NCBI GenBank assembly: GCA_947034885.2
Contig: OZ019759.1
Span: forward strand, 2,501 to 66,500
Source of the DNA: Thuidium tamariscinum
Lineage: Eukaryota > Streptophyta > Bryopsida > Hypnales > Thuidiaceae
Direction of reading: 5' to 3'
Length of the DNA stretch: 64,000 bases
Part shown: in pieces, positions 1-64,000 of the stretch
Numbering within the stretch: position 1 is the stretch's first letter
How the letters are laid out: each line of letters starts with the position of its first letter
Position numbers and translations under genes: made by a program
Notes under the pieces: generated by a model
What the model was told of the DNA's origin: nothing
Databases searched by the model: none
What the model saw: the letters and a program-made list of their open reading frames with translations, nothing else

Positions 1-1279
1 TCTGAAGTGCAAGGCCAAAGCAAGGTCTTATTGGAAAATCAATTGTTTCTTCATTGTGTCGTCTCCCTTTTTCATGTTGTGGCCGCGTGTTTGAATGTTT
101 GCACAGAATGTTTATTTTTTAAATCGAGGGCATTACATTTGTCCTTGGTTGCTAGCAGGTATGCGGACTTCCATATTCACTTATGTGCGCATTATCGGAT
201 GTGTTTTGTTTTCTGTATTTTTCGATAACGTTGTATTTGTGTGTCAGTGTGATGGGTGTACTCTTACATTGGAAAACAACTTCTGTTAAATGCGTGTCAA
301 GATTTGTAGACTCCGTCTGTCCTCAAGTTTCTCGTCGGAATTTCTGGAACTCTGCATTCTCAAACCACTGATGGTAGTGAGGTATCATCGACTCGAGGAT
401 AGTATGTTCTTTTGCAGTTTTAGAGTAATCTTTATTATCGTCGTGTCGATGATACCTTATCCACTATCAATTGAATACTTCTTAAAAATTGTTACTATGC
501 TTGTTTTCCAGTGACCCAACTTGTAGTTAGGAGTGGGGATCTGAACTGGGTGAATTCTTAGATCAAAAAATTGATCCCGTTGTCATCATTAATGATTATT
601 GTCGAGTCGAGGATAACTTATTTTCAGAGATCGCATTGGGTTGTGGATTGTTGCTGAAGAGTGCTCATTACTTGTGTACCATCTCTCAGGAAAGGTGATG
701 AAAGATAGTTTCGGATTTCAAGGAGAATCTGCTCCCAGTATACCAAATAAGGAGTGGATTATTCTGAAAAATTTACAGAGTATCATCGAGTCGATGATAT
801 TCTTTCGATAAAACTTAGTTAAGAATTCAAGTATTAGAACTGTCATGTTCATCAGGGTTATATCGATGTCACTCGTATCCCGAGTACAAGTATGGTGTTT
901 CGATTTCTTTTGTGCATGTATCATTGACTCGGTGATAACTATATTGCTTGTTACACGATCCTCGACTCCGAGGAGTTAAAGGTCCTTGATGTTTGTTCCA
1001 GACTTGTAGACAATGAAGATCCTTGTGGTTTTTTCATCGAGTCAGTGATAATGTAAATCTCTTTCTGATGTTATCATAATTAATTAGGGGGTTTAAATAG
1101 TCCCACTTCTTGTTGTTCTGGAACTAGAGTCGTTTAATTGACCAGTCTTTCAATCTTTCCTGAAAGAGCAGGAATGGTTAATGAATTATAAGATTGTGCA
1201 TTATTGTGATTTTGTGGACTAACTTTTTATCACCGATACGACAATATGTAAGCTGATAATATTACTTGGTTTTGGCAGA
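1..1279. other. Non-coding leader region with scattered palindromes
   Basis: No coding sequence is supportable here; the open frames are short, overlap each other and have no recognisable motifs. The only structure I see is a set of near-identical ~19-bp palindromes, annotated separately. The region lies directly upstream of a decayed transposon ORF on the + strand, so it may be the subterminal or promoter part of that element. I could not find the element's outer terminus. Confidence 0.5.
383..1050. repeat. Cluster of ~19-bp imperfect palindromes (TATCATCGASTCGRTGATA)
   Basis: Six copies of a dyad-symmetric motif are visible at about 383-401, 437-455, 598-615, 781-800, 919-937 and 1034-1050. 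The 781-800 copy is almost perfectly palindromic; the others differ by one to four bases. Spacing is irregular (about 55-185 bp), so this is not a tandem satellite. Repeated dyads next to a transposon-type ORF are typical of subterminal transposase-binding sites, but that role is inference. Confidence 0.6.
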
Positions 1280-4145
1280 ATGGATTTTCATAGTCCTGAG
1301 GAATTCTCAAATCCAGTTCCTACGCTTCCAGATGATGTTTGGTTGTGCGAGGGAATCCCTCGTGCGAAATGGGTCTCGCAGTCCGTTACCCTCTAGAACG
1401 ATGACGGGGTGGATATTGCCAGAGGAATTTGTCAGAACGTTGACCCTGATTTGGTAGTTGACCACAACGGGAAGTCACTCGGTGACGACCGAGTTGCTAT
1501 TCAGATAGTGCCCAGAGTCTTTAAACGAGGAGCTGTACTCTTCTAGGAACATGTGGTCGCTATGCTCTTGGCACATCAGGAGAGTGTTTCTTTATGACGG
1601 AGCCTCATTGTACGATCACGATCAGACGCACATATACAATACGACCATGAACCCCTCAAGCAGAAGAGTTTGAAAGGGGGTTCGTTCATATGAAACAACT
1701 TGTGAAAGGGTTGATCCTGAGGTTCTTCCTAAGAAAGAACTTCTCTTGACTATGGAATCAATCACTGCAGTTTCTACTAAAACATGTTGCGAGATGAATT
1801 GTGTACAACCTTTTTCACGTGCCCAAATTCAGTCACTACGGACTGAATTGTATGGAGGGAATGACTTCAAGGCTCATAACAAGACACTTCCAGAGGTACA
1901 TAGGCAGATTCACAAAGACGATAGAGGCAAAGAGTGGATAACTTTGAAAAGTAGAGAGGTGTGCCCTACCGCTTGGTGGATTATTCATGGGATTGCAAAG
2001 TGTACATTCTATAGGTACAAAGGGAAAGCAAGAAGTGGGGAGCAAGTAGAGGTTCATGGAAATTTGGGAAGTAAGAAGCCTCGCAAGCATACTATTCAAG
2101 CTACTACCACACTTCGAACACTTATAGAGTCGGATGCTGATCAGATGCCACACAAGACTAGAACACTTGAGTTTGGAGAGAAAGTCACTACAATGGTTTT
2201 GCCATCCTCGTTTCGTTGGAGTGAGAAATTAGAAGAAATCAATGCTTCGAATGCAATGTTGGATTTGCCACCAATATCTTCAAGCGGTTTGAGCAACATT
2301 CGTCGTGCTTCTTTTCCTGAATATGCTGCAAAGGCGCGTGGAGACACCTTCGCTAGGTGTGGAGTGTGTGACACCTACAAGCAATTAAGGAAAGCTTGTG
2401 TAGGTGCTGAGTCAAAATTGAAGTGGACCAATCTTTATAAAACTCATAATGAAGGGCAAGAAGCTCATAGGGAATACTATTATTCCAATTGACGCACTTC
2501 CACACTACGACTCGAGACGATGTTGTGCATTATTCATGATAAGATGGATCATTCAAAGACTGCTTCTCCACACTTCTCTCACAAGACCAAAGTGACAGAA
2601 TCTTTCATGAAAATGCCTGTAGCAGTTACTGGTATGATTGCTCATGATCATGGTGATGTGCGCTATGCACACTATGGATTAAGTATTTATCCAACAGATT
2701 CAAATCATACTATTGGATCAATTGCAAGATTGTTGCGTGATTTGGAAGGAGCGCCTAAGAATTCATCATGCATGTTATTTTCTATAGAGAGGGACCAACC
2801 AACATTGACAAAAGCTCTTCTGAACAGAGCAGAAACTTGCTTGGACTCCCTCTTCCCACCTCCAGAAGAACCCCTTCCAGCTAAACCTCTTCCCCTGATG
2901 TTAATATTGCAGTTAGACAATGCTTCAAGAGACAACAAGAACCGATATGTTTTTGGCTTCTATTCCATGCTTGTTTGCAAAGGCATTTTTCGTGAGGTGT
3001 ATATTAATTTCCTCATTATAGGACATACGCATGAAGACATTGGTGCTCTTTTTGGTCGTTGGAGCTCGAGATTGAAGACAAGTAGCTATCCAACACTTCC
3101 AAGACTCATGAAGTCCTTTATGGATTGCGAAAAGCACCCTGTGATTCCACATCTCATTGAGGAAGTTCCTGACTTCAAGGCATTTATACAAGGATATTTG
3201 GGCACTGGAGGGGATTTTTTTGGGGGGCATTCTAGAGCCCAGTAATTCAAGTTTTTCATGGATCTAAATGGATGGCCTCTGATGGAGTATAAAAATTTGT
3301 GTAATGATCCAAAATGGTTGCCAGAGGATGGCAAGGGGATTTGTTTGTGGTTCGAGACTGAAGATGAGCTTCCTATAGTGCCTAGTGGGAATCCTTGACA
3401 TCTTGTTCCAGAGAAGATGATGGATCTTGAATACGTAAAGAAGGGATTGAATGGTTTTGTTGCGCATTGGAAGAAAATGTCAAATGATGATTACACAGGA
3501 GAGTTCAGACGGAAGAATGGTGCTTTAGAAGATTACTGGAAGGGTGTTCGAGCGGCTCTAGATGCACCTCTTCAAGAGCGTGAAGCATTACTTGATGGAT
3601 TTTGGCCGGCTTCTAGGATTGCTCCAGACGAGACAGATCGGATGCAAAGAGATGGCACATTGCATGAGGAAGATGCAGAAGATGTGCCGTTTGTTGGACG
3701 CAGATGTGATTGTCCGCGTCCTTCATTCCGTGTGAATGTGGATACGCATGAAGGTTCTTTTATCGCAGTACGACCCGCTCATGGTGATCCTAAACCATTT
3801 TGGCTTGCTAGGGCCATTGCGGCTCCAAGTCCAGATCCAGGGCATATGCATATGATCAAAATTCAATATTGGACACCTACCTCAATTCGACACATTAATA
3901 TGGATATGTATGAGGTATGGGATATGAAACAAGGGAATGTGTGGCATGAGGACATCGCAATCAAGCCAACATGGTCAAGTACGGGTTGTATCCTAACAGC
4001 TTGGAAGCCTCGTTTTCTCGAAAACACTAAAAAACCGAAAATCTCAATTCCAAATTTACAAATTGGCATCATTAAGGCATCGTTGGCGGCCTTTACAATC
4101 GATGAACGCAACGATGAGGAGGATGAGTCTATGGAGGAAGAATGA
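1280..4145 (+). pseudogene. Decayed transposon-type ORF with DUF7869-like region
   Basis: From about 1690 to 4145 one + frame reads through almost continuously, broken by in-frame TGA at 2490-2492, TAA at 3243-3245 and TGA near 3398. An upstream coding-like stretch starting with ATG at 1280 carries TAG codons. The early part has a Cys-rich element (CCEMNC) followed by a charged, Lys/Arg-rich segment (1790-2150). The central part has the motif LDNASRDNKNRY, then FLIIGHTHEDIGALFGRWS (about 2910-3065). From memory this resembles the DUF7869-type domain found in many plant mobile-element proteins. The C-terminal part holds RRCDCPRPSF and an aromatic-rich module, ending in an acidic tail. No introns are needed. 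The stops make it non-functional. The exact family is uncertain. Confidence 0.6.
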
Positions 4146-7072
4146 GTATTTTATAGTAGTAGACGTAGTAGATTTTTGTTGTTTAGTTTGAAGTACTAGA
4201 TTGCTTTTCCTATTGTAGTTACAGATTATGGGATTGATATTTGCACGCATATAGAGTGAAAGATATGGATTTGTCCTTCATTACAAAATTGTGCATATGT
4301 AGTAGGTATTGATTTCTATTCATAGTAAATATATATTTTTGGATTGAATCTCAAAAATTGTGTGCACAGAATATTTTTTTGCACGAAGGAATGAATGGCA
4401 GTTTTGAGAAGTCAAAGTGTGATATCATCGAACCTTACATCTGCATTGTAAGAAACAAAAGTCTCCTTTTAAAAAAACATTTAACTTGAAAATGTTATGA
4501 AATGTTCTGTTGATCTATAAAATAAGTGAAAGAAGAAATATCAATGTTGATTGTAGATATTTGCCATTGGTAGAAGCAAGGTAACCCAAAATAAAGGCTA
4601 ATTCTTGACATTTCCGAATCTCAATTAATGGGAAGTCTCAATTTAATGAAAGCTTTTTTACCCTAAAATAAGAAGTCATTAAAATGAGACTATAATTTGT
4701 CTCATTTTAACGAATAAGGTCTTCTAAAACCCTAAATTCTAATCTTCTTGAACCCCTAATCCTCTTCTTGCCTAAATCGATGTAAACCAGCCCTAATAGT
4801 TGCAAGATTGTCATCACTGATGTTGTATGTAACTTCTCCACCTTTGCGCTTGCATGGCTTGGGATCATTCCAAATTTACCATGCACTACAAGATGTGCAT
4901 CTATATAGGTTGGTTCAGAGTTGTTCAAAAACACGTAGTCATTGTTCCACTTCTGGTAGTACATGCCTCGTATGATGAAGTCACCAGCTTCAAATTGAGG
5001 TCCCCATACGCATGTGAAGTTGTGAACCCATGATCGACCTCATGCTTTCCCCTGGTGCATTGCAGAATATAGAATTCTACTCCCTCGATATTGCCCTCTA
5101 TAGTAGGGACAACAAAGTTATCACCAAGCCGAATGAGGTCGCCAAATCCTGAAACTAGTATTCATACTAGTACTGAAGTGAAACTAGTACTCATACTGTT
5201 ATACACAAATGACCCTCACATGAGAATCAAACTCAAGAAATGAAAGAAATAAACCATCAAAAGAGCATTGGAAGCTACGTGAAGGTGGCCAAATTCACGA
5301 GTAAGACCTAAATCGACCTCCAAAGGCATTCAATAGTTGGTATAGTTGGTACAAAAGAGTACCAAACTTTGTACAATGTGTGAGAATGCATACCACCGCT
5401 CCAGTATCGGAAATGGGCGACTGTAGGATATGAGTTTACTTACAAACAGGTTATACAAACAGTACTTCATGAACTACAATCCATTCCCTCTATTGTACAA
5501 AGGGTAAGCGGTTGCAATACCAAACTGTCCATTGTATGACCTCAGAGATACGACTTAATGGAAACAGTCCAATTATTTCTTGGACTACTAGCCCTTCATT
5601 CCATCGACTCAAATGTTGTATTTCTTCAAGTACAGTGACCTCCCCAAAAAATTTTAAGCTATTCTCTCATCCACCTTGAACTACTTTTGCAAAAATTTCT
5701 AGCAGTGCACTCTACTTGAAGCAAATACTCTATGACCTCAAGGATGTTATATCTTCTCTATTACTGTGAGTTAGCTACTTGCAACATTCTCAACTGCTGA
5801 TTCCAATTTTTTAAAGCGTATAGTCAATAATCATCCTACAATGAAGCTAAATGGAACTCAATGCAATGAATGACTACAACAGATATAAGCTTGATTTGGA
5901 GAGTGCATTTTAAAATACAATGCCAATTGATGAACCATTGGAAGATCCTAGATCTCAATAGAGTACAAGAGAGGTCTCTGTTAATACTAAGAGGTTTGCA
6001 TCACATTCCACCAAAAAACTTCTACTCCTACAAGGTCTTTAATCAAGTCAAATTTTAAGCGAAAAAGCAAAATGAAATGAATCTAATAGGCCTTGGAAAC
6101 ACAAACCTTCACACAGGGTGATTGTAGGAGAATAGAAAAGGTTTTCAATCCTTCTGCCATTGGCAACAACAATTGAAGAACTTGAACATCAATCACTGTT
6201 TCTAACACACGTCACATATGTGTCCGTTGTTGAAAGAAAATAATCAAAGTTGACAAGCACCGAAAGAGTATAGGCAGACGATCAAATGCCTACAAATGCC
6301 TACGATGCCCTCGAACACGTGGGCTAGTTGTCAGTGCGGTGGAGACGCCGCCGGAATATACGGCATACCAACGGGTCATATAGGTCGTATTACTTGCACT
6401 TGGTTGTACATCGGGCCAGGGGGGCAACCGTAGCGTGCGATCACCCTAAACCCTTCTTTATTTTTGAATATTGCCATATCTCAATTCTTGTTGATGTTGA
6501 TTGTCACCAAGTTTTCATGAACCCTAAACTGCTTTGTATATCTATGTTTGGTAAATTGCTTCAAGCGCAATCTTACAATACTACAATTTGGGAGAATTTT
6601 ATAGAGTTATTAGACTTGCCTAGAGCATTCAATGATAGCATGTTGCCACTTGCTTGGCAACTATTAGAAGATTCATGGGCGCAAGTGTTCTTGAATGAAT
6701 AGGCAATCTTGATTGTTTTTCCATATCATAAAGTGACATACATACAGTGGTGTGATGCAATCTATAGGCTGATGGAATTCATTGCATTGTGCTTAGCAAT
6801 TGCAGATTTTAGTAAGGTCAAATGTAGAAGAATATCTCGTTGTACATTACAAGCGAGGAAACATAACATGGCCTTATTGGATTTTTTTCTATGAGCGTGC
6901 TATGTTCTTGTTGCTTTGTTCGTGGACGTTGCAGAGATACTTAAGCAAAAGATTGAAGTGTACACCTCTAGTGTAGCTGTCCACTACTGAATTACAGAGC
7001 CTCTGCAACACTTTGTAAGACGGGTGGGGCCGTAAGGAGATGATTGCGGTAGAAGCAAAACTACAATCTTTT
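4146..7072. other. Intergenic region, mostly without recognisable content
   Basis: Apart from a coding-like remnant at about 4730-5160 on the minus strand, I see no gene here. Around 5150-5205 the short direct repeats ACTAGTATTCATACTAGTAC and ACTAGTACTCATACTG stand close together. The open frames at 6.3-6.9 kb have no motifs and no sensible codon pattern. Confidence 0.5.
4730..5160 (-). pseudogene. Coding-like remnant, unrecognised
   Basis: Read on the minus strand from about 5160, the frame encodes a coherent stretch containing FGDLIRLGDNFVVPTIEG and YILQCTRGKHEVDH. After an apparent frameshift it continues with MYYQKWNNDYVFLNNSEPTY and LVVHGKFGMIPSHA (down to about 4850). The composition is protein-like and differs from the surrounding sequence, but both ends are lost. 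It resembles the accessory regions of plant transposon proteins; I cannot name the family. Confidence 0.35.
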
Positions 7073-7082
7073 GGCCATAAAT
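7073..7082. repeat. Left target-site duplication of E1 (GGCCATAAAT)
   Basis: The ten bases match 37980-37989 exactly and sit directly outside two related inverted termini 30.9 kb apart. A perfect 10-bp match at just these two places is unlikely by chance. An 8-bp reading (CCATAAAT) would move the right end by two bases. Confidence 0.65.
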
Positions 7083-7215
7083 CAGGGTTGCTAGCAAGCG
7101 AGCCTAGGAGCGTGAGCCTATGAGCGGGAAATTTTTTGTAGAAAAATTTTCATTTTGGACCTATGATCGAGGATAAGGGAAGGGGGTCTCATGACCGTGG
7201 TTTAGGATTTAGGGT
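7083..7215 (+). repeat. E1 left terminal repeat with GTGAGC subrepeats
   Basis: It starts CAGGGTTGCTAGC, followed by GAGCCT/GTGAGCCT/TGAGC subrepeats, a T-rich stretch and CATGACCGTGGTTTAGG (7190-7207). The same order recurs at 55103-55240 and, inverted, at about 37795-37979. That shared order identifies it as an element end and not local sequence. Confidence 0.6.
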
Positions 7216-7418
7216 GAAGTTTATCAATCAATTCCAGTATGAATTTGGGATTTAGGGGGGAACGCTAAAATGTTTTTGATTGAAGTATAATTCATAGCAT
7301 AAAAAATGAAAATGAATACCATAAAGTACTAAGATGTAGCCATAAAACACACAAATCCAACCGTAATGGAAGGCAACACACAATAGTATGACTCACGGAA
7401 TATGTCAATTCCGTGAGT

Positions 7419-9605
7419 CTAAAATGCTGAGGACTTAGTCTCAGAATGAGAACTTTTTGATGACTCAGAAGACTCTCTGCCCTCAGATGTTGACCCATCT
7501 ATAAATTGTAAAACATTTAGGGCATATGTGTCTTTACGACATTTTGGTTTAGAGGAACCAAAGGTCGCAAAGGCACTTGCCATTTCCTCTGCATAGATGG
7601 GAAGCTTGAAGAGCTTTTGAGGACTCAAAAAAACACTTGGCTGTAGCATGTTGGCATCCTCCAACATCAATCCTCAACGACTGCAAACCAATATACACAG
7701 AGTTAGACTTTTCAGTTGATGAATTCAACATTCAATTCACTAAAAATAAAAAAGTTCCAACTTACTTACTGAATTTTCCTTTGCGAGCGAATTTCCGGGG
7801 CAACAATGGCAATTCGTCTGGATCCTGTGACAAGGCTATAATTGGTGCGGGTGCTACAGTCTCCATCATTGTTGTAGTGGACTTCTTCATGGGTTTGAGT
7901 ATGGCGTCGAAGATGTCCTTGTTCTCTTCCAAAGCCACAATGTGGCAGCCTATGGCGCGGCAAACAATAATACAAGCCCCTAGACAAGCCACAAACACAC
8001 ATTGATTAGTTCACTCCATTTTCTGTTGACATCATATTGAATGGAGAGATTTGGAAGAAGACACTAACCTGTGGATGCAGTGCAATCTAGAACCAAATCA
8101 CCCTTGCTACTAGTAGCTTCGAGGAGGATTTGGAAGAAGCATGGATCTTTCTCGCGTGCCCCTCTCTATGGCTTTGCACCTTTCATCACCATATCGTCCT
8201 CATGAGTGTAGTTCATGAACATGTCGTCTCTAGCAATGTCGACACCAGCCTTCTTCATAGTGGTGGTGCGCTTGAAGGAAAAATTGGACTTGCTTTTGTC
8301 TTTGAGGTCCTTGATAAAGAGCGTGATCCCAAACTTCTGTGTCTGCGGATGAGGTGAGGCAAATGTTGATTAGAAATGCATTGGAAGGTGATCATGATGT
8401 CTGATTTGCAGAAGCCAAGATAATGGAATGGAGTTTACCAACTTTTTCTCGTCGATGGCAGAGGTCAAGTGCATGCGGTTCATGCCCATCCACTCCTTCT
8501 TGACCATGTCATATACGTCGCACAATGCAGCAATGTTGCTCCTTGATTTGATGCCGTATAAGTGGAAGACAATGACGCAGCCGTCGTCATGGAGATGCTT
8601 GCACGCAAAGCTGAAGGCTGACTGTAGAGCCTCATCTCCCACGTCTTTGTTCCAGTCGGGCACATCATCTTTAGGAGAAGACAATCCTAGAACAGGTAAG
8701 TTCTTAGGGCAGTCGAAGAAGACGATGTCCACCCCCGGTCGAGCATTCCGCTGCCCATGAAAATATCTCGTTTTTGTCGTGGACACCTGCCAACATGAAG
8801 TACATTAGCAAATGAAGAAGTAGCATGCACACTATTGATGTTGATGAGACAAAATGTCTTATATGACCAACTTCAAGTTTGAAGTGAGTACCTTCCTGAA
8901 GAAGGCCAAGACTTCTTTGTAAGAAGTGGGATTATTAGAATCCATGTCTTCCACGAGTTCCTGGATGGAGACGTTGAGGATCAAGTCCTCGGACTTGATG
9001 AAGTCCTCATCAGTGAGAGGAATCCCTGAGATACATGAGTGATGACCTCCTCCGCGAGCTCTGACAAAGTGGCCTTCCTCTTGACTCCACTCTGAGCTCC
9101 GACCTATAGTTGAGAGCCTTGGTCAATTGTGGAGGACGCTAGGACTTGGGCGGTCGCCTCTGCCTTCTTCTTCCCTTTGTTGTTGGCCTTTTCCTCCTTC
9201 TCCTTCTCCTTCTCGGTAAGCTTGGCAAGCCTCTCCGCTTCCTTTTTCTCCTTGGCATCGAGTAGAACTTGGACGTGAGCTTTCTTCTTCATGTTGTTAG
9301 CATCCCTCTTCTAAATGGCTTTCCTCCTCTGCCTGTCCGTCAAGCTAGTGAACTCGTCCACCTCCAGGTCAATGGCCCCTTTTCCCTCTAAGGATTCCCG
9401 TAGCTCTACCTCGAATTTGTAGGTGAATCCCACAAAGCAGTCCAAGTACCATGCTCCTCCACTCAGATGAGCAGTGGTGAACGTGCGTAGCTGGTTCGCG
9501 GAAAATATGCAATCTGTGGAGTTGCGGTCCAACCATGAGGACAAGAAAGGTGGCAAGTCCCTTTGTTCAATTGCCCCCTTTCCTTGGAGCTCATACTTGA
9601 AGTAC
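7419..9605 (-). pseudogene. ParB-methyltransferase-like gene, 3' half (E1 copy)
   Basis: Exons, in reading order, lie at about 9605-8892, 8786-8439, 8342-8069, 7979-7770 and 7675-7419, with GT-AG borders matching those of the copy at 55.8-58.9 kb. The first exon encodes an aromatic block (LRTFTTAHLSGGAWYLDC) and a Lys/Glu-rich coiled coil. The second has FFDCPKNLP and FACKHLHDDGCVIVFH, which align with motif IV and the following strand of N4/N6 DNA methyltransferases. The third and fourth join as LVLDCTASTGACIIVCRAIG followed by CHIVALEEN, matching the SAM-binding end of the fold (usual form VLDPFAGSGTT). Stops: TAG after KAI (about 9313-9315), TAG near 9107 and TAG at 8166-8168 (the paralogue has TGG). 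A frameshift falls near 9020. Disabled copy. The 5' half lies at 25.6-32.6 kb, beyond the CACTA insertion. Confidence 0.6.
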
Positions 9606-9698
9606 CTGCCATGAGGACCAAGTCAAGGTATGAAGAGAAGTAACAAAGTCTAGCACCCAATGTCTTCCTTAGTTTCAAATCACTATAAGAAACCATCG

Positions 9699-12139
9699 TT
9701 CTTCGTGACAAATGGTAGAACTTCAATTAGTGATTGCAAAAACATCTTGCTCTGTGAACAACGATATCACCCAAAATCCCTTTGAACTGACATGTAGAAA
9801 ACAGGGCTTGATTTCAATGAAGCGGCCATCCAACATGCCTGTTAAACTACAACAACAAGACAAACAACATGTTTACAGCCGTTTTGATTTCAGGGCTGGA
9901 TCAGGCCACGTCACTGCTGTTGTGCAAAAAGATTCTGCCACGTGTCTCAAAATTTTGGCCCGCCCTGCCCCTCCGACAGTAGCTGAAAAAGGAAAAAAAA
10001 GGGACCTCCTACTCACGTGGCAGCTGCTCAGTGGCGCGTTCCGGCTTCCACATGAAGCCAGTGCTGTTCGACGCTGCGCCTGCTTTGCCGTTCAGATTAA
10101 TTCAAGCACGACTTCAGTAACGTTTTTCTTCACAAAACAGGAATGTGGCTTTCATGCTTGCCTCGTCAACACTGACAGGCTTCTCAAACAGAACCTATGC
10201 GTCCTACAAGCGCTTACTGCTCTACTGTGCACCTCACTTTTGTTCAGGTCGTCTGAATTTCTTGCGTTCTACATGGAAAATGAACACATAGTGGTGGACT
10301 GTTCATAGTGCTGGTTTCTGTAAACATTGGTACTGCCAGGTCCTCAAGATATTTCGTTGATAAATGCTCGTGTGGATGGCGAGACAAACGCATACTGTAC
10401 TGCGGTTTAACTTCTTTGACTTCCTCATGAGGACATCTTACCACTAATTCTGTGTAAATCGATCAATCCATGGAGCACGTCGACCGTGATCCTCGAAACT
10501 TCATGGCACTGTTCAGAAGCTCACGGTCACTGCTCTGTGAAACATGGATTGACAGAAGGAACGCCTACTTCGCTTAAATTGTGACGTCTTCGCAACACGT
10601 CTGAAATGTCTACAGTAACGACACCTCGCTGCGAACTGTGGCACGTTTTACGTTTTCGTGGACACCAGACAGAGCTTCGTAGGTGCTACTGCTCCTGTTC
10701 ACAAAAACATTGTCTTCCACCTCAGGGGAGGACGTGCTCTCTTTCACTGGATGCGGTGGTACTTCATTTCCCATGGACATGCAACGCGTACTAGAAAAGA
10801 AGTCTTCCTGGGCTATGCTCTAGTACTTTGACACATGGAAGCATACTCAAATGAAAAGCAGACTGCCTTCCGATTCAGGCATAATTGTAGTGAATCAGTG
10901 CAGGTAATTCACAGTGACTTACAATCACAGACTCCCATGAATACAGCAGACATCGGTGAGACTGTTGAGAAAACAATGTTGTTCTGTACAAGCTGTGCTT
11001 TCCTTGGCACTTTTTACATTAAGAACCTCTGCCACACACATAAGGGGATGCACCCTTCAGAATCCAACGTGGTAAATGAAGTAAACAGAATTTTTTTTTT
11101 GTTTTACTAGCCTCGCGATACCTTGTTCATAGGTCGAACTCAGCACCTACAAGTTGTACATGAGCGGTTCAGCACCTTCTTTTTCACAGCGCGCATGGAC
11201 GTACAAAAAGGCTTGTGCATGCATATGACATACCATATGCAGGCTTGCCCAAAATTGACTTCGTTACCGTTGTCATGGCACTCCCTGCAGCAAAGCAAAG
11301 CAGAACCACAGTAGCAAGACGGCAGTTAATTTGCTTGAACTGTTTCGAAGCTCCCATTTGTTTACACATGTGCACAAACAAGCAACATGAAATCGATGAA
11401 GACTATTGTTTGCTCAAACGGATCTTCCGTGCACCGGTCAAGAAGCACACTCAATACATGAACAGAATCTGTGCATGGAGTAAGACTTCGCTGAGTAGTG
11501 TGACTGGCTTATGCCCAAAAAATGAGGATACACTCACTAACCCGTCTGTTTGAGAAGCCTCTGCTGTCACTTCTTCTTCAATAGCTTAGCTTTCTTCCCA
11601 TTCGGGACCTACAACCACAGACAATTCAATCCATCAGGACCTCTGACCCTGTTGTTGCCTTCCTCGGCCAAGTGCTGCTATAGTTCCACTGAACTAATGG
11701 AACTGCTTCAATGAGTACGACTGAAATGTGCAACCACATTCTCCTACCAGACACAGATGATCACTATTCCAATACAAATTCTCAGAGGAACAGTACTGCT
11801 TGCTCTCAACAAGTTAACAGACCTTTCCATTGGTGCTTCTTGTCGACTTTGGCAATCCACCTTGAGGCAGTGCCTTCGTCAGTTGCGACTGCACAAACAC
11901 CCGTCGTGGACGTGACGTGGGCTCCACTGCGACTTCCTGCTACTTACATTCAGTGCACAAACTTCTGAATTAAATAACCGACTCTCCGGCACACGGTCAC
12001 TAAAACAGTCACTGCATTCCTACTCACGAGCAATGACTAGCAAGAGTGACTTCAAGTACGACAGCAGCCACAGTCATACTAGATTCTCCATATTCGAGTG
12101 CCATAACGCTCTTGTGAATGACGACCTGCCTCCATGGAT
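9699..12139. other. CACTA left subterminal region, no gene recognised
   Basis: This stretch has many short open frames on both strands but no motif I recognise. It is rich in short recurrent words such as ACTTC, GAAGT, TACAAC and their complements, the look of CACTA subterminal repeat regions. The open frame at 9712-10308 is not convincing as a gene. Confidence 0.4.
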
Positions 12140-15100
12140 TCATCTGTACATCCTCAATAACTTGGCACTCACCGCCTGTGACAATGATGTGGCTGTCATT
12201 TTTCTGCCCGGCGACGCCAACGCTTCACGGTCTCCCGATTCCGGCATGACCTGGTGCACCACTTCATTCTGCATGTCATCGCCTTCATCGTTGACGATAA
12301 TTGTGTCTGGTGATTTCGCTACGACAGGCAAGTCCAGACCTTCATCTGGATCTTGCAAGAGCGTCTTCAGAAATTCTTCGACCTGTGGATCCGACCCGCC
12401 TGCTTTTCGAACTGAACCGCCACCGTCGCCGACCTGCTCTTCTGTGGAGTCGGCCACACCCGTCGTGCCTGCTTTCTGTAGGGTCACTGGGTTCAATCGG
12501 GACGGCGTGTTATGCTCGCTGCACTGACCTGCGTACTCTGTAACCTCAGGAGACCTCAGAATCGGGCTGCCACTCCGACGTTCTTGACGTACCGATGCAA
12601 TCTTTGATGCCAGCAAAGCCTTGAACATTTCTTCCGTTCGGAACTGCGAGGTCAAAATTTTCTCTTCCAGCCTCGAAACGAGATCTTCCATGTCGAGAAC
12701 ACGAGTACGCACGTCATCCATGTCACAGCCCTTCTGAAGCGCTGCCTTTCTTTTCTCGAGCTGCTGTCGTGTGTACTCACGTGCTACTTCGTCTGTGATT
12801 TCAATTTGATAAGGCTTACGATTGTGCTGCAAAGTCTGCAATGCATGACAAGATGAAACAATTACTGTGAACTGGTTCTTGAATGGGGCTAATATATACA
12901 ACTGCAACGCTAAGTTCACAGTACTCACTCTTTCAATTCGTGGATTGAGAACGCTCAGATCATGTGCCTACCACTTCCGTCACACAACACACACGCTCTG
13001 AAATGTGAGTTCAGGCTCCTACTAGAAACTATCATGACGCTCATGATTCACAGCACTTTCTCTTTCAAAAAACGACTTCTTCACAGTATCTTACCAGTTT
13101 GACGATTGCATCTTTCTCGATCGCTTTTAACTGGGCCAACTTCGAGCCCTTCCCCTGCGAAATTGACCTCATGTGCTCCGACAGAATCTGGGAATCCTAC
13201 GTCGAACGTCTACGAACAAGCAGATTCCACTGCTCCTGAGTCACATCTGCCAACTTCAACTGTCCAGCGTCTATTAAGGTGTTCAATCTCCAGCGAGTGG
13301 TGATCAAGACCTTTGTGCATATTGGCCGAACCCACTTCTTGCTAAGCCTGAACGACTGACCGAATATGTCCCAGTCTGCATGAATACACACCGATGAACC
13401 ATTAGATTACGAGCGTTCTCACATCTCATAACACTGCACACCAGTTCAACAACTCATGTGACCATACAAGGCATTGCACAAGCAGAGTGTTTATTATACA
13501 GTACAATTCTATGAACATGGCACAGTACGATGGGAATACTTCTTGACAAAGTCCCAGTACTACACTTCAAACGTTCAGTAATCATAGAGGGAGTACAAAT
13601 TCTGGGTATAGGACAGCTGACCCTTGTATAAGCGCTTGAAGAGCTGAGATCTCAACGGTGATGGCTACAACTCCCAATTCGCAGTGGGATCCAAACTCTT
13701 CGCATATTTCTTAATATCATCTGCTAGACACTCCTTCATGTTGCCCCACGGCAAGCCATTGATGTCAAGAGTGACGGGTTTTTTGAGGACTGTACCTCGA
13801 ACTTCGTGGCATGGGGTCTGAGTCCGACCCACTTCCGTCACTGCCTTCTGAGGCGTTGTAATCTCCATCCAAGTCCTCTCCAGCGCTTCAGACCAAACAA
13901 CATGGCAGGAATCAACGGTCAGTACATGTACATGCTTCTGGAAAAAGTCTCGGGGATGTTCACTTCAAACTGCAGTGCCACATGTTTCACTGCATGCACG
14001 AGTGAGTAACATTTCTTTCGTAAATACTGACTTCGTTACGTCACTATACATGCAGCGATAAGATGAGGGGTCAGAGTAGAAAAGTTCAATTGGACACAGG
14101 AGTGTACAACATTTTCGCGGCTTCAATGGAGTATAGAACCCCGCCATCACTAAATTGTACATCGTCCTCCCACTGACTGTAGCATGCTCATGCCATGCCG
14201 TATGAAGCACTCTCCAACAAAGTCGGTAAGTCGCCAGGCAGTTACAAGTCAGAAAGAACATGCAAGACCACTACGACCGTATGAACGGGGGCTCTTCACA
14301 ATACGTGCTACCTCGGGCTCAATGCTTCATTTGGGCAACTTCAACGACATGGGTAGCAAGTATTTGTCTTCTCCTTTCTGTTCTTTTTATAACTACTTGA
14401 GCCCTACTAGCTTCACATCTACCAACACCTGCCTATATCCACTTCAACCTCATGGGGCATCTGCGTTGTACAACTCTGTTGACATAGACGTCAAGCAGAC
14501 TTGATTTGCCCAATATGTTCAACACACACACACCACAAGTACAAAACGACCCAGTTCGAGTGTCCCGAGGTCTTGCATTGCAAACAACTTCAGAGAACTC
14601 ACCTCTAGTCACGATCATCCTCAGCATCTTCGTAGGAGTCTGAATCGGAACGGCCGCAATGAAACGGCTTCATTTTCTTCAGTGGAGGTGTCTGCTGACG
14701 CAATTTGACCTTCCCTTTACCCAAGCCTGATGTTGGCCGGTCATGTGCTACTTTACTTCTCCTCCCAACATCTGAGCGCACTTGCATCTCCTCCTCACGA
14801 CGATTTCCCTTGTCGGCTCCTCCCTCCGTCCTGGACATGGCAGTCCTCTTCTTCACCGATTTCGTTGCTGATCCACCTATTCTGAGTCGAGATGGAGGCC
14901 ACTGAACAAAACACTTGCACCTCTTCTGCAAAGTGGTGACAGAGGACTTAGTTCATGCAGTTCACTACATGCAGGTCTGAAACATGAAAAGCTCTCATGA
15001 CTTGCCGCGGACAGCACTCCCACTACCAATTTACAGATGCGTCTTCCATTTTCCAGCGTTGACAGTGCACTGTACGTGACCACAACCGATGATGCACTTG

Positions 15101-16202
15101 ACAACAGCCATGAACGACTACAACGAGGTTCACTGAATTTCCTGCTTTATGAAGCAATGACTAGCTTGAAAACAGATCGAACTCTTCCCCATGATCAGTC
15201 AGTACAGGTGTTTAAGCAAACGTGAATTCCTTGTGAGTCGGATTTAGCAAATTGAAAACGATCGAACACTACTTCTTCCTCACACGTTGTACATTCATGT
15301 TCCACTCTAGGTACCAGTACTGGAGCAGCACTCCACGCAAGTCAAACAGACCACTCAAATTCACGCGAATTGTGACCGCAAACGAATGACAGTTACCCAA
15401 AAAATTCCAACAAGCTGCGTTCTATATTAAGAATGCATGACTACAGCAGTAGCGTTACAGGCCTCACAAGTAGAGTTCCGGAATGCAATTCACAACGACT
15501 ACTCCAAATGCCAATGTGGTGCGCGACACTCCTTGTCACCGAAAACGTCAAGACACGCTAGTCTGTGATTAAGTGATGACAGAGGAGGATGAAAGCAATA
15601 CCTCCTTCTTCATATAGCCGTCATAGAAGCATGTATTTACCTAAAAAACCTAAGACCGTTCACAGCGCATGCTACTCCCACCTTCTAACCCATGTCCGTG
15701 ACGCCAAATCCACTTGCTCAACATCATGTCATCACATCCATGGGTGTAATGCATATGTTACAGCACTATGGAGTGTGCAGTCCCAAAAGGAACGCAAGAC
15801 CAGCATGGCAACGTGGCATTGGCAAAGACTGCTGATCATTCAATGCCTGATACGTACCGGAAGTTCACGACCTATTGTTGGCGGCGTCTCTCCTGCTCCA
15901 CTTCTTTCCGAAAACTCAGTTGGAGTGGCACTTGCTTCCATGCCATCTTGTGACCGCAATCCCATGCGCCGACTTGTCATCAGCAATTCGCAACCGCAGT
16001 AGTCTGTCCTTTTTGAGGCGTTCGCTGCTTCCGAAGCTAGGTGCGTGACGAAATACTGGAAAAGACTAACTCCTTCCTCACTAATGTCTGTGTCGCCTGC
16101 TTCCGATCCTGGCAATTCCTGAGAGGCTTGGACTTGTGCACACTCACTCACAGTAACACTGCGGACCTCCATGACTCCTTCTTTGCCCCATTGTAAAAAC
16201 AA
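12140..16202 (-). pseudogene. CACTA TnpA-like accessory protein gene (multi-exon, one stop)
   Basis: Coding-like exons on the minus strand are at about 16202-15840, 14931-14605, 13868-13665, 13391-13095 and 12840-12170. The third has LPWGNMKECLADDIKKYAKS. The fourth has DWDIFGQSFRLSKKWVRP and LADVTQEQWNLLVRR, then, after an in-frame TAG, SEHMRSISQGKGSKLAQLKA before a GTAAG donor. The last is a heptad-rich coiled coil (VREYTRQQ-type helix, RLEEKI) with an acidic tail ending at the stop at 12140. Spacing of Trp and basic residues resembles the TnpA/Transposase_24 class that binds CACTA subterminal repeats. The second exon is strongly basic (KKRTAMSR, LKKMKPF) and may hold a nuclear signal. Exon borders are approximate. 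The TAG near 13180 suggests loss of function. Confidence 0.5.
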
Positions 16203-19200
16203 AACCTTTGCAATAGTTAGGGTTTACGCACTGACTACGCAGTGGTGAGACAGTGGGCTTCACCAAGGTCGCTAGCGCTCCGGTGTTCGACACGTGGCGT
16301 GGCGATGACGTCAGCGTCAACGGACAACGCCGTTCACCTAGGCTTCAGTGCCACCACTGTATTAGCACCGCAGTGGTATACGTCGCTGCAGACGCGAGAG
16401 AAGTAGTCCTACAATTCAGGAGCTCCGTCTTCTATTCTGAATAGTGCAATCAGGAACCTCGGTAAAAGTAACAGACGATCATGAATAGTGAAGCACGGTA
16501 GTGCCCTGTAGTCCACTATAAAGGACCATGAGAATTTTTTTGGGAAGCCTTTCGATGCGTAAGGAATTGCTCTGCCGGCTGTCGCGTCCTGCGCAAGGAA
16601 TGTGCCCAACTGATCAGGCCACCGGTCTGACATTCGTCTTGATCAGGATTTTCATTTCACAAAGGAAACTGAGGTCGTCAAAGTAATCCCTTCCCATTTG
16701 GCATAGCCGCAGCTCTGTATCTCTCCAATTCCAGTCTGCCATGGGAAATTTCCACAGCTACAACAGTAGCCTACTGCAGCTTCCTCTCTTTCTGATGAGG
16801 AATCATGGCGGGACATAAGTCTGAAGACTTGGGTATAACACTATGAAACTGCTTCACTGACTACGGAATTCCCAACCCTCCGCCATACTAAACGTCTGTA
16901 TACCTTTCAGTTTCTTTCGCTCTTATTCTGTGGCACTTCATCAGTCGACCTGAATCCTGATTTCAAACTTGGCAAACTGAATGTGCTCCATGTCATTGCA
17001 GTTGGGGACTACTCAACACTGGATGCGTCCAACTTCTCCTGCACCGACGACAGGGAGGTCAGTTGAGGCTCCTCCGATCTGGTAACTCGTCACTACTTCA
17101 CCTCATTTTCATGATCCTGTCTGCTGTACACAGAGCAAGTGTCCACTGTATGTGTTCTTGTTGAAGACTGCAGGGAACAGTACCGAACCAAATAGTGGGA
17201 ATGCCGTAGTCCAAGCTACCGAAAGACTGCCTTCGAAGAAGCTACTGGAATCCAGAGACAGTGTTGGACATGGACCCGACGAGCAATGGAGAGGACAATC
17301 ACCTGCCCTCTTATTATGACTTACAAGTGTACGAGGATGCTCATGATTGGTACTTACAAGACCTCCTCTTTCATTATATGGAATACATGTCTTGGTACAA
17401 CTTAGGTTTTGTGCGCACCAAAAATTTCTTGCCCGACAGCTTGAATGACGTTTACAATAACAACCTGTATTGCATGTCTTGGTTCTACAATGGTGTTTTT
17501 CCCTTTGACACTTGGGAAGAGGACTATGATAATTGGCTTTATAACCTAGTGTTTGCGGACATGGCCACTTGTGGCAGTGACATAGAGTCATCAGCTTCAA
17601 CGTTGTCTTGAAAGCTGAATACAGAGCGCTTTAGCTTCAGGGAAGACTTGCTTCAGTTTCGCTTCTGCGAAGTAAGGATGCACTCCCACTGAAGTAGACT
17701 GGCAGGGAAGTGGAACTTCACCGTCACTCCAATTCAGCAACTTCTGAAATGCCAGAACTTCCTCGTTTAAGTACATTGTGTAGAAGCTTAACTTGGTTCT
17801 TCATCTTCTGCAATTACCGTACTCTGCTTGGTAGGATCGGAGCAGTACTAGTCCAATACAGGAATGGTAGTGTTCGACCTCATTCTAGGGTAGACAGTCG
17901 AAGACCCACTTGCATTGCGTTGTACCAGACTACTCCCAGTGAGGTCTCCTCACCTTCATCAGAAACAAAAAAGCCGCATCCTTCTATGAATTAGCAGTAA
18001 TGGGATTGCTTGATTTGTTGTATGGACCTGTCAAACGAAATAGGGAAGTCGTTTGTCAGTTCATTCAGTGCCCTTGTTTCATCCTGAACGACTCTGCAAT
18101 CCCTTTGGCAATGTGCTTGCTTCCATTTCTTTGTTTGGGTTTGGTTTGTTCGAGAAGAATTTCTAAGCAATTCTCTATTCGCTTAAATGTACTAGTGCTT
18201 CACCTCCATGTGTCGAGCACTGTGAGCAACTGTAAGGTTCCAGTTGAAGCTTGAATGAGACTGTCGCTCAGGAAAGGCCCGTGACCGATGTGTAATTCAT
18301 TCCACTTAGGTCACCAACTCAGTCCTCTACATGTCCAAGTTGAAATTCAATGCGTCCATGACGAAGCCATCGTCCTGGGCTCCCCTTCATGAGGTGAATG
18401 ATTCTCTCATACACCTGGAATCTTCAGATGTGATTTTAGGTGCAGGCTGTGATAGGCAGTGATTCACTTGCTTCATGACTTTGACATGAAAAGGCTAGCA
18501 TGTTCACTACAGGCTTTAGCAAAATTTCACATATTCACGGAGTACGGTGGAGTTCATTACAAGTCAATGGAACAGTTGTACAGCGTCTTCATATGCGAAG
18601 CCGAGAAGAGCCATCGAGAGTGGAGAGTGCTGTCAATTCTCGTCCTCCATTGAGTTCTTCTCAACGGAGTTAAAAACTTCCCTTGCAATGTTCATGCACT
18701 AGGGACCCGGGTAAGCAACTCTACAATAATGTACAAGGGTGCTTGGATCAAAAATCCATTTTTGAGCTGATTACCCTAATAATAATAAGTGAATTCTTTG
18801 ACTAAGCCTAGGGTGATATCATATAATAATTCAAATTTTATATGATAAGGTATCATATTTAAAGTAAAAACATACATGTAACTCAACTATTGTCTCATAT
18901 AAAATACTATAACATCTATATTCTTCTAAATCAAGAAATAAAATTTATTTTATGATTATTAATAATTTGAAATGATGACCTACCCTGTAGACGAGCATAC
19001 CTATATTTCTGATTTCACTTATGATGTGCTTACGATTGGTCATAACTTACATAATACATTTCTATTTTCATTAAATGTTACATCATTGGATTTGTCTTTT
19101 AAAGCACCTTCACAACAAAGTTTTTATTTTATAATCCTAAACACTTAGAGTAACTTATTATGCATTTGAAGTTTTTGTAAATAAATTTTATTATCATAGT

Positions 19201-20200
19201 AGTTGCCTACCCGGGACTGTGCATATTATGAAGTTCACAATACTAGATGAATTGAATTCATAAAGGGGACACTCAGTATTGCATATCATTTTCATATGAA
19301 AGGTGCATACTGAGGGATTATTTCATGTGGTACAAAACAATTGTTGTCTCTTGTAAAAATACATGCCTCTAAAGTCAAAAGTACTATGAAAGAAACTTCG
19401 AATGGAACATGAAAGCGAGCTTCTGTCATGCTCGCAATGTGTGCACTTTGCAGAGCATCTAATTTGGCAGGACCCAGAAAACTGTTTCTTGTCTTGAATG
19501 TTTATGATACAAATCATGTTTAGTGACTTTCCAAACGAAGGGGGACAAAATTAATGACTTGTACATGTTGTACAAGATTTTCTTCCTTCAATGTTGAGTC
19601 ACATCTATTATGAAGGTACTGTACAACTGAGTCAATGGTTTCGAACTTTTAACTTAATATTCAAAACCTTGATGGCTTCATTTCTTATTGATTTTCAAAA
19701 GTATGTCACTAGTACTAGAGAAATAGTATCCAAACATGTGTAGAGGCAACTGAAGAATTTCCTACACCATAGGCACTGCCATCATCATATGTGCCTGGTA
19801 GCTGAAAGATAAACCGGCATGCACATGTCATTGTGGAGTAAGCACCGTATCAGTTTTTGGAACATGCTTCTCTCTAGCGTTCCGAGATGGCCCCTTCCAT
19901 AGTTTTAGAGCATGCACACTCTGATTGAGGGGCCCTGCATGACGCACTTCTATGTCAACTATCGAAACTGTAGTTCTAGGTGCCCTCACTAAGGATTGAC
20001 TTTTCATGCTCATTTATAAGGAAGTAGTTCGTAAGGATTGTGTTTGACATGGAAAGCACATTGGCATTCAAAGATATGAACTTCATTTGTTCAATTAGTG
20101 CTTGTCATGGCTTATTGTGTGCAGGAATTGAAGGAAGCAGTGCACAGTGTTTTCTATGCGCACAGAAGACAAAACTATGTTTCACCGTTAGTAGGCATAC
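16203..20200. other. CACTA central spacer between divergent genes
   Basis: No convincing gene. A 116-residue open frame at 17261-17611 is unusually rich in Tyr, Trp and Asp but has no homologue I know. A MITE-like insert occupies about 18.7-19.2 kb. At 19266-19317 a small hairpin pairs CTCAGTATTGCAT with ATGCACCTTTC-side sequence. The spacer probably contains the promoters of the minus-strand TnpA-like gene and the plus-strand Tnp2 gene. Confidence 0.4.
18706..19215. mobile_element. AT-rich MITE-like insert with CCCGGGTARGCAACT inverted termini
   Basis: CCCGGGTAAGCAACT at about 18706-18720 is matched in inverted orientation by AGTTGCCTACCCGGG at 19201-19215, with one mismatch. The ~480 bp between them are much more AT-rich than the flanking CACTA sequence and have no ORF. 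I could not define a target duplication, so the superfamily is unknown. Confidence 0.55.
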
Positions 20201-23200
20201 ATGACTTCGACCATTCCACACCAACGTGCACATATATGCTTCAATACAGATGGACAAGCATTACGGCACATTCTTGTGGGGGATATGATTTTGCAAACCG
20301 AGCTGCGAGTGGCTACGGAGCAAGATGTTCGAGTTTTCAGATGCCCTTGTCGTAATTGCCATGGTGGACGACGGAAAACTCTCGACATCATCAGGAAACA
20401 CCATGCAGCTGTTGGTAGAGATCCCTTCCTAATGAAGTCCATGATTGGATGTGACCCCACTGATGGTTATCCAGTACGTGGAATCTGGGTGGAAGACGAT
20501 GCATATGACAATGACATTGTGGTTGATGATCCTCTTAGCGGAGCACCTACAGTGGGAACTCAGCCTCTCGAAAATAACGACGTCCATGGTGGAACAGATG
20601 CTGTAGATGATATTCCATTGGATGAGCACCATGAGGTGCATCGTCAAGTGATGGAGGCCTTCGATCGAGGTGATGCTTTGCACATGGAGGTTCCTGATGT
20701 GGAAAATGTTGAAGAGGGTGAGGATGTTGAAAGTGACACAATTGATGGACTTCAAGAACTTTATGAGCAAGCGACCACACCGTTGTATCCTGGATCAAAG
20801 AGCAGCGTCGTTTCAGCTACCATAATCATCTTGAACATGTGTACCGTTTTCCAAGTCAGCAACAAGTTTGCAGATGAGTTGTTGCGATATCTTTCAACTG
20901 ATTTGCTACCAGTAAATAATAAGATGCCCTGTTCGCACTACGTTGCACGACGCAGTATCAGGAAGCTGGGATTGACGTACAACAATGTGCATGCTTGTCC
21001 CGATGGATGTGTTCTATTCGAAGAAGAGCACGCAAATTTGGAGTGTTGCCCAAAGTGCAATCGGTCCCGGTGGATTGATGGCAGTGCAATAGTCCCAGCG
21101 AAAGTCATCCGTCACTTTCCTCTCATTCCTCGCTTGAAGTGCATGTGGAGGTCCGCTGAAATAGCAGGTATGTTGACTGGGTATACGAAACATATCAGTG
21201 CAGATGGCATAATGCGATCCGTTGTTGACAATCCTGCTTGGAAACATGTCGACACCGATCCAGTATTTGGCAACTTCGGTGCAGAGGTGAGGAATATGCG
21301 GTTTGCCTTAACTTTGGATGGCGTGAACCCTTTCAAATTGAGCAATACAAATTGGTCAACATGGCCAGTGCTCATCTTGATCTACAACTTTGAATTGTGG
21401 TTTGTGACAAAGAAATTCTTCATTTCTTTGTGCATATTGATATCTGGAAAGCACTCTCCAATAGCTAAAAGCATGGACGTTTTTTTGAGGCCACTCATGA
21501 GGGAGCTCAATGAACTGTGGAAGGGTGTTAGAGCACTTCATTTCTCTCAACCTGAAGGTGCACGCAGTTTTCTGCTTCGCGGACTCGTGCTGTGGACGAT
21601 ATCCGATTTTCCAGCGTATGGTTTGATATCAGGTCTCTGTTGTAAGGGTTACAAAGGATGTCCTCCATGTGGACCTGAAACGGATGCACGCATGGCTCAG
21701 ACAGGTGATGTTCTAGCGAATGGGAGGACACGAGGTTCGAAGATTGTTTATGGAGGCAGCCGCAGGTATTTACCACGTCACCATCCATACCGTCGAAATA
21801 AACGATTCAATGGAGCTACAGAAGATCGTTTGGAACCACCTGTTGTGTCCGGACTTGATGTAATACGGTATGCAGCATGGCGACAAGCGTACTTAGATAT
21901 GGGTGGCAGAGAAAATGGCAAAGATGATCCAGTGCACTTTATTGGTGTAAAGCGACTGTGCGCATTGTTCGAGCTTCCGTATTGGCAGGTCTTTTTTGTT
22001 TTGCGTGAGCATTATTTTCTGGCAGAAGCATTTTGTTTTCAAAGAAGTACTTGCAAATTGAATTGAAGTTGGATGGACTAATAAGACTGTGAAACCTTCA
22101 ACGAAAAGTTTAACAACAATGTGATTGCAAATTTGATGTGGTAGAGAAGTCGAAGCAATTTGTAACTGGAGAAGGTGACATATGAAGCAATACATGAAAC
22201 TAACCCATAGTGTAAAATGTTGCATCGCAGTATTTACTCATTCGGCATTTACTGGACGTTATGCATTGTGAGAAGAATCTATGTGAGAACATAGTGAAAA
22301 CACTGATGGCAATGAATGATAGTGCCGGAAGTCATCAAGATGCCCAGAATCTGAGCATTCGTGAAGAAATATGGCTTCAACCATCAAAGAATGTGAACGC
22401 AAAGTTCTACATGCCTCAAGCACCATATGTCTTGAATGCTGAGGAGCGCAAAGAGTTCATCAATATTGTAACAAGTATTCGTACACCCACAAATTATGTT
22501 GGGGCCATTCATAAACGTCTTGTGGATGGGAAGATGCACTATATGAAGACACATGATTACCATGTTCTCATGCAACAGGTATGTAAAGTGTGGGAGTTGA
22601 AGACCACTTCAACTTTAATTAGAGGAAGTGAAGAGGAGTTGTCTGTTCAAACACTGTTCGGAGTACATGACTTTGTTGAGCTATCTTAACTGAGAAGGCA
22701 TTTAAGGAATCAATTAAGCACGTGCATAAACACGTAGTTATAGAACTGAATGATGTTGTCACAAATTTATTTCAGTTGCACTGTAAGTGAATTCCATGCA
22801 TCAAAGAATCATGTCATTGTTTAATGTACTGTTGAACACAATATCTCATGAATTCAATTTGTGTTCTTGTAGATACTCCCAGTGGCAATTCGTGGTGTCA
22901 TTGATGAAAATGTGCGGTCAGCCATAATCAAGATGAGTAGAGTATTCCAGAAAATTTGTGCAAAAGAGATACACCAATGTGATGAAGGGAACATGATGGA
23001 AGATGTCGTAATCACTACATGTATGTTAGAAAAGGAATTCCCACCCACTTTTCTGAATGTCACGACACATCTCCCTGTACATCTAGTACAACAATTTTTC
23101 ATGTGTGGTCCAGTGCATTGTCGTTGGATGTACCCTATAGAGAGGTACATGAAATCGTTGAAAGATTACGTCTGCACATATGCTCATCCCGAAGGAAGTA

Positions 23201-24547
23201 TAGCCGAAGGCTACCAAATGGAAGATACATTGGGTTTTTGCACTGAGTTCATGAAGCAGTATAGGGGAACTACACAACGCGTGTGGGATGCTACGGAAGA
23301 TGCTATTATGAATGACAAGGTGCTGCCATCACATGAATCAAAGAAGCAGAAAATGTCACAAGAAATGCGAACACATGTGCATGCTTTCCTCTTGGACAAT
23401 GCTGGAAGTTTGCAGTCTTGGAGAGAGTACGTTTTCTTAACGCGCACTTCAATTACTTTGCAAGTGTCTAAGAATGTCAGCTACATTGATTATTATCAAT
23501 GTAGGGAATTGTGAGGAATACAAGTGTTTCTGGTACATGTTGAATAGAAAGGACGCTATTGGCACAAGCGTTAGAAGGAATGGAAGTTGTATGTTGTGAA
23601 CCTAAGAACAGTAGGAGGATGATTCATTGAAATGTTTTGAAGTGTGTTCTCTAGGTTAGCAAAGCAGCAAATGGAACTGAGAGTTGTCAACGTTGCATGT
23701 CAGGGCATATGTTGCTGCCAAAACCCGTCGATGGGAAGAGCGAGAGGCATATCGTTTGTGCAATAGAGGTCATCATGTAGCAGGGCAAATGCGGTATCCA
23801 GTGGATTTGTTAGACTTACCATCATTTGCTGATTGGTTTCGGGGAGAAATGATAGATGCACATAATAATGGTGAAGACGTCGAAGCTGATGTTCTTCAAT
23901 ACAGTGTTCCACCAGAACGGCATGCAACATCACATCGCCAAATGTATAGCCATGGAGTGCACTTCCGTATACGGAGTTGAGAGGGAGCCCTTGTTATAAG
24001 GGATTCTTGTGCTGTTGCATCATTTACACGAGAACTGCGTTGGGGTATGAGGAATGGAAGACCTATAGAGACAACAGAGGATTATGTAGGGTACATTGAA
24101 GAAATTCTAGAGTTGGATTACCGAAGTCACTGCACAACAGTATTGGTTTGCGATTGGGTTCGTGCGTCCCGTGATGCACGAACACCGAACATTGTCAAAG
24201 ACAAGTACGGCTTCACAATGGCGAACTTTAACCACATGGATGGTCGGATCCACGCTGATTCTTTTGCTTTTCCTCTACATTGCCAACAAGTTTTTTTCTC
24301 AGACGATCCTCACAAACGTGGATGGAAGGTTGTTTGTAGAATAGATGTTCGCAGTAGACGTCATGAACCACAGTTTGCTACAAGCAGGCAGAACATGTTG
24401 CATGTCGGCAACGATGCACAGTTCGCTGGTTTGCAACCCCCAATGCTAACAGTAGAACCTGTTCAGAGAGCTAGAGAACTTGGTGGACAGTACATTCAGA
24501 GCGGACATCGAAGAAGATTACCAGTAGAGGATGAACTGTCCACATAG
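20201..24547 (+). pseudogene. CACTA transposase Tnp2 (tnp2 / DUF4218 / DUF4216 order), one in-frame stop
   Basis: ATG at 20201. The tnp2 core runs from about 20870 to 21987 and shows the family signature: LTLDGVNPFKL, STWPVLILIYNFELW, then WTISDFPAYGLISG and CKGYKGCPPC. A GT donor follows at 21988. The next exon (22231-22578) reads RHLLDVMHCEKNLCENIVKT, as in other Tnp2 proteins. Exon 22873 to about 23427 carries the DUF4218 region (LPVHLVQQFFMCGPVH, then RWMYPIERYMKSLKDY). Exon 23684-24547 carries the DUF4216 region (VLVCDWVR, then KDKYGFTMANFNH). A TGA at 23978-23980 interrupts the last part in frame. The protein would cut and join the CACTA ends in the nucleus. The N-terminal exon has an acidic segment with no clear domain. 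Family assignment is firm; activity of this copy is doubtful. Confidence 0.85.
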
Positions 24548-25474
24548 ACCAGAGTAGGGTAGAAGCAACCTATGTCAAAATGTTCCAGTCAGTGGCACTG
24601 GTGATATCAATAGAGGTTTGAGCTTGTCACTGAACAGCTTGAACCCACATCTCACAGGATGAACAAGTGTATTTCAGAATCCCATGAAGTGTTGCATTGC
24701 ATTATATTTGAATAATGAAGAAATGGGCATAAAATTGCGTGGATGTAAAAGAAGATGAACATAAACAAAATGGTGTTAGGAACTAAATGCAAGACGCAGT
24801 AGAGGAATGGAGAAGCGAACTACTTCTCGCAATGTAATGGAGCGAACAGTGAATTTCTCATGAAGTAGGTGTTTATAGTAGTGATGTTCTGAACGCTAGT
24901 GCGTATGTGTCAATGCAACGTGCACGTAGGAAGCTGGAGCGCTGAAGGAAATGGCATTAGTTGTCAATGAATCAAAGTTTATGTATGAATGCATAGGTAC
25001 ATGAAGATATGCAAATGTGAACAGGTCCTTAAGGTATGTGGCACCACTTCAGTGGGATTGCAGAAAAGCACAAGTTTTGTTGAATATGAACAGAACTGAA
25101 GTAGGTAGATGGAAATATGTGCAATTAACATGTTCAAGTTTTGTTTTTCACGACGTCATTCGTAGTAAAAACCGTGAGACGTTATTTTCGAACATACTCC
25201 TTCGTGGAAGTACTTGTGGATGTTATACGAGAAGTAGTGTACCTATTCTTATGTGGACGCTGTTTGAAAACGTTGATTGCTTCGATTGGATGTCAACGGA
25301 AACAAGAACATTCTCATTGGAAGGACCTTTGTTTTCCACCACTCCTGCTTTGTATCAGGAAACAACCACTATAATTCTTGAACCGAACGCATTTTTTACG
25401 CAGGTACTTCTGTGTTGCTTCGAACGTACATTGTTTGAAGCTAACATCCCCGAAAACGAAGGTTTCTTATAGTG
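24548..25474. other. CACTA right subterminal region, no gene recognised
   Basis: This lies between the end of Tnp2 and the right terminus. It is non-coding as far as I can see; the 151-residue frame at 25017-25472 runs into the terminal repeat and has no motif. Short GAAGT/ACTTC words recur, as at the other end. Confidence 0.4.
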
Positions 25475-25916
25475 AATGGTATGACATTCCATAACAAGCA
25501 TGAAAGAGTAGTGAGTGACATGGTCCAAGGATAAGACAATTGATTTCAAGAAAGCATTGACCAATGTTAGAAGCATACCGGAAAAGAACTCTTCGAACCA
25601 CTAGGTTGGAGCCTTCGTAATTCATGAATGAATCTCCTTTCTTGAAGTTATTAGCACCTTTGAAGATAGGTCCGAATCCTTGGTCCCAGATCTTCCTCCT
25701 CCATCCCTCGATGTAATCTAGCAAAGCCTCAGGCTGTTGCGGAACATTCATGTCAATCTTGAGATTGTCATGTCTGACCACCCCATCGAAGTATTCGACT
25801 GCAGCATCCTCGATCTGTTCAAAATGTTGCTTAGAAAGAGAAGTCCATTTCATGCACGAAAACTCTAGATGCAAAGAGAGTAGCCACAAGCACTTCCATC
25901 CAAAAAAATACCAACA

Positions 25917-26132
25917 CACTAGTAGAAACCCCCGTTTAATGTGACAAGGCCTAATTTTTCTTGACAGATTTTGCTAGGCATCAAAAGTAACAACCCGTGT
26001 TTTTATGTCAGCATTGATGTTGTATTGAACATTTTTGTTGACATAAAAACACAGGTTGTTACTTTTGATGCCTAGCAAAATCCGTCAAGAAAAATTAGGC
26101 CTTGTCACATTAAACAAGGGTTTCTACTAGTG
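25917..26132. mobile_element. 216-bp CACTA-type foldback MITE
   Basis: CACTAGTAGAAACCCCCG at 25917 is mirrored by CTTGTTT...GGGTTTCTACTAGTG ending at 26132. The two ~94-bp arms pair along their whole length with only about four mismatches, around a ~28-bp loop. The 3-bp flanks ACA (25914-25916 and 26133-26135) are identical. The ends differ by two bases from those of the large CACTA at 9681 (CACTATAAGAAACC), so it may be mobilised by a related transposase. It lies in an intron of the methyltransferase-like gene. Confidence 0.9.
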
Positions 26133-28636
26133 ACATGAATGTAAGATGGTGTAAGCAAATTCACTTAACCGTGCATACCAAACGCATTTGTTGAGGAATG
26201 GTCCAAGGTGTGATTCAACGACTGGTTTGGTTGGGAACTTCCTTGCATCACGAGACGGACCGGATGCGTTCCACCACTTGAAGAACTTGATTTTGTGGTA
26301 CGGCGTGGTGTTGCACGTGGCCACCATCTGTAGTTTCTCGAGTGTCATTTCGGGCACCTCATTGGAGCTCCAATGCCTTTCCACTTGGACAACCACGAAG
26401 CCATTGAATTTCATTTTGAATGCAAGGGAGAACGACAATGAGAGAAGACATGGTCAGTGAAGCGATGCTACTGACCTCCTCAAGGAATCCCGTTCCATGA
26501 GAAGGATTGGCAACGATGAGGAGCTTGATCATCTTCACGTACAGTTTGGCATTCTTTTCCTTGGCTTCCACTTTCATGGAAAGAGATTCCCCCTCTACGG
26601 TTTGGTTCTCATATAGGGTCGTCTCCATATACCTCCAAAGCGCTCCATTTGCTGCCATGGAAATCTCTTACTGTCCATTCCCACATTATTTCCAAACGTC
26701 AGCAAATGTAAGAAACCAAAGCAAAAACAAAAAATGGAGAGCACATGCAAAGGAGGGGCCTTGAGAGAGTCTTACCTTGAAGACGAAGGAGGTGAAGACC
26801 TCTGCAGGCATGGAGTACCACGTCCTTCTTGCTAGGTGTGCAATACATTTGTTTCTCTCCGAGGGCCTAAGCATTTCATTGAACCTCTCCATGGGCAGCA
26901 GGCCATACTTCTGCACCCAATAGAGAGTGTGTACGAGGTTGGTTTTGATGTGTGAGTCCTTTGTCGATCTGCACGTTCCATCTAACTTAAATAAGTAAGG
27001 AATAGTTTGGCATTGTGTAGAACGCTATGCAGTTGGAAAATAATGTATGTAAGACAAGTAGGAAAGAGAAGAGTTGTCTTGATGCACCCACTTGTTAATG
27101 TCGTGCATGACCTGCATGACAAGCTCAACTTTCCCCTTCGTGTTCAAGAGAATGCTGTCCACTGCATAGTACTTTTCATAGTTGTTGGCATGCATCCTAG
27201 AAATGACGTTCGTCCATATAAGGAATCTGTGGTTTCCATCACAGACAAAGAACTTGGAGTTCTTGAGGTATTGGAGAGCTGGATCAGCATCCAAGATATC
27301 TTTGAACTTTGCATTCTTCTAATTCCACAGAGGGCTCTACTCCTCCATTTCCTCCTTGGTGAATTGCGAGGACTTTTCCATCTCATTGGTGGTGGACACA
27401 TAGAAGACGGTTGCGCGGTCCTGATATCCACCTGTGAATTCCTTCTCAAGGAATTGGATGTCGCATAAGAGGGTAGGCCTTACCATGGGCATGGCGACCA
27501 TCCTGCAAAGAGGAATGGAGAGTCGGAAGGTTTTCTCAAGCTTCATCCTCAAGGCATTGATGGTGGCAACAGAGTCCACCTTTTGTAGCCTCCAGAGGTC
27601 ATCTTCCATGAGGTCCTTCTCTTCATCGTCAGCCATGTCATCTCCCCCTAACATCTCTACGTCCTCTTCAACCCCCAATCTAGGTTGGCTAAAGTCTCCA
27701 TCCTCCCTAATGTCCGGTTGGATCTTATCTTCGCTTCTCAAAGTCTCTATGATTTTGTCTTCTTGCCTTTCAACTCCCGGTGTGACATCCATCTGTAAAT
27801 CCAATTCGATCACTTAAAAAGAAAAGGGACGTTGAAGGAATGCACAAGACATCAATGGTCCTTAAGAGCCAAAGTAGTGAACCTTTTACATCAAAATTGA
27901 AGTCCAAGATGACTGGTGTCTTTATTGCCAAAAAATGGTCACTGAGTAGTAGGCTCAAGGAGCTCCAAAAACAACATGGGTAAGCTATGGCACCAGTCAA
28001 GTACTAACAACATCAACCTCACTGTCTGTGTCTGAGTCCGGGCTGAGAATAATGATGAGCTCTCCCTCGAAGTGCACTCTACCACTATCACTTGAGTCAC
28101 TCAACTCCTGCAACTTTGGACTAACAATGGAGGTGTGCGTCTGTGGCTCCAAGCTATACTCGGTCTCAGAACTCTCAGGAGAAAATTGGGCCCTCTTGTG
28201 CTTGCGAGTGAATCCGGCAATAAGGTGACTTGGCCAATTGGTATTGCGATTGAGCATGGAGACATCCAAGGCATCTGCAGCACGACTTGCTGCACTCATG
28301 ATGTCCTCAAATCTTACCAGATCTTCTTCTTCCTCTTTTTCCTCCTCATCATCAGAATCGCCAACCCCTTTGTCATCATCCTTGGAAGTTTTTGCTTCAG
28401 ATGCACCTTCTTCATCCTAGGCTTGTGCATGTAGACCATGGCCCTTGAAGTTGGCAACGCCTTGATGAGCATCATCGTCTTCACTCTGATATGCCAAACA
28501 AGTAAGAAATGAGTAATGGCATTCCAAGGATATACCTCATACCATGTACCGAAATCTGATTCAAAGATAATGGGACCCCACCCCGCAGTGTGGCCCAAGC
28601 TAAATGCCCCAACCACAATCCAAATTAAAAAAAACA

Positions 28637-31310
28637 ATGTCACCTCGCGGCGTGGCGCGAGGTCTTGTCGGCCACCACGTGCGTGGCGGGTTGTGGTGGC
28701 CAAGCCCGCGCCCCCGAGACGTTGTCCTCGTGATGGTCTGGTCAACTAGTGACTGAGAGGGACCCGAAGAGTGTGACCTCGCAGCATGGCGCGAGGATGG
28801 GTGGCCGACTGGATGTGTGGTGTGGGGGGCGCGGTGGCCAAGCCCGAGCCACCTCGAGCATTGTCCTTGTAATGGTCTCGTCACGTGTTGACTCCGAGGG
28901 ACCTGGATTCGGAGGTGGCACCAACGCCACCCCACCCATCAGTCGGCGCCGACTACGGGTCCCCGCGGCCTTTGTGGCACACCCAAAATTGAGACCCAAA
29001 CAAATTCAAATTTTTTTTCTAAGTATGTGAGGTACCTATCTCTCTCCGAGGACCTTACGCAAGCTGCGCTTGACAAGCTGGATGCCCCAATTACAATCAA
29101 AATTCAAAAAAAAAGGGTGTGACCTCGCAGCGTGGTGCGAGGTCGGGTGGCCACATGGTGTGGGGGAGGTCAGGGTGGCCAATCCCGCGCCCTTGAGCGC
29201 TGCCCTCGTGATGGTCTGGTCTCGTGGTGATAGAGAGGGATCCCAGATTTGGGGATCATCGCGGCCGGGGGCCCGGTCGAGTAGCCGCGAGGTGGGGGGG
29301 TCGCGGTAGCCAAGCCCGCACTCCCCGTGATGCTGCCCTCTTGATGGTCTGGTCATGTGGTGACCGAGAGGGACCGGATTTGGGGTGGCACCAATGCCAC
29401 CCTATCCATCAGTCAACGCCGACTAGGGGTCCCCGTGGTCTTGGTGCCACCCCCACGACTGGGACCCCGAACAAATCATTTTTTTTCCTAAGTATGCGAG
29501 GGACTTAGTCCACCTCCGAGGACCCTAAATGAGCTGCGCTTGACAAGCTGGATGCCCAATCCTATTCAAAATTCAAAAAAAAAAAAAGTGTGACCTCGTG
29601 GTGTGGCGCGAGGTGCGGATGGCTGTGTGGGGGTAGGGGGTCGCGGTGGCCACACCCGCACACCCCGAGCGCTACCCTTGTGATGGTCTGGTCACATGGT
29701 CATCAAGAGGGGCCCGGATTCAGGGGTGGCACCAACGCTACTCCACCCATCAGCCGGAGCCGACTAGGGGTTGAGGCGACTTTGGTGCCACCCCTCAAAT
29801 TGGGATCCCGAAGAAATCAAATTTTTTTTCTAAATACGCGAGGGACCTAGTCAACCTCCGAGGACCCTAAGAAAGCTGCACTTGACAAGCAGAATGCCCA
29901 ATCCCGATCAAAATTCAAAAAAAAAAGTGTGACCTCGCGGCGTGGCACGAGGTGCAGGTGGCCGTGGGGGGTCGCGGTGGCCACACTTACGCACCCCGGG
30001 AGCGCTGCCCTCGTGATGGTCTGGTCACGTGTTGTTGAAAGGGACCCGGATTCAGGAGTGGCACCAGCACCACCCCACCCATTAGTCAGAGCCGACTAGG
30101 GGTCGGGGCGGCCTTGGTGCCACCCCTCAAACTGGGACCCCGAAGAAATCAAATTTTTTTTTCAAAGTATGTGAGGGACCTCGTCAACCTTCGAGGACCC
30201 TAAGCAAGCTACACTTGACAACTTGGATGCCCCGATCTCAATCAATTTTTTTTTTTAAAAAGGTGTGACCTCACGGCATGACGCGAGGCTAGGTGGCCGC
30301 GTGGTGGGGTCGTGGTGGCCGCACCTGCGCCCCTGAAAGCGCTGCCTCATGATGGTCTACTCACGTGGTGCCGAGAAGGTCCCAAATCTGGGGGTGGCAC
30401 CAACGCCACCCCACCCATCAATCGGAGTTGACTAAGGGTGGGGGCAGCTTTGGTGCCACCCTTCAAATTGGGACCCTAAAGATATCAAATTTTTTTTTCT
30501 ATGTACACGAGGGACCTGGCTCCCTCCAAGGACCCTAATCGAGCCGAGCTTAACAAGCTGGATGCCCAATCCTGATCAAAATTTAAAGAAAAAAAAGATG
30601 TGACCTCGCAGCGTGACGCGAGGCCAGGTGGATGCATGGTGGGGGGGTCGCAGTGGTCGCACCCGCGCCCTCGAGTGCGCTGCCTTGTGATGGTCTAGTC
30701 ACGTGGTGCCAAAAGGGACCCGGATTCGAGGGTGGCACCAACACCACCCCACCCTTTAGTCGGAGCCAACTAGGGGTCAAGGCGGCCTTGGTGCCACCCC
30801 TCAAACTGGGTCCCCAAACAAATCTGTTTTTTTTTCCTAAGTACGCGAGGGACCTGGTCAACCTCCGAGGACCCTAAGTGAGCTATACTTGACAAGCTAG
30901 ATGCCCCAATCCCGATCAAAATTCAAAAAAAGAAAAAGGGTGTGACCTCGCGGCCGGAGGCAGTTCGGGTGGCCGCTTGGAGGTGGGAGGGTCGCGGTGG
31001 CCAAGCCTGCGCCACCCCACAATCTCAGACCCCGAACACACTCAAATTTTTCTTCCTAAGTACACGAGGGACCTGGTCTCCCTCCGAGGACCCAAGCAAG
31101 CTATGCTTGACAAGCTGGATGCCCAATGACGATCAAAATTTAGACAAAAAAAGGGTGTGACCTCGCGGCGTGGTGTGAGGCCTGGGTGGCCACGTGGTGG
31201 TTGGAGGTCGCGGTGGCCAAGCCCGCACCACCCTGCAATCTGAGACCCCGAACAAACTCAATTTTTTTTTCCTAAGTACGCGAGGGACCTGTCTCTCATC
31301 GAGGTAACTT
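28637..31310. repeat. Satellite array, ~9 units of ~335-349 bp (some truncated or enlarged)
   Basis: Units open with GTGTGACCTCGCGGCGTGG at about 28637, 28771, 29117, 29588, 29927, 30263, 30598, 30940 and 31155. Each full unit then holds a GGTCGCGGTGGCC block, TGATGGTCTGGTCACGTG, GGTGGCACCAACGCCACCCC, GAGCCGACTAGGGGT, an A/T homopolymer, GTACGCGAGGGACCT and CTTGACAAGCTGGATGCCC. Regular spacing is 335-342 bp. The 29117 unit is enlarged by an internal repeat; the first and last units are short. It is GC-rich against an AT-richer setting. It sits between the 5' exons of the methyltransferase-like gene, inside E1. Open frames here are by-products of the GC-rich repeat. Confidence 0.9.
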
Positions 31311-33125
31311 AATTCGTTAGTACTTTGTTATTATTTGTTCTATGTGTTCTAAACTGGACTACAGTTATAGTCTTTCTATGCCCGTTTCTCTTATCCATGA
31401 CTGCCTACAATGGAGAACACCCTAGTGTGACCAAAAAAATATAGAAATCATGAACAAGCTTAAATGATGAAAGTGGTCTCATTCCCAATTTACATGTTCT
31501 ATGTGTAAATGGATCAAACGTTTTGTTTCTTAGGTTTTATTGACTACTGCCATTGGAAACATGTCTTGATCCAGCAAAGTGGAACGGTACGTTTACTACT
31601 ATAATTCTAAGCTTGAAAGGCACTGTCACAAATGTAATCTACTATTGCTTCGTTGTTCAAATAACTTTGAACTCATAAGCCTACCTACATGGAAAGTTCA
31701 TTCCGCTGAATTGTCCTAGTCATGCTCTTAGATTTCTAAATCATCCTAAACACTGAAATTAGACCAGCCTCACATGAATGGTCAGCCCAGTTGCCTCGCT
31801 TCTTCACTTCTTTGGGGTACACTCGATAATCCTTCGACCACTACAAACTGATCCGTTCACTCACTCAATAATCTCAAATCAATGGCTAAGGCAATCACAG
31901 TATTGCTATCAATTCATATCATGGCACTCACTAGTTGGTCCCCTTCCTTCAAAAATATACATGAACTGAAATCTGGACAAAGTTTCATCAAACCGTAGAA
32001 AACACAAATACTACAATGATGATATACTCACTTGAGTTGGGTTGGCACGTCTCTCATCTCTAGACTGGCTGCATCTGCTGGTGTTGCTGTCGAAATTTTC
32101 TCCTCCAACCATGGACCTCTGATTGTGGACTTTGGGATCTCCCACAATGCCCTCCTCGCCATACCTCAAGACCTTGTGCAAGTCAAATGGAGAGGGCTGA
32201 CTACTTTTGGACAAATTCTTCTTCGCACACTTCATCCTAGACCTACAAAGTGCCTTCGAATTTGAAACAAGAACGATCTACCTTTCTTTCGCCTCCTCGC
32301 AACTCTCACACTACTAGGGAAAAAACTCTCCTCATCTTCCACCATGGGAACATGGAACAAGGCATGACATCTTCATTACTAAAACCTAAATGATAACTTT
32401 CCTCACCATGCACAAATGAACACCTGGAATTAAAAATAAAGTAAGCCTTGTCTTGGAAGGACTTAGGGAAGAACCTGCCTTCATTAGCATACTTCGCGGC
32501 CACCCAATTTATGACAGAATTTTTGGGGGCCCGCTCCCACATCCATGAAGATTTAATGAAAGAGCCCATCGTGTCGTGACGGGGAATTCAAATTCCCGGG
32601 CTAGCTCAATGTCCGCGGCTCAAAAATCAAGGGCCGACCTCATCATTACAAAGGATGCCCGTTAATGCAAAGGGATCATTTGAAAAAACATTCCAAAGCG
32701 CCAATTGTCCCTCAAATAAATCTGGACTGAAATGTACCTTGGACACCATTAATGCTACCGGGCCGCCGTCCACCATACAATATTACAATCTAACCAATAT
32801 CTGATTAGGACAGCTAATTTACTTCTTTTTTATGCACCACGGCCAACCCGTTAATATGGGATACTCATTATGCAAACAGGATTCGATGAAGGGGCATTGA
32901 TGCCTGCATTTGAATTCAAATTTGATCCACGCACAATGGTGAAATGAATTATGGATCTCCCTAGAAAATGTAGAAGGTACCTAGTCATTGGAAGTAGGCT
33001 CTCTTCATCCTTCTCTTCACTTTCACTCAAACATTCTTCAACACACTGTGCAACTCATAGCCACTCTATTCCCTTGTAGTTCATACTGCATTTTCTTACA
33101 ATCTCTCCGCACAGGAGCATGCACT
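31311..33125. other. Intergenic/promoter region between the two divergent E1 genes
   Basis: This holds the putative 5' exons of the minus-strand methyltransferase-like gene (32.04-32.57 kb). Upstream of ATG 32569 and of ATG 33126 lies about 550 bp that should contain both promoters if the genes are divergently transcribed. I see no other feature; 31.3-32.0 kb has no supportable gene. Confidence 0.4.
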
Positions 33126-36100
33126 ATGGAAATGGCCTGCATCAGAGTAGACGATCACGAGGTTCCCCTTGTGTTTCCGGTTCATGATTAGGGGAAGGCT
33201 AGGGTACTTTGTCATCTACTACATGTCCGCTTCAAGTTTGTAGAGCGATCAATATACGTTGAGGAAGAAAAAAGGTCCAACACTAGTGACCTAGTGGAAT
33301 CGATTCCAATCGAAAAGTCTGTAGAGAATGATGGACACTGTTGGTACCTAGCCCCGGGAAATTATAGAGCTTTCGGACTGCCCCTTGCTATGCTAGTCGC
33401 CTCCTTAGAAATTGTGAGTAGACAATCAGCGGCATCCAGTGTAGATATGCCCTATAATCCAAACGCGCTTTTACCTTCTTCACCCCACCCCCCTTACTGT
33501 TCATGTCCTACCCAGGAATGCACCTCTCTATCTTGTCAAGGTAGAGAAATTGGATCCCATTGTATAGTTGTCTAGCAAATCTGAAGTAGAATCCCTAGGT
33601 TTGAGATTGCAGAGGACACCATCTTCCACACAAACTCTACTAGACACGAAGGCTAAGATAGAATCCACGCGAAGCACACCGTCCAACACCCCATCACCAT
33701 CACTATTCTCTCGCCGTCCACTACACCCGTACCCAATAGAGAGAGTGAACATCATGGACTGCTTGAAAAGACTAGCATTGATGCACCGCTCTAGAAATGA
33801 ATTGTCGTCCATGGATTTCACATCCGTGAAACACCATTGAGTCCACTTTCTACCACCACTCTTCAATGGTGACGTCATCTTTGAGTTGCCTCCTTGTAGA
33901 TCATCTTCAACCTCTTCAGTTGCATGGAATTTGGAGGGAATGGACAAGCGATACGACGGACATCCGTGGTGCAAGCTGGTCACGACAAACATCCACATTT
34001 TCGACAACCTTAAATTCTGTAAGGCATACTGCGCTGGTCACCTTGCTTGTGAAAATCCTGATTGTAATTTCTTTAAGAGGGCTAGGAGGAAAAATGAATC
34101 GGAGTGGACTGGGTATACTATGTTTCCTTTTGTGGTCAAAGAGAGTCCTCCCAAAGACTCTACCCTAGCTTGCAAGGTTTGTAGGACGACACCTATGTGC
34201 CTCACCTTGTGCCAGGCTAGGATGTACTACTCGTATAGCGACAAACCAAAAATGAGTAGGGCTGCCATTCATCTCGGAGTCCATGCCCATCCTATAGCCA
34301 AGGGAATGTACAGAGATTCCGTAGAGAAAATTAGTGGGTTCATTGCGGAGCAGGTGGCAAAGACACCCATGGCCACCAACTCAGCTATAGCCCTCTCTGC
34401 TAGTAAAGACTTCCTCACAAACTACAACTTCCACAACGGAGAAGGTGACAAGGAGATGCTGAAGGAAGAGGAACTGGAAGAGGTCACGGATAGATTCCAA
34501 ATTCTAAGTAGTCCAAACATCAGGAATGTCATATCTTCGTTTCGCACAAACAATCAGACTGGGGTCATCGACAACATCATGACTATGAAGAAGCACTCCA
34601 AGTTTGAATTCATACACGACAATGTCTTTCCTGGACAAGGGAAGGAAAAGGTTTACATTTTCAAGATGCTCACGAAGGGACCCGGAAGTGGAGTGGACCT
34701 CATAAAACGAATGCAGCCTGGTAGGAACTTGGAGAATGCGTGGGTCATATTTGACCATTTTAGGCGCATCCAAGAGTGGAGTACTATAGTATGCCACGTG
34801 TACGACCCGGAGTACAAGAAGGTCATAACCATTGCAATGTCTGATATGCAATCCGAAGATACCGAGGTCCAAGTACAGTTTTGGAGGAGCTTGAATGTAG
34901 TCATGGCACGACATGGACTGAAATACACGAATTTCAAGGGGTTCATGGCAAACAGCGCTATGGCCAATTGGAGTGGGGTTTGCATCGTCTATAGAAGTGG
35001 TATCGCCAGTGAAAAAATGGAGAACCGAGAAAAGATGTGTTTGCTACAATGGAGTAGTTTGCTTCATAAACACACGCAAAAGCACATCAAGGAGCCGTTC
35101 CAAAAACAACACATTCTGCTTTGCAAACAATACAAGGATTCAAAGAACATGGATGAAGCGGAGACACGGTATCTCGCTATTCACTCGTGGTGGTTGTCCT
35201 CCGGAACAGCATCAAAAGATGTACTTCATCACTTGGACCATTGGCTAGCATTCTGGCATTTTCGATATAGGTAGTGGGGAGGTTTTATGGACATGGTGAG
35301 CTTCTACATCATACAAAACCATGGAACCCATTTTTGTTTTCTCAATGAGTGTTCATAGGTACAATGGTCTACTTAATTGTATGCATTCATGCATGAAATA
35401 GTGAACCAAATATGTTTTGTAGTCTTATATCTTATGCGCCTTGGTCCCGAATTTTTAGATCTAGTTCACGGAGAGGGACCCTAATCGAGGGGTCGCTCCA
35501 AGCACTAGTGAATCCTTAGTTGGAGCCGACTAATGATTCCATGGCGTCTACAGTGACTCCTCTTTCTAGGTCCATTACTGAAATTTAGTGGCTTTTTAAA
35601 CCACGAATGTTTTGAAGACACTACAACACTAAACAAAGGTTATTAAAAACTCAAAAATTATTTGTTTCTAGAGTGATTGAGTTATCTTGTTGAGAGTATG
35701 GAAATGTATGTTAGAAACACTCAATCTCATAGCATTCCTTTGCTTCAATAGAACTCTGCACCCTAGTACCGCCTTCAATGTAGGAACAACTGTCACTACT
35801 AACTTCTTGCCTTATTGTTATGAATCCGTAGAAACTGAATTTGGAGGAAATGGCCAATCTCCCGTCATGCAATCTATCCGAAACAGTCCATAATAAGTGG
35901 CTGCAAATGTCCAGGAAGAGAGGAAACAATCTCTTTGATGCCACTTGTGATGATAGTATACGTGCTTGGATGCAAATGACTAACTACCATGCGTACCTTA
36001 GAGGTCATGCATCCGGTAGTGGTCCATCTAAGGGTGAGATTAGGTTGAGAGTTGCAAGGCGTAGCAAAGATCCCAAAAAAATAGCGAAGGTATTGAACAC

Positions 36101-36863
36101 GTTGCCTGGGGCAGAGGGGGTCAGAACAAAGGTGCCGCATTTAGAGGAAGAAGAAATCTTTGGGAGCACCAAGAAGAAGCTAGACGTACCCATTGGCGAT
36201 GCTAGAGACTTATACAGACCGGACAAGATCAACTTCTCACAACCAAGGGTAATGACCAGATCCACCACTGCTTCTCTACTCTCTTTGCAGGGACCAAGTC
36301 AACTGTCCGAGGATACCACCACTCGATATGTTGCGATCATATATGAAAGTGATTGCGACACATCCAAGTGGCACATTGCGAGGATCTCCCACAAATCGAA
36401 CACAAGATGCCAAGCTCAGCAACAAAGGACCAACATCAAATGCACTACCAGAATTGCCAAAGGGAGCAAGGGGACACCGACTCCCACCTATCGAGGGAGG
36501 AAGCAAGACTACGGGAGTAAGAGAAAAGTCGTTGCGGATTTCTGGTTCTGTTGGGACGACATTGAGCGATGTGTCAAAGGGACGAAGCGAGCATGGGTCA
36601 TTGATTGGCCCGAGGTCCTGGAGGTTTGGCCGATTTTGACAGGGACGAACTTGAATCGAGAAGAAACATTGCTACTTCAACATGCAGGCTTCCGACTCCA
36701 AGATCAACCAACACTTTCACCACGTAGACTCTTTACCATGTCAAACGTTTTCAAGATAGTCTTGTACAACCAACCAGTGCCCCAAAATCCGGATGAGTAT
36801 CCAACAATTAGGAACAACAGACCCATCCGCAGGATTGCAAAGGCACCAACAGTTGAACATTGA
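33126..36863 (+). pseudogene. MULE/GCM1-type transposase-like gene of E1
   Basis: The coding-like frame starts at ATG 33126 and shows stops TAG 33189-33191, TGA 33838-33840 and TAG 35272-35274, with at least one intron in 35.3-35.8 kb. Around 33960-34230 a Cys/His cluster (CKAYCAGHLACENPDCNFF, then CKVCRTTPMC) resembles the GCM1/WRKY-type zinc finger found in Mutator-like transposases. Later, MSDMQSEDTEVQVQFWRSL and KYTNFKGFMANSAMANWSG (about 34845-34980) look like the ED-W and second-acid region of a MULE DDE core. An Asn stands where an Asp might be expected. The C-terminal exon (about 35841-36863) has SETVHNKWLQMSRKRGN and FGSTKKKLDVPIG, then a basic tail. The role would be E1 transposition. 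Family assignment rests on motif likeness only. Dead copy. Confidence 0.5.
35455..35575. repeat. Diverged fragment of the 28.6-31.3 kb satellite unit
   Basis: GAGAGGGACCCTAATCGAGG, GTGAATCCTTAGTTGGAGCC and GACTAATGATTCC in this order match the middle of the satellite monomer (GAGAGGGACC, CAGTCGGAGCCGACTAGGGG). It sits in an intron of the transposase-like gene, so the array may have grown from sequence already present in E1. Confidence 0.5.
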
Positions 36864-37794
36864 AACAAGTGGGAGAGTGCACGAAATGTTACGGGCCAAA
36901 TTCTGGGAGTGATGCTACTCCCCTTTCCAAGACTTGGTGCAATAGTCACCCTAGAGACTGGGACAGATCCAAACAGAAATACTTATCAAGTGACAGTGGG
37001 TTTGTTCCCTAGCTGCATATGCCCAGATTTTGTCAATATGGCAGTTGCTGCTATAGGAGGTCGCCAACAGTACGTGAACTACAAACACTTATATTATTTG
37101 TATAGGTTTTTTTGCAAGATGGATGTGCACGAAGACAAGTTCATTCATGCGCCTAGTTATAGCTTCAATGAGTTGAAGCTACTTCTAATTTGAGCCGGAA
37201 TCATCACACTTCCAAAGTAGGCGTATAGGCATTTCCAAATGCTTTTCAACCATTTGTAATGAATTTGTTTCTTATGCTATTATTGAAATGATTTCACACA
37301 TATGGCATTTAAAATGGCTTTGCATTTATTCAACTACAAGTTCACTCTTACTAGCCACGTGTAACATTTATTACCGTATTACAATGAACTCATGCCTAAA
37401 CCCAAATTCATTTTTTACTGGAATGACTAATTGAAGATCCACAAAAAAACCCTACCCTTTTTCATGACTACCATTCATCTTACACCAACCCTCAAGTATT
37501 GTTTTTATCAATGCAAGTCCTCTTATACTGCAAAATGTTTAAAATTTTAGTAGCTAAGGGATATTAGAATTTACAGAATTTGACATTGAGTTCACTTGAA
37601 TCTGAAACCACTAAACAATTTACACAAAATGATTGGACTAAACTATGCTTCAAGCGTTTGATCTAATTTATTCTACAACCTTGATCTAAAAAACTCAATC
37701 TTTTCTCAAACATTAAAATTTGTGAGCGTATAGTTCTTAAGAAATTAAACACCCAAACATGTAAAATTTAACACCACCCACGCTTATAGGGGCC
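36864..37794. other. E1 3' non-coding region
   Basis: After the transposase-like stop at 36863 a coding-like tail may continue to about 37193 (LLPFPRLGAIVTLET and NKYHVT-like spacing), but I cannot join it with confidence. From 37.2 to 37.8 kb the sequence is AT-rich without a gene and leads into the right terminal repeat. Confidence 0.35.
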
Positions 37795-37979
37795 ACGGTC
37801 ATAGGTAAAAAAACCGGTAGAAGTAGTGAGTTTTTTGAAAAAATTTATAAAAAAATGAAGCCAAAAATTTTTTTTAGGCAAAAATATCCTGAAATAGTTG
37901 TGCTGGAGGCTCTAGGCTCACAACTTCACGCTCACAGTTCACAGGCTCACCGCTCCAAGCTCACATGCTAGCGTCGTTG
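37795..37979 (-). repeat. E1 right terminal repeat
   Basis: Read on the minus strand it starts CAACGACGCTAGCATGTGAG. It carries several GTGAGC/GTGAGCC subrepeats and ends with ACCTATGACCGTGGCCCC, matching the order at 7083-7215 and 55103-55240. The outermost seven bases differ from those of the left end. The following ten bases (37980-37989) repeat 7073-7082. Confidence 0.6.
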
Positions 37980-40262
37980 GGCCATAAATGGGTGACACCC
38001 TCCCACTGAGCTCCATGATGTTGAACAACCAACATCTTTCATGGTATTTACTTTCACCTCCCTATCCTTTGCATGTGCTTATATTTCATTGCCTCTCAAA
38101 CTTATGCATGATGTATTGCATGTTGTCCATATTTGTGCAATTGGATTTATGCTTTTTTCGCCATCTTCATTGATCCAAGTATGTTTTTGTTTTGCAATGA
38201 AAGTGAGAAATTGTAGATGATTAATAGAATAGGAAAATGCATTTTCCTAATTTGTGAAAGACTACAATTGATTTCTAAGTGTAGTTGCATTATAGTAGTG
38301 CATGTTTGAATTTAGGTGTACAAGCTCAGTTTTATTTGTGTGTAGAATTTGTATAAGTTGTGCATGATATGCCCAATTTTGTTCACTCATTGTATTTCTA
38401 AGCACAATGAGTGCATTCTATTTTGTACTTCCATTACATTCTACTATGATATTTCATACTACCATTACATTCTACTATGATATTTCATACTACCATTTCA
38501 TACTACCATGATTGTGCAAAAATAATTCTTGCATATTATTGTACATATATTGTGAATTCAATCACTTTTGATAAGTCTATTGAACATGACAATGTCTTCA
38601 CCTTCTCTATAGACATTACAAATATAGAACTTCAGAAAATACAAAACATGTACATTGAATTAAACAATGTAGTTTAAATTGAAGTTCATGTCAAAAAAAA
38701 ATCTCTAGATCATTAATATGAATCATGCAAAAAAGACTCAAACCTAAAGTTCTATTGATAGAATTGGATAATATCATAAATATGTTTCTAGTGAATGAAT
38801 GTCATTGACACTTCTTGTAAGACATACAATAGTAGTATTGATTACACAATTGTGCTAAGTTCTTGTTGTAAGTAGTCATTAGTGGGGGAAGAAAAAGAAA
38901 TTATTATAGGATAAAAACTATAGTTGAAAAAAAACTTTGAACTAAATTACTTTATTATGTATTCATATCAATTGAGAATTATAAATGACGCAAGGCTCTT
39001 ATCTAATAATCCAAAGTAAGAAATTATACAATGATAGTGTGCTTAAAAAAATATACAAAAGATAATGCCTCTCTAAAAATTACTTGGTCTTTGCATCTAT
39101 CCCCTTATTTTCTTACACATTCGCCCCCCCCCCCCTTCCCTTTTGAGAATTGTGTATGATTTAGTACACCATATATTATATAAAAAAAAATTTCAAAATT
39201 TTAGACACTACAAATTTATACCTCTCTATATTATGTAGCACATTGTTTGCTCAAGTTTTTCTAAGTGATCTCTTGAATGTGTCTGAAAGTAAGTTTGCCA
39301 ATGAATGAAATTCAAAGAGGTTTACTTATGATAGTATACAAGTAGATGTTTACTAGTTACAAACCATTAATGGTGTTTTTTTCTAATACCTTTTTTAGCA
39401 TATTTTTAGAATGTTTTTTTTACCTCTTTAATTTTTGATACATGATAGAGTGTCAAAAATTGAGATGCCATGAAATTCAAAGCATTAACACACTTTTCTA
39501 ACATTTAAGTGTAAACACAAAAATGTCAAACATGTGAAAAAAAATTCATTGACATTCTATTGTCTAAAAAAATTCTATCTTTGGAAAGAGCATCAAAAAG
39601 ACTATAAGAACAATTGATGAGAAAAAATGTTAAAATAGTTGTCAAAAAGAATATCAATCCTTTCTTTTTCTCATGAATTATATTTTTGACTTGGAAAAAT
39701 TTGATTCATTTCATTTGGACTCATGATGTAAGAGTTATAAAGCTTTTTGTTTTTTAAACAATCATTGCATGTCCTTGAGAAAATAATGTATTTTATATAT
39801 ATTTATATATATATATATTTTCAAACTCAATTTTTACAATTTTCAAAACACAATGTTTTCCAAGTTCTATTTTCTTACTTCAACAATCTCATCATAATTG
39901 GTTATTCAATTCCATATTAGAGCTCTTAACAAAATAGTTTTTTCATCTAGCATATATCTACTTCTATTTAATAATTTTTTAAAGAAATGAGAATCAATTT
40001 TTTTGGTTTGAATTTTTTCCTAGCCCTTCAATTTAATTCATCATTATAAATTATAAGAAACTCAAAATGCAATGTTCATACATGATACTATTTTGATATT
40101 CCATATACCTTTGTGCACTATATTTGCTTAGGGCATTACAATTAGGGAGAAACAACCTCAAAAACAAAGAATTGCTATCCAACAAGGCTCTATCCTTGCA
40201 ACACTCTCACTTTTGGAGGGAATAGGAAATGGTACTATATAAATAAGGAGTGAAGAGCTTAA

Positions 40263-40902
40263 CTCCTAAATGCCCAAGGCACCAAAATCTGTATTTGCAA
40301 AACTTTAAAGTTAAAGAAAACCTAACCAAGTTCCTATATTTAATAATTTGTATTTTTGGAGAATTCTTTTCCAAGTCTATTTTAAGCACCAAAAATCTGA
40401 TCTTAAAAATGATTGACTATGATTTTTCTATTTAGGATTTTGTGCAAGGGTACCCATTGCAATCTTTCTCTAGTGTTGAGGGCTCTTGAAAATGAGCCTC
40501 AAATACACTAGATCTTAGAAGAAAAATGAAATTCAAAATTCATTTAAAAAAATTGTAGAGTAGATTTTGAAAAGCTACAAATTGATTTGGGTTATGCATA
40601 TTAGACCCTTTGACCTCATAATTTTTTGGTCACCAACTTTTTAGATTTGACTTGTGAAAAGAAGATTAAAAGACTTCAAGTCACTTTTGTAGTTTTGACA
40701 CCCTCATGATCAAACATTATAATCTTTCAATCCATAAGTGATATTGTTGTGTTTTCTTTTCCTAGGTGACCTCTAACGTATCTAATTTGAATTTGTATAG
40801 TTACATTTCCAAAAAATTCATAAAGCTCATCATAAGGTTGGCTTTTTGTTCACTTTAGAACAAATTCCTAGAGGCTCAGAAAGGGCCTTGGGCATTTAGG
40901 GG
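40263..40902. mobile_element. piggyBac-like MITE, 640 bp
   Basis: TTAA at 40259-40262 and 40903-40906 flank a segment. Its left end is CTCCTAAATGCCCAAGGCAC and its inverted right end CCCCTAAATGCCCAAGGCCC. A TTAA duplication with CCC-type ends is the piggyBac signature. There is no transposase inside. The ends resemble those at 51592-51936 and 53696-54619. Confidence 0.75.
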
Positions 40903-40909
40903 TTAAGGC

Positions 40910-41610
40910 AGACTACTCTAAAAGCAACCACATAAGAGCTGATTGCCTTTTCATGGAAGCTAAACTCCTTGAATCAATTTTCAATAAATTTTCATAGGAA
41001 GGAAAATAGAATTGGCATCTACCCCAAGTTGTTTCATCTTTTTTAGACTTGTGTAGAATTAATTATGAATTTTCAAAGTTCAAATACAGTGTCCTCTAAA
41101 AGAGGCCACCTGCTGAAACATACAATTGTAGTACATTGCAGAAACCAAAATCTAGCACTGTGGCATGGTCGCTTTTAGAAACATAGTCACTTTTAGAGCA
41201 TCCTACCTTAGAGCACAAAGCTTAGCTTTGGTAAACCTAAAATTAGTTTTAAAAGTTATTCTAAAAAACATAGATAAGGTAAGAGGTCCTATAATGGACC
41301 ATCTAAGGGCTGAAACAGAATTTTAGGGAGGCTAAACTTCTATAGATATTTTTTAGTAAATTTTCCTTGAAAGACAAGTAGAATTGACATCTAACCCAAG
41401 TCGTTTCATATTTTTCTGAGCTTTTTTGAATTAGTTATCAATTTTGAAGTTGAAAGGGCATAGGGCTCTAAAATGATGCCCTAGCTAAAATGTAGATTGT
41501 CAGTACATTGCTGAAGGCTATGAAAAAGCAACATGTACAAGTATTGTACATTTAAGATAGGGCACCATTTTAAAACCCACTCCATTTAAGAGCCTTCTAC
41601 CTTACCCTTG
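40910..41610. repeat. Imperfect tandem duplication, ~360-370 bp period
   Basis: The segment around 41010-41160 (AGAATTGGCATCTACCCCAA, GTTTCATC, GAATTAATTATGAATTTTCA, GTACATTGC) is repeated in diverged form at about 41380-41515 (AGAATTGACATCTAACCCAA, GTTTCATA, GAATTAGTTATCAATTTTGA, GTACATTGC). It is non-coding. Confidence 0.55.
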
Positions 41611-43461
41611 GAAAATGTAAATAGGTACCTTACAGTTAATGCTATGTTCACACATACCTATAAAGGTGGTCTGCACTCCATACTGCTGCTCTACATTCAT
41701 ATACTAGCTTCACTCATAAAGGTGCTACTTTGGACACTCTATTTGACGTAATAGTGTTATAAACCAGAATCGAACACTCGGGACAATGAACTCAAAGACG
41801 AAACAAATGTGCAAGGTCCAAATTGATGAGTTACTTTTCGTTCCAGATCCAAGAGTAATAAAGGTACTCCTAGGCCAACAAAGGCTTCATTTAAGGACGT
41901 GATCTAATTACAATATTCATGATCATGGTGATATCAGGCAATGTGAGACTTCTGTCAGCGCCCCATCAGTTGCTTGCCAAACACATTTTACAAAATCCCA
42001 GGACTCTTTTTCTATACAAAACATTACCGCTACTGCGCCAGTATAGGAGAGTCTTCAACCAGCAAATCTACTTACATTCGTGATCTGCAGTCTAGTCTGA
42101 GGACAACCACGAACTTCTGCAAAGTTTACCCCGCCATAAAAGCAACCATCTCCAACGTATTACTGCATATATCACTTTCACCATCCTACTTCGCCATACA
42201 GCGGACTGCTTGTCCGTCTCCTGCATTCACAAAGCCACTAAACAGACAGAGCGGCCATTAATAACCAAATCTCCTACATCACCAACCACACTCGCATTTC
42301 AACTACATACCGTCTTAGGAATAAAAAAGTGTCCGCAAATATTCTGGGGCAAACCAGTGTACAAGGCTCTATTATAGTAATCACTTTCCATCGATATGCT
42401 TCAGGTTTTCTTTGCACTTCGACTTGGAGAATGTATGAAGTTTAACTCGGAAATTCGTCTAAAACAATGATTTTGGATCGGAAAATGAACCCAACTCGTT
42501 CATTCGGTTCTCCCAATTCTTCGGCGGGGAACTAGAGATAAGAAATCTCCAGCGTCCAAGGAGCCCGGAATTGGGTCTCTGAAATCATTTGAGCTTGGTA
42601 CGAACGAATGGAACGCATGATCATATATTGCAACCAGAAGAATATGCCTACTTAAGTCAATTTTCCGATACAGTTGTTGAAGTTGAATAGCAAAAGATTT
42701 TAGTGAAAAAGAGTTCAAATAAATTAACAAACTTCGACTACACGTATTTGCCCTATTCGTAACTGTGACTCTAACTTCGTAAAATCACACTATTTGTAAA
42801 ATACTTAAGTGCAGGCAGAAATATTACTATATTATACCAGTTTCCACGGAGATTTTTTTTGTAGTGACACTAGTTTCTCAGGTTAAACTAATTTTGCACC
42901 CTCACTATTGGGACACTTCAGTGTACTCCATTACATCCATGATTTTTTCTTCACAGAGAATATGGTTTCCTTTATGATGTATTGCATTCATATTCATATT
43001 TACGCAAATACAAATCATCTAGTTCCAGTCCGACAAACAACTTTGAAAAAGGACTTCGCATGCTTGCATACAATTTGGTTGGGACACGTGGGCACTTAGA
43101 GATCAAAGATCTATTCATTATTTACTTTATAAACAATATGAATAAACTACGAGTTTTTGAGGAGATGAATATAGGTGTACCCAAATCAACGCTATGAGGT
43201 TCAGGTGTATACTGTCGTCAAGAATCTGTAATGAGTTAAGCGAAATAGCTGCAATTGGGTGTAATTACCACAGGTCAGGAGGGCAATAGTAAAAGAAATA
43301 TAAGTTCTTGGGTACACCATGATCCTAAATTAAAACTAGTAAAAAATAAAAGAGCTTCATGGACCAAAACGAGTTAAAAAAATGAGAAGAAACGTTCGAT
43401 TTTTCTACATACGAATGACACAATAAAAACATACTAGAGCGCGCATTTAAGGGTCGGATGA

Positions 43462-46400
43462 CTAACCATGAGCTTTAGGTTGAGCTGTTGCCATCACACG
43501 AAGCTCGCTTGCGACCTCAGAGAAGCTGGGTCTGGACGCAGGTTCCGCTGCCCAGCACCTCTCCATCAGCGATTTCCAAAGTGGATCACACCAGGTGGGT
43601 ATTGATGGTCTCAGGGTGTTATTGACAATACCCCCTGAATAGAAAACATAAAAGTGAAAAAAATAAGAAGAACTGAATGCAAATACGTTCAATAGCAAGA
43701 ACATAGTCCAAGAAAGTAATAACCAATAAAACCACGAACTGGACCTACAATTGATGAATAGTCACTACTATCATCATCAATTCTGCAGTACTCTGAGAAT
43801 AATGTGTTTATCAGAGGTAAGGAAACATCAGCAGAAGCGTATGGGGAGTTTCAGACCAATGATAGCTCCGTAATGCATATTCGCATAAGGCTCCTCCCCT
43901 GTCAGGAGCTCCCACATTACTATTCCAAACGAGAATGTATCTACCTGCACAAATTGAAAGAAGGTTTTCATGAGAAAAAAAGACTATCCTAGGAAGACTC
44001 AAAACATAAAACTAAAGGCCTTGCTATGAGCTAGCAAACATCCCTCAAAACTTCACACGTATCATCGCATTCGTTATCGGGTGAGCATTACAAAACTCTT
44101 TCGGCAACTCAAACCTTCATCCATTTGACGCTCAAATCGATTCTTGAATTTTTGAAAACTTTGCTCATATCTTTATGGAAATACACTGCTTACCTCAGTT
44201 TGACCAAATTGGTCATAAAGAAAGTGTTACCTTTGAAAAATCAAGCATTAGTTTGGATTAAACAGAAGTTGTTTGAATAAAACGTCACCCAATAGTATTC
44301 TGTTCATCATCCAGAATATGAACTTTAAACGCTTAGGTTAATGTAGAAGGGTTCACTGTTTCTCAGAGGTTCTTTAAATGAAGATCCTCTGTAAGTAATT
44401 TGAATATTTGCACAAAGCACACTTGTGGATATAGCTATTCGAAAGCACATATTCAAGATTCAATGCTGAGTACGACCGAATATTAAAATACAGATTTCAG
44501 AAAACTAAAAAATGAACCAAGTCTCGCACTTTCTCAGTGACAAGAGTGCTGCTCCCGTTCAATAACTCTGGTGCCATCCATGGTAGAGTCCCTCGCACAC
44601 CACCTGACACCATGGTTTGATGCTTCACTTTTGACAGTCCTAGATCCCCAACCTGAGGATGAGGCAAAAGCATAAAATCATTTCTGGTATGTAATCCAAA
44701 ATCGCGTTCATTAATTGCTTTACAAGCATTCTATAATAGAACATGCTAGACAACAGGTGTATTCCAGTGGAAAACATGTTCCAGAACGACATTCGTAGGG
44801 CCATACCTTACAAATAGGTCGGTGAGGATCTCTCATATTAACAAGCAGATTGTCACATTTTAGATCAAAGTGCACAATATTTTTACTGTGAAGGTACTCC
44901 ATCCCAAACGCTGCATCCATCGCTATGAGCAATCGCTTTCGGCGGTCAATAGTTCTGGAGGGGGAGCCTAAAATTAGTCAGAGGCATGTTGAAAAACATA
45001 TCAGGACTTGTATTTTCTAAATGAAAATAGTGATAGGCACTACAAGGTCCTAAAAGAACAACACAACAAGAGAAAAAAGGTGGTCTTCTGAAGACAGTAC
45101 CTGTCCTTTTTTTGTAGGACCTGCTTCAGTGACCCATTCACCATGTACTCAGTTACGGTCGCAAGTGTTCCTCCAGGACCATCACGAACTACTCCATAAA
45201 ATGCGACAACGTTGGGATGATGCAATTGACTCAGGGTGCAGGCCTCTCTCCAAAAATCAGCAATCTGCAAGAGGCACCGCCTGTTTCACATGACAATCCT
45301 CGAAATACAAAGGCAATCCACAGAGGCCAACCAAAAAGAAACAGAATGCAACTTGTAAAATTCCAAATGAGTAATCGAAACTGCACTCAAATTTCGTACC
45401 AAGCGATCTCTTTCTGCAGGCCGACCGGCGAAACAGCTGGCCTTAATTCGCTTAATGGCAACATCAGTGCCTCTCCATTTCCCATGGTATACAGTCCCAA
45501 ACGTACCAGAACCAAGTTCACGCATTTCTTCAAGATCAGCATTCAAGATGGTCTGCAGGAGGACGATTCTGATCAGACTAGCTTCTAAGACTTCTCAAAA
45601 GAACTTTGGCAAGTGCTAATGTATCATGCAGGTTGCGGTAGCTAGGTCGACAGCATGTTAATCACCTGCAGACCACTTCTGATAGCTTCTGCCTCAGCGT
45701 CCTCTGCAGTGCCAGTGCTACTGGAGCCCTGTCTCAAATCTTCGTAAGTTCGGACTGCAGCCTCAGCAACACCGTCCTGCAAGAAAACAACCATTTAAAA
45801 AGACAGGTCCAGACCTTGAAAAAAGAGAAAACAGGAAGAATTTCACAAGTTTGCAGATACATTAAGCACGCTACCAACATATTAAGTCTCACCTCAGTTG
45901 ACGTTATAGCTGTTAACTCCTCTGCTAGTGTGAAAGGAGGCTTTGTAGCCAAATTTTCATTCCCTACAGAAATATCTGGTGTACTGGTCTGGCTGCCATC
46001 AACTTCTACATTCACATCTGTAACTTTCTGCACTCTGTCCCAGTTCGACGCACTGAAAGTGGGTGCATGGGCCAGATTAGGTGAGATGACTGCAGTATCA
46101 TCTCGAGAAAAGGGCATCCATTTATTGCCCATTTCATCAACCTGCAAATTCGCAGAAGGTAAGGGTGCAACCATTTCTCTTGTGGGACCAACTAGTACTG
46201 AAGAGGCCACGTCCTCAGCAAGATCTCCTGTAGCAGAGAACTGTGACGTGAACACATTGTTGTCCTTCATCCGAAATTCCACGTTCTGCCCCAGCAAATC
46301 ACTGATGTCGCCTTCCGATATCCTTGAAGCTAAAGATCCAGGCTTGAAGAGCAGGGAGCCCATAGAATTGACTTCCTGCTCTATATTAGAATTACCAAGA

Positions 46401-49400
46401 CAGGTACTTGTGTTAGACGCACTCGGCATTACCAGTGACGGTATCTCTGTTGAAATCATAATTGAGGGAGTGGGGATGGTGGACGACATCACTCCTGCAG
46501 ATACTCCGGTAGGCGGCAAAATATGTGTTGGATCTGTTGAAACAGAAAACTGAGCACAGGGCGGAGACATCCCATCAGTCAAAATAAGGTTATGAAAATC
46601 ATAGTCCGAGTTAGACTCCGTCTCCTTCAGGGAGCCATCGTCTATGGTGATATTTAAATCAGTTTCCAAACCCTGCGCAACCTCTTCAGAAGCTCCCAAC
46701 CTAGTTCCTCTTGAAGATTCGCTTTGTTGGCCTTGCTGAATTCCAGACCCAGACAACTGTTGAAAATTATCTTGATCAGTACTCCTATGCAGTGCCAGCA
46801 CATCCACTCTCAACTCATCGACATCATTAAGCCCCGCCCATCGCAACTCTGAATTATTTACTGCCTCAGTGTTCCCCAATCTCATGCTTGCTGTGCTATA
46901 AAGATGAGGACCCAAATCATTTAAGGCACCAGTTTCTGCCTTGTCATCCATATCCTTTTCAAACGCCAATTTCTTGGAAGGACTCTCAGAAGATAGATGA
47001 ATAACCTCTGCTAATGCAAGTGAACTCGCAACAGCTGGCAAACTTCCTACAGATCTTGGCACTGGTTCATCAAACAGACCTGATTCACTTTCCCGTCCAA
47101 CCTGCAGAGGCACCTGAGCCACATCCACAACTACTTGAGCAAATGTAGACGGAGCAAAAACAGGTAACAAATGTGATTGGGTTACAATACTCCTAGGCAA
47201 CTGATTGACAGCGCTCAGTGGCTCAGCCACACCAGCATTCCTATGTAGGTAGGAGACCGACATCGCAGTTATACCATCAGAATCTTCAGGTAAATGAAGA
47301 AAACCTTCACCAAGTGCTTCCAGATCTGCCCCACTGCCACCAGGCCAAGACCGGATCTCGTTCAAAACACGGTCACGCTGATGTGCACCCCAATCGATAG
47401 GTTTCTCTTGGCACGTCGAGTGGACCAAGCATGCCTCTGCAGAGGGAGTGTTTTGATCTTGTGAATCTTCTAGTGAATTAAGATGAGAAGATTGAAACGA
47501 CTGTCGAGCACTCCTCTCTGTCGGGCGCCTAAGATTCCCACCACCTTGTGAGTCTGAATAGCTAGACTCCGAAAAGCCGCTAAGGCCATCTTGGAATGGA
47601 TTATGCCCTAGGTACTGCGGTACTTGACCCCTAGGTATACCTTCTGCATACTGGTGGTGTGCACTGTTGTGACCATCATACAAAAAAAGTTCCTGATGCA
47701 CCATGTCCGCATTCCCGACGACTGCTTGCTGAAGCGGTCGAAGGACCCTGTCATCTGTTTGACCGAGATGATCCCTGTAACGTGGAGGTGAAGTCACCGG
47801 TCTTAACCTAGTTGTACCGTCAGTATGTGGATGGTGTCTAACGCCATGCTGATGATGATCAGCGTAATTTGGAGCAGCATACGTGCGAAGAACCTGCTGA
47901 AGCTGCAACTGAGGCAGTTCAGTTGTGCGCATATTCGACGGATCCCTGAAGGTCATCCTTGGTGAAGATGGAGCCGAACCTGCTGCAACATTGTACGAGC
48001 TTCCGGCAGTAGCGCCAATAGGGCCCATTGTGTCCGCCGATGTAGATCGTTGCATGAATGGCGCAAAAACCTCTTCCCCCAGACTGTGGTGGTCAGCAGG
48101 CCTGTATATGGGCTGATCAATGGTCGGAGTTGGCATTACATCTTCAAAAGACACCCTAAAATGAGGCGATTCTGGTTGCTGTCCTGGCGCAATCGGCTGC
48201 GCAACTACATCACTCGCGGGTTGCATCAGTTCCACCCGCCTGCTGAATTTATGCGTCTGGTCCTCGAATGAGTGTGGAGGCCAACAGCCCTGTTGCTGAG
48301 GCTGTTGTGGTTTCTGGTAACCGTGAAGCTGCCTGGGTGATGGAGTCGCTTCAGAATGATGGTCTGAAAGGCGAGACAACTTACCATGAGAAGGCACCCG
48401 CGGCATTCGAACCTCAGGAAGACGGCGTACATCGTCGCGAGCAACAACCTCCTGATGACCACTCAAGAGGTCAATCTCAGGCTGCAGCTTCTTGGGAGAC
48501 TCCGATCCCCTTTGCAAATCAGAATTGTTATACAAGGGCTCATGCACATTCGCAGAGATAGCCAAGTTTACTCCAAAATTATCTCCCTCGAGGACAACTC
48601 CATCTGCTTGAACAATATTGTGTTGATGCCCATAAGTTAGAGGATGTACATCGGAAAGACGCATTTCAGGTATGAAGACTTGATTCAGAACCCTGGGTAA
48701 AAGTGGAGGAGACGAGGGCGCAGATGACGGAGCAGACATTGGTAGGACAGACGAAACAGGCAAAGCCACTGGGACATGCTGGATCAAGGAGGCGACATCC
48801 TGAGATATCTGAGGAGCCAACATAGCCACAGGTACGGTGTCTTGATGCCAGTTGAAACCCCATGAATCCCCAACATCAGTCAAGCTGTCGATTATAATAG
48901 GGGCAATAGCAACCGAGCCTCCATCCCCTAAGGGTTTCCTAGAACCAGGCTCAGAAATGCCATTAACAGCATCAACATAACGCTGTTCAGAACTCCTCTG
49001 ATCCCCCAAGGACTCATTGAGATGCACAGACTCGTGATCGACATCAGAAAAAAGAAAGAGTCGCAGCCGTGTAGAAGCTTCTGAAGACTGAAGCCGGTCG
49101 AACTCCTCCATCATATTAGCAACGTCCTCATCCGAGGAAACAGAGACCAACGCATCAAGATCCTCCTCCGGTAACTTGTATTTTATGGTGTATGCTTGAG
49201 CATATAATTCCGCCATCTTCTGAAGAAGTTCATTATAGTGGATATCTCTGCTCACTGTTATCAATCTAGTGTCACCTCCAACGTAACGCAGCTGGTTATC
49301 AGTAGGTCTCGGCAAAATCTTGCCTGCATAGCTGCATAACAATTTCACTCGATAGAAAGAATAGTCTTCTGAATGCGTGGATATTTCATCTGGAGTCGCT

Positions 49401-50252
49401 GCTTCCATCCGACAGAAACAAAGCCAACATCAGTATCTCAGAATTTTCGTACATTCAAACTGGTTGTCATGTCTACCAAGGGGCACACAATACCTTTTCG
49501 AGAGCAAAGTTTGTGGGCAACATGTGTATATACCAAACACTCCAAATAATGTTTCAGCCACCCGAGTTGATCAAGGGCGGATGATCCCTGATCACATAAG
49601 CCCTATAGATCGCTACTCACTACAATCGAAAGAAAAAGGGTGTAAAGTTACACAAGCGACAATATGAGCAGTATATATTCATGCTTCTGCTGGTTTTGTC
49701 GACTTCATCCTTATCACTCTTTTTGACTACACCTGACATTGGCACTACAAAGATTAAGCAATACAATGACAAAGCCTATTGATCGGGAAAACTAACATCC
49801 TCGTAGTTTGATTGGCAAGCAAAATAGGAAAACATAGTTGACTCACCATCATTTACATTGGTAGACACATTTATATGTGCCACAGAATGACCAGCATGCT
49901 TTCGCCGTCTGCTATGGGACACAGGAGAACCATCTTGAGTCGGATCCAGGGCATCCTCATCTTCTGAAAACGGAGACAGGTCTGCGAGGTGAGTGGCACC
50001 ACTTCTAAATTTCTGAAACATTGGTAAGGATACATCCGTGGGGGGATAGACTAAATCTCCAACAGCTATGTTTTCAACTGATGAAGGGGATTCCTCATCA
50101 ACACCAGGCTGCCAGGATAAAACCATATGACGCCTATTCTGGAGGCCATTATCTACTGACTCATTCACAAATTGGTCCATGGACGAAGGTCGCAAAGACC
50201 GATTTCCCGAGAACTCTCCTATTCGCGAATTGACACCTCCTTGCCGGGCCAT
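43462..50252 (-). CDS. PB1-domain Raf-like protein kinase (B4 group), intact, 9 coding exons, ~1623 aa
   Basis: Exons: 50252-49847, 49398-45893, 45776-45666, 45552-45400, 45264-45101, 44954-44807, 44652-44530, 43944-43857, 43634-43462, all with GT-AG introns and consistent phases. They sum to 4872 bp including the TAG stop. The start is ATG 50252, because an in-frame TAA lies just upstream of the GTG that opens the frame. Residues about 145-240 form a PB1 domain ([21 protein letters not shown]). A long Ser/Gln/His-rich linker follows in the giant second exon. The kinase domain is C-terminal: Gly loop [18 protein letters not shown] lysine, HFDLKCDN in place of HRD, DLG in place of DFG ([10 protein letters not shown]), [12 protein letters not shown], and PxxRPSF-type end. 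HFDLK plus DLG is characteristic of plant B4 Raf kinases, which in angiosperms act in osmotic-stress and SnRK2-linked signalling; that role here is inferred. Confidence 0.93.
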
Positions 50253-51591
50253 GTGTATGTCATTGATGTATTGCACCACTTAGCAAACAACCAATACTTC
50301 TGTGACAAGATCCGGAATTCTCCGCGCAAGTCATCCTATTTCATTCGTACTGTAAATGCCGAACCCTCTACTGCATCATCCCTAATCGAATTTTCAAGTC
50401 GTTCAGCCCAGAGTACATTTTCAGTCCTTTGATTGTCGGTATCTGATTACCGATACGCCTGAAGAAAGGAATTGGCCAGGATGAACGGTATCAGAGAACC
50501 AAGAATTCACGCATGGCTTTGTCAATATCTCATATTAGTAGAACAGATATCGTCGCACCTATGGAGAAGACAAGAGATGTCGCAACATATAGGGCCTGTA
50601 GAAGACTTCAGATTGTGGAAAAACGACAGACGCCACGAACGGCGCTGCCAACAATGACTCCCATAGTAAATTTCCCCAGGCATTCCCACATTTCTCACAC
50701 AAGTATGAAAGGAAGGACAAACTGGGACAAATGCGAGATCGTACTTTCACAAGATCCTCGGAACAGAAACTGAAGGACAGAGACCTGGACCAAAGCCAAT
50801 GTCCACTCAAGATTCCTGACTGAAACATAACAACTGCCAGGACGTTAAAAACGGCGTAGCCAATCGATAGACAAATGCAGGAGAAAAGCGAACAGATATG
50901 CAGCAAACCCAGAATTCAACGGGGTCTTTCTCAAAGATCAATCAAACCAACGCCTAATCAAGCTCCAAGGACCACCGCCCCTCTCCTTGACTTCGTGTAG
51001 ACGGTAAGAAATTTACTTCACAGTTGCATCGCTAAACCGCCAGATGCGCTTCCGCACTATACCGATAAAACTAGTTCAAATTACATCAACCAGTCTCACA
51101 TGCCATCCACCATAGCAAATTCCCAAGCCAAAACAAACCTCCCCACAAACCTCCACCACATGCTCCAGCGCAATTAGAAAACTCCCCACAAACGTCATCC
51201 ATTGTCTCCTGCCAATCGCAAACTAACCGTCGCACCACTCAAGCCGACCTGACCCATCACTGCTTCCAATCCGCGTGACAATTGCCTGATCCCTGCAACC
51301 CGAGGCAATCCGACCCGACCAGATCCAGGCTAGTAAAGCGAGATTCCTAAACCTGACGTACCCGGAAAAATCTCCGCGATGGTAATGGTCCAAAACGGAA
51401 AGCGATGCTGCCTCTTCACGAACAGCACGTAGCTGCACACTTCGCGCTCTCACGAGGCGATGGCGATGGTGAAAGCGACACTAGGCCATTGCACAAGGCC
51501 GTGCCTCGTCCCTACTGCGCGACGTATTTGAGATATCCGCTTGCCCGTTTTATTTTTCGTAAGATGGAACCACCCGTAACCGATCAGTTAA
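50253..51591 (-). promoter_or_regulatory. Upstream region and probable 5' UTR of the kinase gene
   Basis: The ~1.3 kb upstream of the kinase ATG has no supportable gene; small frames on both strands lack motifs. It is C/A-rich with CCTCCACCA-like stretches towards 51.1-51.2 kb, as is common in plant 5' UTRs. A 5' UTR intron is possible but cannot be fixed. No clear TATA box stands out. It ends at a piggyBac-like MITE. Confidence 0.4.
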
Positions 51592-51936
51592 CCCCTAAAA
51601 GACGGGCGTCACCGTGCGGAGCAGCGGGCTGGGAACAACGTCTGTTTCAACGCAGCTCAAATAAAGGATGTGAAATGGACCTAGGTCAACAAAGAATGTA
51701 GCCCACAATGCAAATTACAAGAGGGCCAATGTAAGTGTGACACCCTCTTCTCAGAATTTGGGCTCCTCTAAATATATGAGTTCATTTATTGAGGTTTTTT
51801 TTTGCACTGCATGATGGCAAGCAATCAAAAGTTTGCTATACCAAAAAAAATTGGATGAAAAATTTCTTTTTTTCATTTGGCAGACTATTTGAAAGTCATT
51901 CATCGATCACAAATTGGCGTGCGCGTCATTTAAGGG
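51592..51936. mobile_element. piggyBac-like MITE, 345 bp, upstream of the kinase gene
   Basis: TTAA at 51588-51591 and 51937-51940. Left end CCCCTAAAAGACGGGCGTCACC-type (first 20: CCCCTAAAAGACGGGCGTCA); inverted right end CCCTTAAATGACGCGCACGC. The two ends are alike over about 20 bases with several mismatches. No ORF inside. It lies about 1.3 kb upstream of the kinase start codon. Confidence 0.65.
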
Positions 51937-51940
51937 TTAA

Positions 51941-52193
51941 GGTATTCTAGGTATGATCTAGTAGAGCCAGTGCAAAGCAAAGCAATTATTTTTGGAGGTG
52001 CAATGATACAAATGATGGGGATTGTAAAAACTTTGATAATTTTATTGCATGAATTGTAATAATTATGAATTTTGAAAGGCAAGAAGTGTACTAAATCCAT
52101 AGTCAATCATAGACTCTTCTAATTCCAATGACACAAAAAGTACATTTTTACTCACTCCTTATTTTTTTGTTCACTACTTTGGAACATGTGCCA
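51941..52193. other. Short AT-rich spacer
   Basis: There is no feature here apart from A/T homopolymers; it separates a MITE from the 3' end of an unrecognised pseudogene. Confidence 0.4.
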
Positions 52194-53695
52194 TTAACCT
52201 TTTAGTCCCAACTTTGAAGAAGAGGAAAAAAAACATTTCAAGCTTGGTTGGAAATATGTCCATTGATAGGGGGACTCTTGTTCTTCTCTCTTTTGCCGTT
52301 TTTTAGCTTCTAGCTTGTACTTCACCTCTTTGTAGGCACTCTTCAAGTTAGAAAGAATAGGAAACTCCCACCATTTATTTTTCATGTATTATTTTTTCAA
52401 TGACTGTGCATTGAATAAACTCAACTTCTTTTTATCCACTTCCTTTTCCACATCACCTTCCAATGTGAGAACACCTATTAACTTCCTCTTCAAGTCTTCT
52501 GCTTCCAAGTTCAATGTCTCATGTTGCCTTTCAAAATCTTTACAACCTTGCATAGCAACAACATGATCAAGAAGGGCTTTGTCCTTCATTTTGTAAAGGT
52601 CACATAACCTTGATTGTGCACCTTCAAGAGATCTTTTTTCATTTTCCAACCGATCTACTTTTATGCAACAATCTTCTTTGATTTTAGCAAGTCGTTCTTC
52701 TACAAGTTTATTAGCCAAAGAACTACAACCTTCACCCTCTGAAACAGAGAAGTTTACATAGAATGCTTCCAAGTTCAAGATTTGCTCATATTACTTTGAC
52801 AAATGAATCCATCCTTATTCAATGAGGGCTTGAAGGGTTGGCACATCATCACAAATATCTCCCATTGCCCCTTCCTGCAAAGTCTTTTTCTCTTCATTTT
52901 CTATAGCCAAATCTTCAAGCACTATCTTCAAATTAACTTTATAAAAGTCTTTCATTTGAAAATCTTCGTTAGCCTCCATACTTACAGCTTCAACAAATTC
53001 TTCAATTCTTGGCATCCCTTTCAAAGAAGGCAATGTCAATATGGGAGTTGCCTCCACTTCTACCTCCTCCAAATTGGCCAATGTGTCTCCCACATGTGGC
53101 GTCGTATCAACCATTTGATAATCCATGAACCCATCTTTACTACTTTCGTGATCCAACCACACAAACTTATTGTTGGGTACTTCGTTCTTGATGAAAATAT
53201 TTTTTCTAAAACCTTCTCGTGGGTTAGGAGAGGGACCTGTCCTAGGAATGTCTTTGGTAGATGAAATGGCTACAAGCTTTGCTCCCTTAATGGTACTCCA
53301 GTCTACCATTCGTCAAAGGATAACTTCCACATACACCATCTCACATAGGAACAATGGAACTTCATTCCGAGAGACAGTTTGTATCTTGTACAAAAATCGA
53401 TATACTTCAATACATCTTTGTACAAATCCATCATGAGTGCAAGCATGAAGATTTGTTATATTTGACTTCAAATGGATTTTGTGTTGATGATATGGAAAAA
53501 GCTTATTGATGTGGCACCATTGTACAAATGCCCTACAAGTGGTCGCAGTCCAAAAGCCTTCAATTCTCTCCCAACATTGATGAGCTACCACATCAAAGTC
53601 TATAAAGATGTATCATTGCCTTCTTTGGGTTTTTTCTTTGATTCTACGGTTCTTCCAATCGACGTCCATTGGATTGAAATTGATGGGGGTATTAA
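52194..53695 (-). pseudogene. Unrecognised single-frame pseudogene with coiled coil, interrupted by a MITE
   Basis: One minus-strand frame runs from 53695 to 52194 with stops only near 53627, at 53310-53312 (TGA), 52812-52814 and about 52797 (TAA), and at 52386-52388 (TAA). No intron is needed. The N-terminal part contains CWERIEGFWTATTCRAFVQW and HKIHLKSNITNLHAC. The middle is acidic, and the C-terminal third is a long Lys/Glu coiled coil (KLVEERLAKIKEDC, RLENEKRSLEGAQSRL, LEAEDLKRKL). If the piggyBac-like MITE at 53696-54619 is removed and one TTAA kept, the frame continues upstream into about 54650, where TTTTTTAG could be a splice acceptor. I do not recognise the protein; a transposon or expanded plant family is likely. 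Confidence 0.45.
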
Positions 53696-54619
53696 CCCCT
53701 AAAGGCCCACGGCCGTTTTTCAACCCAAAACCACTCAAAACTGCCATTTTTGCTCCATTCATCCATGAAGAACAAAAAAACTAAAATTTTAGAATCTAAT
53801 CATAGGATCTTGTACTTTACTTAACTAAGATCATGTGGTGAAATTTTCATGAAGTTTGACCATATAGATAGGAAGATATGAGCATTCAAAGTTGGAAAAT
53901 AAAGTTTTTTTAAACTCTAGTTTGCAACTTCAAATGACTTTGTCCTCCATTTATGTAATTTTTTTGCACTACGGACCTTGAATTTAAATTTTTTTTCTAT
54001 TGAGAAATTGAGCTAAGAGATTAGGAAAAAAAATTCACAAAATAAAGACTTTTTTTTCATTCTTTAAAAAATTGTCAAGTAGATGTAGGTCCAAGATTGA
54101 AAGAAAAACTAAATTGCAAATATCTCATAGATGGAATCAAAACACAATAATCCCAATGGTGAGATTGTTCTAACAAACAAAATCAACCTTGTCCAACAAT
54201 TTTTTTTGAAAAATTGTGAAAATTGCATTCACAAATGAATCCTATAAGTTATTTTTTCAAGAAGATGCTTAGATTGCCCGAAAAACAAGATTGTTCATAA
54301 CTTTCACATTACTAATCCAAATGGAATGAATCAAAGCTTCACTTGTAGACAAAAATAAAATCTATAAGAAAAAGAAATTAATTTTTTAATTTTGAAGTTT
54401 TTGTAGATTTTTTTTTCTGCCCGGCAACATGAAAATTATGTTTAAGATGGCATAACTTTTGCTCCCGGTCACCAATTGAAAAAAAAATAATATTCCCACA
54501 AAGCTAATCGGTTTTTCTATCTTATGTAAAAATTTCAAGAAAATTCATTAAAAATTGAAGTCACAAATACCTGCCTGAATTCTTAAAGTCCCCCGAGGGG
54601 ACTCTTGGGCCTTTAGGGG
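53696..54619. mobile_element. piggyBac-like MITE, 924 bp
   Basis: TTAA at 53692-53695 and 54620-54623. Left end CCCCTAAAGGCCCACGGCCG; inverted right end CCCCTAAAGGCCCAAGAGTC, with 14 perfect terminal bases. The interior is AT-rich with no ORF. The flanking pseudogene frame reads through a single TTAA when the element is removed, which supports a precise insertion. Confidence 0.82.
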
Positions 54620-54623
54620 TTAA

Positions 54624-55102
54624 GAAATACCAAAATGCGACAATAGTTGTCCTAAAAAATGGATGAACCACACAATCGCAATAAAAAAAACCCAACTATT
54701 GGACACGCAGTCAACCACAAGGAAGCAGGTAATAGAGCAATGTACAGAGTTAAAAGTGCAAGTGACAGAATGTAGATGGGGTGACCCATAAGAGGATTTT
54801 CAATTGGTTTACAAGCCTGCGAGTTCCCAAACATTGGAAATACAATAGGAACGTTGGGAACATAGTGTTGATGTGGTTGAGCGACTTCCACGTCAGAAAA
54901 TACTAATTAATTTATTATTTTAATTTATTATTTAATATTTTTAAAATATTTTCTTGAAAAAAAATATTTTTAAAAATCATTTTCTTTCTTTTTTAAACAT
55001 TCCGAAATTTTTTGAAAAAAAAAATTTTAATTTTTTTTTTCAAAATTCAAAAATTGAGACTAGCAAAGGGTTGGCCTGTAGTAATGGGAATAGTTTCTGG
55101 GA
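54624..55102. other. Spacer between pseudogene and E2
   Basis: Contains the possible upstream continuation of the pseudogene on the minus strand (54624-54650) and a very AT-rich stretch (54900-55050). The 79-residue minus frame at 54652-54891 is hydrophobic at its end but looks like intron sequence. Confidence 0.35.
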
Positions 55103-55240
55103 TAGGGTTGCTAGCTTGTGAGCCTGTGAGCAGGAACTTTTTTTGGCCAAAAAAGTGGATTTTTTTTCCAAAAAAGTGGATGAGGATCTGTAACCGTGGA
55201 TTTACCTATGACCGTGGTTTTAAATAGTGTATACTGCTTT
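55103..55240 (+). repeat. E2 left terminal repeat
   Basis: Shares with 7083-7215 the GGGTTGCTAGC start, GTGAGCCTGTGAGC subrepeats, a T-rich stretch and ACCTATGACCGTGGTTTT. The first base is T where E1 has C. Confidence 0.6.
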
Positions 55241-55484
55241 TGGAGGGTTATTTGGAATTTTGGATATTTCCTCCCGCAGAAACCTTAAGTCCGTCAAAAG
55301 AGCTTGTAATAATGAATTTGTGTTGGATTTAAAGTTCTTTGTTCAACACCAAATTTATTATGTCTTTGGTTCGAGTTGGTTTAGGGTTCTTCAATTTATA
55401 TTTAGTGAAAATATATTGTATTTCAAGGAAGATAAAGTGTATATTTTACTTGCCATTTTTATTCATACATAACCATTTGGAAGG

Positions 55485-55580
55485 GACTATATGTTCAGCT
55501 TCCCATTTTTTTCATTGAGATCCATTTGGAGGGGAGTATATGTTAACTTCCCATTTTTTTCATTGAGACCCATTTGTAGG
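55485..55580. repeat. Two tandem copies of a ~48-bp unit
   Basis: CCATTTGGAAGGGACTATAT at about 55484 and CCATTTGGAGGGGAGTATAT at about 55530 each begin a unit containing CTTCCCATTTTTTTCATTGA. A third start (CCATTTGTAGG) follows. It is non-coding and lies inside E2. Confidence 0.7.
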
Positions 55581-55797
55581 TGACGATCTATTTCCTTGAT
55601 ATTCAATTGAATAGAAAATTCCAAATAACAAGATTCAAGAGAAAAATAAAAAACAATTTATAGCCATAAAAAAAACTGTATATAGCAATAGAAGCAAACA
55701 CTATATAGCCATGAGAGCAAACAATATATAGCCATAAAGCACACAAATCCAATCATAATAAAAATCAAAACATACTGGTTTGACTCATGAAATATGT

Positions 55798-58700
55798 CAA
55801 TTCCATGAGTCTAATTTGCAGTAGACTCTGTCGCAGAATCCATGTCACTAGAAGACTCTGAAGTCTCTCTACCCTCAGACGCTGATCCATCTATGAATTG
55901 TAAGACATTTAGAGCGTAAGAAGGTTTGCGTTTTTTGGATTTAGAAGTACCAAACTCAGCAAACGCTGATGCTAATTGCTCTGCATAGATTGGAAGATCG
56001 AACGGCTTCTCCGGGCTTGAGATGAGTCTTTGTCTCTTCTTCACTTTGTCCTCCATGATTACTCCGTCATTGCTACATATGCACCAAATGCATTGTTAGA
56101 TAAATGAAACATTCCAACTACAATGAAAATAGAAAATGGATATATAAAAAAACTTACTTACAAGGTTTAGGGCGCCGAACGAACTTCCGAGGCACAATCA
56201 CAACAGCATCTTGATCTTGTGATAAAACCACAGGTGCTGCCTCTGAACTTGGAGCCACGATCACTGGAGCATCTACCTTCTTCATTGGCAAGAGGATGTG
56301 CTGAAAAATCCTCTTGTCTTCTTCCAACGCAACAATATGACGCCCCGTTGCACGGCATGCAGTAATAGATGCACCTGCCACAAACCAGAAGGTGAATCAT
56401 TTTTGTAATCATTGACTACATAAAGTAGAGATGGTTTCAAGACATTCAAGAAATCAGAACTCACATGTAGATGCAGTACAATCAAGTACTATATCTCCTT
56501 CATCAGTGATGCCTTCGATGATGAACTGAATGAAGCGAGTGTCCTTCTCTCGAGCTCCACGCCAAGCCATTCGATCAATGTCATTCATCAACATGGTGTC
56601 CTCCGTTGTGTAATTCATGAGCAGGTCATCGCGACGGAGGTCTACCTTGGCTTTCAGCATGGTTTGAGAACGCCTGAACTGAAAATTTGATTTCCCTCGA
56701 TCTCCTAGATGCTTGACAAACAGTGTAATGCCAAACTTCAAAGTCTGCAAGCACAAGCAAAAGTGACATGAGAATAAGTAACAAAAAAAGTAACTAATTC
56801 ATCTTCTAATGAATATTTTCAAACATTAAGAAAGTAATACCGTTTGATCTGGTTGAACTGCTGATGTAAGGTGCATGCGGTTCATGCCCATCCACTCTTT
56901 CATCTTCCTGATGTTTGGCTACTCTTGAAGAAGTCTTGCAATGGTTTCCAAGGAGTCTTGGCCCCAAGAATGGAACACAACAATGCAGCCGTCGTCCTGC
57001 AAATGCTTGTCTGCAAATGTAAAAGCTTGAAAGATGGTAAAATACTCCTTATCTGCGTTCCAATAAGGAATGTGCTTGGAGCCCCCAATGTCTGGTACAG
57101 GCAAGTTCTCTTGGCAGTCAAAAATCATAAGATCAACTCCTGGATGCCGATTGACAACCCCACCATAAACTCTTGCTTTTCCTACCACCATCTGCAAGTT
57201 CATTTCTTCAATATATGAGAATTTGATGAATAGAAATACAAAATAATACTCTTTTCGTGATCCAATTGAACTGTACAATACAGTGACAATGACAAAGATT
57301 ACCTTCCGCAGAAACTCCATGACCTCGGTGTAACAATTTGATCCCCGTACACCTTCATTGTCTACCACTTCTCCAATGGAGACACCCAATAGTAACTCCT
57401 CGGAGGTGACATCATCATCATCACCAAGGGCAATGACTTGGGTCCCTTGAGTGATGACTTCTTCCGTGAAGTCAGGAAGTACCACCTTCCTCTTCAATCC
57501 TCCCTGAGATGCACCTTGCATCTGAGAACCTTCATCCAATGTTGATGAGGCTGGAGCGCCACTGCCATCTACTACTTTCTTCCCTTTTGCCCGTTCCTTC
57601 TCCTCGTCCTTCTTCTCCCTCTCCTTCTCCTTCTCTTCTAACTTTGCAAGACACTCGGCTTCTTTCTTCTTTTTGTTCTCCAGAGCCAATTGAATGCGAG
57701 CAGCTTTTCTTCTGTCATTAGTCTCCCTCCTTGCAATGGCCTTTTGCCTCTGCTTCTCAGTGAGGCCAACAAACTCATCAACCTCCATGGTCACGGTGCC
57801 TATTCCCTCCAAAGAATTCCGTAGCTCTACCTCAGAAGGATGTGTATAAGAAATAGGGCAATCAAGGTACCACCCCCCACCACTTAGATGAGCCGTGGTG
57901 AATGTGCGAATTTGATTCGCCATGAACATGCAATCCGATGAGTTGCGGTCAAGAAATCCAGATAGAAATGGAGGAAGGTCTGCTTTCTCAATGGCACCTT
58001 TTGCTTCTAGCTCATACTTGAAGTACCTGCCATGAGCAATAATGTGGTAAGTAATAGAAGCTTGGAAGACAAACAATGATAAAGATACAATCCACAAGCA
58101 AAACAAAAAGAAACCACATTTGAACCCAAAAAAAAATCTCATTTAAAAAGTCGTTATTTCAATTCCAGTGATGGAAATTGGGGGGTTCCAGAGGTACCTC
58201 TTGGACATCCGGCGGATCCGACGGATGTCCAAGAGGTACCGTTGGGACCCCCAAAATATTGAACATCACGGAAAAAAAAACTAAGTAGCACAAAAAAGTT
58301 GAAATTCAGAGAGTTGTGCAATAAGTAGGAATGAAGACAGTTAATTATTAGGAAGAACTCACCGAAAGAGAACCCTACGCACAGCATGATTGGCCCCCTC
58401 AAAAGTGTGGAAGTTGTCACTTTTCTTGAAGTAGTTAGCTCCTCTCAACTGTGCCATGAAACCTTGATCCCAAATCTTCCTCCTCCATCCTTCCAAATAG
58501 TCCACTAACGTCTCGGGCTTTGAGGGAAGCTTCATGTTGATAGGAATGTTGTCTTGGCTTACCACCGCCTCAAAGTATTCAAGTGCAGCATCCTCAATCT
58601 GTTGTAATTGATAAACAAATTATAAACCATTCTAAGCAAACAATAGTGGTTCAATTTTAATACTCAAACATTTATAAGAATGCCTTTCTCAAATTGAATT

Positions 58701-58957
58701 TCAAGAATGCAGCATGTGATGATAAGAAGTGCTTACCCCAGCATACCAAACACATCGGTTTAGAAATGGACCAAGTAGTAATTCAGATACTGGTTTCGGT
58801 GGGAAACGCCTTGACTCCCGTGAAAGGATAGAAGAATTCTACCACTTCAAGAACTTGATTTTATGAGCCGGAGTCGTATTGCATGTTGCAACCATCTGCA
58901 ACTTCTCCAAGGTCATCTCAGGAATCTCATTTGAGATCCAATGCTTCTCCACCTACA
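55798..58957 (-). pseudogene. ParB-methyltransferase-like gene, 3' part (E2 copy)
   Basis: Exons at about 58957-58735, 58599-58366, 58026-57302, 57192-56832, 56745-56466, 56375-56160 and 56070-55816, all near GT-AG borders. The third exon is intact and encodes TFTTAHLSGGGWYLDC, a long Lys/Glu coiled coil and an acidic GDDDDV segment. The fourth has DLMIFDCQENLPVPDIGG and ADKHLQDDGCIVVFH. The fifth and sixth join as GDIVLDCTAST then ITACRATGRHIVALEED, matching the C-terminal SAM-binding part of N4/N6 DNA methyltransferases. Usual DPPY is DCQE here, and the usual DPFAGSGTT is DCTAST. Only two stops: TAG at 58839-58841 (E1 has TGG) and TAG at 56919-56921. The 5' part is cut off by the hAT at 59013. 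It is the better-preserved of the two copies. Confidence 0.65.
58181..58252. repeat. Perfect 19-bp stem hairpin in an intron
   Basis: GGTACCTCTTGGACATCCG at 58193-58211 pairs perfectly with 58222-58240 around a 10-base loop. Imperfect pairing extends outwards to GGGGG (58181) and CCCCC (58252). It sits in the intron that in E1 holds the CACTA element. It could be a very short MITE or an RNA hairpin. Confidence 0.75.
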
Positions 58958-59079
58958 CCAGAGAAAAAAAAATTAGATTTGTATGGGATTTTGAAGTGAC
59001 ATTTCTCATTTTCAGGGTTGACGAATCGGTACGTCCAGGCCAAAATTACGTCCAAAATCCGGACGTCCGGACTTAGTGG

Positions 59080-59355
59080 ACGTAGTGGACGTTGTCCTCG
59101 GCGACCGGCGGACGGAGAAGCGGACGAAACTGCGGACGGGCAGACGGGCGGACGGTACTGCGGACGGGCAGACGGGCGATCGGCCTGCGGACGGGCGGAC
59201 CAAAGTGCGGACGGGCAGACGGGCGGTCGGCCAGCGGACGGGCGGACCAAAGTGCGGACGCGCGGACGGCACTGCGGACGGGCGGTTGGCCAGCGGACGG
59301 GCAGACCAAAGTGCGGACAGGTGGACGGCACTGCGGACGGGAGGACGAATGAGTG
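59080..59355. repeat. GC-rich subterminal tandem repeat (CGGACGGGC-type)
   Basis: Short units such as GCGGACGGGCAGACGGGCGG and GACCAAAGTGCGGACG recur; the GACCAAAGTGCGGAC core appears at about 59197, 59244 and 59303. Both strands stay open in several frames over this stretch because of its composition, not because it codes for protein. Confidence 0.8.
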
Positions 59356-59399
59356 GGCGGTCAACAACTTGAATTTCTGGATTTAGGGTTTTCAAATAA

Positions 59400-60075
59400 C
59401 ATGTAAGGTAGATGGCTTGAAAAGCGACCCTTTAAGGGCTGTTCGGTTTAGAGTGGGTTTAGGGTTCCCAAAAATATTTCCCCTTATTTTTCATTTCAAG
59501 AACCATTGATGCGAAATCTAAACCAAATGGTTTCATATATTTCCAATCATTTATAAATTACTTATGTTTTCAAAGAATTCTAGCATAGGTATGTATTTGT
59601 GATTCTAGGTCTTGCAAGTTGCAAAACCCACACAAGTGCAGTGTGGAAAAAACCATTGCCTGACCAAAAACAAGCAATGAAGCGCTCAAAAAGTAATACT
59701 TCAGATTCCTAAATGTGACCTTTACTAAAATTAAGCCCTAAAACCAACATTGTCTTCATATACTTTTAAGTCCAATTGAAAGTGCTATAACTTTTGTACC
59801 CAATTTCCAAATTCAACAAAACTTGTCGGAAAATTTGCACACTCTCTTCTAGTTTGTGTGATAAAATTTTTAGAACAATCTAAGTTACACTGATTACTTG
59901 GGAGTCAATCAAAGTTCACAAGTTCAATTTGAATTCACCAAACTGCATTGAGATGGCTTCAACTTCAGTGGCCTGTATCTTTTTCATCAAATGTTAGTTT
60001 TCCAAAAAATGTGTTGGGTTATGTTTTCCTTGAAGCCTAATTATTGTCGTAAATTTTTTTTATTTTTTTAAACAA
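59400..60075. other. Non-coding part of the hAT element
   Basis: AT-rich, no gene seen. It lies between the subterminal repeat and the SRA-like ORF. Confidence 0.4.
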
Positions 60076-60086
60076 ATGGAATTCCA

Positions 60087-60926
60087 TTGCAAAACACAGA
60101 GTACAAAGCAGCCAAGCCAGTTCAATCCATTGCTTCAGTCTGTCTAGCCTTGTTCCATATAGATGGCGATGGTCCTATTGCCACGCGAGATTTTCCTGAG
60201 GGTTGTGTGAGATTGCCGAGGAAAGTCACGAAGAACCCCACAAGGCCACAACCAGCGGGAACTGTAGAGGAAGAGGCAATTTCAGACCCTAATGGAGCGG
60301 GAGCTTATGAGGTAGATGGAGAACTACCAAGAGATTTTGACCAGGTCAGTGTCAGGGATCAATTTTTGCAGCAGCGTGCTCTGTACTCCCGGATCTTACA
60401 ACATTATCAAAAACTCAAGACGAGGGGTCAGTTGCTTGGTAATCGGCCTGACTTGCAGGCAATGAAGCAGATGAATGAAGAAGGAAAATCTAATGAGTTT
60501 CAAAAGTTTGGTCACGTTCCCGGAATCGTAGTCGATGATCAATTTGAATTTTGGTCAGAAATGTTTGCCATTGGGTTGCACCGGCAAGTGCAAGGAGGGA
60601 TTGCATGGGTTGAAGATCGAGGGGAGAAGGTGGCTTGCAGCGTGGTGATCTCAGGTGGTTACCGAGAGGATGATGACCATGGGGAGACAGTCAAATACAC
60701 TAGCGAGGGTGGAAACGATTACAAAGGTGACAAGCGGTTTTAAGGGGATCCAAAGCCCAAGAAAGGGAACAAAGCGCTTATTAACTCCTACAAACGTGGG
60801 GAAGTTGTTCGTTTGATTAGGGGCCATGATGTGGACGCTGGATGGAACAAAATGTATTCCTATGATGGATTGTACAAGGTGAAGCGTTACAACCTTGAGG
60901 TGGCACGAGATGGTCACAAGGTGTAA
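60087..60926 (+). pseudogene. SRA (YDG) domain fragment, SUVH/UHRF-type, one in-frame stop
   Basis: The open frame encodes a helical, Gln/Arg-rich lead (RDQFLQQRALYSRILQHYQK). It is followed by an SRA domain: FGHVPGIVVDDQFEFW, GLHRQVQGGIAW, SVVISGGYREDDD and YTSEGGND. After TAA at 60741-60743 (a single change from CAA would remove it) the frame continues with GNKALINSYKRGEVVRLIRG and the YDG signature SYDGLYKVKRY, to the stop at 60924-60926. SRA domains bind methylated cytosine; in plants they sit before the pre-SET/SET of SUVH H3K9 methyltransferases, with a lead much like this one. No SET region follows. It is intronless and convergent with the hAT transposase, so it looks like a host fragment captured by the element. 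Confidence 0.8.
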
Positions 60927-61124
60927 ACATTGTCACAATTTAATTTTTATTCATTATTTTTAAATACCATGAAATCAAGAAATCAAAAATCAATAAATCA
61001 TAGTGACGTTTCTAATATGCGCATGAAAACTTGTATTACTTTCAAAGGTTCAAACAAACCATTTCCATTACAAGCTCCATGTACCATGAATATCTAAACA
61101 CCTAAGTCTACATTCCTTGAATTT
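60927..61124. other. Short spacer between convergent SRA fragment and hAT transposase
   Basis: AT-rich, no feature; it presumably holds the 3' end of the transposase transcript. Confidence 0.4.
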
Positions 61125-64000
61125 CTAAGGCTTGTAATCAACGTCTCCTCTCACCTCAGCTCCACTACTATGACCTCTTGAATCCCATTCCGAGTCTTCT
61201 TCATTACTTGTGCTATCCATACTATCGGATGAAGACTGTAGAGCTCGCTCTTTTCTTCCGGATACTTGCTTTGATGCAAGCGATCTCTTGCGTCTACCCT
61301 TCTTTTTCTTTTTCACCATGTCTCTACCTCCTAGTGTAGACTTCCCAATCCCTTGTTCAAGACCATTAACCGGTTTCACTTTGCTTTGTGAGAAAGGTTC
61401 ACATACATCAAGGGGGGTTCGACCTAGACTTTGCCGCTTCGATGGTGATTTTGAAAAGGCCTCCAGTATTCTTTTAGTTCTAGCTTTCTTGGACTCTTTC
61501 ATTGCTGGTTGTCTTGCTTTTGATCCGCTTGGAATGATGATCTCATTTGCGCCAAAAGAGAGTGATCGATCCGATGACTTCACCCAAAGTCGACCAAACA
61601 TAGACTCCAATGTCTCATCTTCTTCTGGATCCTTATTTCCGTTGCGTAAACTACCGAGACCACCTAAACTTGCATTGCCGTTTTTGAATAGTATGCGTGG
61701 AGGACCGCTACGTGGGGGTAGGGTTGGATCTCGTACGAGGGGCTTCTTGCCTTTGCCAACATCAAATGACATGGGGCTCCCAGACTCCATCATACCTGCA
61801 TCTACATATGTTGCTACTCCCCGTGCTTTACCTTTCTCGGTACTTGCAAGACAGCTTTTCTTACACGCCAATACTTCAACAAATGCAACACTTGTATCAC
61901 CAACATTTTTGTCCACCTTCACTCCACTGTCTCCCAAGTCGTTCTGTTTTCCAAGTTCTTCTGCTTCGACCCCTACTGGCGATGGACATTTAGAAATTGG
62001 AATCAATTCATCCGGGGTCGAAGTCCCACCGATGTTCATCGTTGCCCCATTTCTCTCTTCCATTGCCACATTAGTATCCCGGCTATGTGCTCGAACATTC
62101 TCACTACTCAATACTGTAGTTCCATCCACAAATTTAGCTTCTGATGGGACACCCTCATCATAGTCGTAATTCTCCTCGTCCTCTTCAAAATTGAAGACAT
62201 CCAATGGATTGTCTTGAAAGTCTTCATCATTATGATGAGGGTTTTGGGATGGTTCATCAACCAAACTAGTCACATTGTATTCCGCATCATATTCATCATC
62301 AAATAGGGGATCTCTCTCTTCACCATCGCCATGATCTTCACCACCTTCATCCTCTGACATGGACTCTTCCATATCCACACTCTCGAATTGCTCTTCGTAC
62401 CACTTCTTCTCATCATTTTCTTGAGATGCGGAAAGCACTTTAGTATTGGTGTACACATACACCAAATCTTGTGCTCTCTGTGGCGTCAACTTGTTTCGAG
62501 ATTTGTTGTGAACAAATGAATAGCTACTCCAATTTCGTTCACACGAAGAGGACGATACCGGTTGGGCCAAAATACGCTTGGCAATTGGAGCAATGAACTT
62601 CCCGCACGCGCCCTCAAAATCCCACCAAGCATGTGTTGACAATTGTTGTTCGTTGGGGTCCAACATTTTGTGGAAAGGGGGTTCCCTATGTCGAAAGGCT
62701 ACAAATTCCTTCACAACAGCGGCATACTGTTCTGTGGTACATACTTTCGTTAAAACACGCTTGCATGCATCCATTGCATCTTGATCATCAGCAAGCTCTT
62801 TGTCGTGAAGAAGATAGGGATTCAACAAAGCCCCTGCATAATGTAGATCTGTCTCTACCATCGCTCGCCGTTCATGAAAGGCTTCTTGTAGATGGATGGC
62901 TAAATCCAAGGACAAACTAAAAGGTGCTTCGTCCAACGACAAAATGTGCTTCTGTATTTTCTTCATGATATGTAGCACCTTCCCCATACATGGCCTTTTT
63001 GCATCCAAATCGCGTAGACCATGTACCACCGGAGCCGATAAATCCTTGAAATTTTGACAACGCCGCCAAAAATGCTCGTTCAAAATGATGTCCTTCACCC
63101 TTCGGCTCACATTGCGAGGATGAGTATTCCGCCCCAATGTTTTCACGTATTGTTCCCACTCTGGGTCCGTCACCGTTTGCTGTAACTTCCCCTTCACCTT
63201 CAACATACGGTCCACCATGTTGTAATTGGAAGCAAACCGAGTTTCCACCGCCATCAACAACATGCAGTCCGGCGAGTACCTTCGAAATATTGCAAGAGGC
63301 ATGTGCCTCTTTTTGAAGAATTTCACTACGTTACGGGCATTGCCCACGACCTCCTCAATCCACCGTTCGTTGCCCCAATCTTTCAATAACAAATTCAGGG
63401 CATGGACCACGCAACCCTGGTAAAATATATGAGGGTACTTCGGAGATATCAAGTTGAATGCGGCTTCATTCACAGGCGCATTATCTGCGCTTATTTGTAC
63501 TATTTTGTGAGGACCCACTTCTTCTATGAATTTTTCCAATATAGAGGCTAAATAGGCGGCATTCTTCTCTTTTCCTGTTGTATCCTCCGATCCTAGAAAT
63601 TGCTCGCCCGCAGAAGACATGAGCATTGCATTTACCAAAGGACGATTTGCCGCCGAAGTCCACCCATCAATAGACAATGTTGCTCCAAGCTTCCTGATGC
63701 TGTCTTCTGTTCGCTTCTTCATATTCACTTTAATGTCTGCCTTCGCTTGATCAAGCAACTTATGTCGTAATTCATGGTATGACGGTGGGGTATAGGGTTT
63801 GTGAAACTCAGCCGTTTTCTTCACCGCTTCTTTAAATGCTGCATTCCGTGCCACTGAAAATGGTATGTTCGCAACATAAAAAAAATTAGCCCACACTGCA
63901 TGCAATTTCCGTCTACTCGCTTCTTCGAAGCCATCTCCTATCCGCCGCTGCACCAAAGGCCTACTAGTTGATCCTACCCCTGTGTCTCCTTCATCTGATG
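61125..64000 (-). CDS. hAT transposase (DUF659 and hAT dimerisation domain) with long acidic/basic C-terminal tail; 5' end outside window
   Basis: An uninterrupted frame of more than 943 codons stays open to the window edge, so the start, and any BED zinc finger, lies beyond it. Counting from position 63956, the DUF659-type catalytic region shows LSIDGWTSAANRPLV (~95) and IVQISADNAPVNEA (~155), then CVVHALNLLLKDWG. The dimerisation domain is at ~440-510 with AWWDFEGACGKF and SSSSCERNWSSYSFVHNKS. Some 435 residues follow: an acidic run (DEGGEDHGDGEERD), low-complexity sequence, then a strongly basic motif (VKKKKKGRRKRS) that could be a nuclear signal. Most hAT transposases end shortly after the dimerisation domain, so the tail is unusual. 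No stops or frameshifts are visible, unlike the neighbouring elements; it may be active or recently so. Confidence 0.88.
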   Translation of the reverse strand, partial: SDEGDTGVGSTSRPLVQRRIGDGFEEASRRKLHAVWANFFYVANIPFSVARNAAFKEAVKKTAEFHKPYTPPSYHELRHKLLDQAKADIKVNMKKRTEDSIRKLGATLSIDGWTSAANRPLVNAMLMSSAGEQFLGSEDTTGKEKNAAYLASILEKFIEEVGPHKIVQISADNAPVNEAAFNLISPKYPHIFYQGCVVHALNLLLKDWGNERWIEEVVGNARNVVKFFKKRHMPLAIFRRYSPDCMLLMAVETRFASNYNMVDRMLKVKGKLQQTVTDPEWEQYVKTLGRNTHPRNVSRRVKDIILNEHFWRRCQNFKDLSAPVVHGLRDLDAKRPCMGKVLHIMKKIQKHILSLDEAPFSLSLDLAIHLQEAFHERRAMVETDLHYAGALLNPYLLHDKELADDQDAMDACKRVLTKVCTTEQYAAVVKEFVAFRHREPPFHKMLDPNEQQLSTHAWWDFEGACGKFIAPIAKRILAQPVSSSSCERNWSSYSFVHNKSRNKLTPQRAQDLVYVYTNTKVLSASQENDEKKWYEEQFESVDMEESMSEDEGGEDHGDGEERDPLFDDEYDAEYNVTSLVDEPSQNPHHNDEDFQDNPLDVFNFEEDEENYDYDEGVPSEAKFVDGTTVLSSENVRAHSRDTNVAMEERNGATMNIGGTSTPDELIPISKCPSPVGVEAEELGKQNDLGDSGVKVDKNVGDTSVAFVEVLACKKSCLASTEKGKARGVATYVDAGMMESGSPMSFDVGKGKKPLVRDPTLPPRSGPPRILFKNGNASLGGLGSLRNGNKDPEEDETLESMFGRLWVKSSDRSLSFGANEIIIPSGSKARQPAMKESKKARTKRILEAFSKSPSKRQSLGRTPLDVCEPFSQSKVKPVNGLEQGIGKSTLGGRDMVKKKKKGRRKRSLASKQVSGRKERALQSSSDSMDSTSNEEDSEWDSRGHSSGAEVRGDVDYKP

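Follow-up and report, generated by a model that had tools for sequence, protein, structure and literature searches.

The element and its genes

We analysed a 64-kb window of Thuidium tamariscinum DNA (the whole stretch studied, to which all positions refer). At 7083-37979 it contains a unit bounded by terminal inverted repeats (TIRs) and a target-site duplication (TSD) that encloses a transposase-like gene and a divergent gene with ParB-like and N4/N6-methyltransferase-like parts (Table 1). Exon matches to both genes inside these bounds back the initial annotation, which had placed the pair between the termini. The ParB-methyltransferase gene lies within the DNA transposon on the strand opposite the transposase, and a G+C-rich tandem array, putatively part of the element, sits between the two genes. 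All three gene copies in the window (the transposase and both copies of the ParB-methyltransferase gene) carry stops or frameshifts. Very probably the unit is what decay has left of a giant TIR transposon with two genes, about 15 kb long without a later CACTA insertion. Because this 15.8-kb CACTA element splits an intron of copy 1, the ParB-methyltransferase gene is far longer there than in a 7-13 kb reading. A search of Rfam gave 0 matches.

Table 1. Features of the element and of the second gene copy (window positions).
Feature	Position	Strand	Details
Left TSD copy	7073..7082	.	10 bp, GGCCATAAAT
Left TIR	7083..7125	+	CAGGGTTGCTAGC...GTGAGCCTATGAGC
Left-end subterminal motif	7160..7200	+	two copies: CCTATGATCGAGG, CTCATGACCGTGG
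ParB-methyltransferase gene copy 1, broken	7458..27792	-	exon matches in separate rows
Copy 1 exons past the CACTA element	9188-9607, 8892-9026, 8442-8735, 8067-8342, 7879-7977, 7458-7610	-	
Motif I region	7879..8342	-	DCTASTG, intron, then ACIIVCRAIGCHIVALEEN
Motif IV exon	8442..8735	-	FDCPKN in place of DPPY
Nested CACTA (En/Spm) transposon	9681..25474	+	in copy 1 intron; ends CACTATAAGAAAC; TSD AAT; tnp2 transposase domain
Copy 1 exons upstream of the CACTA element	27091-27792 (ParB), 26172-26384, 25581-25817	-	
Copy 1, two more exons	near 26.9-26.5 kb	-	mostly read by eye
ParB/Srx-fold exon	27091..27792	-	DGNHR box at about 27.2 kb; fold model made for relative P0050
G+C-rich tandem array	28628..31295	.	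units about 338 bp + 216 bp; palindromic motif CCTCGCGGCGTGGCGCGAGG
Transposase-like gene, broken	33132..37187	+	segments 33132-35304 and 35835-37187
Right-end subterminal motif	37778..37805	-	two copies
Right TIR	37937..37979	-	
Right TSD copy	37980..37989	.	GGCCATAAAT
Copy 2 terminus	55103..55217	+	TAGGGTTGCTAGC...; subterminal motif at 55205-55217
ParB-methyltransferase gene copy 2, broken	55850..58952	-	3' part only

Boundaries of the element

The direct repeat GGCCATAAAT is exact over 10 bp and flush with both termini. No random pair of positions reached this length in 20,000 draws (maximum 9; pairs 5-20 kb apart, with a slack of ±2 bp). The left and right termini (CAGGGTTGCTAGCAAGCGAG... 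and CAACGACGCTAGCATGTGAG...) align with a local score of 36, which none of 500 dinucleotide shuffles reached (maximum 31). The terminus of copy 2 scores 37 against the left one (0/500 shuffles, maximum 32) and 34 against the right one, a score reached by 1 of 500 shuffles. At one mismatch or fewer, GCTAGCAACCCT is found at 7084 and 55104 only in the 64-kb window. The subterminal motif CCTATGACCGTGG occurs five times at up to two mismatches, with 0.57 expected and no shuffle out of 100 giving five, and all five copies lie within the three termini and point inwards. The ten matches to GTGAGCCTATGAGC, a number reached by 2/100 shuffles, comprise four sites with at most two mismatches, every one in the termini, and six with three mismatches each, away from them.

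These controls sustain the matching inverted termini and the 10-bp direct repeat 30.9 kb apart that had been annotated, and we rejected chance ends on the combined grounds of the flush TSD, the terminal alignment and the confinement of the subterminal motif to the termini. It remains true that the TIR is short and imperfect, with a poor match between the two ends in the outermost 7 bp, as would be expected if ends and repeat were coincidental and there were no 30.9-kb unit; set against the exact, flush TSD and the motif restricted to three termini, such a coincidence is very improbable.

The second gene copy has its terminus on the 3' side of the gene, the same side as in copy 1, as the initial annotation had noted at 55103; the terminal alignments and the shared motifs agree with this. 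It has a single end within the window, and no TSD partner for this end was found: 8-10-bp matches occur elsewhere, but none adjoins the terminus directly and also marks a second end. In the window, tblastn with 16 relatives found neither a ParB exon nor a transposase for copy 2. The accessory gene shows purifying selection, as measured between the two strongly diverged copies.

The ParB and methyltransferase parts

From sequence evidence alone the identity of the ParB part is weak. The predicted fold of relative P0050, which is 79% identical to the window exon, is ParB-like and supports the domain proposed in the initial annotation. The N4/N6-methyltransferase-like part proposed there is likewise borne out, by homology to DNA methylases in profile comparison; the Pfam N6_N4_Mtase model scored 19.6 bits, under its cut-off of 26.7 bits. 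Both identities, ParB and, in the C-terminal part, beta-class methyltransferase-like, very probably hold. A structure model of relative P0001 had a pLDDT of 34.

Active N4/N6 methyltransferases have a motif IV of the form (D/N/S)PP(Y/F/W) and a SAM-binding motif I of the DxFxGxG type. The window family departs from the former: all five sequences (both window copies and P0001-P0003) have D[CV][PQ][EK]N, in strongly conserved surroundings that include its Asp and Asn. A DPPY elsewhere in the protein was considered and rejected, since the candidate, DLPPF, occurs in the two window copies (2/5) and is absent from P0001-P0003. Motif I reads DLTAGTG in P0001 and P0002 and DCTASTG in both window copies, in a region that aligns with DNA methylases, and DLTAATS in P0003, at the end of the ORF. 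The initial annotation had spoken of a DNA-modifying or modification-mimicking protein; because the catalytic motif is altered in 5/5 sequences, modification mimicking is a fair guess.

The transposase-like gene

Relatives of the transposase share two conserved Asp and a C-x2-H motif. The second Asp is present in 20/20 and the His of CxxH in 19/19 usable relatives, as judged by eye. At the candidate position for a third acidic residue, Glu stands in 15 of the 19 rows with a letter. The window copy has Asn for the second Asp, Gln for the His and, in its C-terminal SWIM-like finger, Tyr for one Cys (YKH). A SWIM finger is common, though not universal, in Mutator-like elements (MULEs); the pattern CxC-x(n)-CKH is found in P0004 and P0049, the sole 2 of 21 aligned relatives that cover the finger region. 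TIRs, absent in some MULE families, are present here as an imperfect repeat with shared motifs, and the TSD of 10 bp falls within the 8-11 bp given for MULEs in PMC6446971. The transposase seems to be Mutator-like with a SWIM-type finger, judging from TSD length, eye-read motifs and the SWIM pattern. These agree with its annotation as MULE-like, but no Pfam transposase model matched any of the 22 aligned members; a sequence search of the PDB gave no match for the transposase.

Searches outside the window

Pattern matches in viral contigs numbered 94 for the methyltransferase, 76 for the ParB exon and 71 for the transposase, with 0 confirmed; in prokaryote genomes, 0/59 (methyltransferase) and 0/22 (ParB exon) were confirmed. 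At the sensitivity used, tblastn gave no confirmed match to P0124 (ParB exon) in plasmids or to P0001 in phages. Two phage methylases were considered as candidate ParB fusions, those of Salmonella phage 9NA and of Rhodobacter phage RcAquaphina; no ParB domain was found in either. PDB sequence searches returned nothing, or only weak matches such as Rab-1A, a mitochondrial ribosomal protein and eL24.

Possible roles of the accessory protein

We think it probable, as the best explanation overall, that the unit is a decayed Mutator-like two-gene element whose ParB-methyltransferase-like protein guards its own DNA. The accessory protein would serve the element: its ParB part would bind the element's own DNA, perhaps at repeats, its methyltransferase part would be a SAM- and DNA-binding module and not a classical DPPY methylase, and the bound protein would mark or shield the element against host silencing, as VANC does for VANDAL. 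The anti-silencing role is a tentative proposal, somewhat short of an even chance.

ParB proteins of the plasmid type are not known to cut the DNA that they bind, which argues against the unlikely alternative that an NTP-regulated nuclease or nickase activity of the ParB part assists transposition or replication of the element. This alternative would draw on the ParB fold predicted here and on the nicking of DNA reported for the Bacillus cereus ParB-methylase Bce_0392 (PMC5512222). Somewhat more credible, if still rather unlikely, is an active methyltransferase that, guided by ParB, would methylate the DNA of its own element to give 6mA or 4mC, as proposed for the algal relatives. Its beta-class homology, the DxTAxT-type motif I and the conserved Asp and Asn of motif IV would fit, and the authors of PMC12477816 suggest that proteins of this kind bind the transposon that encodes them and modify it epigenetically; yet the Pro-Pro-Tyr of DPPY is replaced throughout, and the only other PP[YFW] is the one confined to the window copies. 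We also doubt that the methyltransferase-like gene was captured by chance, as a Pack-MULE-like passenger or a separate element with no stable pairing in the family: a strongly diverged second copy has the same terminus on the same side, selection is purifying between the copies, and a similar pairing is reported in algal transposons, even though there is a single complete unit and nested insertions are frequent in giant elements (both reports from PMC12477816).

A more specific form of the guarding element is improbable: a Mutator-like lineage with a ParB-guided pseudo-methyltransferase, its DPPY lost family-wide, which would be under selection, bind parS-like palindromic repeats between the two genes, spread or load there and shield the element from silencing. 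If true, a eukaryotic element would be using a partition-type protein to counter silencing. With its catalytic motif altered, the family poses the question of whether these proteins write a mark, or just recognise and guard their own DNA.

Relation to known elements

VANDAL elements of Arabidopsis with VANC are similar in combining a Mutator-type transposase with an accessory gene. To our knowledge, VANC has neither a ParB nor a methyltransferase part. The DNA bound by VANC is non-coding sequence of its own VANDAL elements, in which the targets are arranged as tandem repeats (PMC10398659; PMC6446971); in the window element, too, the two genes are separated by a tandem array. VANC proteins also remove methylation; for the window protein, binding to its own repeats and removal of methylation are putative.

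The initial annotation had presented the pair as new, knowing of no described plant element with it. Novelty of the pairing as such is not supported: according to PMC12477816, Sola1-1_Ec32 of Ectocarpus, a giant DNA transposon of 21.5 kb, encodes a 1104-aa protein with ParB-like and N4mC/N6mA methyltransferase parts on the strand opposite the transposase, the arrangement seen here, and earlier green and red algal transposon cases are cited there (Iyer 2011; Petroll 2025). The two elements are set apart, by description, by a Sola-1 transposase there and a seemingly Mutator-like one with a 10-bp TSD here, and by the motif IV altered in 5/5 sequences of the window family, the algal proteins being known by description. 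Among the literature matches listed, no title names a Mutator-like element with the ParB-methyltransferase pair.

Other elements have acquired DNA methyltransferases. Dinoflagellate and charophyte Klebsormidium retrotransposons carry DNMT, under purifying selection in Klebsormidium (Ka/Ks < 0.2); unlike the window protein, these enzymes act on C5 of cytosine and are encoded within the coding regions of retrotransposons, and in Klebsormidium their key residues are conserved (PMC5890265). Among prokaryotes, the same two-domain combination is found in ParB-methylase fusions of bacteria, for example Bce_0392 (PMC5512222). If the Mutator-like assignment holds, the ParB-methyltransferase accessory gene has one more transposon superfamily as its carrier, in addition to Sola-1 and to the cases from green and red algae, which would suggest its repeated uptake by unrelated DNA transposons. 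Repeated uptake by unrelated DNA transposons is reported for TET/JBP genes in fungi (PMC12730594).

Boundaries and organisation of the element

The initial annotation had described a unit bounded like a transposon, and its ends bear this out. An exact 10-bp direct repeat, GGCCATAAAT, lies directly outside both of them (Table). Among 20,000 randomly drawn pairs of window positions, 5–20 kb apart and with two bases of slack allowed, the maximum was 9, so that no pair reached 10. The ends are related, imperfect inverted repeats (local score 36, shuffle maximum 31 in 500 shuffles) that match poorly over the outermost 7 bases. The claim that a second copy of the ParB-methyltransferase gene has the same terminus on the same side also stood: the terminus of this copy 2 matches the left end of the unit with a local score of 37 (reached in 0 of 500 shuffles) and the right end with a score of 34 (1 of 500). 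A further motif, CCTATGACCGTGG, has five sites with no more than two mismatches in the 64 kb, where 0.57 would be expected; each of them faces inward and lies at most some 200 bases from the left end, the right end or the copy 2 terminus, on its inner side. The same termini contain all four sites of GTGAGCCTATGAGC with at most two mismatches; six weaker sites, with three mismatches, lie outside them, and the total of ten was reached by 2 of 100 shuffles.

The two genes of the unit, both broken, diverge outward from its middle. The ParB-methyltransferase gene (copy 1) is inflated in length because a CACTA transposon is inserted in one of its introns, which in copy 2 is about 0.3 kb long; without this insertion the unit measures about 15 kb. 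A relative, P0053, reads straight across the position of the intron that follows the ParB exon in the window gene, a hint that the source assembly contains a spliced transcript. Nine sites on the plus strand of the tandem array between the two genes match the palindrome CCTCGCGGCGTGGCGCGAGG with at most six mismatches, eight of them with at most three, and are not independent because they are parts of tandem copies. A tenth match, a weak one, is found immediately beyond the array.

Features of the element and of its surroundings (window coordinates)
Position	Strand	Feature	Remarks
2493-3242	+	DUF7869 domain (E 2.4e-37)	Lies within a broken gene with ORFs spanning 1674-4145, which possibly belongs to another mobile element
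7083-37979		Unit	Direct repeats at 7073-7082 and 37980-37989
27792 down to 7458	-	ParB-methyltransferase gene, copy 1	Broken
9681-25474		Nested CACTA transposon	Identical 13-base ends, AAT duplication (three bases), tnp2 domain
25917-26132		Foldback in copy 1 intron	Arms of 105 bp that are 92% complementary, with ends CACTAGTAGAAAC; possibly a small element of CACTA type
27997-28416	-	Acidic 139-aa ORF	Ends a short way upstream of where the ParB gene begins; without a Pfam match; possibly the tail of a third gene
28.6-31.3 kb		G+C-rich tandem array	Units of ~338 and ~216 bases; either part of the element or a later insertion
33132-37187	+	Transposase-like gene	Broken
45734-49429	-	1231-aa open frame	PB1 domain at the N-terminus (E 2.3e-16); probably a host gene
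55850-58952		ParB-methyltransferase gene, copy 2	3' part; terminus at 55104
58178-58255		78-bp palindrome in copy 2 intron	87% identical to its own reverse complement
59012-59380		Stretch with a dense GCGGACGG-type tandem repeat	Stretch begins CAGGGTTGACG; apparently inserted beside a copy 2 exon
60072-60743	+	SAD/SRA domain (methyl-CpG-reader type; Pfam E 2.6e-19)	~1 kb from copy 2; either a host gene or a captured fragment

One end of copy 2 is seen within the window, where tblastn with 16 relatives found neither its ParB exons nor a transposase. One complete and one partial unit lend thin support to the element's status as a family. In an alignment of 597 codons, from which stops were excluded, first, second and third codon positions are 72, 81 and 46 percent identical between the copies. 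With dN at 0.29 and dS at 2.4, the ratio of 0.12 (bootstrap range 0.07–0.18; 169 of 200 resamples yielded a value) is rough because dS is saturated. This pattern suggests long-term maintenance of the protein before both copies decayed.

The transposase-like protein

The search for relatives of the protein found 46, at most 74% identical to it, of which 21 were aligned with the window exon; the row of P0049 covers the C-terminal part only, is misaligned in the core and was left out of the core counts. The second Asp (in MADSA or CDSA) is present in 20 of 20 relatives and the His of C-x2-H in all 19 with a letter there. At these positions the window copy carries Asn and Gln, substitutions that very likely render it inactive. 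The candidate position for a third acidic residue holds Glu in only 15 of the 19 rows with a letter, which leaves the triad provisional. Both relatives covering the C-terminal part have a CxC-x(n)-CKH finger. Because none of the Pfam transposase models matched the 22 aligned members, the label "Mutator-like" is not proven and rests on duplication length, the motif order as read by eye and the finger; the typical duplication of Mutator-like elements is given as 8–11 bp (PMC6446971).

An altered catalytic motif in the methyltransferase part

The Pfam model N6_N4_Mtase scores 19.6 bits against the window copy and 19.8–22.1 bits against the relatives P0001–P0003, under its cut-off of 26.7. At E ≤ 1, these three sequences and the two window copies all match the phage DNA-methyltransferase family phrog_3008. 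An hhalign comparison of the five-sequence profile with seven annotated DNA methylases covers 58 columns around motif I at a probability of 97% (E 1.2e-10). Matches to single enzymes are weaker: 61% over 192 columns for Escherichia coli YhdJ, with DCQEN aligned to DPPYN, and 39% over 50 columns for the phage 9NA methylase. Motif IV reads D[CV][PQ][EK]N in all five sequences, keeping the catalytic Asp and changing Pro-Pro-Tyr, and no PP[YFW] common to the five occurs elsewhere in them; the five cases are not independent because P0001 and P0002 are 86% identical. Structure prediction for P0001 gave no usable model (pLDDT 34).

Judged by the chemistry of DPPY enzymes, the change of Pro-Pro-Tyr would suggest that ordinary methylation has been lost. 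Of the two main rival readings of this accessory protein, an active methylase is one that we regard as rather unlikely. Less probable still is the other, a nicking helper of transposition, for which a precedent is the DNA nicking reported for the ParB-methylase Bce_0392 (PMC5512222). The reading we tentatively place ahead of both is that the protein, with its ParB part recognising DNA of the element, would protect or mark the element against host silencing.

Relationship to known elements

The initial annotation knew of no described plant element that pairs a transposase with a ParB-methyltransferase. The pairing as such is not new: the kind is known from the description of the Ectocarpus Sola1 element (PMC12477816). 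This 21.5-kb element carries a gene for a ParB-like and N4mC/N6mA methyltransferase protein of 1104 aa, with the transposase encoded on the other strand (PMC12477816). Compared with that description, the Thuidium unit has what seems to be another type of transposase, with a 10-bp duplication, in place of a Sola1 transposase, and an altered catalytic motif in its methyltransferase part; these two features set it apart. Such accessory genes belong to a known wider class in transposable elements, for which published examples include VANC in VANDAL elements (PMC10398659), TET/JBP in fungal transposons (PMC12730594) and DNMTs in retrotransposons of a charophyte and dinoflagellates (PMC5890265).
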